Assembly: GCF_004010955.1 (NCBI RefSeq)
Contig: NZ_CP025227.1
Coordinates: forward strand, 186,001-250,000
Source of the DNA: Actinomyces wuliandei
GTDB lineage: Bacteria; Actinomycetota; Actinomycetes; Actinomycetales; Actinomycetaceae
DNA length: 64,000 nt
Reading direction: 5' to 3'
The notes under the pieces were generated by a model. It was not told the DNA's origin and searched no databases. It saw only the letters and a program-made list of their open reading frames with translations. Positions 1 to 64,000 of this stretch are shown one piece after another. Both the position numbers and the translations under genes were made by a program. The stretch's first letter is position 1. The number at the start of each line of letters is the position of its first letter.

Positions 1-363
1 GTGGATAAGGTAGCCGCTCACTGTCAGGCCGCCATCGCGTGCCCGGCCCCGGTGGCCGGTCATGTCGTCCTGGCGCCAGCCCAGCTGGTCGGCGAAGGCC
101 CGCACCACATCTGCGGCCTTTCGTGCCCGCTCGAAGGTGTCGGTGCACGCCAGCTCGACGTTGTGGGAGTAGTCCTCCACGGCCTCCGCCGTCTTCCCGG
201 CAAGGTCCTGCGCGGCGGTCGTGGTGCAGTGTGTCAGGTGACAGTAGCCGTCGTAGACGTCCTCCTTGAGGTCGTAGAGCCAGTCCGCAGCCGAGTGCAC
301 GGAGGCGGGGCTTCCGGGGATCTCGGTGTCGATGGTCTCGGTTCCTGTGGCTGCCTCGGTCAT
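1..363 (-). CDS. N-terminal part of a probable type VII-secreted toxin (runs off left edge)
   Basis: Only the first 121 codons are present; the gene continues beyond position 1. The visible part is charged and helical with no signal peptide. It ends in a stretch around residues 92-121 containing ADQLGWRQDDMTGHRGRARD, which I read as the WXG/LXG-like helical secretion domain that precedes a variable toxin domain in actinobacterial polymorphic toxins (family assignment from memory). The ATG at 363 overlaps the stop of the preceding small gene by four bases (ATGA), so translation is probably coupled. The toxic domain and any immunity gene would lie to the left, outside the window. Confidence 0.6.
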   Translation of the reverse strand, partial: MTEAATGTETIDTEIPGSPASVHSAADWLYDLKEDVYDGYCHLTHCTTTAAQDLAGKTAEAVEDYSHNVELACTDTFERARKAADVVRAFADQLGWRQDDMTGHRGRARDGGLTVSGYLIH

Positions 364-650
364 GACATCTCCTCCGCCATGCTCCGGAACGTCTGGGCGA
401 CCTCCTCGTCGTAGCCGGAGATGAGGTCTACCGCGTCCCTCATGTGGGTGGCGCCCAGCTCGGCGGCCTGGGCCAGGGTGCCCGCGTCCTCACCCAGCTT
501 GGCCAGCATGCTCATGACGAAGTCGGCCCCGTCCCCGCCGTCCACCGACTCCGGCATGGCCGGGGCCTGCTCCTCCAGGGAGTCCTGCGCGGAGCAGAAG
601 CGCGAGGTGATCGTCGCTGCGGCGTCGTAGTCGGTCTTGAAGTCGCTCAC
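360..650 (-). CDS. Small helical type VII secretion partner (WXG100/Lap-like)
   Basis: A 96-residue, cysteine-poor, acidic helical protein in the size range of ESX/WXG100 proteins and of the small Lap partners of LXG toxins. There is no clear W-x-G turn, so it is better called WXG-like. The GTG start at 650 overlaps the upstream stop (GTGA, 647-650), and its own stop overlaps the toxin start (ATGA, 360-363). Three genes are therefore joined by four-base overlaps, which argues that it acts as co-secreted partner or chaperone of the downstream toxin. The function is inferred from size and position. Confidence 0.6.
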   Translation of the reverse strand: MSDFKTDYDAAATITSRFCSAQDSLEEQAPAMPESVDGGDGADFVMSMLAKLGEDAGTLAQAAELGATHMRDAVDLISGYDEEVAQTFRSMAEEMS

Positions 651-1027
651 CGCGCCGCCTCCTGCTGGCCGGGCTGGCGCCACTGCTCACGCGGCACCTC
701 AGGGTCCAGGTAGATCACCTGGTAGGGCTGCACCGAGTCCAGGTCCCCCAGCCGGTCGGTGGGGTAGAGGACCCAGGGCTGGTGGGGTCCCATGCCCCGC
801 ACCAGGCGGTCCAGGGCCGTGTAGGCCAGCAGCGCCACGCGCCCGTCCTGGGTCTGGCGCAGCTCGATCTCCGCCCCGTAGGCGCTGCTGCCCCCGGTTG
901 AGGGCAGATAGACCACCGGTGGGACCACCGGCTTGGAGGGCGGCTGGTGACCAGGCCCGCCTGCCGGGACTGGGGGACCTGTTCGTGCGCCGGGGTATAC
1001 CCCTGGCTCAGTCCGGTGTATATCCAC
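647..1027 (-). CDS. SseB-like / SAV_915-type accessory protein of the effector module
   Basis: Up to 126 residues. The C-terminal 80 residues resemble the SseB N-terminal-like fold common next to actinobacterial type VII effectors: a strand, then LALLAYT-type and VLYPTD-type segments and a conserved ending around YQVIYLDPEVP. The N-terminus is Pro/Gly-rich and the start is uncertain. GTG at 1027 is the longest choice, but a palindrome GGGGTATACCCC at 992-1003 lies inside it and may be promoter DNA, which would favour a shorter start near 925. It is the first gene of the coupled three-gene unit. Its biochemical role is unknown. Confidence 0.5.
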   Translation of the reverse strand: MDIHRTEPGVYPGARTGPPVPAGGPGHQPPSKPVVPPVVYLPSTGGSSAYGAEIELRQTQDGRVALLAYTALDRLVRGMGPHQPWVLYPTDRLGDLDSVQPYQVIYLDPEVPREQWRQPGQQEAAR

Positions 1028-1078
1028 ACCGTGATGCTACGTGACTGGATCGTGACTGTCTAGCGCCGCACGGTTTTG

Positions 1079-2296
1079 TCATCCCTGCGCCGTCTCCAGG
1101 GCCTGCTCCAGGTCCGCCACTAGGTCTCCCGCGTGCTCCACGCCCACGCTCAGGCGCACCAGCCGGTCCGTCAGCCCGTAGGCGGCGCGCACCTCCTCGG
1201 GCACGTCCATGTGGGTCTGCGCCACCGGGCAGGTCACCAGGGACTCCACCCCGCCCAGGGACTCGGTGAAGGTGAACACCCGCACCGCCCCCAGGAAGGC
1301 CGCCACGTCCACCGACTCCGCCAGCTCGGCGCTGACCATCCCTGAGCGCCCCGGGTAGAGCACCCGGGCCACCGCCGGGCTGGCCTCCAGGGCCGCCGCC
1401 ACGGCGCGGGCGTTGGCCTCGTGGCGCTCCAGGCGCAGCGCCAGCGTCTTGAGCCCGCGCAGCAGCAGGAAGCAGTCGAAGGGCCCCAGCGTGGCCCCGG
1501 TAGTATTCAGCCGATAGCTCAGGCGCTCGGCCAGGTCGTTGTCGCCGACCACCACCACCCCGGCCATGACGTCGTTGTGACCGCCCAGGTACTTGGTGGC
1601 CGAGTGCACCACCAGGTCCGCCCCCTCCTCCAGGGGCCGCTGGCGCAGGGGGGTGAGGAAGGTGTTGTCCACCACCAGCCTGGCCCCGGCCGCGTGGGCC
1701 AGCTGCGCCGCCTCACGGATGTCGATCTCCGTCATCATCGGGTTGGTGGGCGACTCGATGACCACCAGGGAGGCGGGCGTGGCCAGGGCGGCACGCAGCC
1801 CCTCGACACCCACCACGAAGTCAACCGTGTAGGAGCCCTCCTCGTCCAGGACCTCCAGGTAGCGGAAGGACCCCCCGTAGAGGTCCTGGAGGGCCACGAT
1901 CCGGCTGCCGTGGGGCGCCAGGGTCAGCACCGCCAGCTCCAGGGCCGCCATGCCTGAGGACAGGGCGAAGCCCGCCGTCCCGCCCTCCAGCCGTGCCAGG
2001 GCGTCCTGGAGGACGTCGCGGGTGGGGTTGGCCGTGCGCGTGTAGTCGTAGCCGGTGGACTGCTGCAGCCCCGGGTGCCCGTAGGCGGTGGACAGGTGGA
2101 CCGGGGTGGTGACCGCCCCGGTGGCCGGGTCCGTGCCCGTGCCCGCCTGGACCAGCAGCGTCTCCAGGTGCAGCCTGGCGGTGTGCGGGTCGTCGGCGGG
2201 CGGGGTGGTCGGGTGGTGGTGGACGGGGAAGGTGCGGCAGGCGGGCTGCTGGCTGGTCAGCGGCTCAGGCAGTGGCTTGCTCAGGGACTCGGTCAT
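1079..2296 (-). CDS. metB: Cystathionine gamma-synthase/lyase family PLP enzyme
   Basis: 405 residues of the Cys/Met-metabolism PLP family. The lysine that binds PLP lies in HSATKYLGGHNDVMAG, and the family signature SGMAALELAV precedes it. The likely reaction is gamma-replacement on an acylated homoserine with cysteine to give cystathionine; gamma-lyase activity cannot be excluded from sequence. The start at 2296 was chosen because AGGAG lies just upstream and because the sequence beyond it is low-complexity. It lies 149 bp downstream of a MalY-type cystathionine beta-lyase on the same strand, so the two would carry sulfur from cysteine to homocysteine. Confidence 0.85.
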   Translation of the reverse strand: MTESLSKPLPEPLTSQQPACRTFPVHHHPTTPPADDPHTARLHLETLLVQAGTGTDPATGAVTTPVHLSTAYGHPGLQQSTGYDYTRTANPTRDVLQDALARLEGGTAGFALSSGMAALELAVLTLAPHGSRIVALQDLYGGSFRYLEVLDEEGSYTVDFVVGVEGLRAALATPASLVVIESPTNPMMTEIDIREAAQLAHAAGARLVVDNTFLTPLRQRPLEEGADLVVHSATKYLGGHNDVMAGVVVVGDNDLAERLSYRLNTTGATLGPFDCFLLLRGLKTLALRLERHEANARAVAAALEASPAVARVLYPGRSGMVSAELAESVDVAAFLGAVRVFTFTESLGGVESLVTCPVAQTHMDVPEEVRAAYGLTDRLVRLSVGVEHAGDLVADLEQALETAQG

Positions 2297-2445
2297 GGCT
2301 GTGCTCTCCTGTGTGGTGGTCGCTGTGGTGGCGGGGCGTCGCATGGGGGCGGTAGCGGGTCGTGCCTGAGGGCTGGCGACGTCGGCCCGGGGCCGCCTCC
2401 GGCCCAGCACGGGGCGCCTGGCGACGGAAGGGGTGGCAGGGAGGG

Positions 2446-3855
2446 CTAGGCGGACAGCCGCCTGCCGTGGTCGGCCCCGGCCAGCAGGGCGGACACCGCC
2501 GCCTCCAGGCGGTCCAGGGCGTCGTCGAGGGTGACGCGCGGGCAGGCCACGTTGAGCCGGGTGAACCCCTCCCCGCCGGTGCCGAACATGCGGCCGTCGT
2601 CCAGCCACAGCCCGGCCCGGTGGGTCATGACAGCGTCCAGGTCACCGGTGCCCAGCCCCGTGCGCCCCAGCAGGTCACGGCAGTCCAGCCACAGCAGGTA
2701 GGTGCCCTCCGCCGGGCACAGGCTCACCCCGGGCACGGCCTCCAGGCGCTGCGCCACGTGCTCACGTGCCGACTGGACATGGTCCCGCAGGGAGTCCAGC
2801 CAGGCTTCCCCCGACTCGTAGGCGGCCCGGCAGGCCACCAGCCCCAGGGCGTTGGGCTGGGAGTAGCCGGTCGCGGCCAGCTCGCGCCGGAAGGCGGCCC
2901 GCAGCAGGGGGCTGCTCACCAGGATGTTGGCCACCTGCAGCCCGGCCAGGTTGAAGGACTTCGACGGGGACGTGCAGGTCAGTGTCCGGGCCGAGGTCTC
3001 CTCGTCCAGGGAGGCGAAGGGGGTGGTGGTGTGGCCCGGCAGGGCCAGGTCGGCGTGCACCTCGTCGGAGACGACGGTGAGGTCGTAGCGGTGGGCCAGG
3101 GCCGCCAGGGCCTCCAGCTCGGGGCGGGTCCACACCCGGCCCACCGGGTTGTGCGGGTTGCACAGGATCATCAGGCGGGCGCCCGAGGAGCGCAGCGTGG
3201 CCTCCAGGGCGGCCAGGTCGCGCTGGTAGCGGCCCCGGGCGTCCTGGACCAGCGGCACGCTGGCCACCACCCGGCCGTTGGCCTCCACCACCTCCCGGAA
3301 GGGGTAGTAGACGGGCTCCTCGATGACGACCGCCTCACCGGGGGCGGTACAGGCCCGCACCGCCAGGGCCAGGGCGGGGACCACCCCGGGTGTCACCGTG
3401 TTCCAGGAGGACTCCACCCTCCAGCCGTAGCGGCGGGCCATCCAGCCGGTCAGGGCTGCGTGGTAGGCGGCGTCAGGCTCGGAGTAGCCGAAGACGCCGT
3501 GGCGGGTGCGCCACAGCAGCGCGCTGACGACCGAGGGCGCGGTGGCGTGGTCCATGTCAGCCACCCACAGGGGCAGGGCGCCCTCGGGGCGGCCGCGCTG
3601 GGAGGCGAAGTCCCACTTCAGGCTGGCCGTGCCACGGCGGTCGCGGACCAGGTCGAAGTCGACGGGCGGTGTGATCGCCGTAGGAGGCTGGTGACCGCCC
3701 CCGGGCTCGTGCCGACTGGGGTGTCCCCGCCCCGGCCTGAGGCCCAGAGACGGGATGGTCGGGGTGGTGGGCTGCGTGACGGTGTGGGTGACGGTGCGGA
3801 TGACGGGGTGAGTAACGGGCTGGGCGGCGGTGGTCGGTGGTGTGGTCAGTGGCAT
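2446..3855 (-). CDS. MalY/PatB-type cystathionine beta-lyase (class I/II aminotransferase fold)
   Basis: 469 residues. After a roughly 60-residue Thr/Pro-rich leader comes the fold-type I core: WVADMDHATAP near the start, CNPHNPVGRVW, SDEVHADL, and the PLP lysine in TSPSKSFNLAGLQ. The MalY/PatB subgroup cleaves cystathionine, giving homocysteine, pyruvate and ammonia. The ATG at 3855 is preferred; the frame stays open further upstream but is not protein-like. It is probably co-transcribed with metB. The N-terminal leader is unusual for the family and may mean that the true start is near residue 65. Confidence 0.82.
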   Translation of the reverse strand: MPLTTPPTTAAQPVTHPVIRTVTHTVTQPTTPTIPSLGLRPGRGHPSRHEPGGGHQPPTAITPPVDFDLVRDRRGTASLKWDFASQRGRPEGALPLWVADMDHATAPSVVSALLWRTRHGVFGYSEPDAAYHAALTGWMARRYGWRVESSWNTVTPGVVPALALAVRACTAPGEAVVIEEPVYYPFREVVEANGRVVASVPLVQDARGRYQRDLAALEATLRSSGARLMILCNPHNPVGRVWTRPELEALAALAHRYDLTVVSDEVHADLALPGHTTTPFASLDEETSARTLTCTSPSKSFNLAGLQVANILVSSPLLRAAFRRELAATGYSQPNALGLVACRAAYESGEAWLDSLRDHVQSAREHVAQRLEAVPGVSLCPAEGTYLLWLDCRDLLGRTGLGTGDLDAVMTHRAGLWLDDGRMFGTGGEGFTRLNVACPRVTLDDALDRLEAAVSALLAGADHGRRLSA

Positions 3856-4236
3856 GCGTGCGTCCTGGGTCGAGCCACCTCCGACGGCGCACGCGGCTGC
3901 GTGAGTCTGCGGGCGGCGGGTGGCTGGGCGTGAGAGGGCGGGCAGGAGATGAACACGGAGCGCACGGGGCTCCTCCGCGGAGTACGACGGGCGGGGCAAG
4001 GGCGCCGCCCGGACTCTGGCCGTTACGTGGACGGACAGCGACGGCTGGCGCTGTCAGCGCATGCGCATTCGACCCGCGCTGAGGGGACGCACTGTCATCG
4101 TGCGGGCCTGAGGCGTCGAGGTCGTCATGGTGCGCAGTCTAGCGCGGGTGCCGGCCTGCCGTCATCTCAGGGTGCGTGGGGCGGCGCCGGCACAGGGACG
4201 GCGGCCGTGCTGCTGCGTGGACGCTATGGTGAAGCT
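3856..4236. promoter_or_regulatory. Divergent intergenic region with inverted repeats
   Basis: 381 bp between the leftward malY-metB genes and the rightward nuclease remnant. No gene or recognised riboswitch is visible. It holds an inverted repeat GACAGCG (4034-4040) / CGCTGTC (4049-4055), directly followed by the palindrome GCGCATGCGC (4057-4066). These could be an operator for the methionine genes or a hairpin in their leader. This is inferred from symmetry and position only. Confidence 0.3.
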
Positions 4237-4515
4237 GTGACCGTGCCCGTCCTCCCCGAGTCGGCTCCTGCCCCCGACCCCGGGGCTGCTGCTGTGGTGG
4301 CAGAGCTGGCCCGGCTCGACCCCGACGGCTCGAGGATGGCGCGCGTGTTCCGGGCGACCTTTGACCAGCTCTACGACGGCCAGCACACAGGGCGCTACAG
4401 CCTGGACCAGCTGTTCAAGACGGAGAAGACGCACTTCGGCACGCTCATCAAGATCAACCTCCAGCGCGAGCTCTTACTTGCCGACGGTAGCGTGCTGGAC
4501 TTCAGCAGCCTCTGA
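4237..4515 (+). pseudogene. Truncated NaeI-like type II restriction endonuclease
   Basis: 92 codons from GTG 4237. Residues about 30-75 contain LDPDGSRMARVF, then DQLYDGQHTGRYSLDQL and KTEKTHFGTLIKINLQRE. From memory this closely matches the start of R.NaeI (LDPDG, DQLYDGQ-TGR, KTEKTH-GTL-EINL-RE). NaeI is about 317 residues. Here a stop follows right after the homologous N-terminus, and no reading frame between 4516 and 4633 continues the family sequence, so the catalytic and second DNA-binding regions are gone. It faces a C5 methyltransferase, the expected partner. NaeI itself recognises GCCGGC. Confidence 0.75.
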
Positions 4516-4633
4516 CGGCGTGGAGATCAGTGGCTCCTGGTGGCGTCGTGCCTCACCGGCTGAGGTCGTGGTGTCACCCGCCCCACAACTGCCTGGCCGG
4601 TGAGGGCGAGGGCAGGGACGGCGTGAACTGGAC

Positions 4634-5629
4634 CTAGCTGACTGCCCGCAACCGCCCGCCTGTATCTGTGCCCCGGCTGGGCACAGCCCCCAGAGCCTCG
4701 GCAACTGACCTGGCGATCGCCTCGGCAGCAGGCGGGGGGAAGGCGTTCCCGATCTGACGGTAGACCGAGGTCTTGCGCCCGGCGAACACCCATGCCGGGT
4801 CAAAGCCCTGGAGCCGAGCGGCCATCTGGTTGGTGAGCCTGGGCAGGTGGTCCACCGGGGCGTCTGCTGGAGGTGCGGAGTCGGCGATCCCCTTGCCGTC
4901 GACACCAAGTGCCAGCCAGGCCTGCTTTGCCCGTGTGGGTCCCAGGTCGGCCCCACCGTGCTTCTTGGAGCCTCCGACCAGCGTCGGCGCGATGCTGTTG
5001 GCCCTCCTGGCCCAGGCCTCAGCTCCCCGCCACCCGCGGGAGCCCATGAGCGGGCCGAGCACCTCACCGACCGTGGACGGAGTGCCGTGGGCGCGCGGCC
5101 ACTCAAACCGACGGCGGCTGTGACGCCTCATCGCCACGAGGATGAACCGGGGCCGCAGCTGGGGGACGCCGAACTCGCTGGAGTTGAGCAGCTGCCAGTC
5201 GGCGTCGTAGCCCATGGCGTCGAGGGCAGCAAGGACCGAGTGCCGGTAGGGGGCGAAGCGTGCGGAGGCGAGCCCCTTGACGTTCTCCAGCATGACTGCG
5301 GCGGGACGGGCCTCACGGACCAGGCGGATCGCCTCCGGGAAGAGGTCTCGCTCGTCGTCGGCGCCCAGCTGCCTGCCGGCGATGGAGAACGGCGGGCAGG
5401 GTACCCCGCCGGCCAGGAGGTCGACGCCCCTGTAGTCACGCCCGGTGATGTCGCGCACGTCCCCCTCGTGGACGTGCCAGGAGGGGCGGTTGAGCCGCAG
5501 CGTCGCAGCCGCGTCCCGGTCGATCTCCACGGCCAGGCGGTGGCTGAACCCGGCCGCCTCCAGCCCGGAGGACTGGCCGCCCGCACCCGCACAGATCTCC
5601 AGCACACTCAGCCCGGGGTTACGTCGCAC
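4634..5629 (-). CDS. DNA (cytosine-5) methyltransferase, probable partner of the NaeI remnant
   Basis: 331 residues with the C5-methyltransferase motifs in order: I (LEICAGAGGQSSGLEAAGF, SAM binding), IV (GGVPCPPFS, catalytic Cys), VI (MLENVKG), VIII (QLRPRF) and X (IGNAFPPPAAEAI). The target-recognition region lies between VIII and X. All motifs are intact, so it may still be active and would protect DNA, presumably at a GCCGGC-like site if it is the cognate partner. GTG 5629 is chosen because a GAGAGGA-type ribosome site precedes it and motif I follows within about ten residues; GTG a few codons inside is an alternative. It converges on the nuclease fragment, 118 bp apart. Confidence 0.85.
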   Translation of the reverse strand: MRRNPGLSVLEICAGAGGQSSGLEAAGFSHRLAVEIDRDAAATLRLNRPSWHVHEGDVRDITGRDYRGVDLLAGGVPCPPFSIAGRQLGADDERDLFPEAIRLVREARPAAVMLENVKGLASARFAPYRHSVLAALDAMGYDADWQLLNSSEFGVPQLRPRFILVAMRRHSRRRFEWPRAHGTPSTVGEVLGPLMGSRGWRGAEAWARRANSIAPTLVGGSKKHGGADLGPTRAKQAWLALGVDGKGIADSAPPADAPVDHLPRLTNQMAARLQGFDPAWVFAGRKTSVYRQIGNAFPPPAAEAIARSVAEALGAVPSRGTDTGGRLRAVS

Positions 5630-5859
5630 GCGCCCTATCCTCTCATTGCCTAGGCCCCGCGTAGCCCCCGCTGGGGGGTGGAGCGCCGTCGTGGGCGGCT
5701 CCTCCGTGGAGCGTGCCCCCGCCGGGTGCTGGGAGCTGAGAGCATGGTGCCACCAGCCTGCGACACCATCCCGCGCCCGGGAACCGCGCCACCGGGTACA
5801 GCCGGGAGCCTGTGTAGGCCGCCTCCCGCTCCCGGCGTGCAGCCGCTCCCTCCGCCGAT

Positions 5860-5951
5860 GTACCGAGTCCTCACAGTGGACGGATTCCTCACAGGGGTAC
5901 CGAATCCTCATAAGTGACTGACGTGCCAGTCGTCCTATGAGGATTTGGTAC
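5860..5951. repeat. Iterated CGAATCCTCA motif with a nested inverted repeat
   Basis: Three direct variants of the motif occur at 5860-5876, 5881-5894 and 5897-5912. An inverted copy at 5936-5951 pairs with the third: GTACCGAATCCTCATA against TATGAGGATTTGGTAC, 15 of 16 matching. Inside the loop a second inverted repeat GACTG...CAGTC is nested. The array sits about 230 bp upstream of the methyltransferase start and 104 bp from tRNA-Ser. It looks like an operator array, an iteron-like site or the scar of an integrated element. The 370 bp around it (5630-6000) show no convincing gene. Confidence 0.55.
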
Positions 5952-6000
5952 ATCACGCGGACTCGGCGCAGGTCAGACGCGGCGCGGGGCAGGCACAGGC

Positions 6001-6031
6001 AAGCCCCCGTCGGCAGGGCCGACGAGGGCTT
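6001..6031 (-). terminator. Hairpin downstream of tRNA-Ser
   Basis: Arms AAGCCCCCGTCGGC (6001-6014) and GCCGACGAGGGCTT (6018-6031) pair over 14 positions with one mismatch around a 3-nt loop. It lies just after the 3' end of the leftward tRNA gene, as expected for its terminator. There is no T-run, which is common in this high-GC group. Confidence 0.65.
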
Positions 6032-6054
6032 CTGAGGGAGGGGGCTCTCACGAG

Positions 6055-6142
6055 TGGCGGAGGATGGGGGATTCGAACCCCCGAGGGCTTGCACCCAACA
6101 CGCTTTCCAAGCGTGCGCCATAGGCCACTAGGCGAATCCTCC
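6055..6142 (-). tRNA. tRNA-Ser (anticodon GGA)
   Basis: Read on the minus strand the gene starts GGAGGATTCGCCTAG and ends in the matching acceptor strand, with an encoded CCA. The long variable arm typical of serine tRNAs is present. The T-loop is GGTTCGAATCC and the anticodon loop CTTGGAAAG carries GGA. Length is 88 nt including CCA. The 5' end contains GAGGATTCG, also found in the iterated motif 104 bp away, which may be chance or a trace of integration at this tRNA. Confidence 0.93.
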
Positions 6143-6483
6143 AGGTCTCACGGACGCTCCCGCTACTCACGGGCGCGCCGCGCGATGGAACGTGAGCATA
6201 GCCGAGCTCCGGCAGCCCCTGCCAGTTGCGTGCGACCGGCTGCGCGTGCGATCGGTCACGGGGCCGCCGTCCTCGTGGTGGCTCGCGGGGCCTCTCCGGA
6301 GCGCGATCCCCTCCCCCTGTCCGTCCCCCCTGACTCCCTGGTACCCCTCCCTGACTCCCTGGTTTGCGAGGCCGGGGTACGTCTTACGACCGCCCGGCGG
6401 TCGCACGACGTACCCCGGTGGCGTAAAGCTCCCGGCGGCGATCCCCGGGTGCGACGGCGGCACGGATCCGCTATGCTGCCACC
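6143..6483. other. Intergenic region with a 23-bp hairpin palindrome
   Basis: No gene is supported here. A direct repeat CTGACTCCCTGGT occurs at 6330-6342 and 6351-6363. Next to it is a large inverted repeat with arms 6372-6394 and 6396-6418: CCGGGGTACGTCTTACGACC... against its near-exact complement, 21 of 23 pairs, one base between the arms. It could insulate the divergent tRNA-Ser and SRP RNA genes or be a small mobile remnant. A -10-like TATGCT lies at about 6471-6476, just before the SRP RNA. Confidence 0.5.
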
Positions 6484-6572
6484 CGGCCCCTCGTGCGGCG
6501 CCATCCTGCGAATCCCCCAGGACCGGAAGGTAGCAAGGGTAAGGAGGCTCTGGCGGGTGCACGGGGGGTCCT
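6484..6572 (+). ncRNA. ffs: Small bacterial signal recognition particle RNA (4.5S type)
   Basis: The conserved SRP apical domain is plain: CCAGGACCGGAAGGTAGCAA followed by GGGTAAGG, flanked by complementary arms (GGCCCCTCGTGC... and ...GTGCACGGGGGGTC). This is the Ffh-binding hairpin with its GGAA tetraloop and asymmetric loop. It sits directly upstream of dnaX, a common actinobacterial arrangement. The ends are approximate to within a few bases. Confidence 0.9.
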
Positions 6573-6753
6573 GACGTGCGGCCTCCGCAGCCTGGGACCG
6601 TCGTAGGCCGTGCTACCCCAGAGGCACCCCCGGGGTGCCTCTGGACTGCCCCACGGGCACCGCCGGGCTCAGGCCCTCGGCGCCCGAGGCTCCTCGGGCG
6701 CCCCGGCCCGTCGTACCTCGCACAGGCTCAGCCAGGCCGTCTAGAGTCGGAGC

Positions 6754-9630
6754 GTGACCACCGCCCTGTACCGCCGCTACCGCCCCGACACCTTCCAGGA
6801 CGTCATCGGGCAGGACCACGTGACCGCCCCGCTCATGGCGGCGTTGCGCGCGGACCGCGTCACCCACGCCTACCTGTTCTCCGGCCCCCGCGGCTGCGGC
6901 AAGACGACCTCGGCCCGCATCCTGGCCCGGTGCCTCAACTGCGAGCAGGCCCCGACCGACGCCCCCTGCGGGGTGTGCCCCTCCTGCCGGGACCTGGCTA
7001 CCGGCGGCCCGGGCAGTCTGGACGTCGTCGAGATCGACGCTGCCAGCCACAACGGCGTCGACGACGCCCGGGACCTGCGTGAGCGGGCCGCCTTCGCCCC
7101 GGCCCGGGACCGCTACAAGGTCTTCATCCTTGACGAGGCCCACATGGTGACCGCCCAGGGGTTCAACGCCCTGCTCAAGCTGGTGGAGGAGCCCCCGGCC
7201 CACGTGAAGTTCATCTTCGCCACCACCGAGCCGGACAAGGTCATCGGCACGATCCGTTCCCGCACCCACCACTACCCCTTCCGGCTGGTGCCGCCCGACG
7301 TCCTGGAGGGCTACCTGGGCCAGCTGTGCGGTGCCGAAGGGGTCTCGGTGGGGCCGGGCGTCTTTCCCCTGGTGGTACGTGCTGGCGGCGGCTCTGTGCG
7401 CGACACCCTGTCGGTCATGGACCAGCTCATCGGCGGCGCGGTTGACGGGAGCGTGGACTACCAGCGGGCTGTGGCCCTCCTGGGCTACACCGACACCACG
7501 CTGCTGGACCAGTGCGTGGATGCCGTGGCCGCAGCCGACGGCAGCGGCGTCTTCCGGGTGGTGGAGCGGGTGGTGACCTCCGGGCACGACCCCCGCCGGT
7601 TCGTGGAGGACCTGCTCCAGCGCCTGCGTGACCTGCTCGTCATCGCGCTGGCCGGGTCGGAGGCCGGGCCCGCCCTCGGCTCCCTCCCCTCCGACCAGCT
7701 GGCACGCATGGAGGTCCAGGCGCGCACGCTGGGGGCCTCGGTGCTCTCGCGCGCTGCGGACACCACGGCGCAAGCCCTGGGGTCCATGGTGGGGGCCACC
7801 TCGCCGCGGCTGCAGCTAGAGCTGCTCATGGCCCGTCTCCTCCTGCCCGGGGCCGTTCCCGGGGCTCAGGCCCCTGCCGATGGCGGCCAGGCTCCCGCCG
7901 TGGGCCACCCCCTGCCGACGTCCGCACCGGGTGCTTCGGCGCCGACGGCGTCCCCGGTCCCCCCTGCCTCGGCAGCCCCACCACCAGCCTCGGGGCCGAC
8001 GGCGCCTGCGGAGCCGGCACCTCCGGCGCAACAGCCCGGGCAGACCGCTACGACGCCACAGCCGTCGCCCCGGCCCTCCCCGCCCTCGGCCCAGCCCTCG
8101 TCGCCCCGTCCTGATGATGGTCAAGGACTGACGGGAGCGGCGGAGGCGGAGATGATCCGCACCCGCTGGGAGGAGGTCCTGGAGGCGGCCAAGCGCGCCC
8201 GGCGTGCGACCTGGGCGCTGGTGGGGCCGAACTCCCAGCCGGGGTCCCTGCGGGAAGGGGTCCTTACCCTGCTGTTTACCGCTCCGGGGCTGGTTGGGGC
8301 CTTCGAGAACGGGGGTCACGGCCCGGTCGTGTCCGCCGCGATCCACCAGGCCCTTGGGCTCCAGGTTGATGTGCACGCGGTCCTCGTCGGCGGTGACGGC
8401 CCGGGGGGCGGCGGGCCTGGCGGCAGTTCCCGGAGCAGGGACTGGAACGGCGCCCAGGCTGGTCCGGGCGGCTCCCAGGCTGGTGCGGGTGGCCCCCAGG
8501 CTGGTCCGGGCGGCCCGCCGGCCGGTGCAGGTGGTGGCGCTCCGGTCGCCTGGGACCGTTCTCAGACCGGTGCCACCAGTTCCGGGACCAGCCGTGACCA
8601 GGGAGCGCCCCAGGCTGCTGACCGGGGGACTCAGGGGGTCCAGGAAGGGCAGGAGCCTCCCCCTCCGCCGGAGGAGCCGCCTGACTGGCTCCCGGAGCCC
8701 TCTGGGCCGGGTCGGGACGCGACGGCAGCCGCCGACGGCGCCCGGGAGGAGCCCGCCCCTGCCGGTGAGGGGACCCGGGGCGAGGCCTACGCCGGTTCCG
8801 CAGGCGTGTGGACCCCTGGACCAGGGGCCTCGGTGCCGGACCCTGACGACGGCTGGGGGCCGGTGGCCGTTCCAGGAGGCGGAGGTGCCGTGCACCCGGT
8901 CCCAGAGCCGACGGTGAGCAGGCGTCAGCCCGTCTCTGAGGTCCCTGCGGGCGAGGGCTCGCCTCCACCGGTCTCCTCACCACCGGTCTCCTCACCACTG
9001 TCTCCGCCGCCCTCAGCCTCCGCGTCCCCGGCATCCTCGACGTCCTCAGCCTCCCCCCAGGAGCCTCCCCTGGCTCCGGTCCGTCGCCTGCACGCCCTGC
9101 CGGACCTGCCTGCTGCCGCCAGCCCCGGCCCGTCAGGTCCTGGAACGTCTGCGACCAGTGCTGAGGTCTCCGACCAGGGGGGCGGGAGACCCTCCCGCCC
9201 ACTGGGGCTGGCTCCTGTTACCTGGGAGGGGCCGACGCACGACGCCCAGGCGACGACCTCGCCAGGGCTGGCCCCGGTCACCTGGGACGGGCCTGCGCAG
9301 CCGGCGCAGACCTTCTCTGACGGGGTCCCCCTGCCCGAGGAGCCCGGGGACCCGGAGGGACCCGGTGCCGAGGGTGCAGTCGCCGAGCACGACGGGGGCG
9401 GCGCTACGTGGGCGCCCTCTGGTGCCGCAGGATCCAGGCTGGCGGCCGCCATGGCGGCCGCGCGCGCAGCCGCCCAGGAGCACGACGACCACTCCGCCCT
9501 GGCGGAGGACACCCCCAGTGAGGATGACGAGGACGCCGAGGACGCTGGCGTGGTCGGCCTGGAGGTCGTCAAGCGGGTCCTGGGGGCCACCGTCATCGAG
9601 GAGGTCACCGTGACCCAGGAGGGGTACTGA
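6754..9630 (+). CDS. dnaX: DNA polymerase III subunit gamma/tau
   Basis: 958 residues. Residues 1 to about 370 are the AAA+ clamp-loader module: Walker A GPRGCGKT (44-51), a zinc-binding cluster [19 protein letters not shown] (about 59-77), Walker B with DEAH (about 129-132), and the arginine-finger region. The rest, apart from a short conserved segment near 465-540, is Pro/Ala/Gly-rich linker, including an imperfect QAGPGG/QAGAGG repeat near 565-595. This makes the protein much longer than the usual 600-800 residues. The GTG start fits the conserved [11 protein letters not shown] opening. recR begins two bases after its stop. Confidence 0.95.
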
Positions 9631-9631
9631 G

Positions 9632-10240
9632 ATGCCTGCTGTCTACGAGGGTGCCGTCCAGGACCTGATTGACGAGCTGGGAGAGCTGCCTGGGGTGGGG
9701 CCGAAGTCCGCCCAGCGCATGGCCTTCCACGTCCTGTCGGCGGACACTGCGGCCGTGGAGCGCCTTATTGAGGCGCTGCGCGCGGTCAAGGCCCGCGTGC
9801 GCTTCTGCGAGACCTGCGGCAACATCGCTGAGGAGGCCCAGTGCGCCGTCTGCCGCGACCCCAGGCGTGACCTGCGGGTCATCTGCGTGGTGGAGGAGCC
9901 CAAGGACGTGGTCGCGATCGAGCGCACCCGGGAGTACCGGGGGCTGTACCACGTCCTGGGCGGGGCCATCGACCCGATCAACGGGGTGGGGCCTGACGAC
10001 CTGCGCGTGCGCGAGCTTTTCACCCGGCTGGGCGACGGGCAGGTCGAGGAGGTCATCCTGGCCACGGACCCTGACGTTGTGGGGGAGGCGACGGCCGCCT
10101 ACCTGACCCGCATGCTGCACACGATGTCCGTGCCCGTGTCCCGTCTGGCCTCAGGACTGCCGGTGGGCAGCGACCTGGAGTACGCCGACGAGGTCACCCT
10201 GGGCCGGGCCTTCGAGGGGCGCCGCCGCGTGGAGGAGTAG
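9632..10240 (+). CDS. recR: Recombination mediator RecR
   Basis: 202 residues, the normal length. An N-terminal helix-hairpin-helix ([15 protein letters not shown]) is followed by the zinc finger C59-x2-C62-x8-C71-x2-C74 and the Toprim domain ([12 protein letters not shown], then [13 protein letters not shown]). It loads RecA with RecF/RecO at gapped DNA. dnaX-recR is a long-conserved bacterial gene pair, and with a 1-bp gap the two are surely one transcript. Confidence 0.96.
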
Positions 10241-10286
10241 CACCCGTCCCGGGTGCGCCGTGCGGCTCCAGGGCCAGCCTCGAGCA

Positions 10287-10392
10287 GCTGCACATCTTGG
10301 ACGGGGTTGTGTGCGTCTGTCCCTGCCTGAGCACTGGCATCTCGCGGTTCCCAGACGTGAGGCAGTATTTGTCCGCTCTGAAGATGTGCAGC
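10287..10392. repeat. Fixed-spacing inverted-repeat element, copy 1
   Basis: Left arm GCTGCACATCTT (10287-10298) and right arm AAGATGTGCAGC (10381-10392) are perfect complements separated by 82 nt. The element lies in the 327-bp gap between recR and the choloylglycine hydrolase gene. The interior is unrelated to the other three copies in this window, yet its length is nearly the same. The rest of the gap shows no gene; an AT-richer stretch near 10520-10535 may hold the hydrolase promoter. Confidence 0.75.
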
Positions 10393-10567
10393 GTGGTAGG
10401 GCGGGCGGCACCGTGATCTTGATCGTGGTCCTGATCATGATCTTGGCGGTGCTTGTGTCTCAGTCTGCTGACGTCGTGCCGTGAGCAGCGCCTCGGTGGA
10501 GAGGCGGGTGTACGGTCCGTCCCATATATCCACGGGACGATGTCCCACCTGGGGACAAGGAGGAATG

Positions 10568-11542
10568 ATGTGCACAGGGCTGCGCTTCTCTGACGCTCAG
10601 GGGCACATGTACTTTGGACGCAACCTGGACTGGAGCTGCGGCTACGGGCAGCGAGTTGTCATCACGCCCACCGGCTACCGGGTCGCCTCGCCCTACGGCG
10701 CCCTGCCGGAGGTCAGGTACCCGGTGGTCGGCATGGGTATTGTCGTTGACGACACCCCGCTCTACTTCGACGCCGCCAACGACCAGGGGCTGGCGGTCGC
10801 GGGACTGAACTTCCCCGGCTACGCGCAGTACGCCACTGGTCCTGTCGACGGCATGACCAGTGTCGCTGCCTACGAGTTCCCGCTGTGGGTGGCTGCGGGT
10901 TTCGCCTCGGTCGACGAGGTTGAGGAGGCCCTGACAAGCACGGTGGTGGTGGACCGCCCGGTCAACGACCAGCTTCCGTCCTCGCTGCTGCACTGGATCA
11001 TCGGTGACGCCACCCGCTCCATCGTGGTCGAGCACACCGCCGAGGGCCTCCAGGTGTTCCACGACGACGTCGACGTGCTGGCGAACCAGCCCGGGTTCGC
11101 CTACCACGCCGAGAACCTCCGCAGCTACCTCACCGTGGCCAGCGACGTGCCCGCCCCCGTGACGTGGGGGAGGTCCCGGCTGGAGCCCTACGGCTCGGGC
11201 GGTGGCATGCGCGGGCTCCCGGGCGACTACTACTCGCCCTCCCGGTTCGTGCGCGCGGCCTACCTGAACTCCCACTACCCGACCAAGAGCACGGAGGAGG
11301 ACAATGTCAGCCGCCTGTTCCACTCGCTGGCCGGGGTCGCCATGATCGACGGCGCGGCGCGCATGGGCGACGGCAGCTATGAGGTCACCGTCTACACCGG
11401 CGGCTTCTCCTCACGCACGAGCACCTACTACTACTCCACCTACGAGGACCCAGCGGTGCGCGCGGTGGCCATGGGTGACTACGACCTCACCGGCACGGAG
11501 CTGGTCCAGGTCGAGGAGCCGGCTGTCAGGAAGCTCTGCTGA
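10568..11542 (+). CDS. Choloylglycine hydrolase family (bile salt / penicillin V acylase type)
   Basis: 324 residues, an Ntn-hydrolase that acts after removal of Met1 to expose Cys2. The catalytic set of the family is in place: Cys2, Arg18 and Asp21 (MCTGLRF and FGRNLDW), Asn81 (AGLNFPGY), Asn173 (LANQPGF) and Arg226 (SPSRFVRA). It would hydrolyse amide bonds of conjugated bile salts or related N-acyl substrates in the cytoplasm; the substrate cannot be fixed from sequence. ATG 10568 is chosen because it places Cys at position 2 and follows AGGAGG. The longer frame upstream is not protein-like. It is followed by convergent ABC exporter genes. Confidence 0.9.
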   Translation: MCTGLRFSDAQGHMYFGRNLDWSCGYGQRVVITPTGYRVASPYGALPEVRYPVVGMGIVVDDTPLYFDAANDQGLAVAGLNFPGYAQYATGPVDGMTSVAAYEFPLWVAAGFASVDEVEEALTSTVVVDRPVNDQLPSSLLHWIIGDATRSIVVEHTAEGLQVFHDDVDVLANQPGFAYHAENLRSYLTVASDVPAPVTWGRSRLEPYGSGGGMRGLPGDYYSPSRFVRAAYLNSHYPTKSTEEDNVSRLFHSLAGVAMIDGAARMGDGSYEVTVYTGGFSSRTSTYYYSTYEDPAVRAVAMGDYDLTGTELVQVEEPAVRKLC

Positions 11543-11637
11543 CAGGGGCTGGACCGGCTGGGACTGGGCTGACAGGGCCGGACCTGGCTGCTGGGGTGGC
11601 AGGAGCCCCGGGGCGTAGCTCCACGGCCCGACGCGTC

Positions 11638-12708
11638 TCAGGCCATACGGATGCCGCGGGCAAGGTGCCCTGCGGGGACAGCAAGCTCGCGGGAGGCCGT
11701 CTCCGTCGCCCCGCAGCCCAGCACCAGGAGGACCAGCAGCGTGGTCGGCCAGAAGGGCTGCAGGCCTGAGGCGGCGTCACCGGTCCTGGCGCGGCCAGTG
11801 CTGGCTGGGGCGGGGTCGGAGGGTGAGGAGCAGTCGTCGTAGACCACCTGTGAGGGCGCGGGGACACGCATCCGGTTCACTGCCTGACCCAGCTCCGCCA
11901 GCGGGGTCTCCTGGCTGCGGTCCCTGATGCGGCCCTCCCGGGCAGAGACGTCGCTGAGGGCGGCGAAGGGGTTGGGTGCCACCATCCACCAGATCCGCTC
12001 CGTGCGGAAGATCGTGTCGGTACGGACGCTGGGCTCGGCGGCGCACACGGTCTGGGTGGCTGTGGAGGCGTCGTAGTCGATCCGGTGGTGGATCACGGTC
12101 TGGTCGTCCCGGACGGCGGCAGAGGACGCCGTCAGCACGATAGGGGTGCCCACGACCAGCGTGGCCACCGCCAGGTAGGTGAGGACGGCGGAGGCGGAGG
12201 TCCGTGCGGCCAGGCTGGAGAAGCCCAGGCCGATCCCGCAGACAGCCCCCAGCGTGACCACCAGCACCAGGAGGTGTCCCAGGAGGACCTGCCAGGCCGC
12301 CCCTCCCAGGCCAGCCAGGACCACCAGGAACGGAAGCGCCACCGCCAGGAAGGCTATGGCCGCCAACCAGGCGGCCACGAGCTTGCCTACCGCGATCTCC
12401 CGGCTGCGCAGCGCTGTGGCCTGGACCAGGGCCAGGGTGGCGTCAGCCCGGTCGCCGTTGACGGAGGTGGCCGACAGCGCCGGGGCCACGATCAGCCCCA
12501 CACCCAGGACGAAGCACAGCACCGTGTCGTAGAGGAGCGGGGCCACCCCCGCCAGGCCCGTCCCGGAGGCTGCCGCCGCGCTGCCCAGCCCCAGGACCAT
12601 GACGAGCAGCACCGTGCCCCAGGCCGCCAGCATCACCTGCCAGCGGGTGGCCCGGACCCGCTGCCTGAGCTCCAGCACGACGATGGTGCGCAGTCCTGAC
12701 CAGCTCAT
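11638..12708 (-). CDS. ABC-2 type exporter permease
   Basis: 356 residues with about six hydrophobic segments: near 25-45, 60-80, 115-140, 145-165, 180-200 and one at the C-terminus near 325-340. A large loop of about 120 polar residues precedes the last one. It lacks any enzymatic motif and partners the ATPase immediately upstream, whose stop overlaps its start by four bases (12705-12708). The pair resembles small drug, peptide or lantibiotic-immunity exporters, but the substrate is unknown. Confidence 0.8.
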   Translation of the reverse strand: MSWSGLRTIVVLELRQRVRATRWQVMLAAWGTVLLVMVLGLGSAAAASGTGLAGVAPLLYDTVLCFVLGVGLIVAPALSATSVNGDRADATLALVQATALRSREIAVGKLVAAWLAAIAFLAVALPFLVVLAGLGGAAWQVLLGHLLVLVVTLGAVCGIGLGFSSLAARTSASAVLTYLAVATLVVGTPIVLTASSAAVRDDQTVIHHRIDYDASTATQTVCAAEPSVRTDTIFRTERIWWMVAPNPFAALSDVSAREGRIRDRSQETPLAELGQAVNRMRVPAPSQVVYDDCSSPSDPAPASTGRARTGDAASGLQPFWPTTLLVLLVLGCGATETASRELAVPAGHLARGIRMA

Positions 12709-13730
12709 CGGCGCTCCTCCTCCAGACTGAGGTAGGCCTCCTCCAGCCCGCCCCCGGCGGGGGCGAAGGACACCACCTCGACCCCGGCCTCCAGGGCGCT
12801 GCGCAGGAGGCGGGCCGCCGCCGCGTCGTCGGCCACGGCCAGGCGCAGGGACCCCTCCGGGGTGGTCCGCGCCTGCGGGAGGGACTCCTGCGCCCAGCGC
12901 GCCAGCGCGAGGGTGTTGAGCGCCCGCATCCGCCAGGTCCGCTCCAGCGGCGCGGGGACGACAGTGGGCTCCTGTGCTCCGGCCTCCCGGGGTGGTGGGC
13001 TGCTGGCCCCGGGACCCGCCGCCGAGGTCCCGGCCGGGGCTCCCGGAGGGGACCCTGGTGAGGCTCCCGGTGGGCCTGTCGGGGAGGGCGGGGCCAGGGC
13101 GGAGCCGTGCGCCATGAAGATGACGCCGTCAACCACCTCCTCCAGTTCTGAGAGGACGTGGCTGGAGACCAGGACGGTGACGCCCTGGGAGGCGAGGTCG
13201 CGCAGCAGGGTACGCAGGTCGGCCCGGGAGCGGGGGTCCATTCCCGAGGCGGGCTCGTCGAGCAGCAGCACCCGGGGGCTGTGGACGAGGGCACGCGCCA
13301 GGCCCAGGCGTTGCCTCTGCCCCAGGGAGAGGACCCGCGCGGGGGTGCGGGCCATGTCGGAGAGGTAGACCAGGGAGAGCATCTGGTCGGCCCGGTCCCG
13401 GGCGGTGCGCGGGTCCAGGCCCTGGGCGGCCGCGAAGGTCAGGAGGATCTCGCTACAGGTCAGGGAGTCCCAGGTGCCGAAGGTGTCGGGCATCCACCCC
13501 ACGGCCTGGTGCACCTGCCGAGGCTGGGTGACGGGGTCCAGCCCGGCGACTCTGATCGACCCGGAGTCCGGCCTCAGCAGGGCGGCCAGCATGAGCAGGA
13601 GCGTGGTCTTGCCTGCGCCGTTGGGCCCCACCAGCCCCGTGACGCTGCCGCTGGGCACCGATATGCTCAGCTGGCTCACCGCAGGCACGGAATCGAAGGA
13701 GCGGGTGACCCCGGAGGCCTGGATACTCAT
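12705..13730 (-). CDS. ABC transporter ATP-binding protein
   Basis: 341 residues. Residues 1 to about 215 are a complete ATPase: Walker A GPNGAGKTTLL (about 37-47), signature LSLGQRQRLGLARAL, Walker B VLLLDEPASGMD and an H-loop SSH. After it comes a 50-residue Pro/Gly/Ala linker and a C-terminal alpha/beta segment (about 270-341) of the kind found in ABC-2 exporter ATPases. ATG 13730 is used because the frame beyond it has no family similarity. It is transcribed with the permease. Confidence 0.88.
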   Translation of the reverse strand: MSIQASGVTRSFDSVPAVSQLSISVPSGSVTGLVGPNGAGKTTLLLMLAALLRPDSGSIRVAGLDPVTQPRQVHQAVGWMPDTFGTWDSLTCSEILLTFAAAQGLDPRTARDRADQMLSLVYLSDMARTPARVLSLGQRQRLGLARALVHSPRVLLLDEPASGMDPRSRADLRTLLRDLASQGVTVLVSSHVLSELEEVVDGVIFMAHGSALAPPSPTGPPGASPGSPPGAPAGTSAAGPGASSPPPREAGAQEPTVVPAPLERTWRMRALNTLALARWAQESLPQARTTPEGSLRLAVADDAAAARLLRSALEAGVEVVSFAPAGGGLEEAYLSLEEERR

Positions 13731-13972
13731 GGACTCATCATATGGTTGGCGGCCCTGCCGACACCCGGGCGTAACGGAGGCGACGTAGGCTGTGCCCAGC
13801 CACGCCGCTGTGGGCGCCGTCTGCGGCGAGGGTCCTGCGAGAGCCCTCACGCTCCCGGCCGTCCTCGGACACTCTCGGCTGTCCCCGGACGTCCAGGGGC
13901 CTCCCGTCGTGGCTGCCGCGCCCGCCGCGACGCGGCAGCGCAGGTGGTACCGGACCCGAGGAGCAGCCCAGC

Positions 13973-15478
13973 ATGGCACTGGTCGTCCAGAAGTACGGCG
14001 GATCGTCCGTCAGCGACATTGAGGCGATGCGCCGTGTCGCCAGGCGCGTGGTCGCCACGCGTGAGGCAGGGAACACCGTCGTCGTCGTGGTCTCTGCCAT
14101 GGGTGACACCACCGACGAGCTGCTCGACATGGCCGGTGCCCTGACCACGAGCCCCTCGGCCCGTGAGATGGACATCCTGCTCAGCGCGGGCGAGCGTATC
14201 TCCATGGCCCTGCTGGCCATGGCGGTGGGGGAGCTGGGCGTGCCCGCCCAGGCCTACACCGGCGCCCAGGCTGGGGTCCTCACCGACTCCAGGTACGGCC
14301 GGGCCTCGATCGTGGGCGTCCTGCCCGAGCGTGTCGCCCGTGCGGTCCAGGCCGGCGCCGTGGCCATCGTGGCGGGCTTCCAGGGGATCAACGAGGTCGA
14401 GGACGTCACCACCCTGGGCCGTGGTGGCTCCGACACCACGGCCGTGGCCCTGGCGGCAGCCCTCAACGCCGACGTGTGCGAGATCTACACCGACGTGGAC
14501 GGCCTGTTCACCGCCGACCCGCGCATCGTGCCCACAGCCAGGCGCATCGAGGCGCTGTCCAGCGAGGAGACCCTGGAGCTGGCCGCCCACGGCGCCAAGA
14601 TCCTCCACCTGCGGGCCGTGGAGTACGCCCGCCGCTTCGGGGTGCCCCTTCACGTGCGCTCCTCCTTCTCGGACAGGACCGGCACCTGGATCTACGACGG
14701 CACCCGCCGCGACGTCTTTGTGCCTCCCATGGTCGCCGCCGGGCTCGACGACGTCGTGGCTGCAGACGCAGCGGCTCCGGCGGACTCGACGGCTCTAGCA
14801 GCAGGCTCAGCCGCTGGCGGCCCTGTCCCGGCTACCCGCTCCGGCCGCCCGGTCCTGGACGAGGCCCCCACCGCTGACGTCGTCGACACCGCCCACCGCC
14901 ACGCCATCGCCACCAGGGCACAGGCCCGCCCCCGCCCGTCCGCCAAGGAGGACCCCGTGGAAGCCCCCGTCATCTCCGGTATCGCCCACGACCGCAGCCA
15001 GGACAAGATCACCCTGGTGGGTGTGCCCGACGTCCCCGGCGCGGCCGCCCGCATCTTCGCCATCGTCGCCGGCGCAGGCACCAACATCGACATGATCGTC
15101 CAGGACGTCTCCGCCGAGGGCACCGGGCTGACCAACATCTCTTTCACCTGCCCCGACGGTGACTCCGCCTCGGCGCGCGCGGCCCTGGAGGCCGCCCAGG
15201 CCGAGCTGGGCTTCAGGTCCCTGCACTTCGACCCCAGGATCGGCAAGCTCTCCCTGGTGGGAGCGGGCATGCGCTCCCACCCGGGGGTCTCAGCCCGGTT
15301 CTTCAGCGCGCTCAGCGAGGCGGGCATCAACATCCACATGATCTCCACCTCCGAGATCCGCCTGTCAGTCGTGGTGGATGACGGCGTCCTCGACGAGGCC
15401 GTGCGCGCCGTCCACTCCGCCTTCGGCCTGGACGCCGAGGACACCGAGGCCGTCGTGTACGGGGGCACCGGCCGGTGA
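13973..15478 (+). CDS. lysC: Aspartokinase
   Basis: 501 residues. The kinase domain starts with [12 protein letters not shown] and carries the aspartate and ATP-binding segments ([17 protein letters not shown]). Two C-terminal ACT domains (about 335-495) give feedback control by lysine/threonine. It phosphorylates aspartate, the first step to lysine, threonine, methionine and diaminopimelate. It is about 80 residues longer than usual because of an Ala-rich insertion (about 260-330) between the catalytic and ACT parts. It starts 12 nt after GAGGAG, and asd follows 146 bp downstream. Confidence 0.95.
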
Positions 15479-15594
15479 GGCGGACCCTGCCTGCCGCACG
15501 CAGACCGCCGCACCCAGTCTCTGCGCCCGGCCTCTGCGCCGCCTCTGTGCCCGGCCTCCATCGCCTCGACGGCGCACCCCGCTACGCTCGGTGA

Positions 15595-16713
<1,119 letters not shown>

Positions 16714-16740
16714 GAGAGCCCGGCCTCAGCCGCTCCGTGC

Positions 16741-16761
16741 GGCGCCCCGGACTAGGGCGCC
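16741..16761. terminator. Hairpin between convergent asd and monooxygenase genes
   Basis: GGCGCCC (16741-16747) and GGGCGCC (16755-16761) form a perfect 7-bp stem with a 7-nt loop in the 53-bp space between two converging genes, so it could serve both strands. Confidence 0.55.
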
Positions 16762-16766
16762 TCCTG

Positions 16767-18092
16767 TCAGACGCGCGGGTCCAGGCCGTACTGGGCGGGT
16801 GCCCCCAGGTGCTCACGCAGCGTGGTCCCCTGGTACTCCTCGTGGAATAGTCCGCGCTCACGCAGGATCGGGACCACCTCGTCGACAAAGGTGTCGATCC
16901 CGTCCTCGTTGACGTCGGGTGACACCCAGAACCCGTCGCAGGCTCCGGCCTCGAACCACTCCTGCAGGTGGTCGGCGACCACGGAGGGTGGCCCGACCGG
17001 GGTCGGGTGGTAGTCGATGATCCCGTGGGCCAGGATGTCCCGAATGGTCCAGCCCTGCCGGGCCACCGCCAGGGCACGCTGGGAGCGCGGGTCGAAGCCG
17101 CTGGGCCGGGCGTCGGCCAGCTCGGCGTCGGTCAGGGGCCGGTCAACCTGCTCCGGCTCCAGGGGCAGCCCCAGCATGGCACCCAGGTAGGGGACCCGGC
17201 GGGGGGCGCTGACCTCGTCCAGGTGGCGCCTGCGGGCCAGCGCCTCCTCCACGGTGCTGCCGATCAGGGGCATGACTCCGGCGAAGAACTTGACCTCGTC
17301 AGGGTTGCGACCGTACTGGTGCGCGGCCTGCCGGGCAGCCCGACGCTGTGCCCGGGCGTCCTCGACAGTGAAGGCTGCCCCGATGACCCCGCTGGCGTAG
17401 CGTCCGGCGATGGTCAGGCCGTACTCCCCGCCCCCGGCGGAGAAGATGACCGGCTGGCCCTGCTCAGACGGCGGGATGGGAAGCGGCCCTTGCGAGGCAA
17501 CGTGCTCCCCGCGCAGGCCGACCGGGCGGACCTGGTCCAGGTCGACGAAGCGGCCGGAGTCCTTGTCCCGGGTCCAGGCCTCCTCGCCCCAGCTGCCCCA
17601 CAGGGCCTGGACGGCCTGGATCACCTCGTGCGCCCGGCCGTAGCGCACGGGGCGCTCGGCGATAGTCTGCCCGAAGTTGGCGGCGGCGGCCGGGTCCGCG
17701 GTGGTCACCGCGTTCCAGCCGAAGCGGCCGTGGGTGGTGACGTCAAGCGCCTTGTACTGGCGGGCGATGTTGTAGGGCTCGTTGAAGGTGGTGGTGCCAG
17801 TGGCGACGAACCCGATTCGTGAGGTCTCTCGGGCCAAGGCCGCGACCGTGACCACCGGGTCGATGGTGGCCTGGGGGATGCCCTCGCCCATGGAGGGTGT
17901 GATCGCGAGGTTGTCCGGCAGGAAGAGGAAGTCGATGGTGCCGCGCTCTGCGGCCCGGGCGTAGCGGACCTGTGCCTCAATGTCGGTGTAGGCGGCTGGG
18001 TCCACGCCGGGGGCGCGCCAGGCGTTGGCCTGGGAGCCGTAGCCGGTGCCCAGGTGCATGCCGAGGATCATCTGTCGTGCGGTCGTGGTCAT
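16767..18092 (-). CDS. FMN-dependent monooxygenase, NtaA/SnaA/DszA family
   Basis: 441 residues of the luciferase-like fold. The opening ILGMHLGTGYGSQANAWR, the FLFLPDN segment and the HGRFGWNAVTT stretch are typical of the NtaA/DszA branch, which oxidises nitrilotriacetate, thiophene sulfones and similar compounds using FMNH2 supplied by a separate reductase. That reductase is the next gene upstream on the same strand, 26 bp away. The substrate is unknown; roles in sulfur or nitrogen scavenging are both reasonable. Regulation is probably by the divergent TetR protein. Confidence 0.85.
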   Translation of the reverse strand: MTTTARQMILGMHLGTGYGSQANAWRAPGVDPAAYTDIEAQVRYARAAERGTIDFLFLPDNLAITPSMGEGIPQATIDPVVTVAALARETSRIGFVATGTTTFNEPYNIARQYKALDVTTHGRFGWNAVTTADPAAAANFGQTIAERPVRYGRAHEVIQAVQALWGSWGEEAWTRDKDSGRFVDLDQVRPVGLRGEHVASQGPLPIPPSEQGQPVIFSAGGGEYGLTIAGRYASGVIGAAFTVEDARAQRRAARQAAHQYGRNPDEVKFFAGVMPLIGSTVEEALARRRHLDEVSAPRRVPYLGAMLGLPLEPEQVDRPLTDAELADARPSGFDPRSQRALAVARQGWTIRDILAHGIIDYHPTPVGPPSVVADHLQEWFEAGACDGFWVSPDVNEDGIDTFVDEVVPILRERGLFHEEYQGTTLREHLGAPAQYGLDPRV

Positions 18093-18118
18093 GGTGCTCC
18101 TGCGGTGCGGGTCGGTGT

Positions 18119-18616
18119 TCAGGCTGCCAGGTGGTGCAGCCCACGTGCGTAGAAGATGAGGGGGTCGACGTCCCCGTCCTGGTCGATCGCCAGGACGCGC
18201 ATGAGGGCGATGTCGTGGTCCCCGGCCTCAATAACCCTCTCCGGTGCCACGCTCAGGGTGACGGGAGACCCCAAGAGGGAGGCGTCGTCGTCACGCAGCG
18301 CACACTCCAGCCCGGTGAACCGTTGGGCGCTGGGGCCAGCCAGTTGCGACACCAGCGCGCTGTGCTCGGCACCCAGGACGCTGATGCGCAGGAGGGGGGC
18401 CTGGCGCAGGCGCGGCCAGGTGGTGGAGGTCCGGGCGAAGGAGACCGACACCAGCGGTGGCTCCAGCGACACCGAGGTAAAGGAGCTGGCCAGCATGCCG
18501 GCGGGGGCTCCGTCGTCGTCCAGGGCGGTGACCAGCACGATTCCGGTGGGATAGCTGGACAGTGCCCGGCGCAGGGCCTGGGGTGTGAGGGGGGCGGCGG
18601 GACGTGGCGGCATCAT
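18119..18616 (-). CDS. Flavin reductase (HpaC/NtaB-type) for the neighbouring monooxygenase
   Basis: 165 residues of the split-barrel flavin reductase family, with FPTGIVLVT-like YPTGIVLVTALDDDG near the start and SFTSVSLEPPLVSVSFAR in the flavin-binding part. It would reduce FMN with NAD(P)H and pass it to the monooxygenase. Two ATGs are adjacent (18616, 18613); GGAG lies just upstream of the first. It is transcribed away from the TetR gene. Confidence 0.85.
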   Translation of the reverse strand: MMPPRPAAPLTPQALRRALSSYPTGIVLVTALDDDGAPAGMLASSFTSVSLEPPLVSVSFARTSTTWPRLRQAPLLRISVLGAEHSALVSQLAGPSAQRFTGLECALRDDDASLLGSPVTLSVAPERVIEAGDHDIALMRVLAIDQDGDVDPLIFYARGLHHLAA

Positions 18617-18665
18617 GGGGCTCCGTTCGCCTACGATGGGTGAGTGTCTCCGCAGCAAACAATAT

Positions 18666-18678
18666 GGAGAGACTCTCC
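18666..18678. promoter_or_regulatory. Palindromic operator between monooxygenase operon and tetR
   Basis: GGAGAG-A-CTCTCC is a perfect 13-bp palindrome in the only AT-rich part of the 90-bp divergent region. Its place is that of a TetR-family operator controlling both directions. Inferred from symmetry and location. Confidence 0.6.
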
Positions 18679-18706
18679 GTTTATCAATGAAGCAGGAGTG
18701 TGATCC

Positions 18707-19441
18707 ATGTCTGATCCGGCCCGGCTGGGTGCGCACGCGGTGTCCGGGAGCGGGCGACGTCGCGTGCGTGCTGACGCGCGGCGGAACCGGGAGAAGATCC
18801 TTGCCGTGGCCGAGCAGGTCTTTGCCCGGGAGGGGCTTGAGGCCCCGATGGACGTCATCGCCAAGGGCGCCGGGGTGGGGGCGGGGACTCTCTACCGCCA
18901 CTTTCCCACCAGGCAGGACCTGCTGAGCGAGGTTCTGGGCGCCCGGTTCACCGACCTGACGCGCAGGCGCCAGGAGATTGAGGCCGCAGCCGGGTCCTCC
19001 GGGGAGGCCCTGGAGCAGTGGCTGGAGGCGGTCGGGGAGTGGATGCGCGCCTATGACGGTCTGCCGGGGCCGCTGCGGGACGCCTACGTCAGCGGCTCGT
19101 CCCCGTTGTCCCCCACCTGCGAGGAGGTTATCGAGACGACAAGAGGGTTCCTGGAGGCGGCGCAGCGTGACGGCATGGCGCGTGCCGACGTCGATGCGGC
19201 GACGCTCTACCAGGCTGCGCTGGCGTCTGCCTGGGTCGCCGGAGCGGTGGAGGGCGCCCAGAAGAGTGGCGAGGACGGCGCTGCGCGCGGTGACGCGACG
19301 GTCGGGCGGTGCGACACGGCCGGGCAGGGGCGTGGCGCTGGGGGTGGCAGGGCTTCCGGGAACGGGAGGGCCGCAGAAGGGGCGGCGGCCCAGCATCGCC
19401 TCGTCTCACTCATGAGGCGGGGGTGGCAGGAGGCCCGGTAG
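18707..19441 (+). CDS. TetR family regulator
   Basis: 244 residues. The helix-turn-helix lies at about 27-70 (ILAVAEQVFAREGLEAPMDVIAKGAGVGAGTLYRHFPTR split over two helices and the recognition helix). The rest is the helical ligand domain with a long Gly/Ala-rich insertion near 200-230, unusual for this family. It is divergent from the FMN monooxygenase genes, so it most likely represses them until a substrate binds. Confidence 0.88.
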   Translation: MSDPARLGAHAVSGSGRRRVRADARRNREKILAVAEQVFAREGLEAPMDVIAKGAGVGAGTLYRHFPTRQDLLSEVLGARFTDLTRRRQEIEAAAGSSGEALEQWLEAVGEWMRAYDGLPGPLRDAYVSGSSPLSPTCEEVIETTRGFLEAAQRDGMARADVDAATLYQAALASAWVAGAVEGAQKSGEDGAARGDATVGRCDTAGQGRGAGGGRASGNGRAAEGAAAQHRLVSLMRRGWQEAR

Positions 19442-19527
19442 CGAGGTCGGGACGCCGGGCCTGTGGAATAGGCTGCCAGCAGGTGATGTTGCGCCAGTCA
19501 GAGGAACGCGACCAGAAAGGTTCTCCT

Positions 19528-19929
19528 ATGGCTACCACGAACATCACCGGCGCTGACTTCAAGGACACCATCCACGGTGAGGGCATCACCCTGGTGGACT
19601 TCTGGGCGTCCTGGTGCGGTCCGTGCATGCGGTTCGGCCCCGTTTACGAGAAGGCCTCGGAGGCCAACCCGGACATCACCTTCGCCAAGGTGGACACTGA
19701 GGCGGAGCAGGGGCTGGCCTCGGCCCTGGGGATCTCCTCTATCCCGACTCTCATGGTCTTCCGTGACGACGTGCTGGTCTACCGGGAGGCCGGTGCCCTG
19801 CCCGCCTCCGCCCTGGACGCTCTCATCACCCAGGTGCGTGAGCTGGACATGGAGGAGGTCAAGGCCAAGATCGCTGAGGCTGAGAAGTCTGAGGCCAGCG
19901 AGGGGGTGAGGGCGTCCCAGGAGGCCTGA
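19528..19929 (+). CDS. trxA: Thioredoxin
   Basis: 133 residues with the WCGPC redox site in FWASWCGPCMRFGP and the cis-Pro in SSIPTLMVF. It is a cytosolic disulfide reductant fed by thioredoxin reductase. A charged C-terminal tail of about 25 residues (EEVKAKIAEAEKSEAS) extends beyond the usual 105-110 residues. ATG 19528 follows GAAAGG; the longer frame is ruled out by fold boundaries. Confidence 0.93.
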   Translation: MATTNITGADFKDTIHGEGITLVDFWASWCGPCMRFGPVYEKASEANPDITFAKVDTEAEQGLASALGISSIPTLMVFRDDVLVYREAGALPASALDALITQVRELDMEEVKAKIAEAEKSEASEGVRASQEA

Positions 19930-19960
19930 TCCAGGTCTAGGGCACAGCCCCGAACCTGTA

Positions 19961-20042
19961 GCAGCGGCCGCTGCCGTGCCGATGTCGTCGGACGGCAGCG
20001 GCCGCTGCCGTGCCGATGTCGTCGGACGGCAGCGGCCGCTGC
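19961..20042. repeat. Three 34-bp tandem units with NotI-type palindrome
   Basis: The 14-bp palindrome GCAGCGGCCGCTGC starts at 19961, 19995 and 20029, exactly 34 bp apart. Identical 20-bp spacers (CGTGCCGATGTCGTCGGACG) sit between the copies. It follows trxA directly, so the first hairpin may be its terminator; the triplication is unexplained. Copy 2 of the fixed-spacing element begins 37 bp later. Confidence 0.8.
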
Positions 20043-20078
20043 GTCGTGTCCGGGCTGGTCTGGCCGCACCTGCCCCCT

Positions 20079-20189
20079 CTGCTGCACATCTTCGGACGGT
20101 CCCGGCGGGTTGGGTGCTGGCGTGTTGGTGTTGTGGCGCGGGTGCCGGGCTGAGTCAGGTGGAGGGGCGGAGCTGAAGATGTGCAGCAG
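20079..20189. repeat. Fixed-spacing inverted-repeat element, copy 2
   Basis: Left arm CTGCTGCACATCTTC (20079-20093) and right arm GAAGATGTGCAGCAG (20175-20189) are perfect 15-nt complements. Counted between the shared decamers TGCACATCTT and AAGATGTGCA, the gap is 83 nt. A degenerate further half-site, GAAGAATGTGGAGC, follows at about 20194. The element lies between trxA and gadB. Confidence 0.75.
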
Positions 20190-20339
20190 GGGTGAAGAAT
20201 GTGGAGCGAATGTCGCACCTGACTTTCGGGACAGCTGAGTAGATTGCAAGTTCTGGTTTATCCCCGCGTGCGGCTGGCGCCCGGCGCGCTGTGGTGATAT
20301 CCCATAGACAATTGTCGTCTACCGAGAGGAGAACCCGAC

Positions 20340-21746
20340 ATGTCACGGCTATCAAATGAAGACTCTTCTGCCCCGGATCTTGGTAGTAGCGAGCTCAATC
20401 CACTTTTCGCCAGACCTGGTGAGGCCTACGACCTGCCGAAGTTCCGCTTCCCCAGCTCGGAGGTGCTTCCTGAGACCGCATACCAGGTGGTCCACGACGA
20501 GGCGATGCTTGACGGCAACGCCCGCCTCAACCTCGCCACGTTCGTCAGCACGTGGATGGACGACCACGCTGGCCGCCTCTACCTGGAGGCGGCCGACAAG
20601 AACATGATCGACAAGGACGAGTACCCCCGGACGGCCGAGATCGAGACGCGCTGCTGGACGATGCTCGCCGACCTGTGGCACGCTCCGGACCCGAGGCACG
20701 CTATCGGCACCTCGACGATCGGCTCCTCGGAGGCCTGCATGCTCGGTGGCCTCGCTCTCAAGCGCCGGTGGTGCAAGGCCCGCCAGGCCGCTGGCAGGCC
20801 GACGGACAGGCCCAACCTCGTCATGTCCAGCGCCGTGCAGGTGTGCTGGGAGAAGTTCTGCCGCTACTGGGACGTCGAGCCGCGCCTCGTGCCAATCAGC
20901 GAGGACCACAAGGTCCTCGACGGGTACCGGCTCGAGGACTATGTTGACGAGAACACCATCGGCGTCGTCGCGATCATGGGCGTCACCTACACCGGGATGT
21001 ACGAGCCGGTCGCCAAGATAGCTCGGGAACTGGACGCCATCCAGGAGCGCACAGGGCTGGATGTCCCCATTCACGTTGACGGCGCCTCCGGAGGTATGAT
21101 TGCTCCCTTCGTACAACCAGACCTGGAATGGGATTTCCGTATTAACCGGGTTGCGTCTATCAGTACTTCTGGGCATAAGTATGGGCTTGTGTATCCCGGT
21201 GTCGGATGGGTTGTGTGGCGTGACGAGGCCGCCTTGCCCGAGGAGCTGATCTTCGAGGTGTCCTATCTCGGGGGCCAGATGCCCACCTTTGCGCTCAACT
21301 TCTCTCGACCCGGGGCGCAGGTGCTTCTCCAGTACTACATGTTCCTTCGGCTCGGGTTCGACGGCTACCGCAGGGTGCAGTCCAACAGCCGCGACGTCGC
21401 CCGCTACCTGGCCGGGGAGATCGCGAGGATGGGTCCCTTTGAGCTGTGGAACGACGGCTCCGACATCCCGGTGTTCGCCTGGCGGCTGCGCGCCGACCAC
21501 ACGGACCGGTGGAACCTCTACGACCTCTCCGACCGGCTGCGCATGAAGGGCTGGCTGGTGCCCGCCTACCCGATGCCCGATGACCTCACCGACGTCACCG
21601 TGCAGCGCATCGTGGTGCGTAACGGTCTCAGCCACGACCTGGCCGGTGCCCTCCTTGAGGACATGCGCGCTGAGGTCACCTACCTCGACCGGCTCGACAG
21701 GCCTCTGCCCCACGAGTCGGACCACCCTGCCGCCTTCCACCACTAG
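20340..21746 (+). CDS. gadB: Glutamate decarboxylase
   Basis: 468 residues, full length. PLP binds Lys280 in STSGHKYG; the conserved HVDGASGG lies just before it, and the chain ends in a His-containing tail (FHH), the part that gates activity with pH in E. coli GadB. It converts glutamate to GABA and consumes a proton. GAGAGGAG precedes the ATG. The first 80 bases and the stretch near 21100-21190 are less GC-rich than neighbours. gadC follows nine bases later, so the two form an acid-resistance operon. Confidence 0.96.
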   Translation: MSRLSNEDSSAPDLGSSELNPLFARPGEAYDLPKFRFPSSEVLPETAYQVVHDEAMLDGNARLNLATFVSTWMDDHAGRLYLEAADKNMIDKDEYPRTAEIETRCWTMLADLWHAPDPRHAIGTSTIGSSEACMLGGLALKRRWCKARQAAGRPTDRPNLVMSSAVQVCWEKFCRYWDVEPRLVPISEDHKVLDGYRLEDYVDENTIGVVAIMGVTYTGMYEPVAKIARELDAIQERTGLDVPIHVDGASGGMIAPFVQPDLEWDFRINRVASISTSGHKYGLVYPGVGWVVWRDEAALPEELIFEVSYLGGQMPTFALNFSRPGAQVLLQYYMFLRLGFDGYRRVQSNSRDVARYLAGEIARMGPFELWNDGSDIPVFAWRLRADHTDRWNLYDLSDRLRMKGWLVPAYPMPDDLTDVTVQRIVVRNGLSHDLAGALLEDMRAEVTYLDRLDRPLPHESDHPAAFHH

Positions 21747-21755
21747 GGGGTTACC

Positions 21756-23453
21756 ATGTCCAGTACAACTGGCTTCTCTGTCAATGCCTTCGACGCGGCC
21801 CCCAACGGCGCGCGCGGCACCGCCCCTGGCGGCGCCCGCCACACGGCTGCCGCGTCGGCCAGCGCCGCCGCAGGGCGTCGGCGACATCAGGACGGTGGGG
21901 GTGCGCCGGGCGGCGAGGCTGCTGCGGCCCCGGCCCGCCAGCCTGCCAGCATGTCCGTGTTCAACCTGGCCATGCTCACCGTGGTGGCGGTCGCCTCGCT
22001 GCGCTCACTTCCGGCCATGGCCGGCTACGGACTCGCCTCGGTGGTGCTCTACGTCATCCCGGCGGTCTTCTTCCTGGTGCCCACGGCCCTGGTGGCTGCC
22101 GAGCTTGCCACCGGGTGGAAGGGCGGCGTGTTTGTCTGGGTGCGTGAGGCCTTTGGCCAGCGCTGGGGCTTTGTGGCCATCTGGCTGCAGTGGGTGCAGA
22201 ACGTCGTGTGGTACCCCACGCAGATCGCCTTCATCGCCGTGAGCCTGTCCTATGTGATCAACCGTGGCTGGCTGGCCAGCAACGGCGTCTACGTGGCTGG
22301 TGTCATCATCGTCCTCTACTGGCTCTCCACCCTCATCACACTGGCTGGCGGCAACCTGTTTGCCAAGGTGGGGTCGTGGAGCGGCATCGTGGGTACTCTT
22401 CTGCCCGCAGTGCTCCTGGTGGTCTTTGGCGCTGCCTGGCTGGTGACTGGGACGCCCTCCCAGGCGCCGTTGACGGCGTCGGCCGTGCTCCCGCCCTGGA
22501 CGGGTCTGGCCTCTATCGTGCTCATCGTGTCCAACGTGCTCGCCTACGCGGGCATGGAGGTCAACGCCGTCCACGCCAACGACCTGGCCGATCCTGGGCG
22601 CGGCTACCCCCGCTCAGTGCTGGCCTCTGCGGCCCTGATCCTCACCATCTTCATCCTGCCCACCCTGGCGATCGCCGTCGCCGTCCCCCAGGGGCGCCTG
22701 GGGGTGGTGGACGGTATCAACCTGGCCTTCCAGACCTTCTTCGACCACTGGCACATGGGCTGGGGGACCCCTGTGGTCTCCCTGCTCATCGCCCTGGGCG
22801 CCTTCGCCTCCGTGGTCACCTGGATCGCGGGTCCCTCCAAGGGTCTGCTGGCCGCCGCCCGCACAGGGCTGCTGCCCCCGCTGCTGCAGGAGCGCAACCG
22901 GGCGGGGGTGCAGCGCTCGATCCTCGTGCTGCAGGGGGTCGTCGTGACGGTCCTGGCGCTGCTGTTCGTGGTCATCCCCAATGGCAACACCGCCTTCGTC
23001 ACACTGATCGACATGGCCGCAGCGCTCTACCTCATCATGTACATGATGCTGTTCGCGGCTGCCATCCGCCTGCGTACCACTCGTCCGCAGGTGCGGCGCA
23101 CCTACCGCACGCCCGCGATGAGGCTGGTGGCTGGCATCGGGTTCGTGGCATGCGCGGTGGCGTTCGTGCTGTCGTTCGTCCGCCCGTCCGGGTTCACGGG
23201 CCTGAGCACCGTGGGCTACGCCCTCGTGGTGGGACTGGTGATCGTGGTCCTGGGCCTGCCTCCGCTGGTCTTCTACGCGCTGCGCCGACCCGGCTGGCAG
23301 CTGGAGCCTGATCACGCCACGGGCGACGCCGTCCTGGTCAACCCGCCGCTGGTGCACACCAGCCAGGCTGGAGATGACACCTCCGCGCGCCACCACGGGA
23401 GGCGAGCAGTGCCCCGGCGGTCAACAGGCCGCCACCTGGAGCGCACCTCGTAG
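21756..23453 (+). CDS. gadC: Glutamate:GABA antiporter (APC superfamily)
   Basis: 565 residues. After a 65-residue polar Ala/Gly-rich extension come about twelve membrane segments from residue 68 to 520. A characteristic WVREAFGQRWGF-type loop and a GPSKGLLAAARTG segment near 365 match the amino acid/GABA antiporter group. A hydrophilic C-terminal tail of about 50 residues could act as the pH plug known for GadC. It exports GABA in exchange for glutamate, completing the cycle with GadB. The N-terminal extension is not usual. Confidence 0.93.
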   Translation: MSSTTGFSVNAFDAAPNGARGTAPGGARHTAAASASAAAGRRRHQDGGGAPGGEAAAAPARQPASMSVFNLAMLTVVAVASLRSLPAMAGYGLASVVLYVIPAVFFLVPTALVAAELATGWKGGVFVWVREAFGQRWGFVAIWLQWVQNVVWYPTQIAFIAVSLSYVINRGWLASNGVYVAGVIIVLYWLSTLITLAGGNLFAKVGSWSGIVGTLLPAVLLVVFGAAWLVTGTPSQAPLTASAVLPPWTGLASIVLIVSNVLAYAGMEVNAVHANDLADPGRGYPRSVLASAALILTIFILPTLAIAVAVPQGRLGVVDGINLAFQTFFDHWHMGWGTPVVSLLIALGAFASVVTWIAGPSKGLLAAARTGLLPPLLQERNRAGVQRSILVLQGVVVTVLALLFVVIPNGNTAFVTLIDMAAALYLIMYMMLFAAAIRLRTTRPQVRRTYRTPAMRLVAGIGFVACAVAFVLSFVRPSGFTGLSTVGYALVVGLVIVVLGLPPLVFYALRRPGWQLEPDHATGDAVLVNPPLVHTSQAGDDTSARHHGRRAVPRRSTGRHLERTS

Positions 23454-23520
23454 CGTCCTCGCCCTGGCCTGCTGCGGCTGAGCCGACGGCCAGGCTGTGA
23501 GGGAGAGGAGGTGTGAGGGA

Positions 23521-23558
23521 CGAGTCCCGCTGTCGTTGTCATACGGCAGCGGGACTCG
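23521..23558 (+). terminator. Terminator of gadBC
   Basis: CGAGTCCCGCTG (23521-23532) pairs perfectly with CAGCGGGACTCG (23547-23558), with two more pairs inside the loop. It lies 68 bp after the gadC stop. Confidence 0.75.
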
Positions 23559-23899
23559 CCTGTTGTGGTCAGCGCTGCGCGCCTGGGGTGGCAGGGAGGG
23601 GCGGGGGCCTTGCAGATTCTGAGCTGGGCCAAGGGTCTTCCACTGCCGTTGAGTATCCGGGTCAGTCGCTGTGGGGCCAGGCCTGCGTGAGTGGGGTGAT
23701 CTGTGGAGGACTGTTGTCCTGGGCGGAGGCGTGCTGCTGGCAGCACTCAAGGCTTGGTGGCTCAGAGATGCTGGAGTCACCTGCTTTCTTCCTGGTTGTT
23801 GTCCTCCCGAGGTGCCTGCTGCTTGCGTGCAGATCGCCAGCTGGATGAGGAAACGGTGCGTCCGGGGGTGTGGAGGCGAGGGAGAGCACGGAGGAGTGC
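23559..23899. other. Intergenic region without a recognisable gene
   Basis: 341 bp between the gad terminator and the adhesin terminator. It is less GC-rich than the coding DNA around it. Short open frames exist on both strands, but none shows a ribosome site together with protein-like composition. I see nothing functional here. Confidence 0.4.
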
Positions 23900-23933
23900 A
23901 CTGGGGGTCGGCTCGGTGGAGCCGACCCCCAGT
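23900..23933 (-). terminator. Terminator of the adhesin gene
   Basis: ACTGGGGGTCGGCTC (23900-23914) and GAGCCGACCCCCAGT (23919-23933) form a perfect 15-bp stem with a GGTG loop, 45 bp downstream of the adhesin stop on the minus strand. Confidence 0.85.
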
Positions 23934-23978
23934 CTGGTGTCGCCCTGCCTGCCGGCGCCAGTGCCGACGACAGCCCTC

Positions 23979-26450
23979 CTAGCCGCGACGACGGGCGATC
24001 AGCAGCGCACTACCTGCTCCCAGGCCCAGCAGCGCGACAAGAGCGATGCCGATAGTCGCCCCGGTGCGTGCGAGCGTCCCGGTCCTGCGCGGCGCGGAAC
24101 CTGCCGGGTTGTTGTCCGGTGTCTCTGACGCCTCTGGCGACCCGCCCGCAGCGCCACCTGGGGCTGACGTCGAAAGCGTCTCAGTGGTCACCGGCTCGCT
24201 GGGCTCAGGGGTCCCGGTTGCGGGGTCGGTGGGTGTCCCGCTGGGCTCAGGGGTCCCGGTTGCGGGGTCGGTGGGTGTCCCGCTGGGCTCAGGGGTCCCG
24301 GTTGCGGGGTCGGTGGGTGTCCCGCTGGGCTCAGGGGTCCCGGTTGCGGGGTCGGTGGGTGTCCCGCTGGGCTCAGGGGTCTCGGTTGCGGGGTCGGTGG
24401 GTGTCTCGCTGGGCTCAGGGGTCTCGGTTGCGGGGTCGGTGGGTGTCTCGCTGGGCTCAGGGGTCTCGGTTGCGGGGTCGGTGGGTGTCTCGCTGGGCTC
24501 AGGGGTCTCGGTTGCGGGGTCGGTGGGTGTCTCGCTGGGCTCAGGGGTCTCGGTTGCGGGGTCGGTGGGTGTCTCGCTGGGCTCAGGGGTCTCCTCTGGT
24601 GCGTAGGTGTTGGTGAAGGTGGCGGTTGCTGTCTGGTCGGCGGTGGTGATGGTGATGGTCTGTGGCTCGGGCGGGGTGAGGGTGTAGCCGTCCTCCTGGG
24701 CGGCGTCGGTGTCCTCGTTGATGGTGCACTGGGTGCCCTCAGGCAGGGCGATGTCGGCGTCTACAGCGGTCCCGTCGCCGGTGGCGGTGAGGGTGCCGGT
24801 GGTGGAGTCGGCGTCGTCGCAGGTGTAGGTGAAGGTGAACTCCTTGGAGCTCAGGTCCTCAGCGCCCTCGACGGTCTTGGCCACCGAGAACGACCCCACC
24901 GGAGTCTCCGCCTCCTCTGCGGTGTTCCTCAGGGTGACGGCCGTGGAGGTCTGGTCGGCGACCGTGAGCGAGGTCGTCGTCTCACCGCCCACAGTAAAGA
25001 CCGGGGTGCCCCACGTCGCGCCCTCAGGCGTGGTGGAGGCTGTCGTGGGGTCCTCGCTCAGGGTGAGGACCGTGCCGGCCGGGAAGGTCCCGTTGTAGGT
25101 GGTGATCGCCCCGAGGGTCACCTCCATCGTCGTCGTCCCGCCAGTGCGGTCGGCACGGACCTCACCGGGTGCGGTCCAGCCCTCGTAGGTGTCCACTGTG
25201 GCACCCCCCGGCAGCGTGTAGTCGATGCCGACGGTAAAGGTGGTTCCCTCTGGGACGCGGGGTGCAGCCTCACCCGAGAGGAGCTTGGTGATGTTGAGGC
25301 CGCCGAACCCGGCCTCCATGGAAACGTCGATAGTGAAGGACCTCGTGTAGTAGACGAGGTAGCTGGTCTCGCTGGTGCTGCCCACCAGTGTCGCGTTGTT
25401 CTCGTACTCGACCCCGGGCTGGATCGTCTGGTTGTCCGTCGTCGGGACGGAGGAGTAGTACACGACGTAGTTGGTGTTCGGGGCGAAGGGGCCGGTGACC
25501 CGGATCGTGGCCTCGTCCCCGTTAAGAGTCACCTCCAGGTCAAAGTTGCCCTGAGAGGTGTCGTGGTCCGTCCCGGAGGCGTCGGTGACCGTTCCTACCG
25601 CAGTGTCGCGGTCGGCGCTCTGGCCGATGTCCAGCGTCCACGTGCTGAGGTCGGTGCTGTAGGTCTGGCCGGGGGTGAGGCGGTCAGTGATGGTGATGGT
25701 GGAGACGGTCTGCCCGTCCACCGTGATCGGGTTCCCGCCAGCGGCCAGGGCCTCGGTGATGGCCGGGGTGCCGAAGTTGAGCTCCCAGTCAACGGCGGAC
25801 GAGGTGGAGCTGAGTGGGAAGGCCCACTTGCGCAAGGACTCGGGGGAGTAGCTGCCACCGGTGTACTCACCGATCTGTCCCCCCGGGATGTCAACTGCGG
25901 TCACGGTCCCGTTGGCACTGATGTCAACGGTGCTGGAGTCGGTTGCCTGCACGGCGGTGACAAGCGCCGATCCGCTGCCATTCAGGCCGCTGAATCCCTG
26001 GCCGACCAGTGTGTCGAGCTCCCCGTTAAAGGTGCAGGTAATGGTGCGCTGGTCCAGCTCGCAGGTACCGATCGTGGTCTGGGTGCCGTTGTAGGTGACG
26101 GCGAGGGGCTGGGAGAGGGGGAACTCCCGGTTCTGGAGCTCCTCGGGAAGCTCGATGGAGAAGGAGTCGCCGCTCTTGGCGTTCGCGCCACGGGCGTCCC
26201 AGGTGAAGGACAGGCGCAAGGTGTCGCCCACGGCGACGTCGGTGTCATCGGGGTCGTCCTGCCCGGTGGCGCTGGACTTCACCAGTGTCAGGTCGCTGAC
26301 GACGATGTCGGTGTTGGGTGCCGCCTGGGCGGTGGTAGGCAGCACCGTGCCCAGCAGGGCGCCGGTGAGCGACAGCAGCATTGCGAGCACTGCTGCGATG
26401 TGGGCCTGGCTGACGGCCCTGCTGCGGTGCGCGGGTGCGGTGAGCGGCAT
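23979..26450 (-). CDS. Wall-anchored surface adhesin with Pro/Glu/Thr repeat stalk
   Basis: 823 residues. There is a signal peptide at 1 to about 43 (hydrophobic AAVLAMLLSLTGALLGTVL, then TAQA-AP). An MSCRAMM-like N-terminal part of two Ig-type domains covers about 45-380. Two DUF5979-like Cys-bearing domains follow (about 380-600), then a stalk of nine full 14-residue repeats (ETPEPSETPTDPAT and GTPEPSGTPTDPAT). The C-terminus carries the sorting signal LARTG, a membrane segment and RRRG. LAxTG is the motif of class E sortases rather than the classical LPxTG enzyme. The start was chosen for its GAGAGGA site and signal peptide. It is a single gene with no sortase beside it, so probably a housekeeping-anchored adhesin rather than a pilus backbone. 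Confidence 0.85.
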   Translation of the reverse strand: MPLTAPAHRSRAVSQAHIAAVLAMLLSLTGALLGTVLPTTAQAAPNTDIVVSDLTLVKSSATGQDDPDDTDVAVGDTLRLSFTWDARGANAKSGDSFSIELPEELQNREFPLSQPLAVTYNGTQTTIGTCELDQRTITCTFNGELDTLVGQGFSGLNGSGSALVTAVQATDSSTVDISANGTVTAVDIPGGQIGEYTGGSYSPESLRKWAFPLSSTSSAVDWELNFGTPAITEALAAGGNPITVDGQTVSTITITDRLTPGQTYSTDLSTWTLDIGQSADRDTAVGTVTDASGTDHDTSQGNFDLEVTLNGDEATIRVTGPFAPNTNYVVYYSSVPTTDNQTIQPGVEYENNATLVGSTSETSYLVYYTRSFTIDVSMEAGFGGLNITKLLSGEAAPRVPEGTTFTVGIDYTLPGGATVDTYEGWTAPGEVRADRTGGTTTMEVTLGAITTYNGTFPAGTVLTLSEDPTTASTTPEGATWGTPVFTVGGETTTSLTVADQTSTAVTLRNTAEEAETPVGSFSVAKTVEGAEDLSSKEFTFTYTCDDADSTTGTLTATGDGTAVDADIALPEGTQCTINEDTDAAQEDGYTLTPPEPQTITITTADQTATATFTNTYAPEETPEPSETPTDPATETPEPSETPTDPATETPEPSETPTDPATETPEPSETPTDPATETPEPSETPTDPATETPEPSGTPTDPATGTPEPSGTPTDPATGTPEPSGTPTDPATGTPEPSGTPTDPATGTPEPSEPVTTETLSTSAPGGAAGGSPEASETPDNNPAGSAPRRTGTLARTGATIGIALVALLGLGAGSALLIARRRG
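24199..24594 (-). repeat. 42-bp coding tandem repeat in the adhesin stalk
   Basis: Nine complete 42-bp units start at 24199 and every 42 bp to 24535, followed by a partial one. The first four on the plus strand carry CCC at two sites (Gly on the coding strand), and the next five carry CTC at both (Glu). The units are otherwise almost identical. This points to recent expansion or conversion within two sub-blocks and to length variation by slippage. Confidence 0.92.
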
Positions 26451-26714
26451 GGTGGTCCTCTCGGGGGTGCGGGCAGACACGGCAGGGTGCATAACTGGCC
26501 GCACCCGTGTCTTAGCCGGTCCGAACAATACCGGGGAGGCAACGTAGCACCGTGCTAGGTAAGTACTCAATGAGAATGAGGGAACGTCAGTGATTTGATA
26601 CCGTATGTTGACCTCAGGAGAGTTTTCTTTAGGATGGAAACGATGGGTGAGGGCTTATGAGTGCCTCATCGCCGGAGCGGTACACCGTGAGGCCGTGCAG
26701 GAGGCCGGAAAGGT

Positions 26715-28184
26715 TTACTGTTCTGTTGCCGTGGGCTGCTGAGTGGGACGGGCCTGGGCGGCGGCGCGCGCAGCAGCCGGAGCAGCAGCGGCGACGGTCT
26801 CCACCGCCGCGTCGTCGTGCGCGGCGGAGACGAACCACGCCTCGAACACGGAGGGTGGCAGGGCCACGCCCTCCCGCAGGAAGGCGTGGAAGAAGGGGGC
26901 AAAGCGCCAGGTCTCCTGGGCCTGGGCGCTCTCGTAGTCGTGCACGCCGCTGCTGGCCGCGCTGTCCCCGAACATGACGGAGAACAGGGAGCCCGCGCGC
27001 TGGACACGGTGGGCCACCCCCTGGGCGCTCAGCGCCTCTGAGACCACCTGGCCCACCTGAGCCGCAGCCGTGTCAACAGCCCGGTAGACCTGGTCGTCAG
27101 CCAGACGCAGGGTGGCCAGGCCCGCTGCTGTGGCCAGTGGGCTGCCCGACAGGGTCCCCGCCTGGTACACGGGCCCCAGGGGGGCCAGCAGGTCCATGAC
27201 GTCGGCACGCCCGCCGACGGCGGCCAGCGGCACCCCGCCGCCGACCACCTTGCCGAAGGTCAGGAGGTCGGGCACCCAGGAGGCTTCCGCCCTGCTCGCA
27301 GGCCAGGCTCGGGCGCCGTGAGCGCCGTGAGCACTGCCGGGCACGGGACCACCCTGCCCGTCAGCCACCCACCCCTCCACGGCCTCCAGGCCCCACCAGC
27401 CTGCCGGTCCCACACGGAAGCCGGTGAGCACCTCGTCAAGGATCATGAGGGCGCCGTGCTGGGCGGTCAGGCGCCGCACGCCTGCGGTGTAGCCGGGCAG
27501 CGGGGGCACCACCCCCATGTTGGCGGCCGCGCCCTCCAGGATGACGGCGGCCACCTCCTGGCCGCGCTGCTCCAGGCAGGCCTCCAAGGCGGGCAGGTCG
27601 TTGTAAGGCAGGACGACGGTCTGGGCGGCCACCGTCTGCGGTACCCCGGCGCTTCCGGGCAGGCCTCCCGTAGCCACGCCCGAGCCTGCTGCGGCCAGCA
27701 GGCCGTCAGAGTGGCCGTGGTAGCAGCCGGCGAGCTTGACCACGAGGTCGCGCCCGGTGGCCCCGCGCGCCAGGCGGACGGCTGTCATAGTTGCCTCGGT
27801 GCCGGTGGACACGAGGCGGACCCGCTCGGCCGCTGGTACCCGGCGGCGCACCTCCTGGGCCAGCAGGGTCTCCGCCTCCGTGGGCGCCCCGAAGGACAGC
27901 CCTCGACAGGCTGCCTCCCGCACGGCCTCCACCACGTCAGGGTGGGCGTGGCCCAGGAGGGCCGGACCCCAGGAGCCCACGAGGTCCACGTAACTGCGAC
28001 CCTCGGTGTCACGGACCCGTGCGCCGCTGGCGGAGGTGATGAAGCGTGGGGTCCCGCCCACCGAGCCGAAGGCGCGTACCGGGGAGTCCACGCCCCCGGG
28101 AATGACGGCGCGGGCGGCCTCAAAGAGGGCGGCGTTGCTGTCAGCGGGGTGGCTGGAGGGCTGGGTGGGTGACTGAGTGGTCAT
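26715..28184 (-). CDS. hemL: Glutamate-1-semialdehyde 2,1-aminomutase
   Basis: 489 residues of the class III aminotransferase fold. The N-terminal signature is [18 protein letters not shown], with [15 protein letters not shown] and [10 protein letters not shown], and PLP-binding Lys in [11 protein letters not shown]. It turns glutamate-1-semialdehyde into 5-aminolevulinate, the second step of C5-type heme synthesis after HemA. A 45-residue Gly/Ala insertion lies ahead of the PLP lysine (about 290-330), and the C-terminus is Ala-rich, so it is longer than the usual 430. Start 28184 was chosen because the family begins there. It is the last gene of the leftward heme arm, 818 bp from hemB. Confidence 0.95.
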
Positions 28185-28306
28185 CGGGACTCCTGTGTCC
28201 GTAGTTCGCGTCCGGTCGTGAGGTCGTGCGGTGGTGCGGCTGGAGATCCGACCATAGCCGCCCCTGCCGCTGCTGGGGCCCTGGCCGCCCCGGGTGCCCT
28301 GGGGTG

Positions 28307-28542
28307 TCACTGGGGCCTCCAGTCCTTCTCCCAGGGCATGGGGTCGTCGGGACAGACGGTGATCGCCTCCAGCTCGCGTACTCCTGGTCGGACAGGTAGT
28401 CCCTCCTGCGACGGTCCGCGTCGTCCCAGGAGCTGTGCAGGTGGTCGTCATGGCAGCAGAGGTGGCCGAAGGCGCAGGACCAGCCGCTCCCGGCCCCGGG
28501 GGGCGGTCTGTCCCGGGGTGCCGACTCCGCAGGGTCTGTCAT
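28307..28542 (-). pseudogene. Small Cys/His-rich protein gene with a -1 frameshift
   Basis: ATG 28542 has GGAG four bases upstream. The frame gives [11 protein letters not shown]..., then a Cys/His-rich stretch ([19 protein letters not shown]) and DYLSDQEYA. At about 28374 the sense continues only in the next frame, [19 protein letters not shown], ending at a stop at 28307. The joined product would be 78 residues and the span is exactly one base short of that. I do not recognise the family; the Cys and His residues suggest metal binding. It may be a real decayed gene or a missed base. Confidence 0.4.
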
Positions 28543-29002
28543 ATTCTCCGGGATGGCCCAGGGGGCTAGGGGCTGTCATCTGGGTGGTTCCATCCTGGCG
28601 GGAGCCGTGCGAGGTGGGCTGGTGCGGGACGCGCCTAGGTGGAGCGTGTCGGTGAGGCCCGGAGCTGTGCCACCAACCCGCACAGGGGTGAGCGACTGGT
28701 GCGTGGAGCGTGTCGGTGAGGCCGGGATCTGTGCCACCCTGGCTCGCCCCGGGCACGTGAGCCTGGCTCACGCGAGTCTGCTCCAGCGGGACGGTCTCCA
28801 GCCATGCGTGAGCCGCGTCAGGGGGGCTCACACTGTTCTACCCATCGTGGAGCAGTGACAACGAGTGTTCCCCCTCGGGGCTTCTGGGGCGTATCGGGCA
28901 GGGGCCGCTCGCCAGTGTCAGGCGGGAGCCACGCCACGGGGCCTTCCGGGCGCGGCGCTTCTTCCGGGCGCACGCGCGCGCCCCTCGCGACCACGCGCCC
29001 CG
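28543..29002. other. Intergenic region with a 36-bp duplication
   Basis: 460 bp between the small frameshifted gene and hemB. A 36-bp sequence starting GTGGAGCGTGTCGGTGAGGC occurs at 28639-28674 and again at 28703-28738 with two differences. No open frame here looks protein-coding. Confidence 0.5.
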
Positions 29003-30145
29003 CTAGGAGGCCAGCCACCCGGGGTGCTCGGCGACCTGCCGGGCCCAGTAGGTCAGCACCACGTCGGCACCTGCGCGCACGATCCCCAGCAGCGACTCGG
29101 CGATAACCCGTTCACGCTCCACCCACCCGTTGCGGGCGGCGGCCTCCACCATGGCGTACTCCCCGGAGACCTGGTAGGCGGCCACGGGCACGGGACTGGC
29201 CGTAGCAACTTGGGCAAGGACGTCCAGGTAGGGGCCTGCGGGCTTGACCATGACCATGTCTGCGGCCTCGGCCGCGTCCAGGACGGCCTCGCGCAGTCCC
29301 TCGCGCCGGTTGGCGGGGTCGAGCTGGTAGGTGCGTCGGTCGCCTTGCAAGGTGGAGCGCACCGCCTCCCGGAAGGGGCCGAAGTAGGCCGAGGCGTACT
29401 TGGCCGAGTAGGCCAGGACCGCGACGTCGTCGTGCCCGGTGGCGTCCAGGGCGGCGCGTACCGCCGCGACCTGCCCGTCCATCATGCCCGAGGGTGAGAC
29501 CATGTGCGCCCCCGCCTCCGCCTGGGACACGGCCATCGCCTGGTACAGGGGCAGGGTGGCGTCGTTGTCCACCTCACCCGCGCGAGGCCCGTCCTGCCGC
29601 AGCACGCCGCAGTGCCCGTGGCTGGTGAACTCGTCCAGGCAGGTGTCGGCGCACACCACCAGCGCGTCACCCACCTCAGCGCGCACCGCAGCCACCGCGT
29701 GGTTGAGGATGCCGTCCCCGGCCCAGGCCTGGCTGCCGACCTCGTCGCGTTCCTGGGGCACGCCGAACAGCACCATGCCGCCCAGCCCGGCGCGGGCGCA
29801 GGCAGCGGCCTCGGCGCGCAGCGAGTCCAGGGTGTGCTGGACGACGCCAGGCATCGCCTCCACCGGCTGCGGCTGGCTGACACCCTCGCGCACGAAGACC
29901 GGCTGCATGAGGCTGGCAGGGTCAACAGCGTGCTCGCGGGCCAGACGGCGCATCGCGGGCGTGGAGCGCAGGCGCCGGGGCCGCACGGTGGGCGGGGCGG
30001 GGGCGGGCACACCCCGGGAGGCCAGGAGGTCAGGGGCAGAGGGGCGAGGCGCAGCGCTGGTCGTGGGGCTGGTCGCAGTGCTGGTCGCGGAGCGGGGCGC
30101 GTCGAGAGCGGTGGGAGTCGTCACGGGAGTCTTTGTGGGAGTCAT
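29003..30145 (-). CDS. hemB: Delta-aminolevulinic acid dehydratase (porphobilinogen synthase)
   Basis: 380 residues. The zinc-type cysteine site CADTCLDEFTSHGHCG is present, so this is a zinc-dependent enzyme. The two Schiff-base lysines lie in AYSAKYASAYFGPFREA and MVKPAGPYLD. It joins two aminolevulinates into porphobilinogen. The first 50 residues are a Thr/Ser/Pro-rich extension not seen in the family. Its ATG overlaps the hemD stop by four bases. Confidence 0.95.
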   Translation of the reverse strand: MTPTKTPVTTPTALDAPRSATSTATSPTTSAAPRPSAPDLLASRGVPAPAPPTVRPRRLRSTPAMRRLAREHAVDPASLMQPVFVREGVSQPQPVEAMPGVVQHTLDSLRAEAAACARAGLGGMVLFGVPQERDEVGSQAWAGDGILNHAVAAVRAEVGDALVVCADTCLDEFTSHGHCGVLRQDGPRAGEVDNDATLPLYQAMAVSQAEAGAHMVSPSGMMDGQVAAVRAALDATGHDDVAVLAYSAKYASAYFGPFREAVRSTLQGDRRTYQLDPANRREGLREAVLDAAEAADMVMVKPAGPYLDVLAQVATASPVPVAAYQVSGEYAMVEAAARNGWVERERVIAESLLGIVRAGADVVLTYWARQVAEHPGWLAS

Positions 30146-31215
30146 GGTGTCGTCTCTCCTGTCGAGGATCGTCTTCTTACGTCACCTGCGGTGTCTGCGG
30201 TGTGTATAGCCGTCTCGTCTGCCCGGACTGGGCGGCGGAGCGCCTCCTCGACCGCCCGGAGCACACCTGCTGGTGTGGGGGAGGCGGCGGTGGCGTCCAC
30301 GATGATGCCTGCCTCCCTGGCGGCCTGGGCCGTCGTGGCCCCGATGGCGACGGTGCGGGTAGGAGGCGGTGGCGGCCCCACCAGGTGCAGGAGCGCGCGG
30401 GTCACCGAGGGAGCGGTCAGGACGACGACGTCCACCCTGCCGCCCTGCCAGGACGGCAGAAGCCCACTGGGCAGGTCCTCCGGCGGTGCCGGCACGGTGG
30501 TGTAGGCCTCCACCTGCTCCACCTGCCAGCCTGCCCGGCGCAGCCCCTGGGCCAGGACCGGGCTCGCCAGGGCGGAGGCGGGCAGAAGCACTCGCCTGCT
30601 CGTGTCAGTGATGCTGCCGGGGCTGTCACCGGGAAGGCTGCCGTCCGGGCTGTGCGAGCCACCTGCCGAGCCACCTGGGGCACTGGGGCCTGTGGCCAGC
30701 ACGGGGTGGTGCAGGAGCGCCTGGGCGCTGCCATCAGCAACCACATCCGGGCTCCGGCCTATCAGGTCCCGCCAGGAGCGGGCCGTGGCCGGGCCGACGA
30801 CGGCGACTCGCACGTCCTGCGGCAGTCCACGGTCGTGCCCGCCGGAGGGGGAGTGGTGCGCTAGTTGCCGGAGCAGGCAGGGAGCCAGCACCTCCACGGT
30901 CCGCGCCGAGGTCAGGACCAGCCAGGCTGCCTCCCCCGTGACCAGGCGGCGGCACAGGTTCTCCAGGGCACCTCCTTGCCCGGGGACAGGTGCGGTCCGG
31001 GTCAGGGCGGCTCGCTCCACGGTGGCCCCGGCGTGCTCGAGACCCTCGGCCAGCGCGTCGGGCGTGCGCAGGCGGGGCAGAAGGATCCTCAGGCCGCCCA
31101 GCCGCCGGGCACCGTCATCCGCAGCGCCGGGGTGAGTGGGCGCGGCCAGGGTGTCGTCGGGGGCAGCCGGGCGGTCGGTGAGCGGACCTGCACCTGGGGG
31201 GACGATCGGGCGCAT
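30142..31215 (-). CDS. hemD: Uroporphyrinogen-III synthase
   Basis: 357 residues. Sequence in this family is weakly conserved. The call rests on two Rossmann-like halves, the AWLVLTSARTVEVL segment, the VAVVGPATARSW segment, the late VVVLTAPSVTRALL stretch, and the position between hemC and hemB. It closes the linear hydroxymethylbilane and inverts ring D. It is about 100 residues longer than usual because of Gly/Ser/Pro insertions around 185-225. Genes on both sides are within 6 bp. Confidence 0.85.
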   Translation of the reverse strand: MRPIVPPGAGPLTDRPAAPDDTLAAPTHPGAADDGARRLGGLRILLPRLRTPDALAEGLEHAGATVERAALTRTAPVPGQGGALENLCRRLVTGEAAWLVLTSARTVEVLAPCLLRQLAHHSPSGGHDRGLPQDVRVAVVGPATARSWRDLIGRSPDVVADGSAQALLHHPVLATGPSAPGGSAGGSHSPDGSLPGDSPGSITDTSRRVLLPASALASPVLAQGLRRAGWQVEQVEAYTTVPAPPEDLPSGLLPSWQGGRVDVVVLTAPSVTRALLHLVGPPPPPTRTVAIGATTAQAAREAGIIVDATAASPTPAGVLRAVEEALRRPVRADETAIHTADTAGDVRRRSSTGETTP

Positions 31216-31220
31216 GCCAG

Positions 31221-32507
31221 TCAGTCCTGCCTGGGGCCGCTCAGCCCTGCCGGGGGGTGCTCGGGCCTGCGCGCCTGGAGGTCCGACAGCTCGCCAGCGC
31301 CGTCCTCCAGCAGCACCGAGGCCACCCGGGCGCCAAGGTTCTCGGCCGTCACCAGGTCGGAGGTGGTGCGGGGGGCCGAGGAGCCCTGGGGGCGCACGCC
31401 CTGACCCCGGCCGCCGGGCAGGGGAACACGGCGCTCCCGAACCAGGCGGCGCTGTCCGTCCGGGGAGGACACGAGTGCGCGCAGAACCAGCTCGCGACGT
31501 GCCACAGAACCGGCTCCCGGAGAGCCGCGACGCCCCGGTGCGGTACTGGGGCCGCTCACGCTCGGGTGCCCGGCCGTGGCTGACCTGCTGTCCTGCGTTG
31601 CGGGTCCCGTCCCTGCCTGGGCCGGGCCGGAGGCGGGGTCGTGCGTCCCAGGCTCCAGGTCAACAACCCGTGCCCAGGCACCCACCGGCGCCGCGCACCC
31701 GGCCTCCAGCCCGGCCGTGAGGGCGCGCTCAGCGGTGACGGCCACGCGCGTGTCGGCGTCCTCCAGGCGCGCTGCGGCCCGTGCCAGGTCCTCGTGCTCC
31801 TCCAGGGTCCCGGCCCTGGCCTCAACGGCGAGCGCTCCCTGCGCCGGTGCCGGGAGCATGACCTCGGGGTCCAGGACCTGGCTCACGCAGTGCTCCAGCC
31901 CCAGGCGCCGCAGGCCGGCCAGTGCCAGCACCACGGCATCCAGGTCGCCCTGCGCATCGGGGCCAGCCGGGGCGACAGGCTCGTCGGTGCCTACCGCAGC
32001 GGCTGTGGCCAGACCGTTGACCCGAGCCAGCCGGGTGGGCACGTTGCCGCGTAGGTCCACAACCTCCAGGTCGGGGCGCACCGCCAGCAGCTGGGCCGCG
32101 CGGCGAGGGGAGCCGGTGCCCACGCGTGAGCCTGCGGGCAGCGCCTCCAGGGTCAGGCCGTCGCGGGCGCACAGGGCGTCGCGCGTGTCCTCCCGCCGGG
32201 GCACGCAGATGACCTCCAGACCGGATGCGGGTGCGGTGGGGAGGTCCTTGAAGGAGTGGACCGCCAGGTCCACATGGCTTCCTAGCAGGGCGCGGCGCAG
32301 CAGGGCGGCAAAGACGCCGGCTCCTCCCAGGTCACGCAGCGGGGTTCGGTCTCCGTCTCCCTGGGTGCGTACGGTCACCAGCGTGATGCCGGGGGCGCCC
32401 GCGTCCTCCAGGGCGCGTGCCACCTGGGTGGACTGGGTCAGCGCCAGACGTGAGCCTCGTGTACCCAGGCGGACGGCGCGGGTTGCAGGCTCCTGGCCGT
32501 CATGCAT
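31221..32507 (-). CDS. hemC: Porphobilinogen deaminase (hydroxymethylbilane synthase)
   Basis: 428 residues. The N-terminus RLGTRGSRLALTQSTQVA, the VHSFKDLPT active-site segment and GSPRRAAQLLAVRPDLEVVDLRGNV are diagnostic. The dipyrromethane-carrying cysteine is in GLEAGCAAPVGAWA. It polymerises four porphobilinogens. The domain after that cysteine carries a roughly 100-residue Gly/Ser/Pro-rich insertion, so the chain is far longer than the usual 310. It lies between hemY and hemD on the same strand. Confidence 0.94.
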   Translation of the reverse strand: MHDGQEPATRAVRLGTRGSRLALTQSTQVARALEDAGAPGITLVTVRTQGDGDRTPLRDLGGAGVFAALLRRALLGSHVDLAVHSFKDLPTAPASGLEVICVPRREDTRDALCARDGLTLEALPAGSRVGTGSPRRAAQLLAVRPDLEVVDLRGNVPTRLARVNGLATAAAVGTDEPVAPAGPDAQGDLDAVVLALAGLRRLGLEHCVSQVLDPEVMLPAPAQGALAVEARAGTLEEHEDLARAAARLEDADTRVAVTAERALTAGLEAGCAAPVGAWARVVDLEPGTHDPASGPAQAGTGPATQDSRSATAGHPSVSGPSTAPGRRGSPGAGSVARRELVLRALVSSPDGQRRLVRERRVPLPGGRGQGVRPQGSSAPRTTSDLVTAENLGARVASVLLEDGAGELSDLQARRPEHPPAGLSGPRQD

Positions 32508-32588
32508 GCACGCCTCCTCCTCCCGAATTCCCTGCCACCCTAGGGGACAAATCTGTCTACGCCCTGGATGTCACCGGGGTGCGGCATG

Positions 32589-34208
32589 TCAGGTGCGGTT
32601 GAGCGGGACCAGCCTTCCGGCGGCTGCCCGTGCATGGGGCACGATGGCTGCAATCCCGGTCCCTGCTACCCACGCGCCCGTGACAACCAGCCCCTCCAGC
32701 CGTGCCACCTCCTCCTCCAGACGGGCTGTGCGTCGGCGGTAGGTGGGTGTGGGCGGGGGCAGCGTCCCGTCCCAGCGGGCCAGGACGTGGTCCAGTACCG
32801 CAGAAGGGTCCAGGCGCGTGCCGGTCAGGGTGGAGGCATCCTCCAGGGCGTCCTCCCGGTCCACCTCCGGGCGCGGACGGCCCGGGCGCCCGTAGGACAG
32901 GCGCAGGGCGTGTGTGCCCGGCCCGTGGCGCTCACGCAGCTGCCGTCCCACCCAGGGCCACTTGGCACTGAGGTGGGACAGGGCCTTGGCCCTCACCGGG
33001 CAGGAGGGGGACCCGCCGGGGGGCTCAGCCCCTGGCGCGACCAGCAGTCCCGAGCCCGTGGGGGCGTCGTCCAGCCCGGGGGCGCGGACCACCAGGACGA
33101 GGCGGGCCAGGCTGGTGCCGCAGGGCACCTCCACGTCGGTGTCCACGCCCGGGGCGCCCTCCAGCAGGCGCAGGGCGGCCCCCGGTGAGCAGGCCAGGAC
33201 CACCCGTGCGGTGCGCAGGAGGCGCTGAGGTCCCACGGGGGTCGGCTCGTCGGAGGGTGACGGCCCTCGCTGGGTGTCTGAGACCGCCAGGGTCCACCTC
33301 CCGGGGGCCTCCTGCCTGAGCCACTGTGCCCCTGTGCGGGTCTCGGTCCTGCCGCCAGCGGCCTCAATAGCGTGCCGCAGGGCGTCGGTCAGGAGGAACA
33401 GGCCGCCCTCGACAGTGGCGTCGCCTCCTCGCCGCCCGCTGCGGCGACGGTGCTCCACCAGTTCAGCGACGGCCGCCCCCAGGCCGCCCAGGCGGGCTGT
33501 CGCCTCGCGCAGGCCCGGGGCCACGGTGTCGGTGGCGAGCACGCCGGGGTCGGCGGAGTGGATGCCCGCCACGACGGGACGGACCAGCCGGTCCAGCACG
33601 CCCTGGCCCATCCGGGTCCGCACGAAGGAGGCCAGGTCGCCAGGGTCCTGCGGCCGGGTGCCCACGAAGGCGGGCAGGTCCCGGTCCCGGGCTGCCAGGG
33701 CGGCCGCCTCGGTGCCGATGACGGAGACGACGTCGGGCGAGCCCGGGTCGGCGGGGATGCCCAGGAAGGCGTTGGCAGGGAAGGGGTGCAGCCCCCACGG
33801 CTGCGCAGAGGGGGCGCCCTCGTCTGCTGTCGGTGGCGCCGTCCCGGTGGGGACGTCCCGGGGCGGGGTGGCGCCCCCGGCCACGGGAGGCAGGAAGAGG
33901 TGGGGCCTGCCCGAGGGGGAGACGGTGGTCAGCCCGAGCTCGCGGGCCGTGGCCGTGACGCCCAGGGGTGAGTCGGCACGGGTGGCGAAGCCCTCGGCCC
34001 CCAGGTCGATCCGCACCCCGGCCACGCTGGCCCCCGCCACCAGCCCTCCGGTGTAGCCCCGGGCCTCCACCAGGAGGGGGCGCAGGCCTGCACGCGCCAG
34101 CTCCCAGGCGGCGCTCAGGCCCGCCATGCCGCCGCCCACGACGACGGCGTCCCAGTCCTGCTCCCGGTCCTGCGCTCCCTGCCGACCAGGCCTGGCCGGG
34201 GCGCTCAC
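32589..34208 (-). CDS. hemY: Coproporphyrinogen III oxidase, HemY type (CgoX)
   Basis: 539 residues. The FAD site VVGGGMAGLSAAWELARAG opens the protein, and the C-terminus has the second FAD-contact region ARLEGLVVTGAWVAGTGIA. In Gram-positive bacteria with HemQ this oxidase acts on coproporphyrinogen III, and hemQ is in the same cluster. GTG 34208 is chosen because it overlaps the hemE stop by GTGA and directly precedes the FAD fold. Short Gly/Pro insertions are present. Confidence 0.92.
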   Translation of the reverse strand: MSAPARPGRQGAQDREQDWDAVVVGGGMAGLSAAWELARAGLRPLLVEARGYTGGLVAGASVAGVRIDLGAEGFATRADSPLGVTATARELGLTTVSPSGRPHLFLPPVAGGATPPRDVPTGTAPPTADEGAPSAQPWGLHPFPANAFLGIPADPGSPDVVSVIGTEAAALAARDRDLPAFVGTRPQDPGDLASFVRTRMGQGVLDRLVRPVVAGIHSADPGVLATDTVAPGLREATARLGGLGAAVAELVEHRRRSGRRGGDATVEGGLFLLTDALRHAIEAAGGRTETRTGAQWLRQEAPGRWTLAVSDTQRGPSPSDEPTPVGPQRLLRTARVVLACSPGAALRLLEGAPGVDTDVEVPCGTSLARLVLVVRAPGLDDAPTGSGLLVAPGAEPPGGSPSCPVRAKALSHLSAKWPWVGRQLRERHGPGTHALRLSYGRPGRPRPEVDREDALEDASTLTGTRLDPSAVLDHVLARWDGTLPPPTPTYRRRTARLEEEVARLEGLVVTGAWVAGTGIAAIVPHARAAAGRLVPLNRT

Positions 34209-35461
34209 GACTGCTCCTGCGCAGGCTGCCAGCCCTCCAGGGCGGTCTCCTCCCAGTCGGTGGACCCGTGCACGCGGGCGACAACGCGGGTCAGCGTGTC
34301 GGGGTCGGTGGAGGGCGGGACGCCGTGCCCCAGGTTGACGACGTGGGCTGGTGCTGCCAGGCCGGCCTCCAGGCAGGTGTCGACCGCACGGGCCAGGACC
34401 GGCCACGGTGCGGCCAGCAGCGCCGGGTCAAGGTTGCCCTGCACCGGGCAGGGCCGCCCCTGTGGGTCGCTGCGTGACAGTGTCTCCACGGCCTCGCCCA
34501 GGTCGGTGCGCTCGTCCACCCCCACGGCGTGGGCGCCAGCGGCTCGCATGTCCCCCAGCAGCCGGGCGGTGCCGGTGCCGAAGTGCAGCAGGTGGGGCGG
34601 GCGGCCGGTCACGGGGGACACCGCCTGGCTGGCGGTCTCCAGGGCCAGGCGGGAGTAGGGGAGCACGTGCTGGCGGTAGAGGGTGGGGGACAGGGCGCCC
34701 GCCCAGGAGTCGAACAGCTGGGCGACGCAGGCCCCGGCAGCCACCTGGGTGGCGATAAAGGCACCTGTCAGCCGGGCGCACCAGGTCATCAGCCGGTCCC
34801 AGGAGGTGGGGTCGGCGTGCATGAGGGTGCGCGCCGCCAGGTGGTCCCGGCTGGGGCGCCCCTCCACCATGTAGGCGGCCAGGGTGAACGGGCCTCCACC
34901 GAACCCGATGAGCGGGGTCCAGGCGGCCTGACCGTGGCTGTGCCTCAGCCCGGCACGAGCCCGGTGCCCCAGGGCCGCCTGGCGCCCAGGAGCCTGCGGG
35001 CTCCCCAGCTCGGCGACGACGCGGCGCACGGCCTCGGCGACGGCCTCGGCCCCTGATGCCCCCTCCTGGGCTCCCGCTCCTGCACGGGCGTCGCCGTAGT
35101 GGTGCTCCAGGAGCGCGGTGACGTCCCTGGCCTCACGTACCGGGTGGTCCAGGACGGGGCCGACCCCCTCCTCAATGCGTACCGCCACCCCGGCCAGGCG
35201 CAGGGGGAGCACGATGTCGGAGAAGAGCACGGCCGCGTCCACGCCGTGACGGCGCACCGGCTGGAGAGTGGCCTCCGCCGCCAGGGACGGGTCCAGGCAG
35301 GCGTCCAGCATGGGGGCGCCGGCCCGTGCCCGCAGCTGGCGGTACTCTGGCAGCGACCTGCCGGCCTGGCGCATGAACCACACCGGGGTCCGTTGCGGCC
35401 TGCGGCCGTCTAGGGCCTCCAGGAGGGCGGGCAGGTGGGTGCTGGCCACGGGCCGAGGCAT
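34205..35461 (-). CDS. hemE: Uroporphyrinogen decarboxylase
   Basis: 418 residues. The N-terminal substrate-binding signature RTPVWFMRQAGRSLPEYR is near residue 25, and the FSDIVLPLRLAGV and GFGGGPFTLAAYMVEG segments follow. It converts uroporphyrinogen III to coproporphyrinogen III. Insertions near 130-185 explain the extra length over the usual 350. The ATG at 35461 fits the family start; ATG 35584, with AAGGAG upstream, is the alternative. It heads the leftward arm, divergent from hemA across about 250 bp. Confidence 0.94.
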   Translation of the reverse strand: MPRPVASTHLPALLEALDGRRPQRTPVWFMRQAGRSLPEYRQLRARAGAPMLDACLDPSLAAEATLQPVRRHGVDAAVLFSDIVLPLRLAGVAVRIEEGVGPVLDHPVREARDVTALLEHHYGDARAGAGAQEGASGAEAVAEAVRRVVAELGSPQAPGRQAALGHRARAGLRHSHGQAAWTPLIGFGGGPFTLAAYMVEGRPSRDHLAARTLMHADPTSWDRLMTWCARLTGAFIATQVAAGACVAQLFDSWAGALSPTLYRQHVLPYSRLALETASQAVSPVTGRPPHLLHFGTGTARLLGDMRAAGAHAVGVDERTDLGEAVETLSRSDPQGRPCPVQGNLDPALLAAPWPVLARAVDTCLEAGLAAPAHVVNLGHGVPPSTDPDTLTRVVARVHGSTDWEETALEGWQPAQEQS

Positions 35462-35712
35462 GCCGTCGGCACGGGAGAGCGGCCCTGAATTGTGTGCGGA
35501 GCCGGTGACGTAATAGGGGGTTGTGGGAGAGGGCGCGTTGTGCGGCCTGTTTTCACGTGGTGGTGCCTGGCTGGTGCACGGCATCTGGGCGGGGGCTCCT
35601 TGGTGACGGCGCTTCTGGCTGAGATCTTGCGGATTACTTTGATGACACAATGTCATGAATAGTGCGGCGGTCCTGCGCCGCTAGGTTATATGACGTAGCG
35701 GGGAAGGCTATT

Positions 35713-37425
35713 GTGCCTCCGGCCTTTCCGGGTGATTCAATACCACCTGACGTGGCGATTTACTTCATCTCAGCAGACCACCGCTTCCTGGACCTGGGGA
35801 CAGTGTCCCGCCTGGGCGCGGTAGCCCCCGGACTGGGGAAGGAGCTCGTAGGCCTCCTACCCGGGCTGCGGGGTGCCATGGTGCTGGCAACCTGCAACCG
35901 GCTGTCACTCCTCCTGGACTCCCGCAGCGACTCCGGTGCTCCTCCCGGTGTCGCGCCTGACACCCACGGCGGCGCGGCCGTGCGCGACGGCGGAGGTGAC
36001 GACTCAGACGACGTCGTCGGTGGCGCGGTACCCCCAGGCAGCAGGGAGGACGGAAGGTCTGTCCCCGGCCTGCCCGTGCCCGACGGGCTGGCTGCAACGG
36101 TGTCCCGAGTGTCCAGCCTCATGGCTCACCGGGCCGGGCTGGAGCGCGATGACCTCGCCTGGGCCTCCTGGGAGGGCGCGCAGGCCTACCGTGAGCTCTT
36201 CGCCACCGCCTGCGGGCTGGAGTCCATGGTGGTGGGAGAGCGGCAGATCGCCGGGCAGGTGCGTCGCGCCCTGAGGGAGGCTGGGCAGGAGGGCACGCTC
36301 AGTCCTGATCTGGTCCGTGTCGTGGAGCACGCCCTGGTTGTCTCCCGCAGGGTCGCGGCGGAGACGGATGTAGCGGGTCGTGGTCGCAGCCTGGCAGCGG
36401 TCGGCGTGGACCTCGTCGCCCAGGACCTGCCTCCTCTCGGCCGCTGCCGGGTCCTCCTGGTGGGGACCGGCTCCTACGCGGGGGCCACTGTCTCGGTGCT
36501 ACGTGAGCGCGGTGCTACCGACGTGACCGTCTACTCCGCCTCGGACCGGGCACAGTCCTTCGCCCGGGGGCACGGCCTGCGTGCCCTGGACCCCGGCGGG
36601 CTCCAGGAGGCACTGGCCGCAGTGGACCTGGTTATCACCTGCCGCGGCCGGGGCGCCCCTGTGCTCACCTGCAGCCAGGTGTCGCGTGCCACCGCCCAGC
36701 GGATGCGGCAGGAGGGGGGCGCTCGGCCCCTGACGCTGCTGGACCTGTCCCTGGTCCGCGACGCCGAACGAGGTGTGGAGGAGCTGCCCGGGGTGATCTA
36801 TACCGGGCTGGAGCGCATCCAGTCGGCCGTCCCCGAGGTGGGTACCGAGGACCTTGCGGCGGCCCGGGCCATCGTGGCTCAGGAGACGGAGGCGTTCGAG
36901 CGGTTCCTGCGGGGCCGCCGCATGGACGGCCTCATCACGGGGCTTCGCTCGCGGGTCAATGACATGGTGGCCCAGGAGGCCGCACGGCTGCGCCCGGTGC
37001 CTGCTGCGGGGCGGCGTGGTGCCGTAGGAGGGGCCGGCTCCGGGGGCGGGGTTGACGGTGAGGGCGCCGACAGGTCCGGGGGTGGTGCGGGGTCGTCCTG
37101 CAGGGGCGACGAGGAGGGCGAGGCGCTGGTCACTGTGGCTGAGGCGCACCAGGCGCTACGGAGGCTGGCCGCCCACCTCCTGCACCACCCCACCGTGGCT
37201 GCCCGTCGTGCCGGCCAGGCCGGCAGGGAGGAGGACTACCTCGCCGCCCTGGAGACCGTCCTGGGTCCTGAGGTGGCCGAAGGGTTGGCAGCCGGGCCGA
37301 GGAGCCGGGGTGACAGCGGCTCGGAGGTGCTTGGCGCCCCAGGCCTGCCGCAGGTGCTGCCCCTCGACGGGGACGGCCCTGGCGGGCGGAGCGGGACGCC
37401 CCCTTGTCCAGCCCGGGCACAGTGA
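35713..37425 (+). CDS. hemA: Glutamyl-tRNA reductase
   Basis: About 570 residues. The catalytic cysteine lies in VLATCNRLSLLLD, the glutamyl-tRNA recognition region around LFATACGLESMVVGERQIAGQ follows, then the NADPH fold (VLLVGTGSYAGATVSVLRERGA) and the helical dimer domain. It makes glutamate-1-semialdehyde from Glu-tRNA. A 45-residue low-complexity insertion follows the catalytic Cys, and a second acidic Gly-rich one lies near 435-475. GTG 35713 has GGGAAGG upstream; GTG 35662 and 35752 are possible. It starts the rightward arm. Confidence 0.92.
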   Translation: MPPAFPGDSIPPDVAIYFISADHRFLDLGTVSRLGAVAPGLGKELVGLLPGLRGAMVLATCNRLSLLLDSRSDSGAPPGVAPDTHGGAAVRDGGGDDSDDVVGGAVPPGSREDGRSVPGLPVPDGLAATVSRVSSLMAHRAGLERDDLAWASWEGAQAYRELFATACGLESMVVGERQIAGQVRRALREAGQEGTLSPDLVRVVEHALVVSRRVAAETDVAGRGRSLAAVGVDLVAQDLPPLGRCRVLLVGTGSYAGATVSVLRERGATDVTVYSASDRAQSFARGHGLRALDPGGLQEALAAVDLVITCRGRGAPVLTCSQVSRATAQRMRQEGGARPLTLLDLSLVRDAERGVEELPGVIYTGLERIQSAVPEVGTEDLAAARAIVAQETEAFERFLRGRRMDGLITGLRSRVNDMVAQEAARLRPVPAAGRRGAVGGAGSGGGVDGEGADRSGGGAGSSCRGDEEGEALVTVAEAHQALRRLAAHLLHHPTVAARRAGQAGREEDYLAALETVLGPEVAEGLAAGPRSRGDSGSEVLGAPGLPQVLPLDGDGPGGRSGTPPCPARAQ

Positions 37426-37484
37426 CAGCTGCCAGCGTGCCTGACCCCCGTCCTGTCTCTTGTCCTATCTCTTGGAGGGCACTA

Positions 37485-38837
37485 GTGAGCCTAGTGAGCA
37501 ACCGCCCCGGGTACGACCCCCTGACCCCCTACGACGCCGTTCTCGTCCTGTCCTACGGCGGGCCCCGGGGGCCGCAGGACGTCCTGCCCTTCATGCGCAA
37601 TGCCACCGCCGGGCGGGGCGTTCCCGACTCCCGCCTCCTGGAGGTCTCCGGCCACTACCAACGTTTTGGCGGGGTCTCGCCGATCAACGCGCGTAATGCG
37701 GAGCTCGTTGCCGCGCTGCGCGCTGAGCTGGAGGCCCGGGGCTGTGGCCGACCGGTCGTGGTGGGTAACCGCAACTGGCACCCCTTCGTCACCGAGGCCC
37801 TGCGCGAGCTGGCCGAGGCCGGGGCGCGGCGGGTCCTGGCCCTGACCACGTCGGCGTTCGCCTCCTACTCCGGGTGCAGACAGTACCGTGAGGACCTGGC
37901 CTCGGCCCTGGAGCGGCTGGAGGTGGGGGCGGACGGGACCACCGGGCGTGGTCCGGAGGCTGACGCCGCCGCGCGTGTGGGCGGAGCCGGAGGACAGCCG
38001 GTGCAGCTCGTCGTGGACAAGACCCGCCCCTGCTACAACGCTCCCGGTCTTCTGGAGGCCAATACCGACGCCATCGTCCAGGCCTACCAGGAGCTGGCCG
38101 CCGGTGGCGTCCCGGCTGCCGACGTGCGCCTGGTCCTGGTGACCCACTCCGTCCCCGTGGCCATGGAGGAGGGGTCTGCGCCCCACCGGCGCGGTCCTTC
38201 CCGGCTGCACCGGGGAGGGGCGGAGGCGGCCGCCCCGCACGCCTGCGACCTGGAGCCGGGGGTGGCACCCGACCTGTCCTCCGAGGTCTCCTACGTGACC
38301 CAGCACCAGGCCCTGGCCAGGGTGCTGGTCCCCTCCGTCGCCCGTCGGCTGGGGCTGGACCAGGTTCCTGACCACGACCTGGTCTACTGCTCCCGCTCCG
38401 GACCGCCCCAGGCGCGCTGGCTGGAGCCGGACATCAACGACCACCTGCGCTCCCTGGCTGCTGCGACGGCTTCCGGGACAGGGCGAGGCAGGCCCGCAGG
38501 TGTCGTCGTCGCCCCGGTCGGCTTCGTCTCCGACCACATGGAGGTGGTCTTCGACCTGGACACCGAGGCGAGGCAGACCGCGCACGACCTGGGCCTTGCC
38601 TACGCTCGCGCGGCGACGGCCGGAACCCACCCGGCCTTCGTGTCCTCCCTTGCCGATCTCCTGGTGGAGCGAGCCGCCTGCGCCAGGGGGGAGGAGGTCG
38701 TCCCGGTCACGACCACTGGGGTCGGCCCCTTCCACACGGTCTGTCCCCCGGGCTGCTGCCTCCCCGCTCCTGCTGAGGCCGCGCAGACCGCTGGCTCGGC
38801 CCCGGTGCCAACCGTCGCCTCAGCCGCCACTTCTTGA
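37485..38837 (+). CDS. hemH: Coproporphyrin III ferrochelatase
   Basis: 450 residues. Family marks are YDAVLVLSYGGPRGPQDVLPF at the start, HYQRFGGVSPIN, GNRNWHPFVTEAL, and the late GFVSDHMEVVFDLDTEA with the conserved Glu. It inserts iron into coproporphyrin III when HemQ is the last enzyme. Two insertions (about 145-165 and 225-260) lengthen it. GTG 37485 has GGAGGG upstream. It lies between hemA and hemQ. Confidence 0.94.
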   Translation: MSLVSNRPGYDPLTPYDAVLVLSYGGPRGPQDVLPFMRNATAGRGVPDSRLLEVSGHYQRFGGVSPINARNAELVAALRAELEARGCGRPVVVGNRNWHPFVTEALRELAEAGARRVLALTTSAFASYSGCRQYREDLASALERLEVGADGTTGRGPEADAAARVGGAGGQPVQLVVDKTRPCYNAPGLLEANTDAIVQAYQELAAGGVPAADVRLVLVTHSVPVAMEEGSAPHRRGPSRLHRGGAEAAAPHACDLEPGVAPDLSSEVSYVTQHQALARVLVPSVARRLGLDQVPDHDLVYCSRSGPPQARWLEPDINDHLRSLAAATASGTGRGRPAGVVVAPVGFVSDHMEVVFDLDTEARQTAHDLGLAYARAATAGTHPAFVSSLADLLVERAACARGEEVVPVTTTGVGPFHTVCPPGCCLPAPAEAAQTAGSAPVPTVASAATS

Positions 38838-38896
38838 CCACTACTCTGAATATATCCTGAGCACGACCCGAGCATCACCCTTGGTTAGGAGAGACA

Positions 38897-39715
38897 ATGA
38901 GCAACAACCAGGACACGGCCGCAGCCCCTGCTGTCCACGGCGTGGGTCACGCCCCTAGCGCCGCTGCGGACGGCTCTGGTGACGAGGCCCGCCACTACCG
39001 CCACGACCCGCGTGACGCGGCCCATGTCGACCTTGACGCCGTCAACAACCAGAACCACTACGCCCTCTACGCCGTCATGCGGCTGGCCGCGCCGCTGCCG
39101 GCTGCGGACCCCGAGCGCCGCCAGGTTGTCGAGGAGTCCGCCGAGCTTGTCGAGGCCTCGGGGGTGACCACGCGTGGCTGGTACGACATCGCGGGCTTCC
39201 GCCCGGACGCGGACCTGCTGGTGTGGTGGCTCGACGACGACCCGGAGGTGCTCCAGGACGCCTACCACCGTCTACGGGCCAGTGCCCTGGGCCGGTACCT
39301 GGAGCCGGTGTGGTCCTGCATGGGGCTGCACACGCCCGCAGAGTTCAACCGGCGTCACATCCCGGCCTGCTTCGGTGGGGTGGTGCCGCGTGACTGGCTC
39401 ATGGTCTACCCCTTCGTGCGCTCCTACGACTGGTACCTGCTCGACCCCCAGGAGCGCTCCCGGATGATGGCCGAGCACGGGCGTCACGGCTTCTCTGAGT
39501 ACCCCGACGTCAAGGGGTCCACGCTGGCGACCTTCGGGCTGAGTGACTACGAGTGGGTCCTCGGCTTCGAGGCGGACACGCTGGACCGGCTGGAGGGGGT
39601 CCTGCACCACCAGCGCTACACCGAGGCGCGCCTGCACGTGCGCGTGGACACTCCCTTCTACACCGGTCGCCGCGTGGCGCCGCTGGAGTGGGCACGGCGC
39701 CAGCCCGGGGCCTGA
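38897..39715 (+). CDS. hemQ: Coproheme decarboxylase (chlorite dismutase-like)
   Basis: 272 residues. The conserved actinobacterial HemQ features are visible: NNQNHYALYAVMRL at the start of the first ferredoxin-like half, VYPFVRSYDWYLL with the reactive tyrosine, and the heme-ligand histidine region RMMAEHGRHG, then TLATFGLSDYEWVL. It decarboxylates coproheme to heme b with peroxide. The roughly 35-residue N-terminus is Ala-rich and disordered. TTAGGAG lies seven bases upstream of the ATG. Confidence 0.95.
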   Translation: MSNNQDTAAAPAVHGVGHAPSAAADGSGDEARHYRHDPRDAAHVDLDAVNNQNHYALYAVMRLAAPLPAADPERRQVVEESAELVEASGVTTRGWYDIAGFRPDADLLVWWLDDDPEVLQDAYHRLRASALGRYLEPVWSCMGLHTPAEFNRRHIPACFGGVVPRDWLMVYPFVRSYDWYLLDPQERSRMMAEHGRHGFSEYPDVKGSTLATFGLSDYEWVLGFEADTLDRLEGVLHHQRYTEARLHVRVDTPFYTGRRVAPLEWARRQPGA

Positions 39716-39722
39716 CAGCCTG

Positions 39723-39773
39723 GCGGGCCGGGGCGCGCAGGGCTGGCGAGCCCGTGTCCGCGCCCCGGCCCGC
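39723..39773 (+). terminator. Terminator of the hemA-hemH-hemQ unit
   Basis: Arms GCGGGCCGGGGCGCG (39723-39737) and CGCGCCCCGGCCCGC (39759-39773) are a perfect 15-bp stem starting eight bases after the hemQ stop. A smaller hairpin GGGCT...AGCCC sits in the loop. Confidence 0.8.
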
Positions 39774-39993
39774 GACATCCTCTGCACCTCCCGTTCTCGC
39801 GTCGATTTACTCGGTGCCGCTAGCCATCGCGGGCCCTGGTCTCTTCCTGGCAGTAATCCGCATAAACGCTGTTAAGTTATAGGATATTACGACGTGGTAT
39901 CATCATTGTGGCCACCGTATTCGCCGGTATGCGGCGGCTGCGGTGCCGACCGGGACCTGACGACTACCTGTCTGGGCCATAGGGGTGGTGCTC

Positions 39994-41055
39994 ATGGTGG
40001 TGGGAGTGCTGCCGGGCAGCGGGCACGCTACCCGGCACGCCTCGGCGACGTCGCGGACCCAGAGGGTGCTGGACGCCGTAGGGAAGAGACGTCTGACGTT
40101 GGGCGGGTCGGCGCGCTCAGCTGCCTCCCCTGCCGACGCCTCTGCTGCCAGCCCGGCTGTGCTCCCGGCGGCCTGGAAGGAGACGGCCCGCTCCAGTGCC
40201 GACCGCTCCCGTCTGGTACGTCGCCTGGTCTACGCCCTCACGAGTGAGGAGGTGCAGGGGCGGCCCCTGTGGACGGACGTGACGATTCCTACCGATCCCG
40301 ACGAGCTGCGGGCTCTTCTTGGGTTCATCCTCACGACCCGGCCGCCGGGCGCCCTTCCCGCTGACTTCGCTGCGGACCTGGATGCCCTGCTGGAGGCTGA
40401 GGCTGCCGAGCGTGGTCGCGTTGAGGCTATGAGCCTGCCCCCTCTTGCGGTTACTCACCGGGTGGGCGGTCGGCTCGGCCGGGTCCTCGCCCTGTGGCGG
40501 GGCAACCTGGTACGTCTTCGCGCTGACGCGGTGCTCAACTCGGCCAGGCCCCGCATGCTCGGCTGCTTCGTGCCAGGACACGACTGCACCGACAACGCCG
40601 TCCACGCCGCCGCAGGTCCTGCCCTGCGTCAGGAGTGCGACTCCTACATGAGACAGGCCGAGCGCTTCGACCCGCGTCGGCGCAGCGCCGGTGAGCCCCC
40701 TGGTGGGGCGGTGCTCACTGGTGGCTACCACCTGCCGGCCAAATACGTCATCCACACGGTCGGACCTGCGATCGAGCTGGGTGCGGCGCCGAGCGTGCAG
40801 GACCGCAGGGTGCTGGCAGCCTGCTACACCTCGGCGCTTGACGTGGCAGTGGCGGCGGGGCTGGGCAGTATCGGCCTGTGCGCGGTGTCGACCGGGGCCT
40901 TCGGGTACCCCGCCGAGATGGTGGGACTGGTGGCGATGGAGGCCGTCGTGTCCTGGGTCGCCCAGCACCCCGACTCCCCCCTGCGTATCGTGCTGTGCGC
41001 GAGCACTGCGGCGGAGGCCGCAGCCTATGAGGGGGCGCTGGCGCCCCTGCCGTGA
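39994..41055 (+). CDS. Zinc-containing macrodomain protein-ADP-ribose hydrolase
   Basis: 353 residues, start uncertain (39985 or 39994). The macrodomain covers about 160-350: ADAVLNSARPRMLGCFVPGH followed by DCTDNAVHAAAGP, and the ADP-ribose loop STGAFGYP. The GCF-P-H-C-DN-H pattern is the zinc-binding signature of the bacterial Zn-macrodomains, which remove ADP-ribose from proteins modified by sirtuin-M type enzymes. A helical region of about 150 residues precedes it. No sirtuin or lipoate-type partner gene is beside it, so its substrate here is open. Confidence 0.8.
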   Translation: MVVGVLPGSGHATRHASATSRTQRVLDAVGKRRLTLGGSARSAASPADASAASPAVLPAAWKETARSSADRSRLVRRLVYALTSEEVQGRPLWTDVTIPTDPDELRALLGFILTTRPPGALPADFAADLDALLEAEAAERGRVEAMSLPPLAVTHRVGGRLGRVLALWRGNLVRLRADAVLNSARPRMLGCFVPGHDCTDNAVHAAAGPALRQECDSYMRQAERFDPRRRSAGEPPGGAVLTGGYHLPAKYVIHTVGPAIELGAAPSVQDRRVLAACYTSALDVAVAAGLGSIGLCAVSTGAFGYPAEMVGLVAMEAVVSWVAQHPDSPLRIVLCASTAAEAAAYEGALAPLP

Positions 41056-41129
41056 GGGCGGACCGTGATGGACCATGATGGGCCGCGACGGTCGGTGGGG
41101 CGTTGCCGTACCGGCCCTACCATGGGGCT

Positions 41130-41786
41130 ATGTGCCCCCAGCCTTCTGGTAGCAGCCCGGACCTCTCGACCGTGGTGCGGATCCGTGACGCTGCCATGGC
41201 TCGTTTTGCCAGGGACGGTCTGGGCGCGGGGCTGCGTGCCATCGCTGCGGACGCCGGTGTCACCGCCGGCCTCATCGTCCACCACTTCGGCTCCAAGGAG
41301 GGTCTGCGACAGGCCTGCGACGAGGAGGTTCTGCGCCTGGCGGCCCAGGCCAGGACGGACTCCGAGGTCATGGGCGGTCCTGTCGACCTGCTCACCCAGA
41401 TGTCCCGCACCGAGGACTACGTCCCGGCTACTGCCTACGCCCTGCGCTCGCTCGTCGAGGGCGGTCCTCTGGGGGCGGCCCTGCTTGAGTCCGTCGTCGT
41501 CGACACGGCAGACTACATGAGTGCCGGTGTCGCCTCCGGGCACGTGGCCCCCACCTCCGACGAGGAGGGGCGCTCCCGATACCTGGTGTACTCCGGTTTC
41601 GGTGCCCTGGTGCTCTTTGCCCGCTACGCCGCCAGCGATCCCACAGATGTCGAGGCCGTGGTCCGCGAGTTCATGGAGTGGAGCGGCCCGGTGGCCGCCG
41701 AGCTCTACTCCACGGCGCTGCTGACCGACTCGGAGGCCCTTGCGACCTACCTCCAGGCGATGCGTGGAGCGGCCGCCGGTAACTGA
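41130..41786 (+). CDS. TetR family regulator
   Basis: 218 residues. The helix-turn-helix spans about 12-55 (RIRDAAMARFARDGLG, AIAADAGVTAGLIVHHFGSKEGL). The C-terminal ligand domain has no unusual parts. It lies between the macrodomain gene and dps, all rightward; the dps start is 44 bp away. Whether it controls dps or a transporter elsewhere cannot be told. Confidence 0.85.
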   Translation: MCPQPSGSSPDLSTVVRIRDAAMARFARDGLGAGLRAIAADAGVTAGLIVHHFGSKEGLRQACDEEVLRLAAQARTDSEVMGGPVDLLTQMSRTEDYVPATAYALRSLVEGGPLGAALLESVVVDTADYMSAGVASGHVAPTSDEEGRSRYLVYSGFGALVLFARYAASDPTDVEAVVREFMEWSGPVAAELYSTALLTDSEALATYLQAMRGAAAGN

Positions 41787-41830
41787 TAAGCGACACTCGT
41801 ACTCAATGTAGTTGGTGTAAAGTAGGGGCC

Positions 41831-42328
41831 ATGAGTACTGAGACCGCTACCACTCCTTCGATCGCCCTCGCCTTCACCGCCTCTGCCGCTCTGAGCGACA
41901 GCCTTCAGCGCGTGCTGACCGACCTCATCGCTCTCGAGCTGGTGGGCAAGCAGGCACACTGGAACATCGTCGGTTCGAACTTCCGCGACCTGCACCTCAA
42001 CCTGGACGAGGTCGTCGACATCGCCCGTGAGGGCGGGGACGAGGTCGCCGAGCGCATGCGCGCCGTCAACGCGACCCCGGACGGTCGCCCGGCCACCGTG
42101 GCTGCCACCACCAGCCTGCCTACCGCCCCGGAGGGTGAGATCCTCACCTCCGAGGGCGTGGCCTACATCGTGTCCGCCATCGAGGCTGTTGTGGCCACGC
42201 TGCGTGGCGTGGACGAGCAGGTGGACGAGGAGGACCCGACCTCCTCCGGGATCATTGAGGACCTTATCGGCAAGCTTGAGCAGCAGGCCTGGTTCATCTC
42301 GGCCGAGGTCCGCAAGCCTGTGCGCTGA
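41831..42328 (+). CDS. dps: Dps family DNA-protecting ferritin-like protein
   Basis: 165 residues. The ferroxidase site of Dps is intact: KQAHWNIVGSNFRDLHLNLDEVVD supplies the His and the Asp/Glu ligands shared between subunits. It stores iron, consumes peroxide and may bind DNA. The region just upstream (41787-41830) is AT-rich for this genome and probably holds the promoter. Confidence 0.93.
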   Translation: MSTETATTPSIALAFTASAALSDSLQRVLTDLIALELVGKQAHWNIVGSNFRDLHLNLDEVVDIAREGGDEVAERMRAVNATPDGRPATVAATTSLPTAPEGEILTSEGVAYIVSAIEAVVATLRGVDEQVDEEDPTSSGIIEDLIGKLEQQAWFISAEVRKPVR

Positions 42329-42414
42329 GGCTGGTGGCTGCCCGACGCGGCGGTACCTCAACCGACTGGCCGAGGTGTCGACTGCCTGGCCCCGGCGAGC
42401 GCACTGACCTGACA

Positions 42415-42459
42415 ACGGCTCCTCCTGGCAGGACGACACGTCCTGCCAGGAGGAGCCGT
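42415..42459. terminator. Bidirectional terminator between dps and a TetR gene
   Basis: A 20-bp perfect stem: ACGGCTCCTCCTGGCAGGAC (42415-42434) with its exact complement at 42440-42459 and a 5-nt loop. It lies between two converging genes. Confidence 0.88.
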
Positions 42460-42486
42460 GTGCTGTCGGGGCAGGGGTGGTGCGAC

Positions 42487-43101
42487 TCAGGCCCGCCAGT
42501 CGCCCAGGGCTCCCTCCAGGCAGCCCAGAGCCGCCTCGACCAGCGGGTAGCGTTCCTCAGGGGGGCAGCCTGCCTGCGCCCAGCGCAGGCAGGCCGTGTC
42601 GAGGAAGCTGAGGTAGCCGTGGAAGGCGAAGTCGTCACGAGGGCCGTGGCTGCCACCGACTACCTCGGCCAGGGCGGTTACGGCCTGCTCGCGTGCCTGC
42701 TGGCGGACCTCGGTGGCGGGGCCAGGCTCATGGCCGGCCAGGAGCTGGTAGGTGGTCCACCCCGGGGTGCGCTCGATGATGAAGTCAAGGTAGGTCAGGA
42801 TCGAGGTGCGTACCCGGTCCCGGGCTGAGGAGCCGGTGGGCAGCGCCTTGTCGGCCTGGATAATCTGCGCGGCGATCTCCTGGACAGCCTGGGATACTAC
42901 CTCTGCGTACAGGCGCGCCTTGGAGGTAAAGTACTTGTGCACCAGGGCCTCGGAGGCCTCGACCTGGTGGGCTATGGAGGTCACGGACACGTCGTCGTAG
43001 GGCTGTGCGGCGAAGGCCTGGGCGGCGGCTGCGAGGATGAGGTCGCGACGCTCCTGGGGGTCCATCCGCCGACGGGGCCGCAGGTCAGTGCGCGGAGACA
43101 T
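42487..43101 (-). CDS. TetR family regulator of the GH13 gene (probable)
   Basis: 204 residues with an N-terminal helix-turn-helix (RRDLILAAAAQAFAAQPYDD, VSVTSIAHQVEASEALVHKYF) and a helical ligand domain. It is divergent from the glycosidase gene with only 38 bp between the two starts, so it very likely regulates that gene and itself. No clear palindrome is visible in this short space. Confidence 0.85.
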   Translation of the reverse strand: MSPRTDLRPRRRMDPQERRDLILAAAAQAFAAQPYDDVSVTSIAHQVEASEALVHKYFTSKARLYAEVVSQAVQEIAAQIIQADKALPTGSSARDRVRTSILTYLDFIIERTPGWTTYQLLAGHEPGPATEVRQQAREQAVTALAEVVGGSHGPRDDFAFHGYLSFLDTACLRWAQAGCPPEERYPLVEAALGCLEGALGDWRA

Positions 43102-43139
43102 GTTGACATAGTACCGGCGGCTGTGGGTATCCTCGGACC

Positions 43140-44438
43140 ATGTCTAGTGAGCAATCTAGAATAAGTGCTCCCGGGCTCCCGACCTGGGCGTCCACCTGTG
43201 TGTGGTGGCAGGTCTACCCCCTGGGGGCTACCGGGGCACCGGTGCGGCCTGAGCCGGGCGCCCCGCTGGTCGAGCCTGGTGCCGCCCCCCGGCTGGACCG
43301 CCTGGAGCCGTGGCTCGACTACGCCGTGGAGCTCGGTGCCAACGGCCTGTCCCTGGGGCCGATCTTTGCCTCCTCCACCCACGGCTACGACACGACCGAC
43401 CACTTCCGCATTGACCCGCGTCTGGGTGACGACGCCGCGTTTGACCGACTGGCCCGCTCCTGCCAGGACCGGGGGCTGGCCCTCATGCTCGACGGGGTCC
43501 TCAACCACGTGGGCGCCCAGCACCCGCTGCTGCGCGCCGCCCTGGAGGGCGGGCACGAGCGGGAGATGTTCCGCCTTGAGGGTGCTGGGCAGGATGCTGT
43601 CGGCCCCGGCTACGCCACCTTTGAGGGGCACGAGTCCCTGGCGGTGCTCAACCACGACTCCCAGCAGGTCGTAGACCTTGCAGTGCGGGTCCTGTCGCAC
43701 TGGCTGGACCGGGGGGCCAGCGCCTGGCGGCTGGACGCCGCCTACGCCGTGCCGCCCGCCTTCTGGGCACGCGTGCTGCCCCGAGTGCGCGAGAACCACC
43801 CCCAGGCGTGGTTCATGGGGGAGGTCATCCACGGCGACTACCCGGGGATCGTCACCGAGTCCACGATGGACTCCGTGACCCAGTACGAACTGTGGAAGGC
43901 GGTGTGGAGCTCGGTCAACGACGCCAACCTCTACGAGCTGGACTGGTGCCTGAGCCGCCACAACGAGATGCTGGAGACCTTCACCCCGGCCACCTTCGTG
44001 GGCAACCACGACGTCACCCGTATTGCCAGCCGGGTAGGCGAGGCCGGGGCGGCCCTGGCCGCCGTCGTCCTCATGACCGTGGGCGGGGTGCCCAGCGTCT
44101 ACTACGGTGACGAGCAGGCCTTCCGCGGGGTCAAGACCGAGACCCTGGGCGGGGACGACGAGGTCCGCCCGGCCCTGCCCGAGCAGCCCTCCGGGCTGTC
44201 GGCTGCGGGGCAGTGGATGTACCGGCTGCACCAGGACCTCATCGGCCTGCGGCGGCGCCACCCCTGGCTGGTGCGGGCGCGCACCGAGGTCACCTCCCTG
44301 GACAACCCGGTCCTGGCCTACGACGCCGTCGGGCAGGACGGGCAGCGCCTGAGCGTGAGCCTCGCGCTGGAGCCGGCCCCGCGGGCCGAGGTGCGTGCTC
44401 CCGGGGAGGAGGCGCTCGTGGTCGAGGCTCCGAGGTAG
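43140..44438 (+). CDS. GH13 alpha-glycosidase / alpha-amylase family protein
   Basis: 432 residues. The (beta/alpha)8 barrel motifs of GH13 are all present: region I LMLDGVLNHVG, region II WRLDAAYA with the nucleophile Asp, region III FMGEVIHG with the acid Glu, and region IV VGNHDVTRI with the third Asp. It acts on alpha-glucosides inside the cell, as there is no signal peptide. It is shorter than most GH13 enzymes, with a minimal C-terminal domain. It is terminated by a strong hairpin at 44476. Confidence 0.88.
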   Translation: MSSEQSRISAPGLPTWASTCVWWQVYPLGATGAPVRPEPGAPLVEPGAAPRLDRLEPWLDYAVELGANGLSLGPIFASSTHGYDTTDHFRIDPRLGDDAAFDRLARSCQDRGLALMLDGVLNHVGAQHPLLRAALEGGHEREMFRLEGAGQDAVGPGYATFEGHESLAVLNHDSQQVVDLAVRVLSHWLDRGASAWRLDAAYAVPPAFWARVLPRVRENHPQAWFMGEVIHGDYPGIVTESTMDSVTQYELWKAVWSSVNDANLYELDWCLSRHNEMLETFTPATFVGNHDVTRIASRVGEAGAALAAVVLMTVGGVPSVYYGDEQAFRGVKTETLGGDDEVRPALPEQPSGLSAAGQWMYRLHQDLIGLRRRHPWLVRARTEVTSLDNPVLAYDAVGQDGQRLSVSLALEPAPRAEVRAPGEEALVVEAPR

Positions 44439-44475
44439 GCGCCAACAAGGGGGCAGGGGCGGGGACCGGAATCTG

Positions 44476-44510
44476 TCACTGGCCCCGAGTCGCCTGGGCC
44501 AGTGAGTTTT
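44476..44510 (+). terminator. Rho-independent terminator after the glycosidase
   Basis: TCACTGGCCC (44476-44485) and GGGCCAGTGA (44496-44505) form a perfect 10-bp stem followed by GTTTT. It overlaps the longest possible start of the next gene (GTG 44502), which argues for the internal start at 44523. Confidence 0.85.
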
Positions 44511-44522
44511 CTGCAGCAATCA

Positions 44523-45955
44523 GTGAACCTCCTGGAGCGCGCGGCTGCTCGGCGTGAGGCCGCTCTGGCCAGGCTGGACGCGCGCAGCCAGTCTGACCTG
44601 GGCCAGTTCTTCACGCCCGCGGCGGTCGCGTGGATCATGGCGAGCATGCCGCGCCTGCCCGAGGGCGGGGTACTGCGGGTCCTGGATCCTGGCGCGGGTA
44701 CTGGCGTGCTCTCAGCGGCGGTGGTGGAGCGTGTACGGCGCGAGCGTCCCGATGCCCAGGTGGTGGTGACCGCTGTGGAGGTAGACCCCGGTCTGCACCC
44801 TGCTCTGGCCGAGACCCTTGAGGACTGTAGACAGGCAGGGGCACAGACCACTCTGGTGGGTGGCAGCCTTGTGGACTGGGCGCGGCACACAGATGAGCGC
44901 TTTGACCTGGTAATCCAGAACCCGCCTTACCACAAGATCCGCTCAGGATCGGCGCTTGACCGTGACCTGCGAAGCCTTGGGGTTGCTGTGCCCAACGTCT
45001 ACGCGGGCTTTATGGCGCTTGGTGCGTTGCTGCTTGCCCCAAACGGCCAGCAGGTGTCCATCACCCCCCGCTCCTGGATGAACGGCACCTACTTCACGCG
45101 GTTCCGGCGCTCCTTCCTCGGTGCTGTCGGCATTGACGCCATCCACACCTTTCGTTCGCGTGCCGAGGTGTTCGCGGACCTGGGCGTGCTGCAGGAGACC
45201 ATCATCGTCAGTGCTACGCGGGGCAGGCAGGCGGAGACGGTTCGGCTGTCTTCCTCCGTTGACCACCGCGACGACCCCACAGTCCGCGAGGTGGCGGGGA
45301 GCCAGGTTGTCACCGATGACTTCGTGTTCGTCCCGGCCACCCAGGAGGACGCCGAGGCTGTCAGCTGGATGGACTGTGCCAGGCATACGCTTGCCTCGTT
45401 GGGGCTGACCGCCTCCACTGGTCGGGTGGTGGACTTCCGCTCGCGCGAGCACCTGGCTCGGCAAGGTGGCGGGGTACTGCTCCAATGGTCTACTCCGCCA
45501 ATATCACCAGGGGGCGGGTGGTGCACCCACGAGGCAGCGTGAGCAAGCCCCAGTGGTTCCGCGCCGACTCGGCGGCGGCCTCACGGCTGCTGGTACCAGC
45601 GGGCACCTACGTGCTGGTCAAGAGGTTCGCCGCGAAGGAGGAGAGGCGGCGGCTGGTCGCGGCGGTGTGGTCCGGTGAGGGCGAGCCCGCCTTTGACAAC
45701 AAGCTCAACTACATTCACCAGCAGGGGCGCGGCCTGGAGCCCGAGGTGGCCTCCGGTCTGGCAACATGGTTGGGCTCCAAGCAGGTTGACGACTACTTCC
45801 GGGTGCTCTCCGGGCACACTCAGGTCAACGCGGGGGACCTGAGACGCATGAGGTTCCCGAGCCTGGAGCAGCTGCGGCTCATGGGGCGCCTGTCCCTGAG
45901 CCCGGAGGATGCGGTGGAACGGGTCATGAGTGCCAGTCGGATGTGGGCGGCATGA
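44523..45955 (+). pseudogene. PstI/BsuBI-type DNA adenine methyltransferase, frameshifted
   Basis: The N-terminus LLERAAARREAALARLD leads into SQSDLGQFFTP, SAM-binding VLDPGAGTGVLSAAV, catalytic QNPPYHKI and WMNGTYFTRFRR, the gamma-type order of the PstI/BsuBI methyltransferases. Near 45462-45475 (a G-rich stretch) the frame is lost. The remainder, starting PMVYSANITRGRVVHP, runs in the next frame to 45955. Restoring one base joins them into about 478 residues, the family length. The first part still holds the catalytic site, but the C-terminal recognition half would be missing. The recognition site of this family is typically CTGCAG. The stop overlaps the nuclease start (ATGA). Confidence 0.82.
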
Positions 45956-46909
45956 GCACGATTGAGGAGGCGCGGGAGGTTCTCAGGGCCTTCGGCTTTG
46001 ACAAGAAGCGTACGAACGAGGCGTCAGCGCGTACGCTACTCGCACTGGCGGGGCTGGTTGAAGGCTCATCATGGGCAGACGCGACGAACGAGCGTATGGG
46101 GGTCCGGGCTATCCTGGACTGGATGCGCGGTCCTCTGGGATACCCGATCGCCGAGAACTCGCGGGAGACGATCCGAAGGTTTGTGCTTCACCAGTTCGTT
46201 GATGCTGGATTCTGCCTCCACAATGACGATGATCCCTTGCGGGCAACCAACTCGTCGAGGAACAGCTATAGACTGAACCCAGAGGCCCTGCTCACCATCC
46301 GTCAGTACGGAAGCCCTGATTTTGCCCTTGCTGTTGAGGAGTACCTCGCGGAGGTCGGGAGCCTGACGGCCAAGTACCGAGCCGCACGCGATTTGGCCCG
46401 GATTCCGGTGACAAGCCTGATGGTGATGCCTTCACGTTGAGAGCCGGTGGGCAGAACGTGCTCATCAAGGCCATGGTAGAAGAGTTCTGCTCGTACTTTG
46501 TTCCTGGGGAGAGGTCCTGTATGTCGGTGACGCCGACTCAAAAACCGGAACGTTTGAGCATGACCGTCTTGCTGCTCTCGGAGTCGTCGTTGACGAGCAC
46601 GGAAAGATGCCTGATCTCGTGGTCTACCAGCCAGAGAAGAACTGGCTTTTTCTCATGGAGGCTGCCTCAACGCACGGTCCGGTTGACAGCATCAGATACA
46701 GTGAGTTGTCAAAGATCTTCCGCGACGCGACTGCAGGACTGGTCTACGTCTCCTGCTTCCCTGACCGGGCCGCGATGAGGAAGTTTCTTGCCGAACTGGC
46801 GTGGGAGACGGGGGTGTGGCTGGCGTCAGATCCGACCCACATGATCCACCTCGACGGCTCGCGATTCCTCGGGCCCTACGGGACAAGTCCTGAAGAGGGG
46901 CAGGAATGA
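45952..46909 (+). pseudogene. PstI/BsuBI-type restriction endonuclease, two frameshifts
   Basis: The N-terminal helical domain (MSTIEEAREVLRAFGFDKKR to about residue 155) reads to a stop at 46440. The catalytic half follows in other frames: RAGGQNVLIKAMVEEFCSYF, then VLYVGDADSKTG, HGKMPDLVVYQPEKNWLFL, EAASTHGPVD and PTHMIHLDGSRFLGPYG. These are the hallmark segments of the PstI/BsuBI nuclease fold. Frame changes lie near 46412 and 46503, each equal to one lost base. The nuclease cannot be made as one chain. Confidence 0.82.
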
Positions 46910-47286
46910 GTTGCTGATTGTGGCTCATTCGGGCTTGATGCTCCGCTCATAGACGTCCCTCGGATCCTGCTCGTGTGGGAGTCGCCTGTCTCTGTCTGGT
47001 AAGCATCCAGGTCATCGTGGGCGTAGCTGCCCAGGTGAGGCAGGCCCCGGCAGACCCCTGCTGACAGGGTCCCGCACGGGCGTCGGGGCACAGCCGTAGA
47101 TATGGCAGCCCTCCTGCTGCGCGGGCCCGCCCAGCGCGTGAGGTGCCGGCTCTGGTACGCAAGCGCATGCTCCCCTACCCAGGGCCATCGTGCTGGCCCA
47201 GGCGCGGTGCCGTCAGCCGGAGGCGGTGCCCAGGTGCCCTGCCGCGGGCCGGCCCAGGTGCGCCCAGATCACGAGAGAAGCTGCAT
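46910..47286. other. Intergenic region, nothing recognised
   Basis: 377 bp between the nuclease remnant and the dehydrogenase remnant. The left third is AT-richer than the genome. No ribosome-site-plus-frame combination is convincing and no repeats are evident. Confidence 0.4.
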
Positions 47287-48338
47287 ATGGCCACCACCGT
47301 CCAGGCCTACGGGACCCCCGCCGCGGGGGAGCCGCTCGTGCCAGTCACCATTGAGTGGCGTGAGACCGGGCCCCACGACGTCAGCCTTGACATCCTCTAC
47401 TGCGGCATCTGCCACTCCGACATCCACTTCGCCCAGGGTGACTTTGGTCCCCTCCTGGTCTCCCCGCTGGTGCCTGGCCACGAGATTGTCGGGGTCGTCA
47501 CCCAGGTGGGCAGCGCGGTGACTCGCCACCAGGTGGGCGACCGAGTGGGCAGCGGCTGCATGGTGAACTCCTGCCGCCAGTGTGAGAACTGCCGGGACGG
47601 CCAGGAGCAGTACTGCCTCAACGGCCACACTCTGGCCTTTGGCAGCCTGGACCGGGACGGGACCTATACCCAGGGCGGCTTCTCCCGGGCGGTCGTGGCC
47701 AACGAGGACTTTGTACTGCGGTTGCCCCAGAGCTTGGACCCGGTCTCAGTCGCGCCACTGCTGTGTGCGGGCATCACCGTGCACGCGCCCCAGCGCAGGT
47801 GGGGCGCAGGGCCTGGGCGGCACGTAGCCGTCGTCGGCCCGGGCGGCCTGGGTCACCTGGAGGTCAAGATGGCCGGGGTCATGGGCGCGCAGGTGACTGT
47901 CCTGTCCCGGTCCCAGGCCAAGCGGGACGCCGCCGCCCAGCTGGGTGCCGACGACTACGTCGCCACCGGCGACGGCACGGCCTTCCAGCGCCTGGCCAGC
48001 ACCTTTGACATCATCCTCAACACGGTCAGCGCGCCGATTGACTTGGACGCCCACCCGGGGATGCTGCGCCGCAGGGCACTCTCGCCACGGTCGGCGTCTC
48101 CACCGAGGCGATGACGCAAAGCGCCTTCTCCCTCCTCAACAACGGCCGCAGCCTGGCCGGGTCGCAGTTCGCCGGGATCGCGCAGACCCAGGAGATGCTG
48201 GATTTCTGCGCCGACCACGACGTGGCCGCCACGGTCGAGGCCATCGCCGCCAGCGGCATCAACGAGGCCTTTGCCCGAGTGCTGGCTTCGGACGTGCGCT
48301 ACCGGTTCGTCGTTGACACCGCCACCGTCACTGGCTAG
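47287..48338 (+). pseudogene. Zinc alcohol dehydrogenase (CAD/YahK-like), frameshifted
   Basis: Reading from ATG 47287 gives the catalytic zinc site (CGICHSDIH, GHE), the structural zinc cluster CRQCENCRDGQEQYC and the cofactor fold VVGPGGLGHLEVKMA. At about 48083, in a GGG run after CGCCGCA, the frame breaks. The continuation TLATVGVSTEAMTQSAFSLL reads in the next frame to 48338. One added base restores a 350-residue NADP-type alcohol dehydrogenase. The truncated chain lacks the end of the cofactor domain and the last catalytic segment. Confidence 0.82.
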
Positions 48339-48392
48339 GTGCGTGAGGCCTGAGACCGTTGATGATGTGGTCTGGGCCAGGTAAGAGGATGC

Positions 48393-48501
48393 TGCTGCAC
48401 ATCTTCGCCGAGGGAGGGAGCGCACAGTCAGCGCACAGTCACCGAGATGGCGCGGAAAGAGGCCAGCGCACGGCCGCAGACGGGGCTGAAGATGTGCAGC
48501 A
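48393..48501. repeat. Fixed-spacing inverted-repeat element, copy 3
   Basis: Left arm TGCTGCACATCTTC (48393-48406) and right arm GAAGATGTGCAGCA (48488-48501) are perfect complements. The shared decamers are 83 nt apart. The interior contains a short direct repeat AGCGCACAGTC twice and is unrelated to the other copies. Confidence 0.75.
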
Positions 48502-48508
48502 CGCCCCC

Positions 48509-48617
48509 CGTTGCACATCTTCAGCCCCGCTGCGGTGCCCGGGGCGGTTCGGTACCCGTTCAATGACGCCACTTTGCCTGCGGCCAGCAGGTGCAGGCAG
48601 CCCCAAGATGTGCAACG
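48509..48617. repeat. Fixed-spacing inverted-repeat element, copy 4
   Basis: Left arm CGTTGCACATCTT (48509-48521) and right arm AAGATGTGCAACG (48605-48617) are perfect complements, again 83 nt apart. It follows copy 3 after 7 bp. Its outer arm bases (CGT / ACG) differ from copies 1-3, but the two arms change together. The 296-bp gap between the dehydrogenase remnant and the NUDIX gene is largely filled by copies 3 and 4. Confidence 0.75.
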
Positions 48618-48634
48618 ACGTTTGCCGCTGAAAC

Positions 48635-49123
48635 CTACTGAAACCGCGCCCCCGAGGCGGGGTCTGCCAGCCAGTCCAGGGCAGCCTGCAGCCGCCCCGG
48701 GGTGGTCCCCAGCAGGGGGCTGGGCAGGGCGTTGGGACTGAACCACCCCACCTGGGTGGACTCCTCGTCGGCCACGCGGGCGGGTGCTGAGCCGGGTGCG
48801 GGCCGGGCCACGAAGGTCATGTCCATGAAGGCGCACTGGTCCCCGTTGGGGAAAGCCATGGGCTCCCCAGCGCTGACGCTGGCCACCCCGAGGATCTCCG
48901 CCTCCACGCCTGTTTCCTCCAGGCACTCGCGGCGGGCTGCGGCACCGGGCTGCTCGCCGGGCTCGGGTATCCCTGAGACCACGGCCCAGTGGGCGTTGTC
49001 GGCGCGGCGGCCCAGCAGTACGCGCCCGTCGTCGTCGACGACGACGATGCTCACCCCCGGCAGCCACAGCAGGTCGTGGCCGATCTTCTTGCGCAGGGAC
49101 AGGATGAAGTCCGGGGTCGCCAT
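48635..49123 (-). CDS. NUDIX hydrolase
   Basis: 162 residues. The NUDIX box is complete: G-x5-E in GIPEPGE and then REC-LEETGVEA, giving the metal-binding glutamates. It would cleave a nucleoside diphosphate derivative in the cytoplasm; the substrate is not evident. The MATPDFILSLRKKIG opening is shared by a common actinobacterial NUDIX subgroup. The gene is intact, unlike its neighbours on both sides. Confidence 0.88.
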   Translation of the reverse strand: MATPDFILSLRKKIGHDLLWLPGVSIVVVDDDGRVLLGRRADNAHWAVVSGIPEPGEQPGAAARRECLEETGVEAEILGVASVSAGEPMAFPNGDQCAFMDMTFVARPAPGSAPARVADEESTQVGWFSPNALPSPLLGTTPGRLQAALDWLADPASGARFQ

Positions 49124-49362
49124 GGGGAGAGCCTAGGGGGAGGATGTCACGGCGCCAGTAGCGCCAGGCCGGTGTCTGGTGTCGCCGGGCTGTCCCGGGC
49201 GGGCTGTCGGTAGCGCTGGCGCTCGTGGCTGGTGGCGGCGCCTACTGGCCCGTCCCGTCGTGGGGTCCCCATGGCGGCGGGAGCATGCCTTGCGCCACTG
49301 CTGACCGGGCGGCTCAGTGTCCTTCAGATATCACACTGCCCAAAAGCTGTCAGGAGGTTCAT

Positions 49363-49997
49363 ATGAGCAGGTCGTCCGCAGGCTGCCAGCGCGCGCTGGT
49401 GGTTGTCGACGCCCAGCAGGAGTACGCCCGCGGTCCGCTGAAGGTGTGCTACCCGACGCTGGAGGACTCGCTCACCAGGGTTGAGCAGGCTCTGACTGCG
49501 GAGGCTGCGGCCGGGATACCTGTGGTGCTCGTCCAGCACCACGGGCGGCCGGGCGGTGTCGTCTTCGACCCGCAGCACGAGGGGGTCCGACTGCTTCCGC
49601 GCGTCGAGGCGCTGGTCAGGCCGGGCTGGAGGCGGGTGGTCAAGCACTACGCCTCTGTCTACGAGGGTACTGGCCTGGCTCAGTGCTCACGGAGCGGGGC
49701 GTGGACACGGTGACCCTGGTGGGCTACATGACCAACAACGGCGTCCTGGCCTCGGCCGCCGCCGACTCCCTGGCGCTGGCCACAGAGGTGCTGTCTGACG
49801 CCACGGGTGCGGTCCGCCTGAGCAACGCGGCCGGGAGGGCTGACGCGCAGACGGTGCACACGACTCTCGTGGCGCTGCTGCACTCCAACTGGGTGGCAGT
49901 GGCCACCACCAGCCGGTGGGTGCGGGCACTGGAGAGGGGTGTGGTGCTGCCGCGCAGCAGCCTCGTGGCCTCGGTCCGCTGGCTGCCCAGCAGGTGA
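49363..49997 (+). pseudogene. Isochorismatase-family cysteine hydrolase, frameshifted and lacking its Cys
   Basis: ATG 49363 follows AGGAGG. The frame gives ALVVVDAQQEYARGPL (with the catalytic Asp), later RVVKHYASVYEGTGLAQ, then breaks near 49682. The rest, LTERGVDTVTLVGYMTNNGV and on, continues in the next frame to 49997. In this family the residue after MTNN is the nucleophilic cysteine; here it is glycine (GGC). So even a repaired reading frame would encode an inactive enzyme. This supports real decay rather than a simple sequencing slip. Confidence 0.78.
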
Positions 49998-50064
49998 TGG
50001 TCGGCGGGCCGGTGGCTGGGGCGGCTGCCTGGGTCTGGGTGATTGGTGGTGGGGCCGTGCCCGC

Positions 50065-50706
50065 TCAGGAGCTCTGGCGGACCTCGACCAGCCAGGGGCA
50101 GCGGCGCCGCAGCAGGCGCTCGAAACGGACGTGCATGGTCATCACCGCAGCCGGGCAGTCGTGACAGGCTCCCTGGAGGTCGACCTCGACGACGCCGCCA
50201 CGGACCGCGCGCACCGTGAAGGACCCCCCGTGGCTGCGCGCCAGGTCGTTGACGGCCTCCTCGGCGACCTCCTGCGCGGCAGCCTCCAGCACGTCGTCGC
50301 GGCCAAGGGCGAGGGCGCTGGCGGCAGGTGCCCAACCCCCGGGCGAGGCCAGGGCCGCCACCAGGGCGCTGCGCACGGTCTCGCCCTCCTCCTCCCAGGA
50401 GCGCTCGGCCCCCAGCATGGTGACGACGCCCCCCGGGACGACGTGGACGGCGGCCAGGGTGCCGTCATCAAGAAGCCTCTGCAAGGGGGCCGGGACCTCC
50501 GACACCTGTCCTGAGAAGGGCAGCAGGCCGTGAGGGACCACCCAGCGCAGGACACTGGGGTCGGGCGTGGAGACGGGGTGCGTGGGCACGGCACGTCGTG
50601 GGGTGCCCTTCCAGGCTGCCGCCCTGGTGTCGCGGCCGTGGCGGAGACGACGCCTCACCAGGTTGCTCCGGTCATGCTCATAGACCCTGCTCTCAGCGCC
50701 CCTCAC
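50065..50706 (-). CDS. NifU C-terminal domain-like protein of the feo operon
   Basis: 213 residues if GTG 50706 is used, which overlaps the feoB stop (GTGA). The C-terminal 75 residues are NifU-like, with the iron-sulfur pair in GACHDCPAAVMTMH. The middle part is a poorly conserved alpha/beta region and the first 60 residues are Arg-rich and doubtful, so a later start near 50615 is possible. A NifU-like gene after feoB is found in several actinobacteria (from memory). A role in maturing or sensing an iron-sulfur cluster for uptake control is inferred. Confidence 0.7.
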   Translation of the reverse strand: MRGAESRVYEHDRSNLVRRRLRHGRDTRAAAWKGTPRRAVPTHPVSTPDPSVLRWVVPHGLLPFSGQVSEVPAPLQRLLDDGTLAAVHVVPGGVVTMLGAERSWEEEGETVRSALVAALASPGGWAPAASALALGRDDVLEAAAQEVAEEAVNDLARSHGGSFTVRAVRGGVVEVDLQGACHDCPAAVMTMHVRFERLLRRRCPWLVEVRQSS

Positions 50707-52793
50707 ACCACTGCCATGACGATCATCCGGGCCGCTGCGGCCATGACCCAGGCGGTGACGAACATGTAGCCGTAGGCGATCAGCGGCCACTTCCAGGTGC
50801 CGGTCTCCCGGCGCATCGCGCCCGCTGTGGCCATGCACTGGAGGGCGTAGACGAAGAAGACGAGGATGGCGGCCACGGTAGCGGGGTTGAAGAGCGGGTC
50901 ACCAGCCTGGTGCGTGAGGGTGTCCTCCTGGTAGGTGAGGGACTCCAGGCGGGCGCCGGGGTCCTCCGGGTCACCGGCGGCAGCGATCTGGCCCAGGGTG
51001 GCCACAAAGGTCTCCCGGGCTGCCAGGGAGGACAGCACGGCCACGTTGATCCGCCAGTCGAAGCCCAGCGGCTCGAAGACCGGCTCCACGGTGCGGCCCA
51101 CGGCGGCCGCCCAGGAGCTGTTCATGGTGTAGGAGGTCTGCTCGGCCTCCAGAAGGGACTCCAGCTCGGCGGCGTCGGTGACGGGGGCGCCGTCGTCGTC
51201 CACCACCGTTGAGGACGCGGGGTTCTCGACGGCGGCCGCCACGGCGGCGCACTGGGGGTCGGAGGCACAGTAGGCCTCGAACTGGGACTGGGGCCGTAAG
51301 GGCACGTTGAGCAGCACCCACAGGACCACGGTGGTCAGGGTGATGATGGTGCCGGCCTTCTTCAGGAAGCCCTTGCAGGCGTCCCACACCATCAGCACGA
51401 CCGTACGCGGCCGTGGCAGACGGTAGGGCGGCATCTCCATGTAGAAGGGCAGCAGCACGCCGTCGCGGTCGCTCAGGCGCTTGACCACCCACGCCGCCGT
51501 CATGGCGGACACGGCCCCCAGCAGGTAGAGGCCAAACATGATGGTGCCCCGGGCGCCGAAGGGCCCCAGGGTCGCGTCCGCGTCCACCAGCAGGGAGATC
51601 ATGATGACGTAGACGGGCAGGCGCGCCGAGCAGGTCATGAGCGGCGCCGCGAGCATCGTGGCCAGGCGGTCCTTGGCACTGGGCAGGGTGCGGGTGGCCA
51701 TGATCCCCGGGATGGCGCAGGCGAAGGAGGACAGCAGCGCCACGAAGGCGCGCCCCTCCAGCCCGGCGCGGCTCATCACCTTGTCCATGAGGAAGGCGGC
51801 GCGGGACATGTAGCCCACCCCTTCCAGGAGGGCGATGATGAGGAACATGATGGCGATCTGCGGAAGGAACACGACGACCTCGCCGACGCCGCCGATGAGG
51901 CCGTCGGCCAGGAGGCCAGCCAGGAGGGGGTGGGGGCCTTCCAGACGGGTGCGCACGGCGTCCGCCAGGAGGTCGCGGCCTGCCTCGATAGCGTCCTGGA
52001 AGGGGACGGCCCAGGTGAAGACGGCCTGGAAAAAGGCGTACATGACGGCGAGGAACACCAGGGTCCCGGCAACAGGGTGGAGCAGCACGCGGTCCACGGC
52101 GTTGGTGACCCGGTCGGCGGCGGGGGAGGAGAAGTCGGCCGCTGCCAGGACGGAGTCGCTCCAGGAGGCGAGCTCGGCGGGGTCTGTGGGCGGTGCCACG
52201 GGGGTGCGGGGCCAGCCGGCCACTGTGCCCAGCAGCGCCCGCAGCTGGGGCACCCCTGTCCCCCGATGCCCCAGGACCCGCACGACCGGGACACCCAGGG
52301 CCTGTTCCAGGGCCTTGATGTCGAGGCGTCCCCCGCGGCGGGTCAGCTCGTCGGACATGGTGACTGCCAGGCAGGTGGGCAGGCCCAGGCGGAGGGCCTG
52401 CGCCACAAAGGTCATCCCGCGGCGCAGGGTGGTGGCGTCGACGACGACGACAAGCGCGTCGGGGACGTCAACCTGCTCGCAGCGCCCGGTCAGCACGTCG
52501 TGCACGATCTGCTCGTCGGGGCTGATGGGCTCCAGCGAGTAGGAGCCGGGCAGGTCCTCAATAGTCAGGGTGGTTGTGCCGGTCTGGCAGGTGCCCAGGG
52601 AGCGGGAGACGGTGACACCCGGGTAGTTGCCGGTCCTGGCCCGCAGCCCGGTCAGGGCGTTGTAGATGGAGGTCTTGCCCGCGTTCGGGGCGCCTGCCAG
52701 GGCCACGCGCCGCGCTCCTGTGACCAGCACGGTGCTGGCACCCGGCCCGCAGTGGCAGCCGCCGTCACCGGTGCCGCAGTGCCCGGTGCTCAT
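50703..52793 (-). CDS. feoB: Ferrous iron transporter B
   Basis: 696 residues. The N-terminal G domain has G1 GAPNAGKTS, G2 NYPGVTVS and G3 DLPGSYSL. The G4 position reads TMSDE, where an N-x-x-D is usual. Two gate motifs with cysteines (SFACAIPGIMATRT and MTCSARLPVYVI) and about ten membrane segments follow. It imports Fe2+ across the inner membrane. The first 25 residues are Cys/His-rich (HCGTGDGGCHCG), perhaps binding iron. Its ATG overlaps the feoA stop (ATGA). Confidence 0.94.
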   Translation of the reverse strand: MSTGHCGTGDGGCHCGPGASTVLVTGARRVALAGAPNAGKTSIYNALTGLRARTGNYPGVTVSRSLGTCQTGTTTLTIEDLPGSYSLEPISPDEQIVHDVLTGRCEQVDVPDALVVVVDATTLRRGMTFVAQALRLGLPTCLAVTMSDELTRRGGRLDIKALEQALGVPVVRVLGHRGTGVPQLRALLGTVAGWPRTPVAPPTDPAELASWSDSVLAAADFSSPAADRVTNAVDRVLLHPVAGTLVFLAVMYAFFQAVFTWAVPFQDAIEAGRDLLADAVRTRLEGPHPLLAGLLADGLIGGVGEVVVFLPQIAIMFLIIALLEGVGYMSRAAFLMDKVMSRAGLEGRAFVALLSSFACAIPGIMATRTLPSAKDRLATMLAAPLMTCSARLPVYVIMISLLVDADATLGPFGARGTIMFGLYLLGAVSAMTAAWVVKRLSDRDGVLLPFYMEMPPYRLPRPRTVVLMVWDACKGFLKKAGTIITLTTVVLWVLLNVPLRPQSQFEAYCASDPQCAAVAAAVENPASSTVVDDDGAPVTDAAELESLLEAEQTSYTMNSSWAAAVGRTVEPVFEPLGFDWRINVAVLSSLAARETFVATLGQIAAAGDPEDPGARLESLTYQEDTLTHQAGDPLFNPATVAAILVFFVYALQCMATAGAMRRETGTWKWPLIAYGYMFVTAWVMAAAARMIVMAVV

Positions 52794-53140
52794 GAGGCCT
52801 CTTCTCCGGGTTCTGCGGGTTCTCCGGCGGTGGTGGCTGTGGTGACAGCGGTGACCTGGACGTGTGCGACGTCCCGCCTGCGCAAGCACAGCTCGTAGTC
52901 AGCCACGAGGAAGACGACCGGGTCGCCCAGGGGCGCTCGTCGCAGCGCCTGGATCACGCGACCAGGCCTCAGCCCCAGGTCCTGTAGCCGGCGGTCCAGA
53001 CGTGCCTGCACCGTGGCCGTCGTGGCCCGCTCGCTGACGGAGGTGATGACGGCACAGGAACCGGGCTGGAGGTCTGATAGCGGGTGCGTCCGCTGTCCCA
53101 GGCCTGACCGCGCTTCACATGTCTGAGGTGAGGTTGCCAC
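52790..53140 (-). CDS. feoA: FeoA SH3-like protein
   Basis: 116 residues. The small barrel domain begins with LSDLQPGSCAVITSV and contains RLQDLGLRPGRVIQALRRAPLGDPVVFLV, the FeoA pattern. It acts on the cytoplasmic side of FeoB. It is the first gene of feoA-feoB-nifU-like; a possible iron-regulator site lies upstream. The last 15 residues are acidic and low-complexity. Confidence 0.9.
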   Translation of the reverse strand: MATSPQTCEARSGLGQRTHPLSDLQPGSCAVITSVSERATTATVQARLDRRLQDLGLRPGRVIQALRRAPLGDPVVFLVADYELCLRRRDVAHVQVTAVTTATTAGEPAEPGEEAS

Positions 53141-53212
53141 GATGATCCTCTAGTCCTCTAGTTGTCGCCCTGCCGGCTCGGGGCACGAGCGTCTTCCACT
53201 GGTGACAGAAAC

Positions 53213-53231
53213 TAACGGTAGCCTTTCCTGA
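53213..53231 (-). promoter_or_regulatory. Possible DtxR/IdeR-type iron box upstream of feoA
   Basis: On the minus strand, TCAGGAAAGGCTACCGTTA agrees with the DtxR/IdeR consensus TTAGGTTAGCCTAACCTAA at about 13 of 19 positions, including the central AGSCTA. It lies about 70 bp upstream of the feoA start, a sensible distance for control. The match is imperfect. Confidence 0.35.
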
Positions 53232-53300
53232 CAGATGTGTCATGTGGTGGGGGACCCCGCGCGAGCGTGCTGGGACGAGGTACCAGTTGCCTCCTGCCGC

Positions 53301-54068
53301 TCAGCGCGGCCGGGAGACGGCTACCGCCCGGGCGTTGTCTGCCCAGGTGTCGTCCAGGGGCTCGGGCTCCCACGACCCCCCGGCGTGCTCGACGGCGCGC
53401 GCCAGCAGCCAGTCCGCCACCACCGGGTTCTTGGGCAGCAGGGACCCGTGCAGGTAGGTGCCGATGACGTGGTGGACGCGGGCGCCCTCCGTCCCGTCCG
53501 TCCCGTTGTTGCCGTCCCCCACGCGCACGGTGCCGAAGGGCCTGGCCCCGGGGCCCAGGGTGGTCAGCCCGGAGTGGTTCTCGTAGCCCACCACGTCCCC
53601 GAAGTCCTCGGTGGCCAGGGTGATGTTGCCGATGAGTCGGTTCTGCCCGGCGCGTGTCTCGGCGTCGATGAGGCCGATGCCAGGGATCTGGGACCCGTCC
53701 CCGGTGAGGAACCGGTGCCCGAGGAGCTGGTAGAGGCCGCAGATCGCCAGCAGGGGCACGCCGTCGGCCGCCCAGGCGCGCAGGGTGGGACCTGAGCGGG
53801 CCAGGTCCTCCTTGATCCGCTCCTGCCCGGAGTCCTGCCCGCCCCCGCCCACCAGCAGGTCCACGTGCGCTGGCAGGTCGTCGCCGACGTCGTAGGAGGA
53901 CAGCTCGACGTCGTAGCCGTGCCACTGGGCTCGACGGGCCAGGACCAGCGTGTTGCCCCAGTCCCCGTAGATGTTCATGTCCCGGGGGTAGAGCTGGACC
54001 AGGTGCACGCGCCCTCGGGCGGGACCCTCGGTGGTGTGCTCGTAGAGGCGGGTCTCAGCGCTGCTCAT
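53301..54068 (-). CDS. gatD: Lipid II isoglutaminyl synthase, glutaminase subunit GatD
   Basis: 255 residues of the CobB/CobQ-like glutamine amidotransferase fold. The nucleophile Cys is in LLAICGLYQLLG and the catalytic His in YLHGSLLPKNPVVADWLL. It frees ammonia from glutamine for MurT, which amidates the D-Glu of lipid II. Its ATG overlaps the murT stop by four bases, the conserved arrangement of this pair. Confidence 0.94.
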   Translation of the reverse strand: MSSAETRLYEHTTEGPARGRVHLVQLYPRDMNIYGDWGNTLVLARRAQWHGYDVELSSYDVGDDLPAHVDLLVGGGGQDSGQERIKEDLARSGPTLRAWAADGVPLLAICGLYQLLGHRFLTGDGSQIPGIGLIDAETRAGQNRLIGNITLATEDFGDVVGYENHSGLTTLGPGARPFGTVRVGDGNNGTDGTEGARVHHVIGTYLHGSLLPKNPVVADWLLARAVEHAGGSWEPEPLDDTWADNARAVAVSRPR

Positions 54069-55486
54069 GACATGACCTCCTCGACGTCGGTGAGCTCGCC
54101 CAGGATGGCGCGCAGGGACAGCATGGCGGTGTAGGTGGTGAAGATCCGCACGGGTCGGTCGGCCTGGGAGGCCGCCTGGCGCATGCGGGCCACGGCCTGG
54201 CGCAGGTCAGGCTCCACCAGCGCCACGGCGACCTCGTCGTAGCGCAGGCGCAGGGCCATGTCCCAGGCCCGCACGCCGGTGACGACCGCCACCCCGCCGG
54301 GGCGCAGCACGTCGAGCTCCACGTCCCACAGCCAGGACATGTCGCGGCCGTCGGCGTACTCGTCGTTGATGGCGATCATGACCACCTCGCCGTCGTGCGC
54401 CTGGGCCGCTGCGGAGAGCAGCCCCATGCGGAAGCCGGCGGGGTTCTTGACCAGGGACAGCTGGACGGGGCGCCCGTCCAGGGTGAGGACCTCGCCGCGG
54501 CCGAAGGCGGCCTCCACCCGTCCCAGGGTGGTCAGCAGGCCCGTCAGGTCGGCGTCGTCCCCGAGCACCTCCAGGACCACCTCCAGGGCGGCGCAGGCGT
54601 TGAGAAGGTTGTGCACGCCGGGGATGGTGAAGGTGACCTCGTGGTCGGTGCCGTCCACCCGGACGGTGGCACGCTGCCCCTCAATGGCCTCCAGGGTGAC
54701 CCGGGGGGCGACAGACGTCCCGGCTGCGCTGGCGGTCCCGGCCGGGCTGGTGGCCCCGTCCTCGGTCGCAGCCGGACTGTCGGGGCCGCTGCGACCGCCG
54801 GACCTGTAGGTTGCGGCACCGGCCTCCTGGGCGGGTCCCTGCGCCGGGGCCAGCCCGGTGCGCAGGTCGTCGTCGGACAGGAACAGGTGGCGCAGCCCGG
54901 CCCCAGCGCCGAAGGCGGCGGTGCGGGCCGTGACCGGCTCCAGGAAGGCGGGGGAGGCCAGCCTCGGGTCGTCGGCGTTGACCACCACCACCTCACGCGT
55001 GGCCGAGGCGATCCGGGCCAGGAGCGAGGCGGTGTAGTCGATCTCGCCAAAACGGTCCAGCTGGTCGCGCATGACGTTGAGCAGGAGGCACGCCCGTGGC
55101 CGTACCTGGGCGACAAAGTGGACGGCGTGGGCCTCGTCGAGCTCCAGGACAGCGATGTCGGCGTCCAGGCGTCCGGCCGCGTCCACCTCGGTGAGCAGGG
55201 CTGCGAGCACGCCACGCACGAAGTTGGAGCCCGTCCGGTTGGTAAAGACCTTCAGGCCCTGCTCGCGCAGGAGCTGGACCACCATCTTGGTGGTGGTGGT
55301 CTTCCCGTTGGTGCCGGAGACCACGATGACGCCGTAGGGCAGGCGGCCCAGGGTGCGGGCCAGGAACCCCGGGTCCGTGCGCTCCATGACGAGTCCGGGG
55401 AAGGCGGTGCCGCCGCGGCCGCCGCCACGTAGCCGGGCCGCCAGCCGGGCTGCGTGCCCGAGCGTGACCGTGAGTCGTGAACGCAT
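54065..55486 (-). CDS. murT: Lipid II isoglutaminyl synthase, Mur ligase-like subunit MurT
   Basis: 473 residues. The Mur ligase ATP site VVSGTNGKTTTTKMV is near 60, and ELDEAHAVHF and NADDPRL follow. The C-terminal DUF1727-like part has the IAINDEYADGRDMSW segment. Characterised MurT proteins carry a four-cysteine zinc ribbon in the middle domain. Here only two cysteines exist in the whole chain, and that place is an Ala/Gly/Ser-rich linker (about 210-260). ATG 55486 is chosen for AGGAG seven bases upstream. Confidence 0.93.
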   Translation of the reverse strand: MRSRLTVTLGHAARLAARLRGGGRGGTAFPGLVMERTDPGFLARTLGRLPYGVIVVSGTNGKTTTTKMVVQLLREQGLKVFTNRTGSNFVRGVLAALLTEVDAAGRLDADIAVLELDEAHAVHFVAQVRPRACLLLNVMRDQLDRFGEIDYTASLLARIASATREVVVVNADDPRLASPAFLEPVTARTAAFGAGAGLRHLFLSDDDLRTGLAPAQGPAQEAGAATYRSGGRSGPDSPAATEDGATSPAGTASAAGTSVAPRVTLEAIEGQRATVRVDGTDHEVTFTIPGVHNLLNACAALEVVLEVLGDDADLTGLLTTLGRVEAAFGRGEVLTLDGRPVQLSLVKNPAGFRMGLLSAAAQAHDGEVVMIAINDEYADGRDMSWLWDVELDVLRPGGVAVVTGVRAWDMALRLRYDEVAVALVEPDLRQAVARMRQAASQADRPVRIFTTYTAMLSLRAILGELTDVEEVMS

Positions 55487-55772
55487 GAGGCTCCTGGAGG
55501 TCTGGGATGGCATATGGGTGGTAGCGGGGCGTGTGGCTCCGGGTCGCGTGCCCCTGAGGCGCCCAGGGCCCTGGGGCTGCTGGGGCAGGGCGGCAGGCGG
55601 GCCGAGTTCCGTGCAGGTGCGGGCGGGCCGCCGCGACCCGCGCCAGTCTAGGGCAGACCCGGTGCTGATGGCGTGGCTGCCCGCTCACGGCGGAGTCTCG
55701 TCCCGACGGGGGCAAGAAGCCCCTGTGAGGGCGCGGGCGCCCGCTTGCGGTGGGGCTGGGCACTCAGACGGC

Positions 55773-57419
55773 TCAGTGGGGTGGTGGCTTCTGGCTGGGG
55801 GTGATGACGCGCAGCGCCCCGGGCTCGACGACGGCTCTGAGCCTGCGGGTGGGTGCGGTCGTGTCACCGTCGAGCTCGAAGGCCACGGGCTCGGTGGTCT
55901 CGATGGTGACCCGCCTGGCCTGGGCGAAGGTGAATCCCCGGACAGTCTGCCCTGTGAGGACCTGGGCGCCCAGCCTGGCCCAGTCGCTGACCCTGTCGGG
56001 GTTGGCCAGCAGCAGGTCCACGTAGCCGTCATCGGGGCGGGCCTCGGGAAAGAGGGTGATTCCTCCGGTGATTGTCCCCACGTTGCCCACCAGGGCCATG
56101 ACTGCCTGCTGCTGGGTGGGCTCGCCGTCGTCGAGGGTCACGGTGGCGGTGAACGGGGCGGGGGAGGCGTTGTGGACCGCTGCCAGCGCGTAGGCCCCGG
56201 AGCGGATGACTCTCTTGAGGTTCTCGTCCGTGTCCCCCATGATCTGTGCGTCCAGGCCCATGCCTGCCATGACCACGAAGCGCTGTGCCCCTCCGTCGTG
56301 CCGGCAGTGCACGACATCGACCGGACGGGGCTGGCCGTGCAGGGCCAGCTGCAGGGCCTCGTCGGTGTCCAGGGGGACGGAGAGGTTGCGGGCCAGGAGG
56401 TTGCCGGTGCCTGCGGGGATGAGCGCCATGGGTGGGGCTGCTGCCGCTGCCGCGAGCTCGGCGCTGACGGCCCTCACGGTGCCGTCGCCCCCAGCCACCA
56501 TGACCAGGTCCACCCTGGCGTCCAGCGCGCGGCGGGTCATCTCGCGACCGGGGTCGTCGGGCGTGGTCTCCAGCCACAGGGTGGGCAGCCACCCGGCAGC
56601 GAGCACGTCGGCCTCCACGCGACGACGCAGCAGGGACAGGTCGTCGAACTTGGTGGGGTTGTAGATGAGGGCGGCGCGCTTGCCGGTGCTGCCCCGAGGC
56701 AGGTCCCGGCGTGCCCAGCTGGCCACGATGGAGTCAATCCCTCCTGCCCACAGCGCCGTGTTGGCCACCGTCGCCCCCAGGAGGAACCCACCGATGACGT
56801 CGGAGACGGTGGCCAGCCCCATGGCCCACTGCCCGGCGGCAGCCAGGCAGACCACCGTGTAGCCCACGACGGTGCCGACCAGCACCCTGGAGGACCCCCG
56901 CCGGTGTGCCCGCGCGAGGGTGACCAGGACCCAGGCACCCAGGGTCGTGGCGGTGACGTGGCCTGCCGGGTAGGCGCCGCCGAGGGCGGAGATCGAGTCG
57001 GAGAAGAACGAGGCCGGGGCGGGGCGGTCCAAGCGCCCGGCAATGACCTGCTGGAGGGGGATGCCCAGGGCAGCCACCCCCAGGGCCAGGCTGAGGCGTC
57101 TCATCCGGTTCTTGTAGGACACAATGCCCAGGACCACGATGCTGATGAGCACGGCGACCGGGTGCGTGACCAGGGCGAGGGCCTCCGCGACCTGTCCGAC
57201 AGCCGAGCGCGAGCCGATGACCGGGGGGCGGAGGGCCTGGTCCAGGGCGGTGAGCGCCCCGGCGGATACAAGGCGGGTCCACGCGAGGAAGGCCAGGGCA
57301 AAGCCGACAGCGAGGACGCTCTCCAGGCGGCCCCGGGTGGGGGCGGGGCCGGGTCCGCTCAGGTGCTGCTCCTGGCTGCGGGACCGGTGGCGTGCCTGGT
57401 CCGAGGGCCTGCTGGCCAC
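55773..57419 (-). CDS. PAP2 phosphatase fused to a diacylglycerol kinase-like domain
   Basis: 548 residues. Residues about 35-225 are membrane segments with the PAP2 phosphatase residues RLDRPAP, the AYPAGHVTATTLG motif (normally PSGH) and the late GLATVSDVIGG (where His is expected). From about 245 a lipid kinase domain follows: AALIYNPTKFDD, then VAGGDGTVRAV and PAGTGNLLARN. The two activities would oppose each other on membrane lipids, possibly undecaprenyl phosphates or diacylglycerol. The missing histidine in the third PAP2 motif makes the phosphatase side doubtful. It lies 286 bp downstream of murT, same strand. Confidence 0.82.
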   Translation of the reverse strand: MASRPSDQARHRSRSQEQHLSGPGPAPTRGRLESVLAVGFALAFLAWTRLVSAGALTALDQALRPPVIGSRSAVGQVAEALALVTHPVAVLISIVVLGIVSYKNRMRRLSLALGVAALGIPLQQVIAGRLDRPAPASFFSDSISALGGAYPAGHVTATTLGAWVLVTLARAHRRGSSRVLVGTVVGYTVVCLAAAGQWAMGLATVSDVIGGFLLGATVANTALWAGGIDSIVASWARRDLPRGSTGKRAALIYNPTKFDDLSLLRRRVEADVLAAGWLPTLWLETTPDDPGREMTRRALDARVDLVMVAGGDGTVRAVSAELAAAAAAPPMALIPAGTGNLLARNLSVPLDTDEALQLALHGQPRPVDVVHCRHDGGAQRFVVMAGMGLDAQIMGDTDENLKRVIRSGAYALAAVHNASPAPFTATVTLDDGEPTQQQAVMALVGNVGTITGGITLFPEARPDDGYVDLLLANPDRVSDWARLGAQVLTGQTVRGFTFAQARRVTIETTEPVAFELDGDTTAPTRRLRAVVEPGALRVITPSQKPPPH

Positions 57420-57752
57420 AGCAACCTCCTGGGTGCGGTCAACCGGTAGACGCGGACTGATAGGTACGGATACACCCTAGTCGTGGCCGCAGGGAGGGTG
57501 TGTAGGGCTCGCTGCTTGGCGAGTACCGGTACTTCTCTTACCCGGTGCCAAGCCAGCCTAGCCGGTCTCCCGAGAACGCTCCGGGGACAGCTGCGGGCCG
57601 CATGACTTCGGACCACGGCCTCGGGCCAGTGTGTCGCCCTAGTCGACCCCTAGGTGAGCGTCGGTCCGCAGACGTCCCGTCGCGGATCATCTCGCCAGCC
57701 ATCTTGCCAGCAGGGCCACGTACCCGGCGGGTGTTTCGTATACACTACTGGT
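57420..57752. promoter_or_regulatory. Divergent intergenic region with a promoter-like TATACAC
   Basis: 333 bp between the leftward fusion gene and the rightward antitoxin. TATACAC lies about 12 bp before the antitoxin GTG, which would give a leaderless or nearly leaderless message. GTATAC and CACTACTGGTGTG nearby are symmetrical enough for autoregulation by the antitoxin. Otherwise nothing is seen. Confidence 0.35.
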
Positions 57753-58022
57753 GTGGGTGAGCACCTTCTGCACGGCAGGGCCGTGAGCGACGAGCAGATC
57801 CGGGCCTGGGCCGACGAGGCCGAGGCCGGGTACGACCTGTCGAGGCTGCCCAGGCCGCGTCGTGGCCGCCCGCCGGTGGGGCAGGGACCCGGCACGGTCG
57901 TGCCGGTCCGCCTCGACGAGGCCACCCTCGCGGCCCTGGCCGCCAGGGCCGAGGCCGAGGGGCTGGCCACGCGCTCGGACGCGGTCCGGGCCGCCGTGCG
58001 CGAGTGGGTGGGCAGTGCCTGA
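57753..58022 (+). CDS. Ribbon-helix-helix antitoxin-like protein
   Basis: 89 residues from GTG 57753. The C-terminal 45 residues form a ribbon-helix-helix: a strand GTVVPVRLDEATLAALAARAEAE and then TRSDAVRAAVREWV. The N-terminal part (DEQIRAWADEAEAGYDL) is the toxin-facing region typical of such antitoxins. Its stop overlaps the start of the toxin remnant. The frame is open further upstream but not protein-like. Confidence 0.8.
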   Translation: MGEHLLHGRAVSDEQIRAWADEAEAGYDLSRLPRPRRGRPPVGQGPGTVVPVRLDEATLAALAARAEAEGLATRSDAVRAAVREWVGSA

Positions 58023-58113
58023 CCTGCACCCCTCCGCCCGCAGGCACTACCGCCGCGACCGGCTCGACGACGACGCTGTCCGCTACGCGGCCGCCCACGT
58101 GCTGAGCTCACGC
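58015..58113 (+). pseudogene. Truncated toxin partner (first 33 codons)
   Basis: GTG 58015 overlaps the antitoxin stop. VPDLHPSARRHYRRDRLDDDAVRYAAAHVL reads like the start of the small actinobacterial toxin family that begins H-S-A-R-KH, with a D-I-xHA-xxHAL segment (from memory). After about residue 30 the similarity ends. The frame stays open to 58482, but that part is low-complexity and antisense to another open frame. The toxin thus seems to have lost its C-terminal half, leaving the antitoxin alone. Confidence 0.55.
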
Positions 58114-58539
58114 CCCAACATCAGTCGTGAACTCCGAGGCTCTGGTGCTGACGGCCTCCTCGTCGCGGCGCTTGTCGAAGGGGTCAGGCCGCCTGAGGCT
58201 CGTTTCGAGGAGCTTGAGGAGGTGGTGGTAGGGGGACTCAGGGCCGTACCCGACGCCAAACCTTGTCTTCACGGCGTCCTGTCGTGCGGGGACGTCCCAG
58301 AGCCCTGCCCTGACCCCGGACTCCGAGGGCGGATGGGCCAGGACCGCTCTGAGCCGTTCCCTCTGCGCCCGGGTCGGCCTCGCGGCGTTCTCGGCTGTGG
58401 TGGCTATCTCGGCGTGGCTCAGGCTCTGGCCCGTCTCGTGCGGGAGGGGTCCGCCCGTGCCGGGCGCTGGCCACACTGCTGACGGCGGGGGCTCGCCCCT
58501 GGCGAGTGGTGCTGGCGGACGCGGAGCAAAGGTGACCAC
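58108..58539 (-). CDS. Hypothetical protein, possibly a remnant inserted beside tRNA-Pro
   Basis: Up to 143 residues. The first 35 are Pro-rich and doubtful. From about residue 37 the sequence is balanced and helical (SLSHAEIATTAENAARPTRA, later SPYHHLLKLLETSLRRPDPF). Its 3' end falls exactly where the toxin similarity stops, which suggests that the segment came in and cut the toxin gene. No family is recognised and the start is a guess. It could also be non-coding. Confidence 0.3.
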   Translation of the reverse strand: MVTFAPRPPAPLARGEPPPSAVWPAPGTGGPLPHETGQSLSHAEIATTAENAARPTRAQRERLRAVLAHPPSESGVRAGLWDVPARQDAVKTRFGVGYGPESPYHHLLKLLETSLRRPDPFDKRRDEEAVSTRASEFTTDVGA

Positions 58540-58601
58540 AAAGTAACCACACACGCAGGGGGTCAAAACTGGGCGGCGGGAGGAACTCACGTAGTTCCAA
58601 C

Positions 58602-58629
58602 GAAAAAGGACCGCCGTCCGGCTGGCGGT
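58602..58629 (-). terminator. Terminator of tRNA-Pro
   Basis: On the minus strand ACCGCC and GGCGGT form a stem followed by CCTTTTTC, just 8 bp after the tRNA 3' end: a classical rho-independent terminator. Confidence 0.8.
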
Positions 58630-58637
58630 GGCCCTGA

Positions 58638-58714
<77 letters not shown>

Positions 58715-59019
58715 AGTGCAGCGGAGACAACTATAGCGGTGCGCCTGGCGCGGACGGAAATCAGGTGTCCTGAGTGCTCGGTCACGTGATCTGGCTGTGG
58801 GGCCGGGGCGGGCTGGTGGTCGTCTCTATCCGGTGCCCAGCCCCACTGCTGCCGACCTGGTGTGGCAGCCCGGCCGCTGCCGCAGGCCGCCCGGCCGCTC
58901 ACCGCGTTCGCAGTCGGTGAATTATCTGGGGTGGGCCTGGTTTTCCTCCGGTGGCTGTGGCTAGCGTGTGCTCACGCCAGTGCAGCCCACTGGCAGACCA
59001 CTGACGCAAAGGAACCACG
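58715..59019. promoter_or_regulatory. Intergenic region upstream of the leader peptide
   Basis: 305 bp. The right end probably holds the promoter of the sulfonate operon. CCAGTG (58977-58982) and CACTGG (58988-58993) are an inverted repeat about 30 bp before the leader ORF and could be an operator. The rest shows no gene. Confidence 0.35.
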
Positions 59020-59130
59020 ATGTCGGTCACCCCCTCGCTGAACTCGCCACTGACGACTCTGTCGGCCGCGACTCAGATGCGCACTGGCGTCTCCCGCGTC
59101 ATGTGTTGTCCGTGCGCGTCGTGTATGTGA
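59020..59130 (+). CDS. Cysteine-rich leader peptide of the sulfonate operon
   Basis: 36 codons with AAAGGA eight bases before the ATG. The peptide is Ser/Thr-rich and ends MRTGVSRVMCCPCASCM, with cysteines at 29, 30, 32 and 35 just before the stop. Such Cys runs in short ORFs ahead of sulfur genes act as cysteine-responsive attenuators in mycobacteria (established for that group). Slow ribosome movement at the Cys codons under cysteine shortage would favour expression of the downstream uptake genes. An internal ATG gives a 17-residue version. A hairpin lies about 50 bp downstream. Confidence 0.65.
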   Translation: MSVTPSLNSPLTTLSAATQMRTGVSRVMCCPCASCM

Positions 59131-59560
59131 GGTGCCTGTCCGCCGGAGCGGGTGCGGGATAGCGCTGCTGCGCCGCCCCTGCCAGGTACGCCTGAAGGCG
59201 TGCCTGAGCCCAGGGCGGGGCAGGGCGATGTCATCTGCGGACGTCATCCGCGTGCGCCCTCCCGCTCCTAGCCGTCACACCCTGCTCTAGGTAGCAGGGA
59301 AGGCGGAGTTCTGCCGCCGGGGCGGGGACCCGGCCGGGACCCGGCCCCTACCGCGTACCAGGGCGGCTGTGGCGCGCCTGGCTGGCCTCCTTGCGGGATG
59401 AAGGAGCCGAGACCGTCACAACCGCTTGGGCCGTCGGACGCGCCTGCGGCTCTGCGGTGCCGTCCTGCTGCGCTGCCTCCCTGCACGTCTCTGCTGCCCG
59501 CCCAGCCTGGGATCTCACCCACACCACGCGTCACCCCTTCACCACCAGAAAGGAGCCACT
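59131..59560 (+). promoter_or_regulatory. Leader region with candidate attenuator hairpin
   Basis: 430 bp between the leader peptide stop and the first structural gene. CAGGTACGCCT (59183-59193) and AGGCGTGCCTG (59196-59206) can pair almost completely and could be a Rho-independent or Rho-linked attenuation point. No other gene is convincing in the region. Confidence 0.4.
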
Positions 59561-60133
59561 ATGTCCACGCTCTTCCTCGTCGAGCTCACGCCCGCTCCGA
59601 CCCCGCAGGCTGCCACCGACAGCAACGACAGCTCGGCCCAGACCCGTCCGGACGTCTCCAGGCTGCTGAGCCGCCTCTTCCAGGAGGCCCCCGCCCACTC
59701 GGTGGAGCTGATCGAGGCCCAGGTGACCGCTGACCTGGCCACGGTCTTCGTCATCCTGGAGGCCGAGGACGCCGCGTCCGCGGCTGCGGCCACCGCCGCC
59801 CTGCCCGCCACCGCCTCCGAGCCCGCCCAGGTCCGCCTGGTGGGCACCGACCTGGACACGGTCAAGGCCTCCCGGCCGGAGGCGGGCTACCTGGTCGAGT
59901 GGGACATCCCCGACGGCATCGACATGGACACCTACCTCACCCGCAAGGCGGAGAAGTCACCCCTGTACGCCCAGGTGCCCGAGGTCAGCTTCCTGCGCAC
60001 CTACGTGCGCGAGGACATGGAGAAGTGCCTGTGCCTCTACAACGCCCCGGACGAGGACGCCGTCCGTCGGGCACGTGACGCCGTGTCCACCCCGATTGAC
60101 CGCCTGCACGCCCTGGAGAAGGTCGAGCCCTGA
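59561..60133 (+). CDS. DUF4242-domain protein of the sulfonate operon
   Basis: 190 residues. The C-terminal 85 residues match the small ferredoxin-like DUF4242 pattern: YLVEWDIPDGID..., SFLRTYVREDMEKCLCLYNA and DEDAVRRARDAV. The N-terminal half looks like a second, diverged copy of the same fold. AAAGGAG precedes the ATG. It is the first structural gene after the leader and lies one base before the dehydrogenase gene. A binding or redox-support role for the desulfonation enzymes is a guess; some members bind nickel. Confidence 0.7.
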   Translation: MSTLFLVELTPAPTPQAATDSNDSSAQTRPDVSRLLSRLFQEAPAHSVELIEAQVTADLATVFVILEAEDAASAAAATAALPATASEPAQVRLVGTDLDTVKASRPEAGYLVEWDIPDGIDMDTYLTRKAEKSPLYAQVPEVSFLRTYVREDMEKCLCLYNAPDEDAVRRARDAVSTPIDRLHALEKVEP

Positions 60134-60134
60134 C

Positions 60135-61325
60135 ATGACAGTCGCCACCCCTACCACAACCGCCACGACAACCGCCACGCCCACTCCCGCTGGTACGGCC
60201 TGCGCCGCTTCTGCCCCCGGTACGGGTGCGCGCCCCGCCCTGGTCTGGGCCACGGGCGCCGACGCCGGGCAGGAGGGCCTGCGCGACGCCGCCGCCCCCT
60301 TTGCCCGTGAGGCAGCGGCCCTGGCCAGCCAGGTCGACTCCGGTCAGGCCAGCCCCCGTCCCCTGCTCAGCAGGCTGGGCGAGGCGGGGCTGCTTGACCT
60401 GGGAGTCCAGGAGCTCCTTGACGGGGACCCTCAGGCTGCTGACGTGCGCGCACCTGCCGGACTCATCGCCGCCCTGGCGAGGGAGTGCATGTCGACCGCC
60501 TTCGGCCTGTGGGCGCACCGCATGGTCCTGGACTACCTCGCCAGGGGCGTGCGCAGCCAGGCCACGCAGACAGTGCTCGGCGAGCTGCGTTCTGGCAGGC
60601 GTCTGGGCAGCACGGCGATGGCCTCCGGCCTCAAGTGGCTGGCGGGGGTGGAGGACCTGGCCGTCCGGGCGGTGCCGGACGGCCAGGGGTGGCGGCTCAC
60701 CGGATTCATCTCCTGGGCCTCCAACCTGTGTGACGACTCCGTCGTGGTCCTGCCTGCCAGCACCCCGCAGGGCACGGTCGTGGTCTGGGTGGAGGCCCGG
60801 GCGCTGGAGGTCCGGCCTGTGACCGGCCTTCTCGCCCTCAACGCCACGGCCTCGGGCACGATTCGCCTGCGCGACGTCGCGGTGGGTCCCAGCCAGGTGG
60901 TCAGCACCGAGCTGGCCAGCCTGGCCCGGGGCTTCAAGCCGACGATGCTCATCCTCCAGTCCGCCTTCTGCCTGGGCCTGGCGCAGCGCTCCCTGGAGGA
61001 GGCCCGCAGCAGCCAGGACCGGGGCGCCAACACGGTCTTCCACGAGGACGTCGCCATCCTGGCCCGCGAGCTGCAGCGGTTCCGTGAGCGCTGGGAGGCA
61101 GCGGCCGCCGACACCGGCAGTGCCAGCATGGCCGAGGTCCTGCGGCTGCGCCTGGAGGCAGCCTCCCTGGCAGGTCGGGCCACCCGGCTGGAGGCCACCC
61201 TGGCGGGCGGGCGCGGCTACCAGGAGAGGACCGACGCCTCACGCCGCTTCCGTGAGGCCGCCTTCCTGCCCGTCCAGTCTCCTTCGGAAGGACACTTGCG
61301 GTGGGAACTGTCCTCGCTCGCCTGA
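60135..61325 (+). CDS. Acyl-CoA dehydrogenase-fold flavoenzyme (SfnB/desulfurisation type)
   Basis: 396 residues. The FAD-linked acyl-CoA dehydrogenase fold is visible from the N-terminal helical part (about 50-160), through the middle barrel (GSTAMASGLKWLAG, GFISWASNLCDDSVVVLP) to the C-terminal helical bundle (GRGYQERTDASRRFREAAFLP). Placed in a sulfonate uptake operon, it fits the SfnB/DszC-like group that uses reduced flavin to oxidise organosulfur compounds. The catalytic base of beta-oxidation enzymes is not evident. A Thr-rich stretch of 20 residues opens it. It overlaps the ATPase gene by 25 bp. Confidence 0.75.
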   Translation: MTVATPTTTATTTATPTPAGTACAASAPGTGARPALVWATGADAGQEGLRDAAAPFAREAAALASQVDSGQASPRPLLSRLGEAGLLDLGVQELLDGDPQAADVRAPAGLIAALARECMSTAFGLWAHRMVLDYLARGVRSQATQTVLGELRSGRRLGSTAMASGLKWLAGVEDLAVRAVPDGQGWRLTGFISWASNLCDDSVVVLPASTPQGTVVVWVEARALEVRPVTGLLALNATASGTIRLRDVAVGPSQVVSTELASLARGFKPTMLILQSAFCLGLAQRSLEEARSSQDRGANTVFHEDVAILARELQRFRERWEAAAADTGSASMAEVLRLRLEAASLAGRATRLEATLAGGRGYQERTDASRRFREAAFLPVQSPSEGHLRWELSSLA

Positions 61326-62140
61326 GACGCGCCCGGGTCCGCTACGGCCACGTGGACGCGCTGCACGACGTCAGCCTCGACCTCGCCGCAGGGCGCCAGC
61401 TGGCGGTCCTGGGACCCAGCGGCGCAGGGAAGTCGACGCTGCTGCGGCTGCTCACCCGGGAGCTGGCCCCCGACTCAGGCAGCATCGAGTGGTCCTCCTC
61501 AGGCCTGCGTGAGGGGGTCGTGCGCCAGCAGCCCCTGCTGTTCGACTGGCTGACGATCCGGGAGAACGTCGCCCTGGGGCAGCAGTTCCGGGCCAACCAC
61601 GTGGACCAGGCCCTGGTGGCAGAACTGATGGACCTGCTGGGGATAACCCCGGTAGCGGGCTCCTACCCGGACCAGGTCTCGGGTGGCCAGGCCCAGCGGG
61701 CCTCCTTCGCCCGGGCGCTGGCCATCCGCCCCGACCTGCTCATCCTGGACGAGCCCTTCAGCGCGCTCGACCCGGCCACGCGCGCCGACCTCCAGCTGTG
61801 GCTGCGCCAGGAGCTGACCGGTAGGGGTCTCAGCAGCGTCCTGGTCACCCATGACCTGGACGAGGCTCTCGTGCTGGCCGACGACATCGTCATGATTGCT
61901 GCCGGGCGGGTGACGCGCCGCTGGGCCAACCCGGAGCCCGCCGCCGACCAGGCGGCGGCCCTGCACCACCCGCTGCGGCGCAGCCTGCGCGAGGCCTACG
62001 CCTGTGTCGCCTCAGAGCCCCGGGGCCAGGAGGACCCGGGAACCGCCCAGGCCACCAAGGACCGGGCCGGGGGCCAGGCCGAGGACCAGGCCGGGACGGC
62101 CGAGGACCGGACTGCGGAGAGCCACCGTGCGACGCCGTGA
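61301..62140 (+). CDS. ssuB: Sulfonate/nitrate-type ABC transporter ATPase
   Basis: 279 residues. Walker A GPSGAGKSTLLRLL, signature VSGGQAQRASFARALA and Walker B LLILDEPFSALD are present with the H-loop VTHDLDEAL, the pattern of the SsuB/TauB/NrtD group. The last 60 residues are a Gln/Ala/Gly/Glu-rich tail. GTG 61301 starts inside the preceding gene, and the stop lies past the start of the binding protein, so all three are coupled. Substrate type is inferred from the operon. Confidence 0.85.
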   Translation: MGTVLARLRRARVRYGHVDALHDVSLDLAAGRQLAVLGPSGAGKSTLLRLLTRELAPDSGSIEWSSSGLREGVVRQQPLLFDWLTIRENVALGQQFRANHVDQALVAELMDLLGITPVAGSYPDQVSGGQAQRASFARALAIRPDLLILDEPFSALDPATRADLQLWLRQELTGRGLSSVLVTHDLDEALVLADDIVMIAAGRVTRRWANPEPAADQAAALHHPLRRSLREAYACVASEPRGQEDPGTAQATKDRAGGQAEDQAGTAEDRTAESHRATP

Positions 62141-63269
62141 CCTGCTGGGCACCGCGGGGCACCTGGCCTCGCTCGGCGTGGTGGCTTCCCTGGCGGGCCG
62201 GGGTGCGTGGCAGGCGGCATCCGCGTCCGGAGGCGGCGGGCAGGGGCTGCTGGGACGTCCTCTGAGAGTGGGCTACCTGCCCGTCACCGACGCCGCCGCG
62301 CTGCTGGTGGCTCACCACCGGGGCCTGTGGGAGGCCGCCGGGGTCCCCTCGGCCCCGCCGGTGCTCTTCCGCTCCTGGGACGCCGTGGGCCAGGCGCTCG
62401 TCGTCGGCGAGGTGGACGTGGTCCACATGCTGCTGCCGATGGCCCTGCAGCTGAGGCTGGCCCAGGAGGCCCCGGTCCGTGTGGTGGCCTGGGGGCACAC
62501 CAACGGCTCGGCGATGGTGACCTCCACCTCTGTCACCGAGACCGCCCAGCTGGCGGGGCGCAGACTGGCCGTGCCCTACTGGTGGTCGGTCCACTCCGTC
62601 CTGACCCAGCACCTGGTCGCCGCCTGCGGTCTGCGTCCTGTCATCGGGGCCTCGCCGGGGTCGCAGGAGGTTGAGCTGGTGGTCATGCCTCCGGCGGAGA
62701 TGGTCTCCGCCCTGGCCAGCGGATCGATTGCGGGCATGACGGTGGCTGACCCCTTCGGTGCCGTCGCCGAGCTGGAGGGGGCGGGCCGGGTCCACCGTCT
62801 CCTGGGTGACGTGTGGCGCGACCATGCCTGCTGCGGCGTCGTCGTGCGCCAGGAGCTTATCGACACCGCCCCGGACGCGGTCCACGCCCTTCTTGACGGC
62901 CTCGTCGCGGCACAGGACTGGCTGGAGGCCCACCGCCAGGAGGCCGCCGAGGTGCTGACAGCAGGAGGGTGGCTGCCCCAGTCCCAGACCGCCGTGGCCC
63001 GGGCGCTGCAACGCCCCGAGCCCGGTGGGGTGAGCCACCCGGACTGGCACGGGCAGCGTCTGGGCTTCTCCGCCTTCCCGCACCTGTCCTGCACCGAGCG
63101 GCTGGTGACCCTGTTGGGCGACACGGCTGTGGACGGTGACCGCTCCTTCCTTGAGCGTCTGGACCCCGTGCAGGCCCACGGCCTCGTCGTCGACGACCGG
63201 TTCGTGCGTGCGGCCCTGGAACGTGCCGGGCGCACGGTGCCGCCACGCAGTGAGGAGGTGTCCGCATGA
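62127..63269 (+). CDS. ABC substrate-binding protein with a Tat signal
   Basis: 380 residues from GTG 62127. The first residues RRRDLLGTAGHLASLGVVAS are a twin-arginine signal, so the protein is exported folded. The mature part is of the SsuA/ThiY (NMT1) fold: LRVGYLPVTDAAALLVAHHRGLW at the start, GRRLAVPYWWSVHSVL, then MTVADPFGAVAELEGAG. It would bind an aliphatic sulfonate or related anion outside the membrane. There is no lipobox cysteine, so anchoring is unclear. The stop overlaps the permease start. Confidence 0.82.
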   Translation: MRRRDLLGTAGHLASLGVVASLAGRGAWQAASASGGGGQGLLGRPLRVGYLPVTDAAALLVAHHRGLWEAAGVPSAPPVLFRSWDAVGQALVVGEVDVVHMLLPMALQLRLAQEAPVRVVAWGHTNGSAMVTSTSVTETAQLAGRRLAVPYWWSVHSVLTQHLVAACGLRPVIGASPGSQEVELVVMPPAEMVSALASGSIAGMTVADPFGAVAELEGAGRVHRLLGDVWRDHACCGVVVRQELIDTAPDAVHALLDGLVAAQDWLEAHRQEAAEVLTAGGWLPQSQTAVARALQRPEPGGVSHPDWHGQRLGFSAFPHLSCTERLVTLLGDTAVDGDRSFLERLDPVQAHGLVVDDRFVRAALERAGRTVPPRSEEVSA

Positions 63270-64000
63270 GCGTGCTCACCAGGCCCATGGGTTGGAGGGC
63301 AGGAGCCTGGCGCCGACGCCCTGCGTTGCCTGCCGTGGGCGTGCTGGCAGCTGTCAGCCTGTGGTGGCTGCTCACCGACGTCCTGCTCGCCAGCCGACCC
63401 CTGGTGCCGCAGTTCTCCCCTGCACGCACCCCCGCCGGGCTGGGGGAGCTGGCCGGGGACGGCGCGCTCCTGGACGCGGCCTCGGCCAGCGTCTTCAGGC
63501 TGGTGGGAGGGCTGGCCCTGGCGGTGGTCGTGGGCACCCTCGCAGGGCTGGTCACCGGTACCTGGCGCAGCCTGGACCGTGCCGCCTCGCCCGTGCTGCT
63601 GTTCCTGCGGATGGTCTCCCCGCTGTCCTGGGCGCCGGTGGTCATCATCGCCCTGGGCGTCGGCGACCGTCCAGTCGTGGCGCTCGTGGCCGCAGCGGCG
63701 GTGTGGCCGGTCCTCAGCGGTGTCGCCGACGGCGTGCGGCGCGTGGATCCCGGCCACCTCGCCGTGGCCCACTCCCTGGGGGCGACGCGTGGCGAGACGC
63801 TGCACCGCGTGGTCTGGCCCACCATACGGCCCGCACTGCTGGCCGGGGTCCGCCAGGCCCTGGGGATCGCCTGGGTGGTCCTGGTGCCCGCCGAGATGCT
63901 GGGGGTCAGCAGCGGCCTGGGGTACCAGATCATGAACGCCAAGGACCAGCTTGCCTACCACCATGTCACTGCCCTCATCCTGGTGATCGGGAGCCTGGGC
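63266..64000 (+). CDS. ssuC: ABC permease of the sulfonate-type transporter (runs off right edge)
   Basis: 245 codons are present and the gene continues beyond 64000. Several membrane segments (about 20-40, 75-95, 105-140, 145-160) are seen, followed by the cytoplasmic EAA-type loop LAVAHSLGATRGETLHRVVWP that contacts the ATPase. This is the SsuC/TauC pattern. ATG 63266 overlaps the preceding stop (ATGA). Any monooxygenase gene that uses the imported compound may lie further right. Confidence 0.85.
   Translation, partial: MSVLTRPMGWRAGAWRRRPALPAVGVLAAVSLWWLLTDVLLASRPLVPQFSPARTPAGLGELAGDGALLDAASASVFRLVGGLALAVVVGTLAGLVTGTWRSLDRAASPVLLFLRMVSPLSWAPVVIIALGVGDRPVVALVAAAAVWPVLSGVADGVRRVDPGHLAVAHSLGATRGETLHRVVWPTIRPALLAGVRQALGIAWVVLVPAEMLGVSSGLGYQIMNAKDQLAYHHVTALILVIGSLG

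Follow-up and report, generated by a model that had tools for sequence, protein, structure and literature searches.

Between the genes of Actinomyces wuliandei and related species, we found repeat units in which two inverted arms and a central palindromic core are spaced by whole turns of DNA, and genes for a protein with a predicted AbiEi-like and Vsr-like fold lie beside some of them. We consider it probable, at about two chances in three, that arms and core serve as protein-binding sites, that the protein encoded alongside is their partner, and that the pair works in a REPIN/RAYT-like manner.

Arms, core and helical phasing

In the window (the whole 64,000-nucleotide stretch of A. wuliandei DNA that was analyzed), the decamer pair TGCACATCTT...AAGATGTGCA was confirmed at four places (Table 1), the two decamers being separated by 82 nt in unit 1 and by 83 nt in units 2 to 4. 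It did not occur in 100 shuffles of the window. According to the flanking ORFs, all four copies are intergenic, as previously claimed. Judging by the translations, we take the neighbors to be recR (before) and a choloylglycine-hydrolase-like ORF (after) for unit 1, thioredoxin-like and glutamate-decarboxylase-like ORFs for unit 2, and dehydrogenase-like and NUDIX-like ORFs for units 3 and 4 (48396-48614). The earlier note counted four elements; the four copies are real, but the last two belong to a single four-arm locus.

Table 1. Arms, core candidates and inner spacer of the units in the window
Feature	Position	Strand	Remarks
Arm, unit 1	10289..10298	+	exact decamer
Best core candidate, unit 1	10329..10350	.	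score 8.8, A. bowdenii core matrix; center 51/51 bp from arm tips
Arm, unit 1	10381..10390	-	exact decamer
Arm, unit 2	20083..20092	+	exact decamer
Weak core candidate, unit 2	20123..20144	.	score -2.1, below shuffle threshold, yet at the expected place; center 51/52 bp from arm tips
Arm, unit 2	20176..20185	-	exact decamer
Outer arm, unit 3 (four-arm locus)	48396..48405	+	exact decamer
Best core candidate, unit 3	48437..48458	.	score 6.1; center 52/51
Inner arm, unit 3	48489..48498	-	exact decamer
13-nt spacer between inner arms, units 3/4	48499..48511	.	sequence; equal spacing at other loci
Inner arm, unit 4	48512..48521	+	exact decamer
Best core candidate, unit 4	48553..48574	.	score 4.9; center 52/51
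Outer arm, unit 4	48605..48614	-	exact decamer

The A. wuliandei genome contains 54 exact arm pairs. When variant arms were allowed, 103 pairs were detected, and instead of the fixed gap of 82-83 nt assumed before, their arm distances formed nine classes (71, 82, 93, 104, 115, 126, 137, 145 and 160) that follow a slope of 11.0 bp per step. The genome-wide gap lengths are thus nonrandom. Quantization at approximately 11 bp was also observed in A. bowdenii and in type-2 elements, which have other arms and are found mostly in genome G027 (near-identical copies were included among the type-2 half-elements). Off-phase distances occur as well, namely 76 with good arms in genome G004 and 163 in A. 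bowdenii. The majority of the loci consist of two units, separated by 13 nt between the inner arms. The quantization strongly supports the earlier suggestion that spacing itself matters, the arms being close to nine helical turns apart as if one protein bridged both sites.

The interiors, previously described as unrelated, have in common a phased 22-bp palindromic core, whose distance to each arm tip is mostly 30, 41, 51, 62, 73 or 85 bp (51-52 bp in the window). In A. bowdenii, the distance from core to arm is quantized to either side of the core (R = 0.99 at 10.5 bp, n = 200, with locus L174 and the 163-bp unit left out; shuffled interiors, 0.11), and it is also quantized in A. wuliandei (R = 0.85 at 11, n = 134; shuffled interiors, 0.05), where 36 of the 103 units have no above-threshold core. 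In type-2 elements, six best cores were at 24/80-81 and two at 98. The homologous interiors of a plain MITE family were not found, but a short core is common to them, and the interiors of long units (158-161) visibly resemble each other.

The arms look like protein-binding sites, and they change little. In nine loci with four arms in both genomes (out of 16 aligned pairs of G004 and A. bowdenii loci), 3/360 arm positions were substituted, compared to 187/1235 in the interiors and 229/1028 in the flanks; this arm constancy is biased upward, because the loci were found by their arms. Different species have different arms in a common layout.

Since the arms are inverted and the core is palindromic, a unit could fold, and the earlier note considered a structured RNA closed by a terminal stem. 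We regard such an RNA, or a terminator closed by the arms, as very improbable. The claimed covariation of the arms within a copy was not borne out: at 45 four-arm loci in A. wuliandei and 51 in A. bowdenii, the identity of paired-arm flanks was near that of shuffled pairs, and a single A. bowdenii flank column, elevated by 1.7 to 3.8 standard deviations, was so equally in all six arm combinations. Furthermore, the 11-bp steps occur within unconserved stretches, and in type-2 elements, pairing between TGCACGCTCA (outer arm) and YGCACATGGGAG (inner arm) is limited to the first bases. The loci occur in all gene orientations without preference, and Rfam gave no match at the element sites.

Genomic distribution and mobility

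None of 112 clusters lies inside a called gene, although some extend into a gene end, by 33 bp at most. At the A. wuliandei loci, the neighboring genes are codirectional in 36 cases, divergent in 13 and convergent in 8, with one locus at an edge; the window background is 12, 8 and 4, respectively. With gene orientations resembling this background, terminators and operators were rejected. Numerous loci are common to several species. Records outside Actinomyces in the genome scan were taken as chance matches or terminators.

The sites could also serve a structural protein that organizes the chromosome, as dispersed points of looping or anchoring, the endonuclease gene being linked to them only for regulation. 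SlmA, Noc and MatP sites are models for such use. The intergenic location, the occurrence in every gene orientation and the loci common to several species are in line with this, as is an excess in the origin-proximal half of the chromosome, which holds 40/58 loci in A. wuliandei (P = 0.003), 19/27 in G004 (P = 0.03) and 7/7 in G030 (P = 0.008). However, only 12/19 loci in G027 and 5/10 in G033 are origin proximal, no exclusion of loci from the terminus was found, and the arms differ between species. Moreover, genome G015 has lost sites although the species persists. We therefore consider chromosome organization unlikely.

Presence/absence differences of loci between genomes G000 and G015 would fit a plain nonautonomous transposon (MITE) with terminal repeats, which was moved by an ordinary transposase and is now mostly dead. 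In addition, the elements are discrete units, and homology between copies in G027 often stops near their outer tips. We nevertheless give this explanation little credence. The 377 flanking proteins were grouped, and no ordinary transposase was recognized on visual inspection of the 25 largest groups; among six lone arms examined, two were inside unrelated genes and none was beside a recognized transposase. Target duplication was not clearly detected in 105 comparisons (largest z, +3.1 for a 7-mer in G027 and +2.7 for a 7-mer in A. bowdenii). Dead copies would not retain arms and phase while their interiors change. Regarding other mobile sources, the exact type-1 pattern had no match in viral_contigs, and plasmid matches to one locus were 27-33 bp long (E ≥ 0.2); phage and plasmid origins were rejected.

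The predicted endonuclease encoded beside the elements

In A. wuliandei and A. bowdenii, a gene is located between two elements, and in G004 a single unit is left where this gene would lie. Pfam matches of the encoded protein were below the cutoff. Among the families listed, Foldseek matches, re-examined with VIA-align, predict an AbiEi-like N-terminal part and a C-terminal endonuclease similar to Vsr and I-Bth0305I. The acidic and histidine residues of the nuclease part are invariant. The protein group, which combines the AbiEi-like part with a DUF559/MTES_1575 nuclease, has relatives in other Actinobacteria.

A pair of arms of at least 7, spaced by 13 nt (N13), was present within 190 bp at 16/20 loci of strict group-I proteins (close homologues), for which the chance per genome is 2 × 10^-4 to 3 × 10^-3. 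The element linked to the gene is found at its 3' end in most cases. In G017, the protein is present and no element was found beside its gene. Of 11 weaker homologues in the genus, 9 have flanking units with the common core but different arms (pattern GTGTCCAAATCGG...core), whereas such units flank none of 27 loci of homologues in other genera. A. wuliandei has two of the proteins and two element types; the second of these proteins shares 94% identity with the one in G015, and both are at a TGCACATGGGAG element.

Of 26 genomes with TGCAC-type elements, 19 encode a strict group-I protein, compared to none of 23 others (Fisher, 3.5 × 10^-8; the genomes are related, and the cutoff of 190 bits was picked after the list was seen). 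The exceptions, with elements and no strict group-I protein, are G004, G006, G030, G033, G034, G039 and G043. The loci of the 23 other genomes were first intended as negative controls for co-occurrence. In eight of nine such genomes examined, however, a weaker homologue is accompanied by units that have the common core but different arms. Therefore, the contrast shows that protein clade and arm class match, and not presence versus absence.

An AbiEi-type repressor might control its own gene, with the dispersed loci as its regulon, since AbiEi and Rv2827c are described in PMC7319586 as repressing their own promoters via inverted repeats. This is improbable, because gene orientations at the loci resemble the window background, the gene-linked element is usually 3', and no common theme was seen when the flanking proteins were grouped and the 25 largest groups inspected.

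For the element/endonuclease pair, we infer binding, the assignment of protein parts to sites, cutting and mobility as follows. Two arms and the core, whole DNA turns apart, would be bound by protein, two such units usually making one locus. The likeliest partner would be the AbiEi-like/Vsr-like protein encoded beside or between units, its AbiEi part reading the clade-specific arms and a nuclease dimer sitting on the common core. The intervening DNA would be looped, so that only whole-turn spacings fit. Enzyme action at the element may then drive its copying or upkeep between genes, as thought for RAYTs on REPINs.

Relation to known systems and significance

A GTAG-tagged hairpin is the REP motif of REPIN/RAYT systems, and the elements described here lack it. 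What they have in common with those systems, as far as outlined in PMC3116915 and PMC8266576, is short inverted doublets outside genes with preferred spacings and a usually single-copy gene beside some repeats (here at 16/20 strict group-I and 9/11 weaker loci). In both, repeat and protein change together. In contrast, the predicted folds of the partner are not those of a Y1/HUH transposase, four arms and palindromic cores are phased by the double helix, the interiors have diverged, and copies are far fewer. BIMEs, the REP mosaics of alternating orientation (PMC2817692), are likewise intergenic alternating inverted repeats with preferred spacing; their REPs, however, are self-palindromic hairpins, while the arms are not.

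PMC7319586 describes AbiEi proteins as DNA-bending proteins that bind to inverted repeats, with 13 bp between the repeats of a Rv2827c pair. The operators of Streptococcus agalactiae AbiEi and Mycobacterium tuberculosis Rv2827c thus resemble our system in the N-terminal fold, the inverted repeats and this spacing, but they are promoter operators with 23-bp repeats beside a toxin gene, whereas here tens of loci are dispersed and the AbiEi-like part is fused to a predicted nuclease. Vsr-type (EDxHD) homing endonucleases such as I-Bth0305I share the predicted nuclease fold and the invariant acidic and histidine residues; here, however, no intron or intein is apparent, and the gene is linked to dispersed intergenic elements. 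In P1 parS, bound by ParB and IHF, boxes are located on either side of a center and helical phasing is required, much as in our units, but parS is a single plasmid centromere with different proteins.

In titles and the beginnings of abstracts on Actinomyces intergenic or extragenic repeats, and on DUF559 with AbiEi or Vsr, nothing similar was found. It is an even call whether this is a new bacterial class of two-part repeats, in which an AbiEi-fold/Vsr-type endonuclease, acting through a phased loop on clade-specific arms and a common core, copies or maintains tens of intergenic elements of approximately 200 bp across the genus Actinomyces, with arms and protein clade changing together. If so, it would provide a role for the poorly understood AbiEi-like and DUF559/MTES_1575 proteins and a second, unrelated solution to the task of RAYT and REPIN. 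The evolved spacings would moreover be a natural reading of the helical repeat in vivo, at roughly 11 bp per turn. Our slope (11.0 bp) is comparable with the values of 11.08 and 11.60 bp per turn that PMC1762422 quotes from fits to in vivo looping by lac repressor. Each genome would then have tens of natural sites at which evolution has gauged how many base pairs a turn of DNA takes in the living cell.

Arm pairs and their spacing

The four copies that the earlier note had placed in the window were borne out by the sequence, and a genome-wide search returned the arm pair with a 70-100 nt gap 54 times (one contig, C1, 3,107,761 bases; reversed control, 0). The decamer alone has 91 forward and 92 reverse occurrences. 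In 388 kb of sequence taken from around these sites (12.5% of the genome), with one mismatch accepted in pairing neighbours, or two behind TGCACAT, we found 103 head-to-head arm pairs, that is, units. Four arms in the order > < > < make up most loci, with an inner-arm spacer of 13 nt in 43 and 14 nt in 2 of 45 such loci (inner arms 22-25 bp apart).

The gap had been described as fixed at 82-83 nt. Instead, the 103 arm-start distances fall into classes of 71 (1), 82-83 (24), 92-94 (31), 102-105 (16), 112-117 (15), 125-127 (6), 137 (2), 144-146 (2) and 158-161 bp (6), and a line through these classes, which were drawn from the data themselves, has a slope of 11.0 bp. At a period of 11.0-11.1 bp the vector length was 0.89, compared with a 99.9th percentile of 0.31 in 2000 simulated sets, sampled uniformly between 70 and 129 and maximised over periods. 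In Actinomyces bowdenii (50 loci used), the four-arm form was seen in 47/65 arm clusters, the inner-arm distance was 23 bp in 56/56, and unit distances were 71 (29), 82 (68), 83 (5), 94, 104 and 163 (1 each). Off-phase distances were seen in G004, a genome compared with A. bowdenii: one of 76 bp, between good arms, and one of 87 bp, next to an arm that is broken. At four-arm loci of A. wuliandei whose inner arms end in CAT, long units (115-160 bp) are frequent.

No arm cluster lay inside a gene (0/112, our own gene caller), although in some cases the cluster reaches as much as 33 bp into the end of one. Loci here are codirectional (36), divergent (13), convergent (8) or at an edge (1); the window background, gaps of at least 100 bp, is 12, 8 and 4 for the first three.

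Features and loci in A. wuliandei (window or C1) and A. bowdenii
Feature	Location	Strand	Remark
tRNA	window 6058-6142	-	Rfam
Small SRP RNA	window 6482-6576	+	Rfam
tRNA	window 58641-58714	-	Rfam
One-mismatch arm (TGCACATCAT)	window 10565-10574		within ORF after unit 1; partner arm absent at expected place; probably chance
Core candidate	window 20123		below score threshold
Candidate partner gene	C1:2957556-2958449		between two elements; likewise in A. bowdenii
Four-arm loci, both inner arms ending CAT not CTT	C1:48127, 307362, 474546, 1028583, 2444969, 2750929, 2764478, 2817879, 2957215
Two identical single units	C1:2330798, 2335436		4.6 kb apart, surroundings alike; a recent local duplication
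Type-2 elements	C1:44267, 335855		likely orthologues in genome G015 at 40372 and 309515
Three units in a row	A. bowdenii L142 5955-6224, L151 918-1220		13-nt spacers identical; tandem-duplication-like

A core inside the units, and constraint on the arms

Interiors, earlier taken as unrelated, are constrained in A. bowdenii and hold a 22-bp palindrome (half-site near GATCCGCRKGA). With a matrix trained on A. bowdenii interiors only, this core scored above the 95th percentile for shuffled interiors in 100/104 units there and in 67/103 units here. Its centre lies 30, 41, 51, 52 or 62 bp from each arm's outer end in A. bowdenii and, apart from a few other values, 41, 51-52, 62-63, 72-74 or 84-86 bp here. 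In the 36 weaker units the best candidate sat at an allowed distance pair, as taken from this same analysis, in 26 vs 5.8 expected; in the four window units it sat at 51/51, 51/52, 52/51 and 52/51.

Pairwise covariation of the arms, also claimed, was not recovered, since the agreement between flanks of paired arms is close to that of shuffled pairs (45 loci here, 51 in A. bowdenii). The exceptions are inward bases common to arms 2 and 3 here (up to +4.4 sd) and, in A. bowdenii, flanks common to arms 2 and 4 and, to a smaller degree, to arms 1 and 3, as unit duplication would give; one outer column there is raised for all six arm combinations.

Between G004 and A. bowdenii, nine orthologous four-arm loci differ at 3/360 arm positions, 187/1235 interior, 17/116 spacer and 229/1028 flank positions, a comparison that favours constant arms because the loci were found by their arms. 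At three of 16 aligned loci (L191/L154, L198/L163, L207/L120) the two genomes are set apart by roughly one unit (some 105 bp), and certain interiors are wholly replaced.

The candidate partner gene and arm types in the genus

The gene between two elements encodes the candidate partner, a predicted AbiEi-like fold with a Vsr-like endonuclease. Homologues at 1e-10 occur in 40/49 genus genomes, and strict ones (at least 190 bits) in 19/49, giving 20 loci, two of them here. An inverted repeat (arms of at least 7, exactly 13 nt apart, within 190 bp) was found at 16/20: in 13 it follows the stop codon by 20-65 bp, in two it lies at the stop, and in the last the gene is flanked on both sides. The chance expectation, per genome, for an element no more than 100 bp from a particular gene end is 2e-4 to 3e-3. 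At the G037 locus there are pairs of 5 bp (at 26 bp) and 13 bp (at 208 bp), visual inspection showed imperfect pairs in G019 and G013, and no element was found beside the gene in G017. Related proteins have arms in common: TGCACACTGGA in G010, G042 and G028, CGCACATGGGAGC in G027 and CGCACGTGGGAGC in G037. The second protein here and its G015 counterpart are 94% identical, and both lie at a TGCACATGGGAG element.

Arms differ from species to species. ATGTGCA-N13-TGCACAT occurs in 16/49 genus genomes and in 12/200 family genomes, all 12 among the 37 genus members in that set. Type-2 elements have an outer arm, TGCACGCTCA, unlike their inner arm, YGCACATGGGAG; the outer arm lay within one mismatch in 59/78 half-elements (0.007 expected each). 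Type-2 unit lengths are 70 (6), 80-81 (3), 92-93 (31), 102-105 (15), 114 (2) and 150 (2), with cores scoring >4 at 41 (27), 51-52 (11), 39-40 (3), 24 (6) or 98 (2) from the outer tip. This pattern occurs in 18/49 genomes; the two patterns combined cover 26.

Nine of 11 weaker genus homologues (L280-L290) are flanked by units with other arms (GTGTCCAAATCGG or similar; GGGAGGATCGTTCG in G033), more than one at seven of them, with exactly symmetric cores (mostly 61/61, or 52/52) that score about 20-25; 186 kb of other sequence gave two weak matches. Because these units have the same core, it looks common, and the arms clade-specific. Such units bracket the gene in G033, G046, G014, G041, G001, G018, G020, G031 and G040, and were found at 0/27 loci where other genera carry a distant homologue. 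In G043 (L281), repeats AGGTTTGAGGATT...AATCCTCAAACCT lie either side of the homologue and lack a good core; they may represent a further arm class.

G004 lacks the candidate partner gene and three of its four surrounding units, with one left at the junction; as the gene still sits between elements in A. wuliandei, its removal through recombination of the direct repeats around it seems more probable than an original absence. In G015 the first protein is missing (the strict homologue there is of the second kind), and the type-1 (TGCAC-type) sites are decayed; many sites are absent or decayed there, with flanks often near 90-97% like those here. Both cases fit, without proving, that arms need the protein.

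Proposed looping, position and possible dispersal

Whole-turn spacing would follow if domains of the protein read the arms, a nuclease dimer occupied the core and the intervening DNA were looped; in vivo looping fits (PMC1762422) agree with 11.0 bp. We keep chromosome organisation as a competing explanation. The origin half is rich in loci here (40/58, p 0.003), in G004 (19/27, 0.03) and in G030 (7/7, 0.008); the shares are 12/19 in G027 (0.18) and 5/10 in G033 (0.6).

In G027, homology between copies has limits near the outer tips, and some copies belong to larger duplications; element-bearing intergenic stretches (L318/L328, L321/L327; 550-700 bp) recur far apart with about 97% identity. We saw no clear target duplication. 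From the homology limits, and by analogy with REPINs (PMC3116915), we infer that the elements may have been dispersed by the enzyme.
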